NCBI RefSeq assembly: GCF_020179405.1
Contig: NZ_JAICBZ010000041.1
Coordinates: forward strand, 1-36,081
Direction: 5' to 3'
DNA: 36,081 nt
Origin: Xinfangfangia pollutisoli
GTDB lineage: Bacteria > Pseudomonadota > Alphaproteobacteria > Rhodobacterales > Rhodobacteraceae
In this document: piece after piece, positions 1 to 36,081 of the stretch
Position numbering within the stretch: position 1 is the first letter of the stretch
Layout: each line of letters begins with the position of its first letter
The notes under the pieces: model-generated
What the model saw: the letters and a program-made list of their open reading frames with translations, nothing else
Told to the model about the DNA's origin: nothing
Database searches by the model: none
Made by a program: the position numbers and the translations under genes

Positions 1-584
1 GCCGCGGGCAGGGGCGGGGCCGGCAGCGCCGCGGCAAAGGCCAGGGCACCTTCGGTCAGCGGCCCGTCGATCACCCGGTCGATCAGCCCCAGCTGCGCCG
101 CGCGGGCACTGTCCAGCATCTGGCGTTCGGCGATCACCGGGATCGCCGCCTCAAGCCCGATCAGCCGCGGCAGCCGCTGCGTGCCGCCGGCGCCGGGAAT
201 GATGCCCAAAGTGACCTCGGGCAGGCCCAGGGTCGCCCCGGGCGCCGCAACCCGGAAGGCGCAGCCCAGCGCCAGTTCCAGCCCGCCGCCCAGCACCTGG
301 CCATGCAGCGCCGCGATCCAGGGCTTGGCCGAGGTCTCGATCCGGGCGATCAGATCGGGAAGAACCGGGGCTTCGGGCGGCCGGTCGAATTCGGCGATAT
401 CGGCGCCGCCGATGAACAGCCGCCCCGCCCCGCGCAGCACCACGGCCGAGACCGAGGCGTCGCCCTCCAGCTGCTGGGCCAGGGCCAGAAGCTGGACGCG
501 AATCGCGGTGCCAAGGGCGTTCACCGGCGGGTTGTCGATGGTCAGGACGGCGATGCTGCCGTGGCGGTCAAGCGAGACGGGCAT
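1..584 (-). CDS. Enoyl-CoA hydratase/isomerase-domain protein, partial (probably the N-terminus of a FadB/FadJ-like bifunctional enzyme)
   Basis: This is the N-terminal 194 codons of a crotonase-fold protein that runs off the left edge of the window. The ATG is at 584, after a GGAAAG ribosome site, 35 nt downstream of the CoA-transferase gene. Visible crotonase features are an N-terminal beta strand with NPPVNAL, the oxyanion-hole segment GGADIAEF, the HGQVLGGGLELAL loop, and LPEVTLGIIPGAGGTQRLPRL with its catalytic-type glutamate. This is the hydratase step of beta-oxidation: trans-2-enoyl-CoA to 3-hydroxyacyl-CoA. From memory of the family, this kind of N-terminus is common in alphaproteobacterial fusions to a 3-hydroxyacyl-CoA dehydrogenase. 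The C-terminus is outside the window, so a fusion is inferred only. It is the last visible gene of the minus-strand importer operon. Confidence 0.85.
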   Translation of the reverse strand, partial: MPVSLDRHGSIAVLTIDNPPVNALGTAIRVQLLALAQQLEGDASVSAVVLRGAGRLFIGGADIAEFDRPPEAPVLPDLIARIETSAKPWIAALHGQVLGGGLELALGCAFRVAAPGATLGLPEVTLGIIPGAGGTQRLPRLIGLEAAIPVIAERQMLDSARAAQLGLIDRVIDGPLTEGALAFAAALPAPPLPA

Positions 585-619
585 GGGAACTTTCCGGGTG
601 GGTTGGGGCAGGGAACAGA

Positions 620-1870
620 TCAGGCGCGGGCGTTGGCCAGGCCGCGCTCCGTGCCGGGTGCAAGATCGCGGCAGGCGATCACGCCCTTGGCCTGCAGCGC
701 CGCGATCCGGGCCGGATCAAGCCCCAGCACTTCGGCCAGAACGCTGCGCGTGTCTTCGCCCAGCAGCGGCGGCGCCTTCGCGGCGCGGCCCTGCTGCGCG
801 GCCAGCCCCTGGGCGGGACGCACCAGCCGCACCGGGCCCAGTTCGGGATGCTGCAGCGTCTGCACCACGCCGCGTTCGACCACCGACTTCGCCGACAGCG
901 CCTCGGCCACCGTTTTCACCGGCCCGGCCGGCACATCGGCGGCAAGGCAGGCCTGCAGCCAGTGGTCCGAGCTTCGGGTCGGCAGGATCTCTTGCAGGAT
1001 GTCCAGCAGATCTTGCCGGTGCAGCGCCCGCTGATGCGAGGTCACGAAGCGCGGGTCCTGCGCCAGATCGGGGCGCTGGATCACCCTTTCGCAGAAATCG
1101 ACGAACATGCGGTCATTGCCCACCGCCAGCGCGAAGGCGCCATCCGAGGCGGCGAACAGCTGATAGGGCACCACGGTCGGATGGGCATTGCCATAGCGTT
1201 CGGCCTGGACCCCGGCATTCAGATGGGCGGTGCCGACATTGATCAGCAGGTTCAGCGTCGAATCCAGCAGCGCCACGTCGATGAACTGGCCCTCGCCGGT
1301 GTCGCGGCGCTGATACAGCGCAGCCAGCACCGACTGGGTCGCCACCATGCCCGCCACGACATCGGTGAAGGCCACGCCCAGCCGGTTGGGCGGCCCGTCC
1401 GCCTGGCCGGTGATCGCCATCAGCCCGCTTTCGGCCTGCATGATGAAATCATAGCCGGGCCGCTTCGCCTCGGGCCCGGTCTGGCCATAGCCCGAGATCG
1501 AGCAATAGACGACGCCCGGGTTGATCCTGCGGATGTCCTGATAGCCGATGCCCAGCCGGTCGACCGTGCCGGCGCGGAAGTTTTCAACCACCACATCGGC
1601 GCGGGCGGCCAGATCCAGCACGATGGCCCGGCCTTCCGGGGCCTTCAGATCCAGGGCGACGCTGTGCTTGCCGCGATTGGCACACAGGTAATAGGTGCTG
1701 ACGCCCTTGTAATTCGGCACCGACCAGGCGCGGGTATCGTCGCCGCCCTTGATGTTCTCGATCTTCCAGATCTCGGCGCCCATGTCGGCCAGGCTCATGG
1801 TTGTCCAGGGCCCGGCGAGGACCCGGGTCAGGTCCAGCACCTTGATGCCCTCCAGCGGCAGGGTCTGCAT
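620..1870 (-). CDS. CaiB/BaiF family (class III) CoA-transferase
   Basis: A 416-aa class III CoA-transferase, the family of formyl-CoA, carnitine-CoA and succinyl-CoA:acid transferases. It moves CoA from one acyl-CoA to a free acid through an aspartyl anhydride. The start at 1870 ([21 protein letters not shown]) is preferred because it has a GGGAGAGGAAG ribosome site and the usual family N-terminus. The open frame extends about 43 codons further upstream but lacks family sequence. Seen: the Rossmann-like [19 protein letters not shown] segment, the [12 protein letters not shown] motif, and D170 in AFTDVVAG, which matches the catalytic Asp169 region of formyl-CoA transferase. It lies 26 nt after the ABC ATPase gene in the same operon, so it probably activates the imported substrate or an intermediate. 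The acid it uses cannot be read from the sequence. Confidence 0.9.
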
Positions 1871-1896
1871 CGGTCTTCCTCTCCCTCTGTGCCCGT

Positions 1897-2907
1897 TCAG
1901 CCGGCCGCGGCCAGGCCCGTCTGGCGGGCGCTGGGAAAGTGGCAGGCGACGGCATGGCCCTGGTCGGTATCGGCCAGAGGCGGTTCCTTCTCGGCGCAAA
2001 CGGCCTGTGCGATCGGGCAGCGCGTGCGGAAACGGCAGCCGGATGGCGGGTTCATCGGGCTTGGCACATCGCCCTTCAGCAAGATGCGCGTCCGGCTGCG
2101 TTCGCGTGGCGGATCGGCCAGCGGCACGGCCGACATCAGCGCCTGGGTGTAGGGATGCAGCGGCGCGGTATAGAGCCGGCGCTTGTCGGCCACCTCGACG
2201 ATCTTGCCCAGATACATCACCGCCACCCGGTCCGAGATGTGCTGCACGACCGACAGGTCATGGGCGATGAACAGGAAGGCAGTTCCGAATTCGCGCTGGA
2301 TGTCCTTCAGCAGGTTCAGCACGCCCGCCTGCACCGACACGTCCAGCGCCGAGACCGGCTCGTCCAGCACCAGAAGATCCGGGCGCAGGGCCAGCGCGCG
2401 GGCGATGACGACCCGCTGTCTTTGCCCGCCCGACAGGGCATGCGGATAGCGGTCGCCATGTTCGGGGTTCAGCCGCACCAGATCCAGCATCTCGGCCACG
2501 CGGCGCTTGCGCGCGGCAGGGTCCAGATCGCTGATGCGCAGCGGTTCGGCGATGTTCTCGGCCACCGTCATGCGCGGATGCAGCGAGCCATAGGGATCCT
2601 GGAACACCAGCTGGATCCGCCGCCGCAGCTGGCGCATCTCGGCCGGGGCCAGCGTGTTGATATCGGTGCCGCGGAACAGGGTCTGGCCGGCGCTCGGCTC
2701 GATCAGGCGCAGGATGCAGCGGCCGAGCGTCGATTTTCCGCAGCCGGATTCGCCCACCAGGCCCAGCGTCTCGCCCGGAGCCACGTCGAAGGACACCCCG
2801 GCCACGGCATTGACCTGGCCGATGTCGCGTTCGATCAGCAGCCCGCCCTTGACGGGAAAGCGCTTCACCAGATTGCGGACGGAAAGGATGGGATCGGGCG
2901 GGGTCAT
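1897..2907 (-). CDS. Peptide/opine-type ABC transporter ATP-binding protein (DppF/OppF-like)
   Basis: A 336-aa cytoplasmic ATPase that powers uptake through the two permeases encoded upstream. Seen: Walker [10 protein letters not shown] at residues 52-60, Q-loop Q103, signature LSGGQ at 158-162, Walker B LLVLDE at 178-183, and the C-terminal oligopeptide-transporter extension ([14 protein letters not shown]), which contains spaced cysteines. The start ATG at 2907 overlaps the stop of the neighbouring ATPase gene in an ATGA, so the two are translationally coupled. With that partner it forms the usual DppD/DppF heterodimer. The family imports di- and oligopeptides, opines, nickel chelates, glutathione and other amino compounds. 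Here the catabolic neighbours suggest a carbon or nitrogen source and not general peptide scavenging. Confidence 0.93.
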
Positions 2908-3893
2908 GCGGCGCTCTCCGGGGCCGAGAAGGCGAAATGGCAGGCGGCGCTGTGGTCGGGCAGATGGCGGACGGGCGGCGTTTCGCGCCGGCAGATGTCC
3001 TGGGCCACGACGCAGCGCGGGTTGAAGGGGCAGCCTTCCGGCAGGCGGCCCAGCGCGGGCGGCGTGCCGTCGATGGAAAACAGCCGGTCCTTCTCGACCG
3101 TCATGTCCGGGATCGAGGCGATCAGCCCGCGGGTGTAGGGGTGGCCCGGGCGGGCGAACAGATCGTCGACCCCGGCCTGTTCCACCACCTGCCCGGCATA
3201 GACCACCGCCACCCGGTCGGCATGGCCGGCCAGCACGCCCAGATCATGGGTGATCAGGATCAGCCCCAGCTTCAGCCGCGCCTGCAGATCGGCCAGAACC
3301 TCCATGATCTGCGCCTGCACCGTCACGTCCAGCGCCGTTGTCGGCTCGTCGGCGATCAGCAGGTCGGGGTCATTGGCCACCGCCATCGCGATCATCACCC
3401 GCTGCCGCATCCCGCCCGAGAATTCATGCGGATATTGCTGCAGCCGCCGGTCGGGCTGCGGAATGGTGACCAGCGCCAGCAGATCCTTCGCCCGGTCCAG
3501 CGCCGCGCGCTTCGACAGATCGGGATTGTGCAGCCGCACCGCCTCGGCGATCTGGGCGCCCACGGTCATCACCGGGTTCAGCGAGGACAGCGGATCCTGG
3601 AAGATCATCGCGATGCGCGCGCCGCGCAGGGCGCGCAGCTCGCGGCGCGGCAGGCCCACCAGCTCGCGCCCCTTGAACTTCACCGACCCGGTCACCCGCG
3701 CGCCTTCGGGCTGCAGACCCAGCGCAGCCAGCATGCCGACCGATTTGCCCGAGCCGGATTCGCCCACGATTCCCAGCACTTCGCCATGGTCGACCTGCAG
3801 GCTTACGCCCCGCACCGCTTCGGAATAAAAGCCGTTCCGGCCGAAGGCCACGCGCAGATCGCGCACCTCGAACAGGGGGGGATGCGCGCTCAT
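2904..3893 (-). CDS. Peptide/opine-type ABC transporter ATP-binding protein (DppD/OppD-like)
   Basis: A 329-aa ATPase partner of the DppF-like protein. The start is the ATG at 3893 ([18 protein letters not shown]), which overlaps the permease stop codon as ATGA. An in-frame extension up to 4145 overlaps the permease gene and is rejected. Seen: Walker A GESGSGKS at residues 44-51, Q-loop in [10 protein letters not shown], signature FSGGMRQRV, Walker B LLIADEP, H-loop in LITHDLGV, and the C-terminal oligo_HPY-type segment [15 protein letters not shown]. The signature has Phe in place of Leu, as is common in DppD/OppD. It is encoded in one tightly overlapping unit with both permeases, so the transporter core is complete apart from the binding protein. 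Confidence 0.93.
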
Positions 3894-4729
3894 TTGGACC
3901 TCGGATCGAAATAGTCGTGCAGGCCGTCGCCGATGAAGTTGAAGCCCAGGACGATGGTCAGGATCGCCAGGCCCGGGCCCAGCGCGACCCACCAGGAATA
4001 GAATTGCGACGCCCCGTCCGAGATCATCGAGCCCCATTCCGGGGTCGGCGGCGTGGCCCCCAGCCCGATGAAGGACAGCGAGGCGGCCAGCAGGATGACC
4101 TGGCCCAGATCCATGGTCGCGCTGATCAGCACCGGCGTCCAGCACAGCGGCAGGATATGCTTGGTCAACACCCGCGACCGGGTGGCGCCCGAGGCGATGG
4201 CCGCCTCGACATGTTCACGTTCGCGCACTTCCAGCACCTGGGCGCGCATCAGCCGCGCATAGACCGGCCACCAGACGATCACCATGGCGACGGTCGCATT
4301 TTCAAGCCCCGGCCCCAGCGAGGCGGCAACGGCCATGGCCAGAAGCATCGGCGGAAAGGACAGGGTGATGTCGACCAGCCGCATGATCACCGTATCGACG
4401 AAGCCGCCGATGAAGCCGGCCAGCGCCCCCAGAACGGCGCCGATCGCCACGGCAACGGCGACGACGGTCACCGCGATCGGGATGGAATGGCGCGCGCCGT
4501 GCAACACCCGGCTCAGCACGTCGCGGCCCAGGGCATCGGTGCCCAGAAGATGCTCCCAGCTGGGCGGCTGCAGACGGCGCCCGACCATGTCAAGCGGGGC
4601 GAAGCCCGACATCCAGGGTGCCGCGACCGTGGCGACAAGCCAGAACAGGATCAGCGCGATGCCGACGATCAGCGGGGCGGTCAGCCAGCGCGGGCGCGAG
4701 ATCCGGCGAGGGGAAGGGATGGCGGTCAT
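3890..4729 (-). CDS. ABC transporter permease (DppC-like)
   Basis: A 279-aa inner-membrane permease of the peptide/nickel family. Seen: a cytoplasmic N-terminus with RPRWLTAPLIVGIALILFWL leading into the first membrane helix, the short N-terminal domain typical of DppC (LLGTDALGRDVLSRVLHGAR), several hydrophobic helices, and the EAA-type coupling loop around AAIASGATRSRVLTKHILP. Its length is close to the family norm. It is separated from the upstream permease gene by 3 nt and overlaps the downstream ATPase gene by 4 nt, so it belongs to one polycistronic message. It is expected to pair with the DppB-like protein to form the translocation path. Confidence 0.92.
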   Translation of the reverse strand: MTAIPSPRRISRPRWLTAPLIVGIALILFWLVATVAAPWMSGFAPLDMVGRRLQPPSWEHLLGTDALGRDVLSRVLHGARHSIPIAVTVVAVAVAIGAVLGALAGFIGGFVDTVIMRLVDITLSFPPMLLAMAVAASLGPGLENATVAMVIVWWPVYARLMRAQVLEVREREHVEAAIASGATRSRVLTKHILPLCWTPVLISATMDLGQVILLAASLSFIGLGATPPTPEWGSMISDGASQFYSWWVALGPGLAILTIVLGFNFIGDGLHDYFDPRSK

Positions 4730-4732
4730 GGA

Positions 4733-5746
4733 TCAGCCGAGCCTCACGCGGGGGTTGGCGACGACATAGGCGATGTCGGTCAGCAGGTTGGTGACAAGGA
4801 AGACGACGCCGCCCACGATGGTGACGCCGATGATGGCCGGAAAATCCAGGCCGCGCGCCGCATCGACGGCATAAGAGCCCATGCCCGGCCAGGAGAAGAT
4901 CGTCTCGGTCAGCACGGCGCCGGTCAGCAGATAGGCGAAGGAATAGCCGATGACCGTCAGCGTCGGCACCATGGTGTTGCGCAGCGCATGGCGGATCACC
5001 ACGCGGAACTCTCCGGCGCCCTTGGCGCGCGCGGTCAGGATGAATTCGCGCGACAGGATCTCAAGCATATTGGCGCGGACCAGGCGCGAAATCGTGCCGG
5101 CCACCGCCCAGCCCAGCACGAAGGCGGGCAGGATCAGATGCCAGACCGCATCCAGGAACAGGCGGAGATTGCCGGCAAGCAGCGTGTCGATGGTCATGAA
5201 GCCGGTCACCAAGGGGGGCGGTGTCGCCCGCGCATCCAGCCGTCCGGGCCCGGGCAGCACGCCCCATTGCACCGAAAAGACGTAAAGCAGCGCCAGGCCC
5301 AGCCAGAAGACCGGGATGGACGAGCCGAACAGCGCGAAGACCCGGGCGGCGTGGTCGATCACCGTATTGCGGAAATAGGCGGCCAGCACGCCCAGGCTGA
5401 TGCCGATCGTCGCGCCCACGACCATGGCCGCCATCACCAGTTCCATCGTCGCGGGCAGGCGGTACAGCACATCCTGCGCCACCGGCCGGCGGGTGATGAA
5501 AGAGGTGCCCATGTCGCCGGTCAGCAGATTGCCGACATAGATGACGTAGCGTTCCGGCAGGCTGCGATCGAGGCCCCATTTCGCCTTGGCCGCCGCCACG
5601 ATCTCGGGGTTGTTCATCTGCCGGTCCGACACGATGGCGGTCAGCGGATCGCCCTTGGTGACGCTGGTCAGCAGGAAGGCCAGGGTCACGATCCCCAGCA
5701 CCAGGAACGGCATCGCGATCAGGCGGCGCAGGATATAGCGGGTCAT
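4733..5746 (-). CDS. ABC transporter permease (DppB-like), first gene of the importer operon
   Basis: A 337-aa inner-membrane permease. Seen: the classic DppB start MTRYILRRLIAMPFLVLGI, a large first periplasmic region (NNPEIVAAAKAKWGLDRSLP) as in DppB/OppB, about six hydrophobic helices, and the coupling loop TARAKGAGEFRVVIRHALR. The end GLDFPAIIGVTIVGGVVFL with a following NLLTDIAY is typical. It opens the minus-strand operon dppB-dppC-dppD-dppF-CoA-transferase-hydratase. The substrate-binding protein is not next to it; the only candidate lies at 13577-15175, inside the aminotransferase operon. Its promoter would lie in 5747-5902, which is shared with the divergent IclR-family gene and contains a palindrome. 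Confidence 0.92.
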   Translation of the reverse strand: MTRYILRRLIAMPFLVLGIVTLAFLLTSVTKGDPLTAIVSDRQMNNPEIVAAAKAKWGLDRSLPERYVIYVGNLLTGDMGTSFITRRPVAQDVLYRLPATMELVMAAMVVGATIGISLGVLAAYFRNTVIDHAARVFALFGSSIPVFWLGLALLYVFSVQWGVLPGPGRLDARATPPPLVTGFMTIDTLLAGNLRLFLDAVWHLILPAFVLGWAVAGTISRLVRANMLEILSREFILTARAKGAGEFRVVIRHALRNTMVPTLTVIGYSFAYLLTGAVLTETIFSWPGMGSYAVDAARGLDFPAIIGVTIVGGVVFLVTNLLTDIAYVVANPRVRLG

Positions 5747-5798
5747 TTGGCCTGGATTTCCTCGTCTTGCAGGTTGGTTCCGCCGTCTTGTGACGGTT

Positions 5799-5828
5799 AC
5801 TATTGACAGCCGGCAGCCAAGTCGTCAA
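5799..5828 (-). promoter_or_regulatory. Candidate sigma70-type promoter of the importer operon
   Basis: Read on the minus strand, TTGACG (5828-5823) is followed after 18 nt by AATAGT (5804-5799, four of six consensus bases). Transcription would start near 5792, about 45 nt before dppB. The palindrome at 5834-5850 would then lie just upstream of the -35. This is pattern matching only, and such matches can arise by chance. Confidence 0.4.
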
Positions 5829-5831
5829 CAT
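5803..5831 (+). promoter_or_regulatory. Candidate promoter of the IclR-family regulator gene
   Basis: TTGACA (5803-5808, a perfect -35) is followed after 17 nt by CAACAT (5826-5831, three of six). A better -10, CATAAT (5829-5834), lies at a long 20-nt spacing. Either choice places the 5834-5850 palindrome at or just after the -10, around the transcription start, which would suit autorepression by an IclR-type protein. The promoter overlaps the divergent importer promoter. Confidence 0.35.
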
Positions 5832-5833
5832 AA

Positions 5834-5850
5834 TTGAAATTAAGTTTCAA
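5834..5850. promoter_or_regulatory. Candidate IclR-family operator palindrome (site 1)
   Basis: Perfect 6-bp inverted arms TTGAAA / TTTCAA are separated by five bases (TTAAG). The TGAAA-N5-TTTCA layout matches the KdgR-type operator of the IclR family as I remember it. It agrees at 10 of 14 defined positions with the E. coli IclR consensus TGGAAATNATTTCCA. It sits in an unusually AT-rich patch between the divergent importer operon and the gene for an IclR-family protein. It shares a G.AATTAA.TT.CA core with the palindrome at 11289-11305. Confidence 0.55.
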
Positions 5851-5902
5851 ATATTAGCGCCAGCCGGAAAACACGCCGAAGAAAGTAAGATCGGGGAAAA
5901 AG

Positions 5903-6727
5903 ATGCGGAAAAGGGCGCTGCCTGTAGACGGAACCGAGCCGATCGAGGCCAGCAATCCTGCGGCCTCGCTGACCCGCGGGCTAGAGATCCTGCGGTCCTT
6001 CACCGCCAGTGATTCGACCCTGGGCAATCAGGAACTGATCGAGCGGACGGGCCTGCCCAAGGCCACGGTGTCGCGGCTGACCGCCACGCTGGTGGCGCTG
6101 GGCTATCTGCATTACGACACCCAGCTTGGCCGCTACAGCATCGGTCCTGCGACCGTGTCGCTGGGCTATTCCGCGCTCAGCTCCAGCGCGGTGGTGCAGA
6201 TGGCGCAGCCGATCCTGCAGGATCTGGCCGATCGCTCGGGCGTTGCCACGGCTTTGGGCACGCGCGACGGGCTGGAGATGGTCTATCTGGCCAACTATCG
6301 CTCGCAAAGCCCGGTCTCGCTGCGGCTGAATGTCGGGTCGCGCCTGCCGATCTGGCGCACGGCGATGGGGCTTGCCTATCTGGCCGAGATGCGGACCGAG
6401 GCCCGCGACGAGGTGGTGGCCCAGATCGTCGCCCGCGCGCCCGATCAGGAAGCGCGGCTGCGCGCGACGCTGGACGAGGCGCTGGAAAGTTATGCAACGC
6501 TGGGTTTCGTGGCCACGTTCGGCACCTGGTACAGCTATATCAACGCGGTCGGCATCGCCTTCCGCCCGACCGATGGCTCGCCGCTGGTCGCCATCACCTG
6601 CGGCGGCATTGTCGACATCATCCCGCGCGAGGTGTGCCTGTCGCGCGTGGGCCCCGATCTGGTTCATGCCGCGGCCCGGCTGCGCGCCCGGCTGAACGGC
6701 GACCCCAATCCCGTTCCCGCCCCCTAG
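5903..6727 (+). CDS. IclR-family transcriptional regulator
   Basis: A 274-aa DNA-binding regulator. Residues of about 22-80 form the winged helix-turn-helix (SLTRGLEILRSF, then NQELIERTGLPKATVSRLTA and the wing YDTQLGRYSIG). The remainder is the IclR ligand-binding domain with its usual segments (VATALGTRDGLEMVYL, LPIWRTAMGLAYLAEM, SPLVAITCGG). The start at 5903 follows GGGGAAAAAG. It is transcribed divergently from the importer operon and is 33 nt upstream of the AcoC-like gene, so the two are probably cotranscribed. It is the only regulator in the island and most likely controls it in response to the substrate or an intermediate. Whether it activates or represses cannot be told from sequence. 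Palindromes fitting its family occur at 5834-5850 and 11289-11305. Confidence 0.93.
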   Translation: MRKRALPVDGTEPIEASNPAASLTRGLEILRSFTASDSTLGNQELIERTGLPKATVSRLTATLVALGYLHYDTQLGRYSIGPATVSLGYSALSSSAVVQMAQPILQDLADRSGVATALGTRDGLEMVYLANYRSQSPVSLRLNVGSRLPIWRTAMGLAYLAEMRTEARDEVVAQIVARAPDQEARLRATLDEALESYATLGFVATFGTWYSYINAVGIAFRPTDGSPLVAITCGGIVDIIPREVCLSRVGPDLVHAAARLRARLNGDPNPVPAP

Positions 6728-6760
6728 GCCTCAGCGCCGCTTCGCCCGGCAACCAAGGAC

Positions 6761-8077
6761 ATGCCCATGCCGCTTCCCGTTCTTTACCCGAAGGTCAGCC
6801 TTGAAATGGAAACCGGCCGGATCGCGCGCTGGCTGGTCGCCGATGGCGAAACCGTCAGCGCCGGTCAGGTGATCTTCGAGATCGACAATGACAAGGCCGC
6901 GGTCGAGGTCGAGGCGCCGGGGGCCGGGGTGCTGCGCCATCTGGTGGCCGAAGGCGCCGAGGTCGATGTGGGGGCCGAGGTCGCCCGGATCGCGGCGCCC
7001 GCCGAAGCCGGGGCCGGGGCTGGGGCCGATGCGCCGACGCCGGCCGCCCGGGCTGTCGCGGCGCCCGTCGCGGCGCGCCCGGCCCCGCAGGTTTCCCCCG
7101 CGCCGGTGCCGGCGGCGCGGGCGCAGATGCCCAACCCCACGCCCCTGGCCCGCCGCATCGCGCGCGAGAAGGGGCTGGACCTGTCGGGTCTGCCCGGCAC
7201 CGGGCCGCGCGGACGGGTGCAAAAGGCCGATGTGCTGGCGCTGCTGTCGTCGATCGCCGCCGCGCCGGTTGCTCCGGCAGCCGGCCCCAGACCTGCCGCG
7301 GGGGCACAGCCGGGCGGGCAGCTGAACGCGGCCTGGCTGCGCCGGGGCACGGGAATGCCGGTCGTGCTGCTGCATGGCTACAGCGCCGATCTGAACAACT
7401 GGCGCGGTCTTTTCGCCGGGACGCCGGCCGCCTTTCCGGTGCTGGCGCTGGATCTGCCCGCCCATGGTGCCTCGCCCCGGGCGGTGCCGGCCGATGCCGA
7501 TGCGCTGTGCGCCCAGGTCGAGGCGACGCTGGCCGGCCTGGTCGAGGGGCCGCTGGTGCTGGCGGGCCATTCCTTCGGTGGTGCGGTGGCGGCCCGGCTG
7601 GCGGCGCGCGGCGGGCTGGACCTGCGCGGGCTGTGCCTGTTCGCGCCGGCGGGTCTGGGCCCCGAGATCGACGAAAGCTTCACCCGCGGCATCCTGCGCG
7701 CCCGCAGCGCCGCCAGCCTGCGCCCCTGGCTGGAACGGCTGGTCCATGACCCCGCCACGATTTCCGATGCATTCGTGACCGCCGTCGCCGCCCAGCGGCA
7801 GGACGAGGGGCTGACGGCGGCAATGGCGGCTTTCGCCGAGCGCTTCTTCCCGGATGGCACGCAGATCCTGTCGATCAAGGCGGATCTGGCCCGGTTGCGG
7901 GTGCCGGCCCGGGTGATCTTCGGGCGGCAGGACCGGATCCTGCCCTTCGGCGCGACCCGCGATCTGCCGGCGACGGTCGGGCTGCATGCTGTGGACGGGT
8001 GCGGTCACCTGCCGCATCTGGAACATCCCGAACTGGCGCTGCGGCTGCTGGCCGAGCTGTGGCGCAGCGCGGGCTGA
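6761..8077 (+). CDS. AcoC-like E2 protein: lipoyl domain, E3-binding domain, alpha/beta hydrolase
   Basis: A 438-aa three-domain protein. Residues 4-78 form a lipoyl domain with lipoyl-lysine K45 in DNDKAAVEVEAP. An Ala/Pro linker (79-123) follows. Residues 124-162 are a peripheral E3-binding domain (NPTPLARRIAREKG, GTGPRGRVQKADV). Residues 188-438 are an alpha/beta hydrolase with VVLLHGY, nucleophile S271 in GHSFGG, acid Asp in FGRQDRIL and His in GCGHLPHLEHPE. This resembles Pseudomonas AcoC, the E2 of acetoin dehydrogenase, where an alpha/beta-hydrolase fold replaces the normal chloramphenicol-acetyltransferase-like core. As I recall AcoC it lacks the E3-binding domain, so this protein is a longer variant. 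The likely E1 partner is encoded at 11361-13535. No E3 gene is in the window. Start 6761 follows AAGGAC. Confidence 0.88.
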   Translation: MPMPLPVLYPKVSLEMETGRIARWLVADGETVSAGQVIFEIDNDKAAVEVEAPGAGVLRHLVAEGAEVDVGAEVARIAAPAEAGAGAGADAPTPAARAVAAPVAARPAPQVSPAPVPAARAQMPNPTPLARRIAREKGLDLSGLPGTGPRGRVQKADVLALLSSIAAAPVAPAAGPRPAAGAQPGGQLNAAWLRRGTGMPVVLLHGYSADLNNWRGLFAGTPAAFPVLALDLPAHGASPRAVPADADALCAQVEATLAGLVEGPLVLAGHSFGGAVAARLAARGGLDLRGLCLFAPAGLGPEIDESFTRGILRARSAASLRPWLERLVHDPATISDAFVTAVAAQRQDEGLTAAMAAFAERFFPDGTQILSIKADLARLRVPARVIFGRQDRILPFGATRDLPATVGLHAVDGCGHLPHLEHPELALRLLAELWRSAG

Positions 8078-8084
8078 GGATGAA

Positions 8085-8108
8085 AAACGGGCGCCGCGGC
8101 GCCCGTTT
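8085..8108. terminator. Bidirectional terminator between convergent genes
   Basis: A perfect 24-bp palindrome with 12-bp arms (left arm AAACGGGCGCCG) lies in the 54-bp gap between the converging AcoC-like gene (ends 8077) and the aldolase gene (ends 8132). The palindrome itself supplies a GC-rich stem flanked by A and T runs on both strands, so it can serve both directions, although the T-runs are only three long. Confidence 0.7.
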
Positions 8109-8131
8109 CCGTGCCGCGAAGGGACCCGCGC

Positions 8132-8785
8132 TCAGCGGGTCTTTTGCTGGCCGTAGCTGCGATAGCGCGCGGCGACTTCGATCATGTCGTCGGGGCCCAG
8201 CAGCGCCGGCGCGCCGGCGGCGCATGCCAGCAGGTATTGCCGCGCCAGGGTTTCCAGCTTGTCGGCCCGCGACAGCGCCGCGGTCAGATCGGCGCCCAGC
8301 GCCACCATGCCGTGATTGGCCATCAGGCAGGCGGTGAAACCGTCATCCAGGGTTTCGGCCACCGCCTCGGCCAGCGCCAGGCTGCCGAAACAGGCATAGG
8401 GCGCGCAGGGCACCGTCGTGCCGCCGAAGCCCGCGACCATGTAGTGAAACGGCGGAATCGCCTGACGGAGGCAGGACAGCGCCACGCAATGATCGGGATG
8501 GGCATGGACCACCGCCCCCGCATCCGGGCGCGCGGCATAGATCCGGGCATGGATCGCCCATTCGGATGACGGCGTCCAGTCGCCCGACCAGCCGCCGTCC
8601 AGATCCATGACCACGATCTGCTCGGGGCGCATCTTGTCGGGCGTGATGCCGGTTGGCGTGATCAGCATGCCCGCGCCATGGCGCAGGCTGAAATTCCCCA
8701 CCGTGCCGCTGTTCAGCCCCAGCCGGACCGAGTCCAGTGCCGCTGCGACCAGCGCCGCGCGGGCCTCGTCTTCATTCATCCGCAT
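8132..8785 (-). CDS. Class II aldolase/adducin-family protein, FucA-like
   Basis: A 217-aa zinc-dependent aldolase, about the length of E. coli L-fuculose-1-phosphate aldolase (215 aa). The alignment from memory is close throughout: RLGLNSGTVGNFSLR, GMLITPTGI, SSEW with E75, VVHAHPDHC with zinc ligands H94 and H96, FHYMVA with Y115, PCAPYACFG, and NHGMVALG with the third ligand H158. The reaction type is retro-aldol cleavage, or decarboxylation, of a phosphorylated sugar or sugar acid. The start at 8785 is preferred over 8779 because GGAGAAGG lies 6 nt before it; it overlaps the kinase gene. Its partner kinase is of the OtnK type, whose usual companion OtnC is a different branch of this family. 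The true substrate is therefore uncertain. Confidence 0.88.
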   Translation of the reverse strand: MRMNEDEARAALVAAALDSVRLGLNSGTVGNFSLRHGAGMLITPTGITPDKMRPEQIVVMDLDGGWSGDWTPSSEWAIHARIYAARPDAGAVVHAHPDHCVALSCLRQAIPPFHYMVAGFGGTTVPCAPYACFGSLALAEAVAETLDDGFTACLMANHGMVALGADLTAALSRADKLETLARQYLLACAAGAPALLGPDDMIEVAARYRSYGQQKTR

Positions 8786-10047
8786 TGCGTGCCTTCTCCA
8801 TGGCGGATCGCCTGCAGCAGGATATCGGCCCCGCCCAGCTTTCCGGGTTTCAGATACAACCAGACCGGCCCGTCCGCATCGGCCAGGCATTCGCCCAGGC
8901 CGAGCGGCCCTTCCGGCAGGGCCCGTGCCGCCGCAAGGCCCAGCGCCGCCACCACCGCGCCCGAGGTCTCGCCGCCCGAAACGGCAAAGCGGCGGTGGCC
9001 GCGCGCCTGCAGGCCGCGGGCGACCTGCGCCAGCAGATCCTCGGCCCGGCGCGCCGCCGCCGAGGCGCCCAGCGCGCCCTGGCTGCGCGCCAGACCTTCG
9101 GCATCGGTCGCGGTCGAGATGGCGAAAGACCCGCCCTGCCGCGCCGCCCAGTCCAGCGCCTCGGTCACCAGCGCCCGGGGCGGGCGCGGATCCAGCAGAT
9201 CCAGCGTCAGAACCGGATGTTCCAGCGCCGCCAGCTGGCCCATCACCACCGGCCCGGTGCTGCCGGCCAGAACCGCGACCGGGCCCGAAGGCGGGGCGGC
9301 GGGCAGGGGCACCGCGCGCGGCGGGCAGAGCCGTTCGGCAAGACCGACGATCAGTGGATCGCTGGCCACCACCGGCAGATCCAGCGCCGCCGCCAGATCG
9401 GCGGTCACGGTCACGTCATCGTCGTCCGAGGCATCGAACAGCACATGGCCTGCGCCCTCGGCCGCCAGCCGCGCCAGCGCTGCTTCGGCCGTGGCCCGGC
9501 CCTGGTGCAGGGTCAGATGGCCGACCAGCCCGACCTTATGCGGGGTCTGGCGGCCCAGGAACCGCACCAGATCGGGGTCTTCCATCGGGGTCAGCGGATC
9601 AAGCCGCTTGATCGAATCGGTCACCAGCCGGTTGCGGTAGAACAGATAGCCCTGATGCACCGTCGCGCCAAAGCGCGGGAAGCCCGCGCTCATCAGCACC
9701 GGCCGCCGGCCGCTGCGCTCGGCCAGGTAATCGGCCGCCGGGCCGATATTGCCCCGTGCGGTGGAATCGAAACTGGCGCAGGCCTTGTAGGCAAGGCGCC
9801 CGCAGCCCGCGCCGGTCAGCGCCAGATCCCAGTCGGCGATCTCGGCCAGCGCCGCATCCAGCGGCACGGTGCGGCTGCGCGCCGCGGCAATCAGCGCCGC
9901 CGCGCCAAAGCTGCCGTCCGCGCCATCGGGCCGGAACAGGACGGCGCAGCAGATGCCGTGCCCTTCCAGCATGCCGGCCACCATCACGGCGCCGGTGAAA
10001 TCATCGGCGATGATGCCAAGCGCAGGCTGTGCGGATTGCATGGTCAT
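8776..10047 (-). CDS. otnK: Four-carbon acid sugar kinase family protein (3-oxo-tetronate kinase-like, DUF1537)
   Basis: A 423-aa OtnK-type kinase. Seen: the N-terminal GIIADDFTGA substrate-domain motif, KACASFDSTARGNIGP, the TVHQGYLFYRNRL segment, PLTPMEDPDL, and the C-terminal nucleotide-binding motif AVSGGETSGAVV followed by LKPGKLGG. Each has a direct counterpart in E. coli OtnK (YgbK) as I remember it. OtnK phosphorylates 3-oxo-tetronates in threonate and erythronate breakdown. The start at 10047 has AGGGGTGA upstream and lies 3 nt after the acyl-CoA dehydrogenase gene; the gene's end overlaps the aldolase start. No PdxA2, LtnD or DenD dehydrogenase, which would complete the known pathways, is in the window. 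The substrate may therefore not be a tetronate. Confidence 0.85.
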   Translation of the reverse strand: MTMQSAQPALGIIADDFTGAVMVAGMLEGHGICCAVLFRPDGADGSFGAAALIAAARSRTVPLDAALAEIADWDLALTGAGCGRLAYKACASFDSTARGNIGPAADYLAERSGRRPVLMSAGFPRFGATVHQGYLFYRNRLVTDSIKRLDPLTPMEDPDLVRFLGRQTPHKVGLVGHLTLHQGRATAEAALARLAAEGAGHVLFDASDDDDVTVTADLAAALDLPVVASDPLIVGLAERLCPPRAVPLPAAPPSGPVAVLAGSTGPVVMGQLAALEHPVLTLDLLDPRPPRALVTEALDWAARQGGSFAISTATDAEGLARSQGALGASAAARRAEDLLAQVARGLQARGHRRFAVSGGETSGAVVAALGLAAARALPEGPLGLGECLADADGPVWLYLKPGKLGGADILLQAIRHGEGTQCG

Positions 10048-10050
10048 CGG

Positions 10051-11193
10051 TCACCCCTGAGCGCACATGTCGCGCGCGATGATGATCTGCTGGATCTGCG
10101 ACGTTCCTTCGTACAGACGGAACAGCCGCACGTCGCGGTAGAAATGCTCGACCGGGTAGTCTTCCATATAGCCCGCGCCACCATGGATCTGCACCGCCCG
10201 GTCGGCCACGCGCCCCACCATTTCCGAGCAGAACAGCTTGCAGGACGCCGCCTCGCGGATGATCCGCTCGCCGCTGTCACAGCGCCGCGCGGCGTCGATC
10301 ACCATGCAGCGCCCGGCATAGGTTTCGGTCGCGCAATCGGCCAGCATGGCCTGGATCAGCTGGTGGTCGCAGATCCGTTTGCCGAATTGCACCCGCTGGG
10401 TGGCAAAGCCCGTCGCCTCGTCGCAGAGGCGCTGCGCCTGGCCGACGCAGAAGGCCGCGATATGCAGCCGGCCGCGGTTCAGCACCTTCATCGCGGTCTT
10501 GAAGCCCAGGCCCTCGACCCCGCCGATCACCGCATCGGCCGGGATCCGGCAATTGTCCAGGATCACGTCGCAGGTCTTGGTGCCGCGCTGACCCATCTTG
10601 CGGTCGGGCGGGCCCAGGGTCAGGCCCGGGCTGTCGGCCGGCACCAGAAAGGCGGTCACGCCCGCGGGGCCCGGCCCGCCGGTGCGGGCCATCAGGGTAA
10701 AGACATTGGCAACCGGCGCATTGGTGATGAAGCGCTTGGTCCCGTTCAGGATATACTGGTCGCCATCGCGCCGGGCGGTGGTCTTGACCGATCCGGCATC
10801 CGATCCGACATCCGGCTCGGTCAGGGCAAAGGCCCCGATCACCTCGCCCGAGGCCAGGCGCGGCAGCCAGTATTGCTTCTGCGCCTCGGTTCCGTCGGCG
10901 ATGATCCCCTGCGCGCCGATGCCGTTATTGGTGCCGAAGACCGACCGGAAGGCGGCCGAGGTATAGCCCAGCTCAAGCGCCACCAGCACCTCTTCCTCGA
11001 CCGTCAGGCCAAGCCCGCCATAGGCTTCGGGAATCGACAGGCCGAACAGGCCAAGCGCCCGCATCTCGTCGATGATCGCGGGCGGGATGGCGTTGCTCTG
11101 TTCCACCGCGGCTTCGGCGGGAACCAGGCGTTCGCGCACGAAACGGCGGATGGTTTCCACAAGCCCTGCAAGGACTTCTGCATCTCGAATCAT
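10051..11193 (-). CDS. Acyl-CoA dehydrogenase family protein
   Basis: A 380-aa FAD flavoenzyme that would introduce a trans-2 double bond into an acyl-CoA and pass electrons to ETF. Seen in order: the N-terminal helical domain, GLFGLSIPEAYGGLG, the FAD/substrate segment FALTEPDVGSDAGSVKTTA, FITNAPVANVFTLMART, DRKMGQRGTKTCDVILDN, IQIHGGAGYMEDY-like VQIHGGAGYMED, and RLYEGTSQIQ. The last contains E362, the catalytic base position of short and medium-chain enzymes. It is the first gene of the minus-strand unit with kinase and aldolase, and diverges from the E1 fusion. The ribosome site is weak (GACGA). It supplies the dehydrogenation step that the hydratase-domain protein at 1-584 would follow. 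The chain length or branching of its substrate cannot be read here. Confidence 0.93.
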   Translation of the reverse strand: MIRDAEVLAGLVETIRRFVRERLVPAEAAVEQSNAIPPAIIDEMRALGLFGLSIPEAYGGLGLTVEEEVLVALELGYTSAAFRSVFGTNNGIGAQGIIADGTEAQKQYWLPRLASGEVIGAFALTEPDVGSDAGSVKTTARRDGDQYILNGTKRFITNAPVANVFTLMARTGGPGPAGVTAFLVPADSPGLTLGPPDRKMGQRGTKTCDVILDNCRIPADAVIGGVEGLGFKTAMKVLNRGRLHIAAFCVGQAQRLCDEATGFATQRVQFGKRICDHQLIQAMLADCATETYAGRCMVIDAARRCDSGERIIREAASCKLFCSEMVGRVADRAVQIHGGAGYMEDYPVEHFYRDVRLFRLYEGTSQIQQIIIARDMCAQG

Positions 11194-11243
11194 CGGTCGT
11201 CTTGCCCTTTGTCACCAGGGTGAACCCGGCGTGAAGATTTCTG

Positions 11244-11271
11244 TTGCGCGAAAAGGCTGGCACGGCTTAAT
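11244..11271 (+). promoter_or_regulatory. Candidate promoter of the E1-binding protein-aminotransferase operon
   Basis: TTGCGC (11244-11249) and CTTAAT (11266-11271, four of six consensus bases) are separated by 16 nt. This predicts a start near 11278, with the palindrome at 11289-11305 just downstream, a repression-compatible position. No comparably clear promoter was found for the divergent acyl-CoA dehydrogenase gene in 11194-11360. Confidence 0.35.
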
Positions 11272-11288
11272 GTTCGGTTCAAGCGAAA

Positions 11289-11305
11289 ACGGAATTAATT
11301 TCCAC
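11289..11305. promoter_or_regulatory. Candidate IclR-family operator palindrome (site 2)
   Basis: The core CGGAATTAATTTCCA (11290-11304) matches the E. coli IclR consensus TGGAAATNATTTCCA at 12 of 14 defined positions. Its GGAA / TTCC arms are separated by TTAAT. Aligned with site 1 at 5834-5850 it is identical at 11 of 17 positions. It lies in the 167-bp divergent region between the acyl-CoA dehydrogenase and E1 operons. The match to consensus is seen; binding by the local IclR protein is inferred. Confidence 0.6.
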
Positions 11306-11360
11306 AAAAGCGAATCCCACCCCGGCAGGGCCGGGGCCAGGGATCACAGAAGGACTGAAG

Positions 11361-13535
11361 ATGCCGCACCGGATTCCGCTTTCTCCCATGGCACCGTGGT
11401 TTCGGCTGGAAGCGGATCTCGCCGATTGGCAGGCCGAAAAGCCGGCTGATCTGGTGCATTGGTACGGCCAGATGCTGCTGATCCGCCGCTTCGAGGAAAA
11501 GCTGCTGGAGCTTGAGAAGGCCGGGCTGATCCACGGCCCCGCGCATGCCTCGATCGGGCAAGAGGCCGGCGCCGTGGGCGCGATGTCCTGTCTCGGGGCC
11601 GAAGACCGGATCAACGGCACCCACCGCGCCCATCATCAGGTGCTGCTGAAGCTGGTCAATGCGGTCACGCCCGCCGGCTTCGACGTGCTGAACGACGATT
11701 TCACCGCCGAGATGGACGCGGCGCTGCACCGTTTCATGGCCGAGATCATGGGCCTGGAGCTGGGCTATTGCGGCGGCCGCGGCGGGTCGATGCACATGCG
11801 CCATGCCGCGGCCGGAATCATGGGCACCTCGGCCATCGTGGGCGGCAACCCGCCGCATGCCGTGGGCTATGCGCTGGCCGACAAGATGCTGGGCCGCGAT
11901 CAGGTTTCGGTCGCCTTCTTCGGCGATGGCGCGGCGCAGAACGGCGCCAGCTACGAGGCGATGAACATCGCCGCCGCACAGGGCGTGCCGACGATCTTCT
12001 TCATCGAGAACAATCTTTACGGCGTCGCGACCCGGCTGACCGAGATCACCCGGGAAAGCCGCATCTCGTCACGCGGGGCGATGTTCGGCATCCCCTCGAT
12101 CGAGGTTGACGGGATGGATGTGGTGGCGGTTCACAACGCCATGGCCGAAGCTCGTCGCATCATCGCGGCCGAAGGCGGGCCGGTGGTGATCGAGGCGCTG
12201 CTTTATCGCCATTTCCACCAGTCGGGCAGCCGCAAGGGCAGCGATTTCGGCTATCGTCCGACCGAGGAAGAGGCCGAATGGCTGGCGCGCGACCCGGTGA
12301 CGACCACCGCGGCGCGGCTGCGCGAGATGGGGATCCTCAGCGCCGAACATCTGGCGCAGATCGACAGCGCGGTGACCGGCCGGGTCGCGGCGGCGGCGGC
12401 GAAGCTGACCGAAACCGTGCCGGGCGGCAATGCGCTGCGCATCCCGGATGCGCTTTGGCCCGATCCGGCCTCGCGCGATGTGGGGATCCTGGGCGATCTG
12501 TCCGAACTGGCCGACAGCCGGATCGTCGATCATGCCGACCGGGCGGGGCGGCCGACCGAGCGGGTGAAATTCGTCACCGCCGCCTCCGAGACGCTGGCCG
12601 CGGCGATGGACCGCGATCCGCGCATCATCGTGATGGGCGAGGATGTCCACCAGATGCGCGGCGGGGTGTCGGGCTTTACCAAGGGGGCGCTGGAACGCTG
12701 GCCGGGCCGGGTTCTGCCGATGCCGATTGCCGAGAACGGCTTTACCGGCGTGGCGCTGGGCGCGGCGCTGAACGGGCTGCGCCCGGTGGTCGAGATCATG
12801 TTCGGCGACTTCTGCTTTACCGCCGCCGACCAGATCGCCCATGGCGCGGGCAAGGTGCGGCACATGTTCGGCTCGGGCTTTCCGGTGCCGCTGGTCATGC
12901 GGGTGCGCGTCTCGCCGCATACCGGCTATGGCTCGCAGCATTCCACCGATCCCTCGGCGCTGTTCGGCCTGTTCCCCGGCTGGCGCATCGTCAGCCCAAC
13001 CACGGCGCATGACTATATCGGCCAGATGAATGCCGCGCTGCGCTGCGACGATCCGGTGGTGATCATCGAGCATACCGAATTCTACCAGCGCGAATTCGAA
13101 GTGCCCGCCGGTGACCGCGATTTCATCATTCCCTTCGGCAAGGCCCATTGCGTGCGGCCCGGCACGGCCTGCACGGTTCTGGCCACCTCGGCCATGGTCG
13201 GCCAGGCGGTCAAGGCGGCCGAACAGACGGGGGTCGACGCCGAGGTGATCGACCTGCGCAACCTCGACCATCACGGCATCGACTGGGAGATGATCGGCGC
13301 CTCGATCGACCGCACGGGCCGGGTGATCATCGCCGAACAGACCGCCCGCAGCATGTCGATGGGCGCAACCTGGGCCGATGGCATCCAGGCGCGCTTCTTC
13401 GACAGTCTGGATCACGAAATCCTGCGCGTGACGGGCGGGCTTGCTGCGCCCACCGTCTCGGCAGTGCTGAATCGCGCCGCCCTGGCTTCGGCGGCGGATC
13501 TTGGCGAAGCGCTGCTTCGCATCACGGCCAACTAA
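11361..13535 (+). CDS. Thiamine-diphosphate-dependent 2-oxo acid (or acetoin-type) dehydrogenase E1, alpha and beta subunits fused
   Basis: A 724-aa protein that joins E1-alpha and E1-beta in one chain. Residues of about 30-350 are the alpha part: YGQMLLIRRFEEKL, the GTHRAHH loop, GGRGGSMHM, and the ThDP/Mg motif GDG at 188-190 with NN at 217-218. Residues of about 395-724 are the beta part: ETLAAAMDRDPRIIVMGED, ENGFTGVALGAALNGLRPV, DQIAHGAGKVRHM and SPHTGYGSQHS. Such enzymes take a 2-oxo acid or an acyloin, transfer the acyl group to lipoyl-E2 and make acyl-CoA. The likely E2 is the AcoC-like protein at 6761-8077, which suggests an acetoin-dehydrogenase-like complex. The start at 11361 follows AGAAGGACTGAAG. 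It leads the plus-strand operon with the binding protein and two aminotransferases, so its substrate may be a transamination product. Confidence 0.9.
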   Translation: MPHRIPLSPMAPWFRLEADLADWQAEKPADLVHWYGQMLLIRRFEEKLLELEKAGLIHGPAHASIGQEAGAVGAMSCLGAEDRINGTHRAHHQVLLKLVNAVTPAGFDVLNDDFTAEMDAALHRFMAEIMGLELGYCGGRGGSMHMRHAAAGIMGTSAIVGGNPPHAVGYALADKMLGRDQVSVAFFGDGAAQNGASYEAMNIAAAQGVPTIFFIENNLYGVATRLTEITRESRISSRGAMFGIPSIEVDGMDVVAVHNAMAEARRIIAAEGGPVVIEALLYRHFHQSGSRKGSDFGYRPTEEEAEWLARDPVTTTAARLREMGILSAEHLAQIDSAVTGRVAAAAAKLTETVPGGNALRIPDALWPDPASRDVGILGDLSELADSRIVDHADRAGRPTERVKFVTAASETLAAAMDRDPRIIVMGEDVHQMRGGVSGFTKGALERWPGRVLPMPIAENGFTGVALGAALNGLRPVVEIMFGDFCFTAADQIAHGAGKVRHMFGSGFPVPLVMRVRVSPHTGYGSQHSTDPSALFGLFPGWRIVSPTTAHDYIGQMNAALRCDDPVVIIEHTEFYQREFEVPAGDRDFIIPFGKAHCVRPGTACTVLATSAMVGQAVKAAEQTGVDAEVIDLRNLDHHGIDWEMIGASIDRTGRVIIAEQTARSMSMGATWADGIQARFFDSLDHEILRVTGGLAAPTVSAVLNRAALASAADLGEALLRITAN

Positions 13536-13576
13536 AAAAACGGATCGAATCAGGTCCACCAACAGGAGAAGGTCAC

Positions 13577-15175
13577 ATGCTATTCAAAGGTTTGGTTCCA
13601 AGGGCCGGCATTCTGTCGCTTGCGGTCGCTGCGGCCGCGTTCGGCATGATCGCGCCGCCGGCAAAGGCCGAGGAGAAGGCGCTGGTCATCGCCCGCGACC
13701 TTGACATCAACGCGCTCGACCCGGCGCGGGTCTGGTGCGACACCTGCCAGATCTATGCCACCTCGGTCTATGAACAGCTGGTCACGCTGGACAAGGACAA
13801 CAAGCTGCAGCCGCTGCTGGCCGCCAGCTGGACGGTCAACCCCGAACAGACGGTCTTCACCTTCACCCTGGACCCGGCGGCGAAATTCTCGGACGGCTCG
13901 CCGGTCGAGGCGAAGGATGTGAAATGGTCCTTCGAGCGGCTGAAGAACATCAAGGGCAATGCGGCCTTCATCGCCGACCCGATCAGCCATATCGACACGC
14001 CCGATGCGCAGACCGTGGTGATCACCCTGACCGCGGCCAATTCGGAATTCCTGAACCAGGTCGCCGCGGGCTTTCTGGGCGTGATCAACAGCGATGTGGC
14101 GGCCGAAAACGGTGCCCTTGCCGATGAGACGGCGGCCGAGAAGGACACGTCCGAGACCTGGTTCCTGTCGCATTCTGTCGGCAGCGGCCCCTTCGTGCTG
14201 GCCAATTACGAGCCGAACGCCGAATTGCGGCTGAAGCGGAACGAAAACTACTGGCGCGCCAAGCCCGCGGTGCCCGAGGTGATCTTCCGCCAGGTGAAGG
14301 ATGCGGTCGCGCAGGCGCAGATGCTGCAATCGGGCGAAGTCGACATCGCCATGCAGATCGACCCCGAAACCGCCAAATCGCTGGAAGGCTCGGATGCGGT
14401 GGTGGAACGGGTGCCCTCCTACAACTTCATCTACATCGCGCTGTCGCCGGGGGCGAAGGCCACGCCCATCGACATGACGCCCGACGTGCGCGAGGCGATT
14501 TCGATCGCGATCGATCGCACCGCGCTGATCGACTTCACCCTGGGCGGCGACGGGCGCGCGCTGGCGGCACCGATCCCGCTGGGCTTCCCCGGTGGCGATG
14601 GCCATCAGGTGCCCGAATACAATCCCGACAAGGCGAAAGAGATTCTGGCGGCGGCGGGGCTTGAGGCGGGTTTCACCCTGCAGACCATCTATCCCGACCT
14701 GAACGTCTATGGGGTGGATTTCAACCTGATGATGCAGAAGATCCAGCAGGATCTGGCCAAGGTCGGCATCGCGCTGGACCTGCAGCCGGTGCCCTTCGCC
14801 AACTGGCGTGAAATCGCGAATGGCGACCATATCCCGCTGACTGCGGTGTTCTTCGCCCCCGATTTCTTCGGCAGTTCGCAATATCTGGACGTGTTCGGCA
14901 TGCAGGACGGCTCGGTCTGGGCCAAGCGCGCCGGGGGCGACAAGGACCCGACGCTGATCAACCCGCGGGCGGGTGAGCTGAAGGCGGCGGCGCTTGCGGC
15001 CGCGACCCCGGACGAGGCCGAGAAGCTGTGGTTCGAAGCCGCGGAAGAGATGATCAAGAACCGCATCATCATTCCGATGGTCAGCCCCGACCTGATCCTG
15101 GCCTATGGCCCGCATGTGAAGGGCGTGCGCTACAGCGCCTGCTGCAACCTGCCGCTGGCCGAAATCAGCAACTGA
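13577..15175 (+). CDS. Periplasmic substrate-binding protein of a peptide/opine-type ABC transporter (SBP family 5)
   Basis: A 532-aa exported binding protein. The start at 13577 has a strong AGGAGAAGG site; the upstream open frame overlaps the E1 gene and is rejected. Residues 1-31 form a signal peptide (basic MLFKGLVPR, a hydrophobic stretch, cleavage after PAKA). No lipobox cysteine is present, so it is soluble and periplasmic. Mature features of family 5 are ALVIARDLDINALDPARVW, YEQLVTLDKDNKLQPLLAASW, FTLDPAAKFSDGSPVEAKDV, VGSGPFVLANYEPNAEL, and a C-terminal domain. It lies 41 nt after the E1 gene. It is the only binding protein in the window and probably serves the permeases and ATPases encoded at 1897-5746. 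The CDTC pair in VWCDTCQIY, near the expected pocket side, may be of interest. Confidence 0.92.
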   Translation: MLFKGLVPRAGILSLAVAAAAFGMIAPPAKAEEKALVIARDLDINALDPARVWCDTCQIYATSVYEQLVTLDKDNKLQPLLAASWTVNPEQTVFTFTLDPAAKFSDGSPVEAKDVKWSFERLKNIKGNAAFIADPISHIDTPDAQTVVITLTAANSEFLNQVAAGFLGVINSDVAAENGALADETAAEKDTSETWFLSHSVGSGPFVLANYEPNAELRLKRNENYWRAKPAVPEVIFRQVKDAVAQAQMLQSGEVDIAMQIDPETAKSLEGSDAVVERVPSYNFIYIALSPGAKATPIDMTPDVREAISIAIDRTALIDFTLGGDGRALAAPIPLGFPGGDGHQVPEYNPDKAKEILAAAGLEAGFTLQTIYPDLNVYGVDFNLMMQKIQQDLAKVGIALDLQPVPFANWREIANGDHIPLTAVFFAPDFFGSSQYLDVFGMQDGSVWAKRAGGDKDPTLINPRAGELKAAALAAATPDEAEKLWFEAAEEMIKNRIIIPMVSPDLILAYGPHVKGVRYSACCNLPLAEISN

Positions 15176-15182
15176 TCCTGCG

Positions 15183-15208
15183 GGGGGCGCCTTCCGGGCG
15201 CTCCCTTT
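15183..15208 (+). terminator. Intra-operon hairpin after the binding-protein gene (possible partial terminator or mRNA stabiliser)
   Basis: GGGGGCGCC and GGCGCTCCC pair over nine positions (one G-U) around a five-base loop, followed by only TTT. It lies just after the binding-protein stop and before the aminotransferase start. In many importer operons a 3' hairpin here protects the binding-protein mRNA so that it outnumbers downstream products. I infer the same role; the short T run argues against full termination. Confidence 0.5.
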
Positions 15209-15232
15209 CCCATGCCCGTCAGAGAGACACCC

Positions 15233-16477
15233 ATGACAGCCCTTCTCGGCAATTCCCGCGACCTCGCCCTGCAAGCCCGGGCGCAGCAGGTCATCCCCAA
15301 TGGCATGTGGGGCCATATGGCCACCCGGGCCATCGCGCCCGGCTATCCGCAATTCTTCTCGCGCTCGGACGGCTGCCGGGTCTGGGATGCCGATGGCAAT
15401 GACTATATCGACTTCATGTGTGCCTGGGGGCCGAACCTGCTGGGCTACCATCATCAGCAGGTCGATGCGGCGGCGCTGGCGCAGTTGCAGGCGGTCGATT
15501 CCGGCAATGGCCCGACCGAGGCGCTGGTCGAACTGGCCGAGCTGATGACCGCGACGGTCGACCATGCCGACTGGTGCCTGTTCCAGAAGAACGGCACCGA
15601 TGCCACGACGGTCTGCGTCACCATCGCCCGCGCCGCCACTGGCAAGCGCAAGGTGGTGATGGCAAAGGGCGCCTATCACGGCGCGGTGCCCTGGTGTTCG
15701 CCCTCGGTCGTGGGCGTCACCGCCGAGGACCGGGCCCATCTGATCGCATTCGACTGGGGCGACAGCGCCAGCCTTGAGGCCGCCGTGGCCCAGGCCGGCG
15801 ACGATCTGGCCGCGATCATCCTGACCGCCTTCCGCCACGATGTGGGGCGCGATCAGGAACTGCCCAGCCAGGCCTTCCTGCAGTCGGCCCGCGCCCTGTG
15901 CGACCGGACCGGCGCCTTGCTGATCTGCGACGATGTGCGGGCCGGCTTCCGGCTCGATTTGCGCGGCAGCTGGGCGCCCCTGGGCGTGAAGCCCGACCTT
16001 GCCGCCTATTCCAAGGCCATCGCCAATGGCTGGCCGCTGGCGGCGGTCGCCGGGGCCGACCGGGCGCGCGAGGGGGCGGCGAAGATCTTCACCACCGGAT
16101 CCTTCTGGTATGGCGCCGCGGCGATGGCGGCCGGTGCCGCCACGATCCGCATCCTGCGCGAAACCGATGCGCTGGCCCATATCGAAGCCATGGGCAACCG
16201 CCTGCGCAAGGGCCTGGACGAGGCCGCGGCCCGGCATGGCTACCGGCTGCGCCAGACCGGCCCGGTGCAGATGCCGATGGTGCTGGTCGATGGCGACCAG
16301 GATCTGCGCATCGGCAATGCGCTTTGCCTGGCGGCGTTGCGCCAGGGGGTGTTCCTGCACCCGAAGCACAACATGTTCCTCTGCGCGGCCCATATGCCCG
16401 ACGATATCGACCGCGCGGTCGAGGGCGCCGACAAGGCCTTCGCCGAGATCGCCGCCGCCGGCATCGTGCCGGCCTGA
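15233..16477 (+). CDS. Class III (HemL-like) PLP-dependent aminotransferase
   Basis: A 414-aa fold-type I enzyme of the glutamate-1-semialdehyde aminotransferase-like branch. Start 15233 (MTALLGNSRDLALQ) is preferred over the in-frame ATG at 15212, which lacks any ribosome site; AGAGAG precedes 15233. Seen: DADGNDYIDFMCAWGPNLLG, FQKNGTDATTVCVTIARAATGK, KGAYHGAVPW, the PLP-anchoring D233 in ICDDVRAGFRL, and catalytic K261 in AYSKAIANGWPLAAVAG. The FDEV motif of the family reads CDDV here. A true HemL is unlikely because the gene sits in a catabolic operon and lacks the strict GSA-aminotransferase motifs I would expect. It may be an omega- or beta-amino-acid transaminase, or possibly an aminomutase. 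It is paired with a class IV aminotransferase 21 nt downstream. Confidence 0.88.
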   Translation: MTALLGNSRDLALQARAQQVIPNGMWGHMATRAIAPGYPQFFSRSDGCRVWDADGNDYIDFMCAWGPNLLGYHHQQVDAAALAQLQAVDSGNGPTEALVELAELMTATVDHADWCLFQKNGTDATTVCVTIARAATGKRKVVMAKGAYHGAVPWCSPSVVGVTAEDRAHLIAFDWGDSASLEAAVAQAGDDLAAIILTAFRHDVGRDQELPSQAFLQSARALCDRTGALLICDDVRAGFRLDLRGSWAPLGVKPDLAAYSKAIANGWPLAAVAGADRAREGAAKIFTTGSFWYGAAAMAAGAATIRILRETDALAHIEAMGNRLRKGLDEAAARHGYRLRQTGPVQMPMVLVDGDQDLRIGNALCLAALRQGVFLHPKHNMFLCAAHMPDDIDRAVEGADKAFAEIAAAGIVPA

Positions 16478-16498
16478 CCGCAGCCGCAGGGAAGCCCG

Positions 16499-17461
16499 AT
16501 GTCCTATACAGATCACATCTTTGCCGCCTATCGCCAGCGCCTGGCCGCGCTGGAGCAAAGCCCGAACCCCTTCGCCCGCGGCATCGCCTGGGTCGGCGGC
16601 GATTACGTGCCGGTGGCCGAGGCGAAGATCCCGCTTCTGGATCAGGGCTTCCTGCATTCCGACCTGACCTATGACGTGCCGGCGATCTGGAATGGCCGGT
16701 TCTTCCGGCTGGACGACCATCTGGACCGGTTCGAGGCCAGCCTGAAGAAGCTGCGGCTGCAAAGCCCGATTCCGCGGCACGAGATCCGCGACCGGCTGGT
16801 CGAGATGGCGGCGAAAAGCGGCATCCGCGACGCCTATGTGATGATGATCGTGACGCGCGGCCTGCGCTATGTGCGCCAATACGCGCCCGAGGACTGCCAG
16901 AATTTCTGCTATCTGATGGTCACGCCCTATCTTTGGGTCATGGGCGAAGAGGTGCAGAAGACCGGCGGCTCGGCGATCATCGCCCGCACGGTGCGCCGCA
17001 TCCCGCCGGGGGCGATGGACCCGACGGTGAAGAACCTGCAATGGGGCGATTTCACCCGCGCGATCTTCGAGGCGCGCGACCGCGGCGCGATGTATCCGAT
17101 CCTGACCGACGGCGATGCGAACCTGACCGAGGGGTCGGGTTTCAATGTCGTGCTGGTCAGGGACGGCCGGCTCTACACGCCACGGCGCGGCGTTCTGGAA
17201 GGCGTCACCCGCAAATCGGTGCTTGAGGTGGCCGATGGGCTGGGCCTGCCCTGGGTGATCGACGATATCCCGGTGCAGATGGCCTATGACGCCGACGAGA
17301 TCCTGTTCGTCACCACCGCGGGCGGGGTGATGCCGATCACCACGCTGGATGGGCAACCGGTGGGTGACGGGCAGGTCGGCCCGATCAGCCAGGCGCTGTG
17401 GAAGGGCTATTGGGATGCGCATTCCGACCCGGACCTGAGCTTCGCCATCGCCTATGACTGA
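16499..17461 (+). CDS. Class IV PLP-dependent aminotransferase resembling (R)-selective amine transaminases
   Basis: A 320-aa fold-type IV enzyme. Seen: [42 protein letters not shown], catalytic K178 in [12 protein letters not shown]211 in [40 protein letters not shown] and [11 protein letters not shown]. Compared from memory with the Arthrobacter (R)-amine transaminase (ATA-117 parent), both share the NP-x-A-x-G-x-AW start, the LHSD-x-TY motif in place of the branched-chain aminotransferase version, RR-x-P-x(3)-DP-x-VKN-x-QWGD, and the closing TTAGGV. Branched-chain or D-amino acid aminotransferase activity remains possible. It is the last gene of the plus-strand operon and converges on tamB. 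No substrate has been read directly from the sequence. Confidence 0.9.
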
Positions 17462-17475
17462 CTGACGGGCGTCAG
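17462..17475 (+). terminator. Weak hairpin at the end of the aminotransferase operon
   Basis: CTGAC and GTCAG pair around GGGC, followed by TAATCCTTTTCC. It begins directly after the aminotransferase stop and overlaps the end of the converging tamB gene. The stem is only five to six base pairs and the T-rich tract starts six bases later, so it may be weak. Confidence 0.3.
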
Positions 17476-20400
17476 TAATCCTTTTCCAGATAGACGCCGA
17501 TCCCGCTGGACCCGTCGGAATCGACCCGGCCCTTGACCGTCAGCCCCTTGCGCACATCCAGGTTCAGGTTGATGCGCGTATTGCCGTCCTGGCCCAGGCT
17601 GAATTCGGAATACAGGTTGTCCGACAGGTATTTGCCGGCCTTCACCGCCGTCGAGCCATTCGCATCCGTCGACACGTCCAGATCGTCGAAGCCAAAGCCC
17701 TTGCGCAGCTTGCCCACGATCCCCTCGCCGCCCTTGCCGGCCAGCGTGGCCACGGCATTGGCCAGCTGCGCCGCCTGGAAGGCCGAGATCTGGTCAAGCC
17801 CGCGGTCGAACAGCAGATGCGACAGCACCTCTTCCTGCGGCAGTTCCGGCACCGAGCTGAAATTCACCTCCGGCGCATCCGCGGGGCCCTGGACCACCAC
17901 ATAGCTGGTCACGTCATCGCCCGTGGCCGAGGCCGAGACGGTGACATAGGGCACCATACTGCCCTGCAGCACCATCGAGGCATCCGACAGGACCAGCCGC
18001 TTGCCCAGAAGATCCAGCCGGCCGCGGATTAGGTCAAGCCCGCCCGAGGGCACGACATTGGCCAGCGTGCCGCCCAGCCGGATCGTGCCGCCCAGTTCGG
18101 CATCCAGCCCGCGGCCGCGCAGGAAGATGCGGTTCGGCGCCCTGATTTCGACATCAAGCCCCCAGTCCAGCCCGCCCGAACCGCCGGCCGCGCTGTCTTC
18201 GCCCTCGCCCAGACCGGCGCGGTCGCGGGTGGCGCGCACCGCGGCCGTGTCGCCGACATGGTCGATCGCCTCCAGATCGGCGGCGGTGGAAAAGCCGGTC
18301 GAGGGGATGCGCAGTTCCGTCTCGCCCAGAACCACATCGCCCGACAGGGCGGCACGGCCCAGAAGCGGGCCGGTCAGGCGCAGATTGGCGCCCAGGGTGG
18401 TTTCGTAAAGCTCGGGGTCGCGCAGCGCCACCGCATCGGCGGCAATGTCCAGATCGGCCGGGTAGGGCGCGGTCAGGCCCAGCGTGCCGCCCAGGCGCAG
18501 CCGCCCGCCGCGTTGCGCCTCGGCCGTGGCCGAGATGCGGGCCGAGCCGCCGGCCAGATCGGCCGAGGCCGCCACCCGTTCCAGCGCCAGGCTGCGGGCC
18601 GGAACCGCGATGCTGCCGCCCGACAGGGTGACGCGGCCCGACAGGTTCTGCAGCGCCCATCCGCCGCGCAGCGCCAGATCGTAGCCCAGCGTGCCGGCCA
18701 GATGCAGGGCCTCGGTAAAGCTGTTGACGATGCCGGCCTGGCCGGTGCCGGTCACGGTCAGATCGGGCGCGCGCGCGTCGACCCGGCCGGTCAGGCGGGC
18801 GTCGATCCCGGCGGGCCCGGCGATGCGCAGATCCGAGACCAGCGTTTCGCCTTCGGGGCGGACGCGGCCCGACAGGGTGACCGGGCCGGGGAATTCCGGC
18901 GCGATCAGCGCCAGATTGGCCAGCCGCGCCTTCACATCCAGCGACCCGCCGCCGGCATCGGTGACATCCGCGGTCAGCTGCGGTGTGGCCAGCTTCAACC
19001 CGGTCAGCTGCGCTGCGCCGTCGCGCAGCAGGCCCGACAGCGCCAGATCGGCGGTGCCGGCCAGCAGCCGGTCCAGCTCGGCCTGGCCGGTGCGCAGGTT
19101 CTGGCCCTTGCCCTGCAGCGCGCCGGTGCCGTTCTGCGCATTGCCCGAGAACCGCGCCTCGACATCCAGGCCCCCGCCGAAGCTGCCGCCCAGATCGCCC
19201 AGATCGGCCCATTGCAGCCGCCCCTCGACCAGGCTGTCGCCCGAGGTCAGCTTGCCCGTGCCGGTGAAGACCAGGCTGGCGGCCTTGGCCGTAAGGCTGC
19301 GCAGGGTCAGCCCGGTTTCATCGCGCAGGACCGAGGCGTCGATCTGCGAGGACCCGGCCAGCAGCCGGTCGGCCTGGGCGATGCCGGTCAACAGACGCTC
19401 GGCCTGCAGCGACAGGTCCAGATCGAAGGCGCCGCTCAGCACGCTGCCTTCGCCCTCGGCCCGCAGCACCGCCTTGCCGCCCAGGGGCCGCCCGGCCAGG
19501 GCCGAGAAGCGGCCCAGATCGTCGGCGGTCAATTCGCCATGCCCGACCGCTTTCATCGCGGTGTCCAGCCCTTCGATCCGCAGCCCGCCGGTCAGCCCGT
19601 AGCCATCGCCGGCAAGCGTGATCAGCGGCAGGTTCAGCCCGTCTTCGCCTTCGCGCCAATACAGGATGGTGCGCCCCATCACGATGCTGCCCAGGGCCGA
19701 GGCCAGGGCGGTATCGGTGGGCGACAACCCCTCGGCCGTGTAGCTGAGCGTTGCGCCCAGGCTGGCCTTGCCCGCTTCGCGACCGATCCGCCCCGACCCC
19801 GAAAGCTCGGCCCGCGAGGCGTCGAAATCGGGGCGGTCCAGCCCCTCGATCACCAGGCTTCCGGTCCAGCCATCGCCTTGCGTCGCATCGAAGGCCAGCG
19901 TCAGATCGGCCCGGTTGACCCGGGTTTCCGGCCCGGTCAGCGGCAGCAGCACCGCCGATCCGTCGGGGCTGGCGATCTGCGCCTTCAGGTCGAAATCGCT
20001 GGGCAGCCCGTCGGTGGCCAGGCCCAGCGTTCCCGACAGGTTCAGCCGGTCCGAGGCCAGCGACAGCTGGTCCAGCCGCAGATTGCCCTCGGGCCAAAGC
20101 CGTCCCGCCAGATCGAATTTCAGCGACCGGCCCAGGAATTCGGCATATTGCGGCAGGAACAGCGGCGCCGGATCGCCTTGCAGCCGGGCCGAGAAGCTGT
20201 GCAGCCCCTTGGCATCGGTGGCGATGGTGACGGGGCCGGCAAGGCGGGGCGTGCCGTCGGTTTCCAGCCGGATCTCGGCCGCGAAATCGCTGAGCGTGCC
20301 CTTGCCCTTGACCGTCAGCGCCGCTTCCGGCTGGCCGGGCAGGCCCAGCAGCCGCGCGGCGATGCCGCCCGCGTCTTCGCGCGCGTCCAGATCCAGATCC

Positions 20401-20996
20401 AGCGCCCGGTTGGTGTTGGAATAGGTGGCGGCCAGTTTCACCTGACCCGAGGGGCCACTGTCATTGCGCTGCAATTCCAGCCTGGCATTGCCATTGCCAT
20501 TGGCCAGCGACAGGGCGGCCGACAGGCTGGCCTCGACCGGCTCGCCCAGAACCGGGGCGCCCAGGACGATGCGCTTGGCCGAGATCTGGTCGATCTCGAC
20601 CGAAACCGGCAGGTCGGGCAGGGCAAAGGGCGTGGCTTCGGGACTGGGCGCCTCGGGCGCGCTGACGGGCATGCGGTCAAGCGTGATCGTCTCGGCACTG
20701 AGCTGGTTGACCAGCACTTCGCCGCGCAGCAGCGAAGACCGGCTCCAGTCCAGCACCACTTTGTCCAGGGTGATCCAGGTGCCGCTGTCATCGGCGATTT
20801 CAAGCCGGTCGATCGTCGCGCGCGACGACAGGGCGCCCTGAAAGCCGGTGATGGTGACCTTGCGCCCGGCGCCTGACAGATTGTCCTCCAGAAAGGCGGT
20901 CAGATAGCTGCGGTCGTCTTCCTGGGCCTGCAGCTGCTGCGGCAGGGCGGCGGTGCCAAGGCTGGCGGTCAGAAGAAGGATCGGAAGGTGTCGCAT
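17472..20996 (-). CDS. tamB: Translocation and assembly module subunit TamB
   Basis: A 1174-aa envelope-spanning protein. The N-terminus MRHLPILLLTASLGTAALPQQLQA is a signal sequence/anchor. The body is a long series of beta-rich repeats with no catalytic motifs (for example DRLEIADDSGTWITLDKVVLDWS near the start, and later GTLGLATDGLPSDF and GRVRPEGETLVSDL). The C-terminus holds the conserved TamB (DUF490) domain: LDLIRGRLDLLGKRLVLSDASM, YVVVQGPADAPEVNFSS, LPQEEVLSHLLFDR and an aromatic C-terminal residue (GVYLEKDY). With TamA it works in outer-membrane protein assembly and lipid transport. Its start overlaps the tamA stop by one base (TGATG). It is shorter than the gammaproteobacterial protein (about 1250 aa), as is usual in alphaproteobacteria. 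Confidence 0.94.
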   Translation of the reverse strand: MRHLPILLLTASLGTAALPQQLQAQEDDRSYLTAFLEDNLSGAGRKVTITGFQGALSSRATIDRLEIADDSGTWITLDKVVLDWSRSSLLRGEVLVNQLSAETITLDRMPVSAPEAPSPEATPFALPDLPVSVEIDQISAKRIVLGAPVLGEPVEASLSAALSLANGNGNARLELQRNDSGPSGQVKLAATYSNTNRALDLDLDAREDAGGIAARLLGLPGQPEAALTVKGKGTLSDFAAEIRLETDGTPRLAGPVTIATDAKGLHSFSARLQGDPAPLFLPQYAEFLGRSLKFDLAGRLWPEGNLRLDQLSLASDRLNLSGTLGLATDGLPSDFDLKAQIASPDGSAVLLPLTGPETRVNRADLTLAFDATQGDGWTGSLVIEGLDRPDFDASRAELSGSGRIGREAGKASLGATLSYTAEGLSPTDTALASALGSIVMGRTILYWREGEDGLNLPLITLAGDGYGLTGGLRIEGLDTAMKAVGHGELTADDLGRFSALAGRPLGGKAVLRAEGEGSVLSGAFDLDLSLQAERLLTGIAQADRLLAGSSQIDASVLRDETGLTLRSLTAKAASLVFTGTGKLTSGDSLVEGRLQWADLGDLGGSFGGGLDVEARFSGNAQNGTGALQGKGQNLRTGQAELDRLLAGTADLALSGLLRDGAAQLTGLKLATPQLTADVTDAGGGSLDVKARLANLALIAPEFPGPVTLSGRVRPEGETLVSDLRIAGPAGIDARLTGRVDARAPDLTVTGTGQAGIVNSFTEALHLAGTLGYDLALRGGWALQNLSGRVTLSGGSIAVPARSLALERVAASADLAGGSARISATAEAQRGGRLRLGGTLGLTAPYPADLDIAADAVALRDPELYETTLGANLRLTGPLLGRAALSGDVVLGETELRIPSTGFSTAADLEAIDHVGDTAAVRATRDRAGLGEGEDSAAGGSGGLDWGLDVEIRAPNRIFLRGRGLDAELGGTIRLGGTLANVVPSGGLDLIRGRLDLLGKRLVLSDASMVLQGSMVPYVTVSASATGDDVTSYVVVQGPADAPEVNFSSVPELPQEEVLSHLLFDRGLDQISAFQAAQLANAVATLAGKGGEGIVGKLRKGFGFDDLDVSTDANGSTAVKAGKYLSDNLYSEFSLGQDGNTRINLNLDVRKGLTVKGRVDSDGSSGIGVYLEKDY

Positions 20997-22873
20997 CAGA
21001 AGGACTGCCCCAGGCCGATGTAAAGCTGAACCCCGTCGCCGGTATTGCCGCCCACGGGTGTGGCGACATCCAGCCGGATCGGGCCGAAGCCGGTTTCATA
21101 GCGCAACCCCAGGCCGGCGCCGGAATGCCAGTCGCCGTCATCCGAGAAGAAGCCGTCCACATCGACTCGGCCGATGTCGAAGAAGCCCACGACCCCGATG
21201 CTTGAGGTGATCCGGCTGCGCACCTCGACCGAGGCCGCCAGCATGTAGGTGCCGCCGATCAGGTAATCGGAACTGCCGTTGCGGGCGATCGGAACGCCCA
21301 GCGATTGGTAGGGCTGGCCGCGCACGGTGCCGCCGCCGCCCGAGAAGAACAGATCGTCGCGCGGCGTGTCCAGAAGCGTGCTGCCCAGGATCGCGCCGCC
21401 CTGGATGCGGGCGGCCAGCGTCACGCCCTTTTCGGCGCCGAAACTGCGATAGCCGCGGGTGTCGAAGGTCAGTTTCGCGCCCGATCCGGTGGTGCCAAGG
21501 CCCAGGAAGGGCTTGGCAGTGGCGTCGATATAGAAGCCGCCCTTCGGATCGGTGGTGCTGTCGCGCCGGTCCCAGGTGGCGCCCAGCGGCAGCGAGAAGT
21601 TGCGATAGCGGAAATCGCCGCCCGGATCGCTGCCCTGGGTGTATTTGTAGCTGATCCCGGCCTTTAGCGTCAGGCTTTCGGAATAGTAATGGATGAAGGA
21701 CAGGCCGAATTCGGCCGTGTCCGAACTGTAATCGACCGCATCCTCATGCGACAGATCGAAGGCCAGGCTGGCGGTCGTGTCGGCCGAAGGCGTCGCCGGA
21801 CGGTCCAGCTTGACGCCGATGGCGTAATCGGTGCCGCTGGTTGCCGCGCCGATATTGGTGACGGCACCTTTCAGCGTCAGCCGCTCGCCGCCGCCGAACA
21901 GGTTGCGATGGATCCATTCGGCCGTCAGCGAGACGCCGTCATCGGTGGCGATCTCGGCGCCGGCGGAATAGCGGCGGCGCTTCTGCTCGGTCACGGTGAT
22001 CTCGATCGGCAGCAGGCCGCCATTTTGCAGCACTTCGCCTTCGGCCAGCACCACACTGGCGAAAACCCCGGTGCGGCGCAGGCGGGTGGCGGCGCGGTCC
22101 AGTTCGGTCTGGCTGAAGCGTTCGCCCGGTTTCAGCCCGGCGATCTTGATGATGCGGGCCAGCTCCATCCGCTCGGCCCCTTTCACGGTGACCGGGCCGA
22201 AGGCCAGTTCGGGACCCGGCGCCATGACGATATCGGCGGCAAGCGTCGCATCGCGGTGATTGGCGATCAGATCGTCGCGCGCCACCTGCGCCTTGGCATG
22301 GCCCTCTTCGCGCCAGCCCAGCACCGCGGCATCGACCGCTGCCTCGACCAGCCCCGCCTTGGCGGTCTGGCCGGCGCGAAAGCCTTCGGGAAGTTCGGTG
22401 CCATGGGCCAGCGGCGCGATCTGCGCCTTGGAAAAGGCAAAGCGCGGGCCCGGGTCGATGCTGATCGCCGCCACCCCAACCGTGTTCGGCGCGTTCAGCG
22501 GCGCGATGTCGGCGACCTCGCGGCCATCGAAAGTGATGTGGATCACCGCGCTGTAATAGCCCTCGGCATAAAGCGCGCCCAGCAGGCGGGCGTAATCGGC
22601 CCGCGCGGCGGCGAACAGATCCTGCGGGTCGGTCAGGCGTTCGTCGCGCTGGGCCAGCAGCAGCGAATTGGCGCGCAGGGCCTTGGTCAGGGCCTTGTCC
22701 TCGCCCTTGACGGTGAAGTCGAAGCGGTCAAGCGCCTGCAGCGGTTGGGTCGGAAGAACCAGCGCCGAGATCATCAGCGCCGCGGCCAGCGCCGGGCGCA
22801 GCCTGCTTGCGCCGCCCTGCAGGGCCCTGGTCCGTCCTGCGCCGCCTTGCCGTTTCATCGCCCCGATCCGCAC
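20996..22873 (-). CDS. tamA: Outer-membrane assembly protein TamA (Omp85 family)
   Basis: A 625-aa BamA-like outer-membrane protein. The GTG at 22873 is chosen because TAGGAG lies 6 nt before it; the ATG five codons later (22858) has only a weak site. After a signal peptide (hydrophobic LRPALAAALMISALVLPTQPLQA) come POTRA-type domains (FDFTVKGEDKALTKALRAN, LLGALYAEGYYSAVIHITFDG, LKPGERFSQTELDRAATRLR), then a C-terminal 16-strand-type barrel. The barrel includes WIHRNLFGGGERL, GGGGTVRGQPYQSLG (the Omp85 loop-6 VRGY/F-type motif, here VRGQP) and the closing GVQLYIGLGQSF with a terminal Phe. It is cotranscribed with tamB. The divergent 300-bp region upstream holds its candidate promoter. Confidence 0.94.
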   Translation of the reverse strand: MRIGAMKRQGGAGRTRALQGGASRLRPALAAALMISALVLPTQPLQALDRFDFTVKGEDKALTKALRANSLLLAQRDERLTDPQDLFAAARADYARLLGALYAEGYYSAVIHITFDGREVADIAPLNAPNTVGVAAISIDPGPRFAFSKAQIAPLAHGTELPEGFRAGQTAKAGLVEAAVDAAVLGWREEGHAKAQVARDDLIANHRDATLAADIVMAPGPELAFGPVTVKGAERMELARIIKIAGLKPGERFSQTELDRAATRLRRTGVFASVVLAEGEVLQNGGLLPIEITVTEQKRRRYSAGAEIATDDGVSLTAEWIHRNLFGGGERLTLKGAVTNIGAATSGTDYAIGVKLDRPATPSADTTASLAFDLSHEDAVDYSSDTAEFGLSFIHYYSESLTLKAGISYKYTQGSDPGGDFRYRNFSLPLGATWDRRDSTTDPKGGFYIDATAKPFLGLGTTGSGAKLTFDTRGYRSFGAEKGVTLAARIQGGAILGSTLLDTPRDDLFFSGGGGTVRGQPYQSLGVPIARNGSSDYLIGGTYMLAASVEVRSRITSSIGVVGFFDIGRVDVDGFFSDDGDWHSGAGLGLRYETGFGPIRLDVATPVGGNTGDGVQLYIGLGQSF

Positions 22874-23173
22874 CGAAAACTCCTACTTCAACCATTGCCA
22901 TCGCCATGCTTCGGCGAAGGGCACTGTCTACGCATTGCTGCTAAGGGGCCCTGCTTCGCGCGACAATGGCATATCTGTGGCGCATCCGCGGCCCGCTTCG
23001 CGCAGAGTCGCAAGAAACGCGAAACTGTTCAACATTTTAACGACAATCTCCGCCCGATCCGGTGCCTGGACGTTAAGGTGATGGGCAAGTTTCTGCCGCC
23101 CCGCGCGTCATGTCTTTGTGATTTCGCCATGCGCATATGCGGCAGCCCAGCACCAGTGCAGGAGGAGCTTGCC
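22874..23173. other. Divergent intergenic region between tamA and the methyltransferase gene
   Basis: 300 bp without a convincing gene. On the minus strand TTGTCG (22966-22961), 17 nt, then TAGCAG (22943-22938) is a candidate tamA promoter. On the plus strand no -35/-10 pair with good spacing was found. An AT-rich patch (TTCAACATTTTAACG, around 23027-23041) is the best place for a methyltransferase promoter. I see no tRNA, long inverted repeat or small ORF with a ribosome site. Confidence 0.4.
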
Positions 23174-23815
23174 ATGTCGCTTGACGGATATGATCTGGAC
23201 CAGGCCTATGAAATCCACGGCCCGGATGAGGCGCGTCGCATGTATGGCGACTGGGCGCGCGATTACGATGACAGTTTCGGCCGCGCCTGGGGCTATGTCG
23301 CGCCGCGCGAAATCGCCACGATCCTGCGCGGCGAACTGGCGCTGAGCAATGCGGGCGCCGCGGCAGAGATTCTGGATATCGGCGCGGGCACGGGCCTGGT
23401 GGCCGAAAGCCTGCGCGGGCTGGTGGTCGATGCGCTGGACATCACGCCCGAGATGCTTGACGTGGCCCGGTCCAAGGGTTTGTACCGCGCCCTGACGCTG
23501 GGCGATCTGACCGGCCAGCTGCCGATCGCCGATGCCAGCTATGACGCGATCATCAGCTGCGGCACCTTCACCCATGGCCATGTCGGCCCCGAATGCTTTG
23601 ACGAATTGCTGCGCATCACCCGGCCCGGCGCGATCTTTGCCTGCGGCACGATCGGCCCGGTCCTGGACGGCGCCGGCTTCGGCTCGGCCCTGGCGCGGCT
23701 GGTGGCGCGCGGCCGCATCACCCCGGTCGCCTGGCGCGATATCCCGATCTACGAAGATGCCGAACACCCCCACAAGGACGACCGCGGGCTGGTGATGGTG
23801 TTCCGCAAGCTTTAG
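23174..23815 (+). CDS. Class I SAM-dependent methyltransferase
   Basis: A 213-aa methyltransferase. The start at 23174 has a strong AGGAGGAG ribosome site; the long open frame upstream lies antisense to tamA and is rejected. Seen: an N-terminal helical segment with [20 protein letters not shown] motif [17 protein letters not shown] at residues 65-80, the acidic end of strand 2 in [34 protein letters not shown] (motif for strand 4) and [15 protein letters not shown]. This is the arrangement of small-molecule methyltransferases (Methyltransf_11/25 type). The substrate is not recognisable. It stands alone between tamA (divergent) and the rimP operon (same strand, 205 nt downstream), so context gives no function. 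Confidence 0.88.
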
Positions 23816-23831
23816 GACAAGGGCGCCCGGT

Positions 23832-23851
23832 CGGCCCGGCGCGCCGGGCCG
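23832..23851 (+). terminator. GC palindrome after the methyltransferase gene (possible terminator)
   Basis: A perfect 20-bp GC-only palindrome (arms CGGCCCGGCG / CGCCGGGCCG) lies 17 nt after the methyltransferase stop, followed by GCTTTCGG with just three T. It could act as a Rho-assisted or weak intrinsic terminator separating this gene from the rimP operon. Confidence 0.4.
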
Positions 23852-23900
23852 GCTTTCGGCGGCTGCTTTCAACACTTGTGGCGCGCGCTGCTGTTGTGCC

Positions 23901-23929
23901 TTGCAGACTCGGCCCTGCGCGCGTATATC
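23901..23929 (+). promoter_or_regulatory. Promoter of the rimP-nusA-ylxR-infB operon
   Basis: TTGCAG (23901-23906), a 17-nt spacer and TATATC (23924-23929) form one of the best sigma70-type matches in the window. A start near 23936 gives a leader of about 85 nt before the rimP ATG at 24021. Confidence 0.65.
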
Positions 23930-23935
23930 CGCATT

Positions 23936-24020
23936 CAACAGCGGTTTCGGGGTCCAAACTCGAAGCTACCGAAAGTCACGGGCGGGCCGCTGGGTCCGCC
24001 TTTTTGTTTTCCGGGATCGC
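23936..24020 (+). ncRNA. rimP leader: probable transcription attenuator
   Basis: The leader has two predicted stems. TTTCGG (23945-23950) can pair with CCGAAA (23969-23974). It is followed by a full intrinsic terminator: GGCGGGCC (23981-23988), loop GCTG, GGTCCGCC (23993-24000, one G-U), then TTTTTGTTTT ending only 10 nt before the rimP ATG. A terminator between a promoter and its first gene implies conditional readthrough. I recall a described alphaproteobacterial rimP-leader attenuator with a 3' terminator in front of rimP-nusA; whether this sequence belongs to that model needs a covariance search. Feedback by NusA is an attractive but unproven idea. Confidence 0.65.
23981..24010 (+). terminator. 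Intrinsic terminator inside the rimP leader
   Basis: An 8-bp GC-rich stem with a GCTG loop is followed directly by TTTTTGTTTT. It could alternatively be the terminator of the upstream methyltransferase transcript, but the promoter at 23901-23929 lies between the two, so it must also affect rimP transcription. Confidence 0.75.
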
Positions 24021-24632
24021 ATGAACGACCTTATCGCCAAGACTGCCATTGACCGCCGCCTGGCCGACATTGTCGGCCCGGTGATCGAGGGCCTGGGCTT
24101 CGAACTGATCCGCCTGCGGCTGATGGGCGGGCATGGCAAGGTGCAGAAGACCCTGCAGATCATGGCCGACCGCCCCGAAGGCGGCATCGGCGTGGAAGAT
24201 TGCGGGGCGATTTCCACCGCCGTCTCGGCGGTTTTGGATGTCGAAGACCCGATCGAGGACAATTACGTGCTGGAAGTTTCCAGCCCGGGCATCGACCGGC
24301 CGCTGACGCGCCTGAAGGATTTCGAGACCTGGAAGGGTTGGGAAGCCCGGATCGAGACCTCGGAACTGATCGACGGCCGCCGCCGCTTCAAGGGCGGGCT
24401 GATGGGCGTCGAGGGCGAGGAAGTGCTGATCGAGATCGAGGAAGGCGGCCAGGACCTGACCATCGGCCTGCGCTTCGACTGGCTGTCGGATGCGAAGCTG
24501 ATCCTGACCGACGAGCTGATCGCCGAGATGCTGCGGCAGAAGAAGGTGGCGCTGCCGGAAGACGGCGGCTTCGACGAGATCGACGAAACCGAAGGGGATG
24601 ACGAAGAAGACGTCCCCGAGACCAAACACTGA
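24021..24632 (+). CDS. rimP: Ribosome maturation factor RimP
   Basis: A 203-aa protein for 30S subunit maturation. The start ATG at 24021 gives the family N-terminus ([20 protein letters not shown]). Seen: [16 protein letters not shown], then [21 protein letters not shown], the hallmark [14 protein letters not shown], and [15 protein letters not shown] leading into the C-terminal SH3-like domain ([16 protein letters not shown]). After about residue 165 comes an acidic tail ([14 protein letters not shown]), so the protein is longer than E. coli RimP (about 150 aa); such tails are common in alphaproteobacteria. No clear Shine-Dalgarno precedes the ATG: the bases are CCGGGATCGC after the terminator T run. 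Initiation may thus also be sensitive to the leader structure. It is the first gene of the operon with nusA 27 nt downstream. Confidence 0.95.
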
Positions 24633-24659
24633 ACCGGAAACCGGGCGGGAGCTAGACCC

Positions 24660-26279
24660 ATGGCAATCACCTCAGCCAATCAGCTGGAACTTCTGCAAAC
24701 GGCCGAGGCCGTGGCGCGGGAAAAGATGATCGACCCGGATCTGGTGATCCAGGCGATGGAAGACAGCCTCGCCCGCGCCGCCAAGTCGCGCTACGGCGCC
24801 GAGATGGACATCCGGGTGAAGATCGACCGCAAGACCGGCCGCGCCTCGTTCGCGCGCATCCGCACGGTGGTTGGCGATGACGAGGTGGAAAACCACCATG
24901 CCCAGCTGACGGTGAAACAGGCCAAGAACTATCTGGCCGACCCGCAGATCGGCGACGAGGTGATCGACGAGGTTCCGCCGGTGGATCTGGGCCGGATCGC
25001 CGCGCAATCGGCCAAGCAGGTGATCCTGCAGAAGGTGCGCGAGGCCGAGCGCGACCGCCAGTTCGACGAATTCAAGGACCGCAAGGGAAGCATCATCAAC
25101 GGCGTGGTCAAGCGCGAGGAATACGGCAATGTCATCGTCGACATCGGCCGTGGCGAAGGCATCCTGCGCCGGAATGAAAAGATCGGCCGCGAAGCCTATC
25201 GGATCGGCGACCGCATCCGCTGCTACATCAAGGATGTGCGCCGCGAAGTGCGCGGCCCGCAGGTCTTCCTGTCGCGCACCGACCCGCAGTTCATGGCCGA
25301 ACTGTTCAAGATGGAAGTGCCGGAAATCTATGACGGCATCATCGAGATCAAGGCCGTGGCCCGCGATCCGGGGTCGCGCGCCAAGATCGCCGTGATCTCC
25401 TATGACAATTCGATCGACCCGGTCGGCGCCTGCGTCGGTATGCGCGGCTCGCGCGTGCAGGCCGTGGTGAACGAGTTGCAGGGCGAGAAGATCGACATCA
25501 TTCCGTGGAATCAGGATCAGGCCACGTTCCTGGTCAACGCGCTGCAACCGGCGCAGGTTTCCAAGGTGGTTGTCGACGAGGACGCCGGCAAGATCGAAGT
25601 CGTGGTGCCGGACGAACAGCTGTCGCTGGCGATCGGCCGGCGCGGGCAGAACGTGCGTCTGGCCAGCCAGCTGACGGGTCTGGACATCGACATCCTGACC
25701 GAGGCCGAAGAATCGCAGCGCCGTCAGGCCGAATTCGCCGAACGTACCAAGCTGTTCATGGACACGCTGGATGTCGACGAGATGATGGCCCAGCTTCTGG
25801 TCTCGGAAGGCTTCGCCAATCTGGAAGAAGTGGCTTACGTCGATCAGGACGAATTGCTGTCGATCGACGGCTTCGACGAATCGACCGCCGCCGAATTGCA
25901 GGCCCGTGCCCGCGACTATCTGGAAGAGCAGGCCAAGAAGGCGCTGGAATCGGCCCGGGCGATGGGTGTGGAAGACAGCCTTATTGAATTCGAAGGCCTC
26001 ACTCCCCAGATGCTGGAAGCGCTGGGCAAGGACGGCATCAAGACGCTGGAAGATTTCGCCACCTGCGCCGACTGGGAGCTGGCCGGCGGCTGGACGACCG
26101 AAAACGGCCAGCGCAAGAAGGATGAAGGCATTCTCGAACCGTTCGACATGAGCCTGGACGAAGCGCAGAACCTGATCATGACCGCGCGCGTCATGCTGGG
26201 CTGGGTCGACCCGACCGAAATGGCCCCCGCCGATGAGGGCGAGGGTGACGCCGAAGCCGACGCGGAGGCCGAGGCCTGA
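24660..26279 (+). CDS. nusA: Transcription termination/antitermination factor NusA
   Basis: A 539-aa RNA polymerase-binding elongation factor. Domains in order: N-terminal polymerase-binding domain (about 1-125, with [20 protein letters not shown]), S1 (about 135-200, [19 protein letters not shown]), two KH domains ([19 protein letters not shown] with the [10 protein letters not shown] loop, then the second KH with [15 protein letters not shown]), and C-terminal acidic helix-hairpin repeats ([32 protein letters not shown] and a second copy). It ends with a Glu/Asp/Ala tail. The ribosome site is GGGAG. The stop codon lies inside an inverted repeat (26271-26290). It is a housekeeping gene and may feed back on its own operon leader. 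Confidence 0.97.
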
Positions 26280-26290
26280 TCTCAGGCCTC
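26271..26290 (+). repeat. Inverted repeat over the nusA stop codon
   Basis: Nine-base arms GAGGCCTGA (26271-26279) and TCAGGCCTC (26282-26290) with a two-base spacer form a tight hairpin that includes the nusA TGA. It ends 12 nt before the ylxR ATG. No T run follows, so it is not an intrinsic terminator. It could be an mRNA processing or stability element, or could modulate ylxR translation. Confidence 0.55.
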
Positions 26291-26302
26291 GGGGAACGCG
26301 CC

Positions 26303-26956
26303 ATGACGCGCGGCGGCCGGGAAAAATTGCGGGACGAACCGGAGCGCAAATGCATCGTCTCCGGCGCGGTCAGCCCCAAGGCGGGGCTGATCCGCTTTGT
26401 CGTTTCGCCGGACGGGCAGATCGTGCCCGATATTCTGGCGCGTCTGCCGGGGCGGGGCATCTATGTCTCGGCCGAGCGGGCGGCGATCGAGAAGGCCGCG
26501 CGCAAGGGCCTGTTTGCCCGGGCGGCGCGGGCGCAGGTCAAGGCCGATCCGGCCCTGGCCGATATGGTCGAGGCGCTGGTGGCGCGGCGGGTGGTCGATC
26601 TTCTGGCCCTGGCGCGCAAGGCCGGCGGTGCAGTGACCGGCTACGAGAAGGTAAAAGACTGGCTTGTTTCCGGCCGCGCGGCGGTGCTGATTCAGGCAGA
26701 AGACGGGTCAGAGCGCGGAAAGACGAAACTTCGCGCTCCAGAAGGTGAAAACAGACTGATTTCCTGCCTGAATGCCGGGGAAATCGGTTTGGCTTTCGGC
26801 CGCGAACGTGCCATACACGCCGCGCTTGCGGCTGGTGGACTCGCAACCCGTGTTGTAGAGGAAGCGGCAAGGCTGGCCGGGCTGCGCGAAAGCGAAGACA
26901 GCAGCGGACAGCGGGACGGCGGAAATTCCGCCGGGAAGGATACGAAGGACGCATGA
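26303..26956 (+). CDS. ylxR: YlxR (DUF448) RNA-binding protein with a C-terminal L7Ae-like domain
   Basis: A 217-aa protein. Residues of about 12-85 are the YlxR domain: [20 protein letters not shown], and [17 protein letters not shown] with the conserved Gly-Arg-Gly. Residues of about 95-190 look like a ribosomal L7Ae/L30e domain ([55 protein letters not shown]). In Firmicutes the two domains are separate proteins, YlxR and YlxQ, encoded between nusA and infB; the alphaproteobacterial fusion occupies the same place. YlxR (RnpM) has been linked to RNase P in Bacillus. The 3' end overlaps infB by four bases (ATGA), so infB translation is probably coupled. The tail is polar and probably disordered. 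Confidence 0.9.
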
Positions 26957-29553
26957 GCGATACTGACGGCAAGAAACCCCTCGGGCTGGGTGGTGCCCCC
27001 CGTTCCGGTCAGGTGAAGCAAAGCTTCTCCCATGGCCGCACCCATGCGGTGGTCGTCGAGACCAAGCGCAAGCGGGTGGTCGTGCCCACCCCGGCGAAAC
27101 CCGGGGTTTCTGGTGGTGCAGGCGGTGGCGCGTCGGGCGGCGGTCTGGGCGATCCGGCCCGGCGGCCGGCCGGGATTTCCGATGCCGAGATGCAGCGCCG
27201 GCTGGATGCCCTGCGCGTGGCCAAGGCTCGCGAGCAGGAAGATGCCGCACGCCGCGCTGCCGAGGAAAAAGAGCGCGAGGAAGAGCGCCAGCGTCGCCGC
27301 GAAGAGATCGAGGCCAAGGAACGCGAAGAGCGGCAGCGTGAAGCTGCGCTGCGCGCCAAGGCCGAGGAAGAGGAACGCGTGAAGCGCGAAGCCGAGGCGG
27401 AAGCTGTGGCCCGTGCCGCGGCCCGCAAGGCCGAGGTTCTGGGCACCCAGCGCCGTCAGCCGCCCGCGCCGCAACAGGCCTCGGCCAATGGCCCGGCGCC
27501 TGCCGAAGCCACGCCGACCGACCGCTCGACCGGCCAGGCGCGTCCGCGTCCGACCGGCGATGACGGCAACCGGCCCAGCGCGACCCCGCGCAAGACCGAT
27601 CGCGAACGCGAGAACCGCGACACCGATCGCGGCGCCAAGCGGGGCGACGAAGGCCGCCGCGCCGGCAAGCTGACCCTGTCCGACGCGCTTTCGGGCGAAG
27701 GCGGCCGTCAGCGCAGCCTGGCCGCGATGAAGCGCAAGCAGGAAAAGGCCCGCCAGAAGGCGATGGGCTTCGGCCAGAAGGCTGAAAAGCAGGTGCGCGA
27801 TGTGCAGCTGCCGGAAACCATTGTCGTCAGCGAACTGGCGAACCGCATGGCCGAACGCGCGGCCGATGTGGTCAAGGCGCTGATGAAGATGGGCATGATG
27901 GTCACGATGAACCAGACCATCGACGCCGACACGGCCGAACTGGTGATCGAGGAATTCGGCCACCGCGCTGTCCGCGTTGCCGATGCCGACGTCGAACAGG
28001 CGATCGACACGGTCGAGGACAAGGCCGAGGATCTGGTCACCCGTCCGCCGGTCGTGACGATCATGGGTCACGTCGACCACGGCAAGACCTCGCTTCTCGA
28101 CGCGATCCGCAAGGCGAATGTCGTCTCGGGCGAAGCCGGCGGGATCACCCAGCATATCGGCGCCTATCAGGTGATGACGCCGTCGGGCCAGCTGGTGACC
28201 TTCCTGGATACGCCCGGCCACGCGGCCTTCACCTCGATGCGGGCCCGTGGCGCGCAGGTGACGGATATTGTCGTGCTGGTCGTGGCCGCCGATGACGCGG
28301 TGATGCCGCAGACGGTCGAGGCGATCAATCACGCCAAGGCTGCCGGCGTTCCGATGATCGTTGCGATCAACAAATGCGACAAGCCCTCGGCCAATCCGAC
28401 CAAGGTGCGGACCGACCTTCTGCAGCACGAAGTGGTCGTCGAGGCCATGTCGGGCGATGTGCAGGATGTCGAGGTTTCGGCCCTGACCGGCAAGGGGCTG
28501 GACGATCTGCTGGACGCGATCGCGATCCAGGCCGAAGTGCTGGAGCTGAAGGCCAACCCGTCGCGCGCTGCGTCCGGGGCGGTGATCGAAGCCAAGCTGG
28601 ATGTCGGCCGGGGTCCGGTGGCGACCGTTCTGGTGCAGAACGGCACGCTGAAGAAGGGCGACATCTTTGTCGTGGGCGAGAAGTGGGGCAAGGTCCGCGC
28701 TCTGGTCAACGACAAGGGCGAGACGGTCACGGAAGCCGGTCCTTCGGTGCCGGTCGAGGTGCTGGGCCTGAACGGCACGCCCGAAGCGGGTGACGTGCTG
28801 AACGTGGTCGATACCGAAGCCCAGGCGCGCGAGATTGCCGAGTACCGCGAGAAGGCGGCCAAGGACAAGCGCGCGGCGGCCGGTGCGGCGACGACGCTGG
28901 AACAGCTGATGGCCAAGGCCAAGGCCGATGCCGATGTGGCGGAACTGCCGGTTCTGGTGAAGGCCGACGTGCAGGGTTCGGCCGAGGCGATCGTGCAGGC
29001 GCTGGAAAAGGTCGGCAATGCCGAGGTCCGCGTGCGGGTTCTGCATTACGGCGTCGGTGCGATCACCGATTCCGATGTGGGCCTGGCCGAGGCTTCGGGC
29101 GCGCCGGTGATCGGCTTCAACGTCCGTGCCAATGCGACCGCGCGTGCGTCGGCCCAGCAGAAGGGGGTCGAGATCCGCTATTACTCGATCATCTACGACC
29201 TGCTCGACGACATCAAGCAAGCGGCCTCGGGTCTGCTGAAGGCCGAAGTGCGCGAGCATTTCATCGGCTATGCGACGATCAAGGAAGTCTTCCGCATCAC
29301 CGGCGTCGGCAATGTGGCGGGCTGTCTGGTCACCGAAGGCGTTGCGCGCCGTTCGGCTGGCGTGCGTCTGCTGCGCGACAACGTGGTGATCCACGAAGGC
29401 ACGCTGAAGACGCTGAAGCGCCACAAGGACGAGGTCAAGGAAGTGCAGTCCGGTCAGGAATGCGGCATGGCCTTCGAGCGCTATGAAGATCTGCGCGCCG
29501 GCGACGTGATCGAAATCTTCGAGCGCGAGGAAGTCCAGCGGACGCTGGACTGA
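26953..29553 (+). CDS. infB: Translation initiation factor IF-2
   Basis: An 866-aa GTPase that brings initiator tRNA to the 30S subunit. The N-terminal 300 residues contain the alpha-type N-terminal peptide ([19 protein letters not shown]), a long charged region rich in Arg/Glu/Ala with a predicted coiled coil, and the IF2_N domain ([19 protein letters not shown]). The GTPase domain shows G1 GHVDHGKTS from residue 372, G3 DTPGH at 419-423, G4 NKCD at 473 and G5 in SALTGKG. EF-Tu-like domain 2, IF-2 domain 3 and the C-terminal fMet-tRNA domain ([21 protein letters not shown]) are present. The start overlaps the ylxR stop. It is followed by a strong terminator, so it is the last gene of the operon. 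Confidence 0.98.
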
Positions 29554-29575
29554 TCCCCGCCGCTGGGTTGAATGG

Positions 29576-29605
29576 AAAAGGCCGGGCAAGATGCCCGGCC
29601 TTTTT
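29576..29605. terminator. Intrinsic terminator of the infB operon (bidirectional)
   Basis: GGCCGGGC (29580-29587), loop AAGAT, GCCCGGCC (29593-29600) and TTTTT, preceded by AAAA. It ends the infB operon and, on the other strand, can end the small gene at 29635-29775. Confidence 0.92.
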
Positions 29606-29634
29606 CGTATGGCTTCACAGGGTGTGCTGGCGGA

Positions 29635-29775
29635 TCAGGCGGCCCGCACGGTCATGACCGGCACGCCGGTAAACACCTTTTCGCCGACTTTGACCATCAC
29701 GCGGCCATCCGTGGTCGAGCCCACCATAAGGCCCTGAACCGAAACATAATCACCGATCGAGATCGTCCGCAGCAT
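29635..29775 (-). CDS. 46-aa small protein of unknown function
   Basis: The ATG at 29775 is preceded by a strong GGGGGAGG ribosome site, and the frame ends with TGA at 29635-29637. The product is 46 residues: MLRTISIGDYVSVQGLMVG, then a TTDGRVMVKVGEKVFTG stretch, then PVMTVRAA. The alternating hydrophobic/polar pattern suggests a small beta-barrel-like fold (an SH3- or translation-protein-like KOW flavour), but this is only an impression. It has no signal peptide, cysteines or membrane helix. A candidate promoter lies at 29811-29838 and a shared terminator at 29576-29605, so it looks like a complete monocistronic gene. It is too short for usual ORF cut-offs. I do not recognise the family with certainty. 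Confidence 0.7.
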   Translation of the reverse strand: MLRTISIGDYVSVQGLMVGSTTDGRVMVKVGEKVFTGVPVMTVRAA

Positions 29776-29810
29776 CCTGTTGCCTCCCCCAAGGATCACA
29801 GCCTATGCGA

Positions 29811-29838
29811 AAGATAGCGAATGATTTTGTAACGACAA
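29811..29838 (-). promoter_or_regulatory. Candidate promoter of the 46-aa protein gene
   Basis: On the minus strand TTGTCG (29838-29833), a 16-nt spacer and TATCTT (29816-29811) predict a start about 30 nt before the ATG. The surrounding 100 bp are clearly AT-richer than the rest of the window. They include a small inverted repeat, AGCAA-N5-TTGCT (29839-29853), immediately upstream of the -35. Confidence 0.4.
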
Positions 29839-29877
29839 AGCAAAAATATTGCTCAAACTGCCATTATTTCGCCCAGA

Positions 29878-30276
29878 TCATAGCCAATCGCGCAGGATCG
29901 GGATCAGCGGAAGGTCTGCCGGGGGCATCGGATAGTCACGCAGCCTTGACGGCGGTACCCAGGCCAGGGTCTGGCCTTCGCGCGCCTCGGCGATTCCCTC
30001 CCAGCGACGGCAGGCGAACAGCGGCATCAGCAGGTGGAAATCCTCGTAGGAATGGCTGGCGAAGGTCAGCGGCGCCAGGCAGGATTTCCAGGTGTCGATG
30101 CCCAGCTCTTCCTTCAGCTCGCGGATCAGGCAGGCCTCGGGCGTCTCGCCCGGTTCAACCTTGCCGCCGGGAAATTCCCAAAGCCCGGCCAAAGACTTGC
30201 CCGGCGGGCGCTGCGCCAGAAGCACGCGGCCATCGGTGTCGATCAGGGCCACGGCAGAGACGAGCAGGGTTTTCAT
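29878..30276 (-). CDS. mutT: 8-oxo-dGTP diphosphatase MutT (Nudix family)
   Basis: A 132-aa Nudix hydrolase that removes oxidised nucleotides such as 8-oxo-dGTP from the pool. The complete Nudix box runs from G38 to I60 (GKVEPGETPEACL, then IRELKEELGI), matching GX5EX7REUXEEXGU. The N-terminal LLAQRPPGKSLAGLWEFPGG and the later DYPMPPADLPLI fit MutT, as does the length (E. coli MutT is 129 aa). It lies 60 nt downstream of argJ on the same strand. A strong hairpin terminator (30298-30331) separates them, so it is transcribed either by readthrough or from a promoter not seen here. Confidence 0.93.
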   Translation of the reverse strand: MKTLLVSAVALIDTDGRVLLAQRPPGKSLAGLWEFPGGKVEPGETPEACLIRELKEELGIDTWKSCLAPLTFASHSYEDFHLLMPLFACRRWEGIAEAREGQTLAWVPPSRLRDYPMPPADLPLIPILRDWL

Positions 30277-30297
30277 CGGCGGCTTTCGCAGAAAGGT

Positions 30298-30331
30298 AAA
30301 AGGCCCCGGCGCGCGCTGCGGGCGCCGGGGC
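30298..30331 (-). terminator. Intrinsic terminator after argJ
   Basis: Nine-base arms CCCCGGCGC (30304-30312) and GCGCCGGGG (30322-30330), plus one more closing pair, surround a nine-base loop. On the minus strand the stem is followed by CTTTT. It lies between argJ and mutT. Confidence 0.75.
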
Positions 30332-30336
30332 AGGGA

Positions 30337-31728
30337 TCACGACCGGTAATCGGCGTTGATCTCGATGTAGCGCTTGGTCAGATCGCAGGTCCAGACCGTG
30401 CGCTTCGCCCGGCCCAGGCCCAGATCGACGGCGATCACCAGTTCGGACTGCTTCATGTAGGTCGCGCCGGCGTCTTCGGTGTAAGAGGCGGCCTTCCAGC
30501 CCTTTTCGGCGACCAGGATATCGCCGAAGCGGATGGTCAGCCGGTCGCGGTCAGCCTCGGCGCCGGACTTGCCGACCGCCATGACCACGCGGCCCCAGTT
30601 CGGATCCTCGCCCGCGACCGCGGTCTTCACCAGCGGCGAATCGGCGATGGCGAAGGCGACCTTGGCGGCATCCTCGTCGCTGGCAGCACCCGTCACCCGC
30701 ACCTCGACCAGTTTCGTTGCCCCCTCGCCGTCGCGCACCACTTGCAGCGCCAGATCGCGCATCACCCCGGCCAGCGCCGTCTCGAAGGCCTTGGCCGTCG
30801 GGCCCTTCAGCTCGGCCGCGGCCGAGGTGCCGGTCGCCGCCACCAGAAGCGTGTCCGAGGTCGAGGTGTCGCTGTCGACGGTGATCGAGTTGAAAGTGCC
30901 GCCGACATTGCGGCTGACCATGCGTTGCAGCGCCGCCGGCGAAATCTTCGCATCGGTGAAGATATAGACCAGCATCGTCGCCATGTCGGGCGCGATCATG
31001 CCCGAGCCCTTGGCGATGCCGGCGATATGGATGGTGCCGCCTTCGCCCTGCACGGTCGCCGCGGCGCCCTTGGGGAACGTGTCGGTCGTCATGATCGCTT
31101 CGGCGGCCATCAGGATGCCGGCCTCGGACAGATCCGCGGCCAGATCGTCGACGACGGCGGTGATCCGGTCATGCGGCAAGGGCTCGCCGATCACTCCGGT
31201 CGAGGACGAAAACACCCGGCTGGCCGGAATGTCCAGCGCACGGGCGACGGCGCCGGTGATCTCGGCCACGCTGCGATCACCGACCTTGCCGGTGAAGGCA
31301 TTCGAATTGCCGGAATTCACGATGATCGCCGCGCCGGCGCCGGGCGGGACCTTGGTTGCCAGCTTCGTCTCGCAATCGCGCACGCAGCCCGACCGGGTGG
31401 ACGAGCGGGTGAAGGCGCCGGCGATGGACGTGCCGGGCGCCAGACGCACCAACATAACATCGCGGCGGTTCTGGTATTTGATCCCCGCCGCGATGGCCGA
31501 AAACTCGGCCCCCGCGATCAGCGGCAGTTCGGGAAAGGCGGCCGGCGCCAGCGGAGAGACCGGCTTCGCCGCCTTCTTCGCCGCGGCGATCACCTCGCCT
31601 GCGACTTCGGACACCTTCTTCTCGACCGCCTCGGCCACCGGGCCCACGCTTTCGGCCACGGTGTCCTTCAGCGCCTTCAGCTTTTTCTTCAAGGCCTTGG
31701 CTTCGGCCTTCCAATCGGTCTTGCCCAT
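30337..31728 (-). CDS. argJ: Bifunctional glutamate N-acetyltransferase / amino-acid acetyltransferase ArgJ
   Basis: A 463-aa enzyme of arginine biosynthesis that recycles the acetyl group from N-acetylornithine to glutamate. Family features: SPLAPAAFPELP, AGAFTRSSTRSG, IIVNSGNSNAFTG, STGVIGEPLPHDRI, and the autoproteolysis site T251 in APDMATMLVYIFTDA, which splits the precursor into alpha and beta chains. The beta part holds FNSITVDSDTSTSDTLL, and the end is the usual EINADYRS. Residues 1-55 are an extra Lys/Ala/Glu-rich segment (KALKKKLKALKD, VAEAVEKKVSEVAGEV) that looks helical and amphipathic; the typical family starts near residue 57. No other start codon in frame could remove it, and the ATG at 31728 has AAAGAGG upstream. 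It lies 21 nt after the parvulin gene, probably in one operon. Confidence 0.95.
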   Translation of the reverse strand: MGKTDWKAEAKALKKKLKALKDTVAESVGPVAEAVEKKVSEVAGEVIAAAKKAAKPVSPLAPAAFPELPLIAGAEFSAIAAGIKYQNRRDVMLVRLAPGTSIAGAFTRSSTRSGCVRDCETKLATKVPPGAGAAIIVNSGNSNAFTGKVGDRSVAEITGAVARALDIPASRVFSSSTGVIGEPLPHDRITAVVDDLAADLSEAGILMAAEAIMTTDTFPKGAAATVQGEGGTIHIAGIAKGSGMIAPDMATMLVYIFTDAKISPAALQRMVSRNVGGTFNSITVDSDTSTSDTLLVAATGTSAAAELKGPTAKAFETALAGVMRDLALQVVRDGEGATKLVEVRVTGAASDEDAAKVAFAIADSPLVKTAVAGEDPNWGRVVMAVGKSGAEADRDRLTIRFGDILVAEKGWKAASYTEDAGATYMKQSELVIAVDLGLGRAKRTVWTCDLTKRYIEINADYRS

Positions 31729-31749
31729 CGTTCTGCCTCTTTCAATCCG

Positions 31750-32592
31750 TCAGTCGATCAGCTTGGCGTCTTTAAGCAGGGCGGGGTCGATGCCTTCGCC
31801 GGGCTTCTCGATCTTGGCGGCCTCGGTCAGGCTTTTCAGGTGATCGTCGATCGCCTTGGTCTCAACCTCTTGCGCCAGTTCCTCGCGCAGATCGTCCAGC
31901 GAGGGTTTGGAGGCGATGCGGCTTTCCGAGACCAGGATCAGATGCCAGCCGAAATCGGTCTGCACCGGATCGGTGATCTTGCCGATCTCGGCCTTGATCA
32001 CGGCGTCTTCAAACGGCTTGACCATCATGCCCAGACCGAACCAGCCCAGATCGCCGCCCTGCGCGCCCGACCCGGTGTCGATGGAATTGGCCTTGGCCAG
32101 TTCGGCGAAATTCGCGCCGCCATCCAGCTGCGCCTTCAGCGCCTTGGCCTCGTCCTCGGTTTTCACCAGGATATGGGCGGCGTGATATTCCTTCTGCGGT
32201 GCCGCATCCTTGAAGCGCTCGTCATAGGCCTTCTGCAGCGCCTCATCGGTCACCGCGGTCTTGGTGATGCCGGCGATGACCACGCCCGACAGATAGCCGC
32301 GCTTGTCATTGGTGATATTGGCCTCGTCGCGCTTGGTCAGCGCGGTCACCGACTGTGCCAGAACTTCCTGCTGCACCAGCTGGTCCAAGATGCCCTTGAA
32401 CAGCACGTCATCGGGCAGGGTCAGGTATTGCTGGGGCAGGTTCTCGCGCAGGGCGATCATCTGGCCCAGGGTGATCTCGGTGCCATTGACCGTGGCCACC
32501 ACGGTATCCGAGGTCTCGCCTTCGGCGAAAACGGGCGCGGCTGTGAGGGCCACAAGCGCCACCGCAGCCGAAAGACGCAGTTGTTTCAGCAT
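31750..32592 (-). CDS. Exported parvulin-type peptidyl-prolyl cis-trans isomerase
   Basis: A 280-aa periplasmic foldase. Residues 1-23 form a signal peptide (MLKQLRLSAAVALVALTAAPVFA, cleaved before EGE). A SurA/PpiD-like helical N-domain follows (NGTEITLGQMIALRENLPQQY, LVQQEVLAQ). The parvulin domain then covers about residues 135-235: YHAAHILVKTEDEAKAL, FAELAKANSIDTGSGAQGGDLGWFG, MVKPFEDAV and TDFGWHLILVSES, which contain the conserved His, Gly-Gly-Asp-Leu-Gly and Phe positions. A CAGGAGGG ribosome site precedes the start. It diverges from secA, whose product drives protein export, and is followed by argJ. The pairing with secA suggests a role in folding exported proteins, but this is inferred from position only. 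Confidence 0.93.
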   Translation of the reverse strand: MLKQLRLSAAVALVALTAAPVFAEGETSDTVVATVNGTEITLGQMIALRENLPQQYLTLPDDVLFKGILDQLVQQEVLAQSVTALTKRDEANITNDKRGYLSGVVIAGITKTAVTDEALQKAYDERFKDAAPQKEYHAAHILVKTEDEAKALKAQLDGGANFAELAKANSIDTGSGAQGGDLGWFGLGMMVKPFEDAVIKAEIGKITDPVQTDFGWHLILVSESRIASKPSLDDLREELAQEVETKAIDDHLKSLTEAAKIEKPGEGIDPALLKDAKLID

Positions 32593-32644
32593 TTCACACC
32601 CTCCTGAGCGGGCTGGCCGAAGGCCTGGAACTGCCCGCGCGACG

Positions 32645-32673
32645 TTGACTATGCCCGCCCTACCCCTTACATC
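32645..32673 (+). promoter_or_regulatory. Candidate promoter of secA
   Basis: TTGACT (32645-32650), a 17-nt spacer and TACATC (32668-32673). Transcription would begin near 32680, leaving a leader of about 110 nt. It lies in the 198-bp region shared with the divergent parvulin gene, for which no equally good promoter was found. Confidence 0.5.
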
Positions 32674-32790
32674 GCGACAGTCGCGTGATCTGGGGCCCGC
32701 CGGTCCTTATGGGCCCTTCTATGGAAGGCAATGCAGGCCGGCAAGCCCGAGGGCCACACGATCTCGTTTAGGCCGCCTCACGGAGTTATC

Positions 32791-35523
<2,733 letters not shown>

Positions 35524-35576
35524 GCGGCGCGTCTGCCCGGGCCCGGGCGGTCAGGCCATGATTGTGGCAAGATCGG

Positions 35577-35592
35577 GGCGGCTTCGGCCGCC
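35577..35592 (+). terminator. Hairpin downstream of secA
   Basis: GGCGGC-TTCG-GCCGCC, a very stable UUCG-loop hairpin, 54 nt after the secA stop. No T run follows (TCGGGACGTTTG), so it may be a 3' mRNA-stability element or a Rho-dependent end and not a classical terminator. The rest of 35524-35702 contains no gene that I can support. Confidence 0.4.
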
Positions 35593-35702
35593 TCGGGACG
35601 TTTGACTGGGGCAGAACCGGAAACATTCCCCGATATCGCCACGGGATCGCCTGCTTTCCCGCTGACGATAGGGCAAGGGAATCCGCATTCGGGGGCCGGA
35701 AA

Positions 35703-36081
35703 ATGACGATGACACGCAGCCTGTTGCGCGGGGGGGCCGTGCTGGCCGTGGCCTTGGCCGCGGGCCATCTGGTACAGACCGTATCCGCAACACGCACCGA
35801 ACGCGCGGCCGCCGAAGCTGGGCGGGCCGCCGCGAAACAGACCGAACCGAAGCAGATCGAGCCGGTCTCGGCCGGGCCCGACACGGCCGCCGCCCGGCTT
35901 GCCGCCGTGCCCGCCTTGCCCGGCGATCCTGTCGCAACCCCGACCCCGATTCCGGCCCCCACTCCGGCCCCCACTCCGGCCCCGACTCTGGCCCCGACTC
36001 TGGCCCCTGCCGCGGCCCCCGAAGCCCCGGTTGCGGCGCCGGCCCTGCCGGTCGCGCCTGCGGCTAAGGGCGCCGCGCCGC
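35703..36081 (+). CDS. Exported Pro/Ala-rich protein of unknown function, partial (3' end beyond the window)
   Basis: The ATG at 35703 opens a frame that stays open to the window end (126 codons). Residues 1-28 look like a signal peptide or a single N-terminal membrane anchor (MTMTRSLLRGGAVLAVALAAGHL). An Ala/Arg/Glu-rich segment follows, then a Pro/Ala/Thr-rich stretch built on PTPA and PTLA units, typical of a linker that spans part of the periplasm. No catalytic domain is visible yet, so the function must lie in the missing C-terminus. The ribosome site is poor (GGGGGCCGG); the second ATG, two codons later, is equally possible. I do not recognise the family. An antisense frame covers part of it, but that frame has no coherent protein features. 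Confidence 0.65.
   Translation, partial: MTMTRSLLRGGAVLAVALAAGHLVQTVSATRTERAAAEAGRAAAKQTEPKQIEPVSAGPDTAAARLAAVPALPGDPVATPTPIPAPTPAPTPAPTLAPTLAPAAAPEAPVAAPALPVAPAAKGAAP
35949..36008 (+). repeat. 12-bp tandem repeat coding Ala-Pro-Thr-Pro/Leu units
   Basis: Five consecutive 12-bp units with the pattern ACTC(C/T)GGCCCC(C/G) (first unit ATTCCGGCCCCC) keep the reading frame and encode repeats of four residues. The last two of the five units share a C-to-T change (PTLA), which suggests recent duplication. Such repeats are prone to copy-number change by slippage. Confidence 0.8.

Follow-up and report, generated by a model that had tools for sequence, protein, structure and literature searches.

The window, the whole stretch of 36,081 nucleotides from Xinfangfangia pollutisoli that was analysed, is a complete contig (C125) and contains a gene cluster at positions 1–17461, whose first gene is cut by the contig end. 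Four facing transcription units hold all parts listed in the original prediction: an importer, an IclR regulator, an AcoC-type E2, a class II aldolase, a DUF1537 kinase, an acyl-CoA dehydrogenase (ACAD), a fused E1, a class III and a class IV aminotransferase, a CoA-transferase, and a truncated hydratase, each with a Pfam match above the gathering cut-off. Unit 1 (3–5746, reverse strand) encodes the hydratase domain (3–584; PF00378), a CaiB/BaiF class III CoA-transferase (620–1870; PF02515, 420 bits) whose best NCBIfam model, the succinate-glutarate CoA-transferase NF052585, was matched below its cut-off (348.8 versus 750 bits), ATPases of the OppF type (1897–2907; NF008453, 411.1 bits at a cut-off of 408) and the OppD type (2904–3893; PF00005, PF08352), and permeases of the DppC type (3890–4729; PF00528) and the DppB type (4733–5746; PF00528, PF19300). 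Unit 2 (5903–8077, forward strand) consists of the IclR-family regulator (5903–6727; PF09339, PF01614) and the E2 with its lipoyl, E3-binding, and alpha/beta-hydrolase domains (6761–8077; PF00364, PF02817, PF12697; NF011457, 368.2 bits at a cut-off of 307). Unit 3 (8132–11193, reverse strand) comprises the aldolase (8132–8785), the OtnK-like kinase (8776–10047; PF07005, PF17042), and an ACAD of the short/medium-chain type (10051–11193; PF00441, PF02770, PF02771). Unit 4 (11361–17461, forward strand) codes for the thiamine diphosphate-dependent E1, whose alpha and beta parts are fused in a single chain of 724 amino acids (11361–13535; PF00676, PF02779, PF02780), a family 5 solute-binding protein of the Dpp/Nik type (SBP; 13577–15175; PF00496, 266.8 bits), a FumI-like class III aminotransferase (AT3; 15212–16477), and a class IV aminotransferase resembling (R)-amine transaminases (AT4; 16499–17461).

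A G + C content above 0.8 at the third and below 0.6 at the second codon position was used as mark of a coding frame and was found in 13 of 15 frames; those of the aldolase and the SBP, taken from upstream starts, lay narrowly below it (0.79, 0.78). At 6761–8077 both strands carry the mark, and the strand of E2 was settled by its HMM match. Long antisense frames were rejected as genes and put down to the high G + C content. The predicted hydratase-domain protein does contain a hydratase domain, which is actually the N-terminal 194 amino acids of a longer, FadJ-like enoyl-CoA hydratase/3-hydroxyacyl-CoA dehydrogenase fusion (ECH/HAD fusion) cut by the contig end. The open frames of this fusion span 648–687 amino acids, and once 810, in 10 cluster relatives, and a domain scan of one of them (L028) revealed the 3HCDH domains. 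The start of another contig of the genome, C180, lies inside a protein of this fusion type, and C180 appears to carry the rest of the fusion together with an aldehyde dehydrogenase (ALDH), which scores under the cut-off of its best model, and an AroE-like protein; the left operon thus appears to continue there.

The genome (4.41 Mb) contains exactly two copies of the palindrome YGRAATTWWDTTYCA, one per divergent promoter, namely candidate operator A (TGAAATTAAGTTTCA, 5835–5849) between the DppB-type and IclR genes and candidate operator B (CGGAATTAATTTCCA, 11290–11304) between the ACAD and E1 genes, whereas the reversed palindrome, which served as control, has no copy. With the window counted, it is present in 16 of 17 homologous A promoters and 19 of 20 B promoters, and the sole locus without it (L015) also has no IclR gene. 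Palindrome and regulator do not match in the more distant locus L088 (E1 63% identical), where the site still lies upstream of E1 and none of E2, IclR, ACAD, and AT4 was detected within the 19.5 kb seen. As an operator-like site common to both divergent promoters ties these together, the four units read as one IclR regulon with the palindrome as candidate operator.

Whether the units stay together in related genomes, the check suggested with the original prediction, was examined in 16 longer relatives, which had been found through E1, so that the presence of this gene reflects selection. All 16 possess E2, the SBP, OppDF, DppBC, and the kinase alongside E1. CaiB was found in 15 (the remaining locus being untestable), IclR and AT4 in 15 of 16 each, AT3 and ACAD in 14, and the aldolase in 13; at least one of AT3 and AT4 is encoded in every locus. 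The aldolase is absent from L017, L023, and L081, and AT3 from L021 and L081. ALDH was detected in nine of 13 testable relatives and not in L015, L017, L019, or L081, with 1.9 kb visible in the last. Gene families, conservation, and the sharing of the palindrome are thus established by computation, and the joint retention of E1, E2, SBP, and importer genes in all 16 relatives is far above chance. The original prediction of a catabolic island for an amino compound under IclR control is therefore well supported, as its units are conserved together and its two divergent promoters have an operator-like site in common. Gene losses in two loci indicate that modules can separate: AT3, ACAD, and the ECH/HAD fusion are missing from L021, and L015 has no gene for IclR, AT4, ACAD, the ECH/HAD fusion, or ALDH, while its kinase, aldolase, and AroE genes lie approximately 11 kb from E1, adjoining another importer.

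Among solved chains AT3 matches best the aminopentol aminotransferase 6hbs, which we take to be FumI, with 440 bits and 49% identity, followed by a chain with 162 bits. In a tree of 33 rows, none of them an aminomutase, FumI fell within the AT3 family, in a subclade different from that of the window's protein. A search for arginine or lysine residues binding a distal carboxylate found three columns that differ between the AT3 proteins of the clusters and the FumI clade, which proves nothing without a structure. AT4 is 80% identical (609.7 bits) to 6xu3, presumably an (R)-amine transaminase by activity and used here as sequence only, and the AT4 of the Shinella HZN7 cluster is 96.8% identical to the same chain. 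The top solved matches of the window's AT4 are 14 chains with 413–610 bits, mostly named amine, omega, or (R)-transaminases and in some cases D-amino-acid or branched-chain enzymes; a second tier of 12 chains at 256–280 bits bears (R)-amine or branched-chain transaminase names, and the rest score at most 177 bits. Both aminotransferases are thus closest to amine-type enzymes. FumI is described as converting hydrolysed fumonisin B1 to a 3-hydroxy-2-ketone with pyruvate as acceptor (PMC2933618), and identities of 61.9–74.2% with the two previously known FumI-type enzymes are given for three further proven ones (PMC9858248).

Our preferred reading, to which we assign a probability of about 48%, is that the island forms a single catabolic regulon under IclR control, which serves to degrade a small vicinal amino-alcohol via amine removal, chain splitting, and acid oxidation. 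From the genes present we infer reactions, their order, regulator binding, and substrate as follows. The substrate would be a small amine with a hydroxyl group beside the amino carbon and a sphingoid- or fumonisin-like head, taken up by the SBP and the Dpp/Opp importer. AT3 or AT4 would convert the amine to a ketone, yielding an alpha-hydroxyketone, which the fused E1 and the AcoC-type E2 could split into an acyl-CoA and an aldehyde. For a substrate with additional hydroxyls, the DUF1537 kinase and the FucA-like aldolase may provide a second splitting route to a triose-phosphate-type product and an aldehyde. The ALDH encoded on C180 would oxidise the aldehyde to an acid, CaiB would attach CoA to it, and ACAD together with the ECH/HAD fusion would perform beta-oxidation to 3-oxoadipyl-CoA. 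The step order amine, ketol, splitting, acid, CoA, and beta-oxidation is suggested by enzyme swaps in other lineages. In L053/L069, where a FumI-like gene is again paired with an importer of similar kind, a split transketolase replaces E1/E2 and an acyl-CoA ligase replaces CaiB, and ECH and HAD are separate and accompanied by a thiolase.

To assess such linkages, 24 other contexts of FumI-like genes were compared with 13 control stretches from 10 genomes, none of them from plasmids; the query panel was partly drawn from the scored loci, and some of the 24 contexts are closely related (L055/L056 and L089/L090/L091 share genera, and L057 and L092–L094 share a family). A kinase and a class II aldolase adjoin the FumI-like gene in seven of the 24 contexts (the kinase being of the DUF1537 family in three and the PfkB family in four) and in none of the 13 controls; the PfkB queries were taken from L060 and L079, where they match themselves, and L092 and L093 match at 45%. 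In six of these seven contexts the stretch contains no E1. Since the pair recurs beside FumI-like genes without E1, it looks like a second way to split the transamination product and not like a late side step. A split transketolase was present in three of the 24 contexts (L053, L057, L083; two of 23 without the query donor L083) and in no control.

These data bear on a rather unlikely alternative, according to which two or three independent pathways, one for an amine or ketol, one for a sugar acid (kinase, aldolase, and AroE-like protein), and one for a dicarboxylate (CaiB, ACAD, ECH/HAD, and thiolase), are placed under one regulator and co-induced because the source material contains all these compounds. 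It would account for the separate kinase/aldolase/AroE module beside its own importer in L015, the missing ACAD and ECH/HAD in L021, the missing aldolase in three loci, and the resemblance of the kinase to OtnK. On the other hand, the kinase/aldolase pair recurs by FumI-like genes, its kinase coming from one or the other of two unrelated families, the kinase lies on the E1 stretch or contig in 16 of 16 relatives, and the aldolase is FucA-like and not OtnC-like (186.7 bits for L-fuculose-1-phosphate aldolase, FucA, versus 108.5 for OtnC; best solved relative 7x78). An OtnK/OtnC sugar-acid pathway as the core of the island was set aside in view of the FucA-like aldolase and the association of the pair with FumI-like genes. 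The window's kinase scores below the OtnK cut-off (NF043035, 258.3 versus 350 bits), unlike the kinases of L080 and L088, which exceed it.

An ordinary amino-acid pathway, in which an amino acid would be converted to a 2-oxo acid and by E1/E2 to an acyl-CoA for beta-oxidation, with kinase and aldolase acting on a hydroxylated fragment, was the first idea and is now distinctly improbable. The class III and IV aminotransferase folds and the PDH-type E1 fit it, a Dpp-type importer suits peptides or amino acids, and some solved relatives of AT4 at 256–280 bits and one at 427 bits bear a branched-chain aminotransferase label. It was set aside because the nearest solved relatives of AT3 and AT4 are amine enzymes and the E2 is of the acetoin type; moreover, a CoA-transferase and an ALDH would be needless if E1/E2 made the acyl-CoA directly, and L053 and L083 have the split transketolase where E1/E2 would be. 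Given the acetoin-type E2, we favour cleavage of an alpha-hydroxyketone by the lipoyl complex over decarboxylation of a 2-oxo acid; domain and profile scans of the window proteins found no E3 in the cluster. The originally predicted order is thus supported in part: uptake and transamination are kept, whereas beta-oxidation more likely acts on an acid-CoA supplied by ALDH and CoA-transferase than on an acyl-CoA formed by the lipoyl complex. The catabolism of a vicinal diamine such as 7,8-diaminononanoate or another biotin-skeleton compound, with two aminotransferases (one of the (R)-amine transaminase family) taking both amines if of opposite selectivity, E1/E2 splitting the diketone or ketol, and beta-oxidation of a dicarboxylate in line with the dicarboxylate-type thiolases of relatives, is highly improbable, as L021 and L081 carry AT4 only and L015 AT3 only, and the diaminononanoate skeleton would yield pimelate and not adipate; nor did a gene for sulfur handling come to notice in the stretches that were read.

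Within the amino-alcohol reading, beta-oxidation more likely acts on the acid formed from the released aldehyde by ALDH and CoA-transferase and ends at a thiolase of the 3-oxoadipyl-CoA type. Neither the window nor the C180 stretch contains a thiolase, and in several relatives none was seen close to the cluster. All five cluster-linked thiolases examined in relatives exceed the PcaF cut-off (a sixth, partial one in L010 was left out); the L069 thiolase scores 538 at a PcaF cut-off of 597 and passes another 3-oxoadipyl-CoA thiolase model. The best thiolase of the genome itself (75%) has a neighbourhood that appears pca-like by eye. As the linked thiolases of relatives score as 3-oxoadipyl-CoA type, an adipate-like acid is probable, and so is a distal carboxylate on the imported molecule. 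A shortened, omega-carboxylated C8 sphingoid base, HOCH2 or CH3-CH(NH2)-CH(OH)-(CH2)4-COOH, would fit each step. That the cluster represents an undescribed general strategy for vicinal amino-alcohols with a distal carboxylate, using amine transaminases of two unrelated folds, ketol splitting by an acetoin-dehydrogenase-like complex (a transketolase in other lineages) or by kinase and aldolase, and conversion of an adipate-semialdehyde-like aldehyde to 3-oxoadipyl-CoA, is possible though doubtful.

Several known systems resemble parts of the island. Fumonisin catabolism in Sphingopyxis sp. MTA144 (FumD, FumI) has in common the FumI-family aminotransferase, but no esterase was detected among 19 window proteins scanned, and the importer here is Dpp-type. 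Acetoin dehydrogenase (AcoABC) likewise combines an E1 with an E2 carrying an alpha/beta-hydrolase domain, and the E2 exceeds the AcoC cut-off; here, however, E1 alpha and beta are fused instead of forming separate AcoA and AcoB, the cluster has no E3, and the complex is set among aminotransferases, an importer, and beta-oxidation genes. The four-carbon acid-sugar pathways of OtnK/OtnC also pair a DUF1537 kinase with a class II aldolase-family enzyme, whereas the pair described here is linked to an amine transaminase. The degradation of adipate and 3-oxoadipate, presumably by the lower steps of the dca, paa, and pca systems, resembles the proposed lower part in CoA activation, ACAD, ECH, HAD, and, in relatives, a thiolase passing 3-oxoadipyl-CoA cut-offs; it differs in that amine removal, chain splitting, and ALDH would come first here, the transferase is of the CaiB type, and the thiolase lies outside the window. 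No description of this gene combination was found among the top-ranked results of a literature search that left most subscription papers outside, which is weak evidence of novelty. Enzymes of the (R)-selective amine transaminase and FumI types are used or sought for biocatalysis and mycotoxin clean-up, and to our knowledge no natural role of the former is known. Unlike 6xu3, which is represented by its sequence only, the related AT4 sits in a defined regulon; as relatives of both enzyme types adjoin each other in a single conserved regulon, their natural role becomes testable, and the amino-alcohol pathway, if true, would provide one. The repeated swaps of unrelated enzymes at one step are also a useful guide to pathway chemistry. 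AroE-like, amine oxidase, and cupin genes were also observed, for which the proposed pathway has no step. Amide hydrolases occurred in 11 of the 24 surveyed contexts of FumI-like genes (nine of 22 once L080 and L083, which supplied the queries, are left out) and in one of the 13 controls.

The DNA at 1–17461 of the window, which spans an entire contig of a 4.41-Mb genome, is a real, conserved catabolic cluster whose substrate, at our best guess, would be a vicinal amino-alcohol carrying a distal carboxylate. Profile searches assigned the genes to families in four facing transcription units: a hydratase domain, a CaiB-type class III CoA-transferase, OppF, OppD, DppC, and DppB (minus strand); an IclR regulator and an AcoC-type E2 (plus); a class II aldolase, a DUF1537 kinase, and an acyl-CoA dehydrogenase (ACAD; minus); and a fused thiamine enzyme (E1), a family 5 binding protein, and class III (AT3) and class IV (AT4) aminotransferases (plus). 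Codon-position G + C marked 13 of the 15 island frames at the chosen threshold, with the aldolase and binding protein slightly under it. At 6761–8077 it marked both strands, and the match to AcoC decided the strand of E2. Homologs of tamB and tamA follow immediately on the opposite strand (17472–22873); these and rimP–nusA (within 23901–36081) are unrelated housekeeping genes. By eye, an infB-like frame (26953–29553) was seen, as were mutT-like, argJ-like, and peptidyl-prolyl isomerase-like genes and a secA-like frame after rimP/nusA within 23901–36081.

On the left, the hydratase frame is truncated by the contig end. Open frames at this position have 648–687 amino acids (one 810) in ten cluster relatives, and the only such protein scanned, that of locus L028, contains 3-hydroxyacyl-CoA dehydrogenase (HAD) domains. 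Contig C180 of the same genome starts inside a protein of this hydratase (ECH)/HAD type, followed by an aldehyde dehydrogenase (ALDH) and an AroE-like protein, and carries a EutQ-like cupin, a flavin amine oxidase, and a second binding protein further on, on the other strand. The gene order fusion–ALDH–AroE is identical in L028, and we infer that C180 continues the left operon across a gap of about 0.3 kb.

Scanning genome contigs with E1 as the query yielded 15 loci, and the plasmid collection yielded six records (77.9–79.1% E1 identity), four of which were used. E1 (by selection), E2, the binding protein, OppD, OppF, DppB, and DppC occur together in all 16 sufficiently long relatives (L009, L011–L015, L017–L019, L021–L023, L075, L076, L081, and L082). 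The kinase is also present in 16 of 16, its L015 copy being located some 11 kb from E1 within one contig. CaiB (the contig of L011 stops short of its position), IclR, and AT4 were each found in 15, AT3 and ACAD in 14, and the aldolase in 13; every relative has at least one of the two aminotransferases. Absent are AT3, ACAD, and the fusion from L021; IclR, AT4, ACAD, the fusion, and ALDH from L015; and the aldolase from L017, L023, and L081, the last also lacking AT3. ALDH occurs in 9 of 13 testable relatives and was not found in L015, L017, L019, or L081 (1.9 kb visible in L081). The short contigs L010, L016, and L020 agree in gene content as far as each extends; L010 and L016 match contigs of genomes G003 and G007 in length and are probably identical records. 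The more distant L088 (E1 identity 63%) keeps the importer, CaiB, ALDH, aldolase, kinase, AT3, and binding protein, with no E2, IclR, ACAD, or AT4 within 19.5 kb. In L011 (11016–12598) the binding-protein gene is in two overlapping pieces, by frameshift or assembly error.

Hosts include Rhodobacter, Fuscovulum, Tabrizicola, Pseudorhodobacter, Paracoccus, Falsigemmobacter, Xinfangfangia, Ancylobacter, Aestuariivirga, a Rhodospirillaceae strain, Shinella, Agrobacterium, Sinorhizobium, and Rhizobium. The distribution is patchy: among 99 other relatives searched, E1 was found at 77–88% identity in two of 12 same-genus genomes, and one same-family genome has a 50% homolog in a different gene context. 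Flanks read in other carriers differ from tamB/tamA, so the insertion point varies, and this together with plasmid carriage suggests horizontal spread.

The cluster is apparently under single control. A palindrome, YGRAATTWWDTTYCA, is common to both divergent promoter regions, DppB|IclR and ACAD|E1. The window holds two matches to it (none in 100 shuffles), and these two sites in the island promoters are the only ones in the whole genome (reversed control, 0). Including the window, it was present in 16 of 17 DppB|IclR and 19 of 20 ACAD|E1 regions; as the pattern was derived from these promoters, the counts in relatives measure conservation and are no independent test, the genome-wide count being the stronger evidence. 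The sole locus lacking it in both regions is L015, where the IclR gene is absent, and this co-occurrence points to IclR as the putative binder of the candidate operator. E1 directly follows E2 in L015 and L021, where the 42 and 118 bases between these two genes, respectively, were taken as the region upstream of E1; the L021 interval contains the site. Elsewhere in 1.65 Mb of partly overlapping DNA, matches lay in these promoters again, as contained in further loci from the own genome, G003, and G007, in the DppB|IclR promoter of G007 (L035), before the thiolase of L029, and in the promoter of E1 in L088, a locus in which IclR was not seen. In L017 (7863–10000), ACAD and E1 are separated by genes for an amine oxidase and a EutQ-like cupin, and these two genes are flanked by one operator-like site on each side.

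The best solved relative of AT3 is 6hbs, an "aminopentol aminotransferase" (440 bits, the next scoring 162; 49% identity over 399 residues), which we take to be FumI. With pyruvate as the acceptor, FumI removes the 2-amino group from hydrolysed fumonisin B1 and thereby forms a 3-hydroxy-2-ketone (PMC2933618). A 33-row tree placed FumI within the AT3 family, in a subclade other than that of the window enzyme. AT4 is closest to 6xu3 (610 bits, 80% identity), which is presumably (R)-selective and shares 96.8% identity with the AT4 of the Shinella HZN7 cluster. The names of the next 13 solved chains (413–482 bits) mostly refer to amine, omega, or (R)-transaminases and in a few cases to D-amino acids or branched chains; 12 more (256–280 bits) carry the name of (R)-amine or branched-chain transaminases, and the remainder reach at most 177 bits.

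An acyloin formed by transamination would then be split by the acetoin-type E1/E2 complex into an acyl-CoA and an aldehyde. The window E1 is a single chain, and E2 has lipoyl, E3-binding, and alpha/beta-hydrolase domains (AcoC score 368, cut-off 307). Ketol-splitting chemistry is supported by variant clusters pairing a FumI-like gene with a split transketolase, likewise a thiamine-dependent, ketol-cleaving enzyme, with the same type of importer (L053/L069, L083) or without it (L057). Outside the main cluster, 7 of 24 contexts have a kinase and a FucA-like aldolase beside the FumI-like gene (L053, L060, L079, L080, L088, L092, and L093; DUF1537 kinases in three, PfkB in four), as against none of 13 control stretches taken from 10 of these genomes, some of the contexts being near relatives and the query panel coming partly from scored loci (aldolase from the window, PfkB from L060 and L079). 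Of these seven, L088 alone also shows E1. Sampling across the class and the phylum (12 and 8 other genomes with matches, one in common) supplied the 24 contexts, together with 5 of 16 plasmid records with matches. In Novosphingobium capsulatum (L079, 5474–19246), a PfkB carbohydrate kinase, class II aldolases, a P450, an ALDH, and a TonB receptor are near the FumI-like gene. More distant fused E1 genes (L077, L078, L085, and L086; 45–49% identity) form a second group with other E2 partners, which probably represents related ketol-cleaving pathways for other substrates; three of the four loci have SDR dehydrogenases and AroE-like genes, the latter accompanying E1 in L077, L085, and L086.

For the lower steps, the closest models fell below their cut-offs, namely succinate-semialdehyde dehydrogenases for ALDH (470 of 646 bits) and succinate-glutarate CoA-transferase for CaiB (349 of 750 bits). 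Thiolases adjoin the cluster in L009, L012, L019/L029, L023/L030, L076, and L010 (incomplete at the edge), and all five cluster-linked ones examined scored 647–708 bits, above the PcaF cut-off of 597. In L069, where an acyl-CoA ligase replaces CaiB and ECH and HAD are separate, the thiolase reached only 538 bits with PcaF, but 668 with another 3-oxoadipyl-CoA thiolase model (cut-off 622). Because of these matches the acid probably has six carbons and two carboxylates, and such a structure would also fit uptake by a Dpp-type importer binding zwitterions. The best PcaF-like thiolase of the own genome is 75% identical, and its neighbourhood, judged by eye, resembles a pca locus and includes an IclR-like gene.

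There are hints that the free amine may be released from an amide, since 11 of 24 contexts (9 of 22 once the query donors are set aside) have amide hydrolases in the vicinity of the FumI-like gene, versus 1 of 13 controls; none was among the window proteins scanned. No description of this gene combination was found among the papers listed by literature searches; the enzyme families are already known, and the combination and likely route may be new. The AroE-like, amine oxidase, cupin, and ThuA genes have no assigned role in the proposed route. In Agrobacterium sp. T29 (L076, 22171–26644), genes for ThuA, a glutathione transferase, and a dimethylamine-monooxygenase-like set come after the island. 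Two Variovorax paradoxus plasmids (L083, 12001–25212; L087, 11989–22199) combine a FumI-like gene and a Dpp-type importer with amide hydrolases, namely a member of the penicillin acylase family and an amidase in one and an N,N-dimethylformamidase-like protein in the other.
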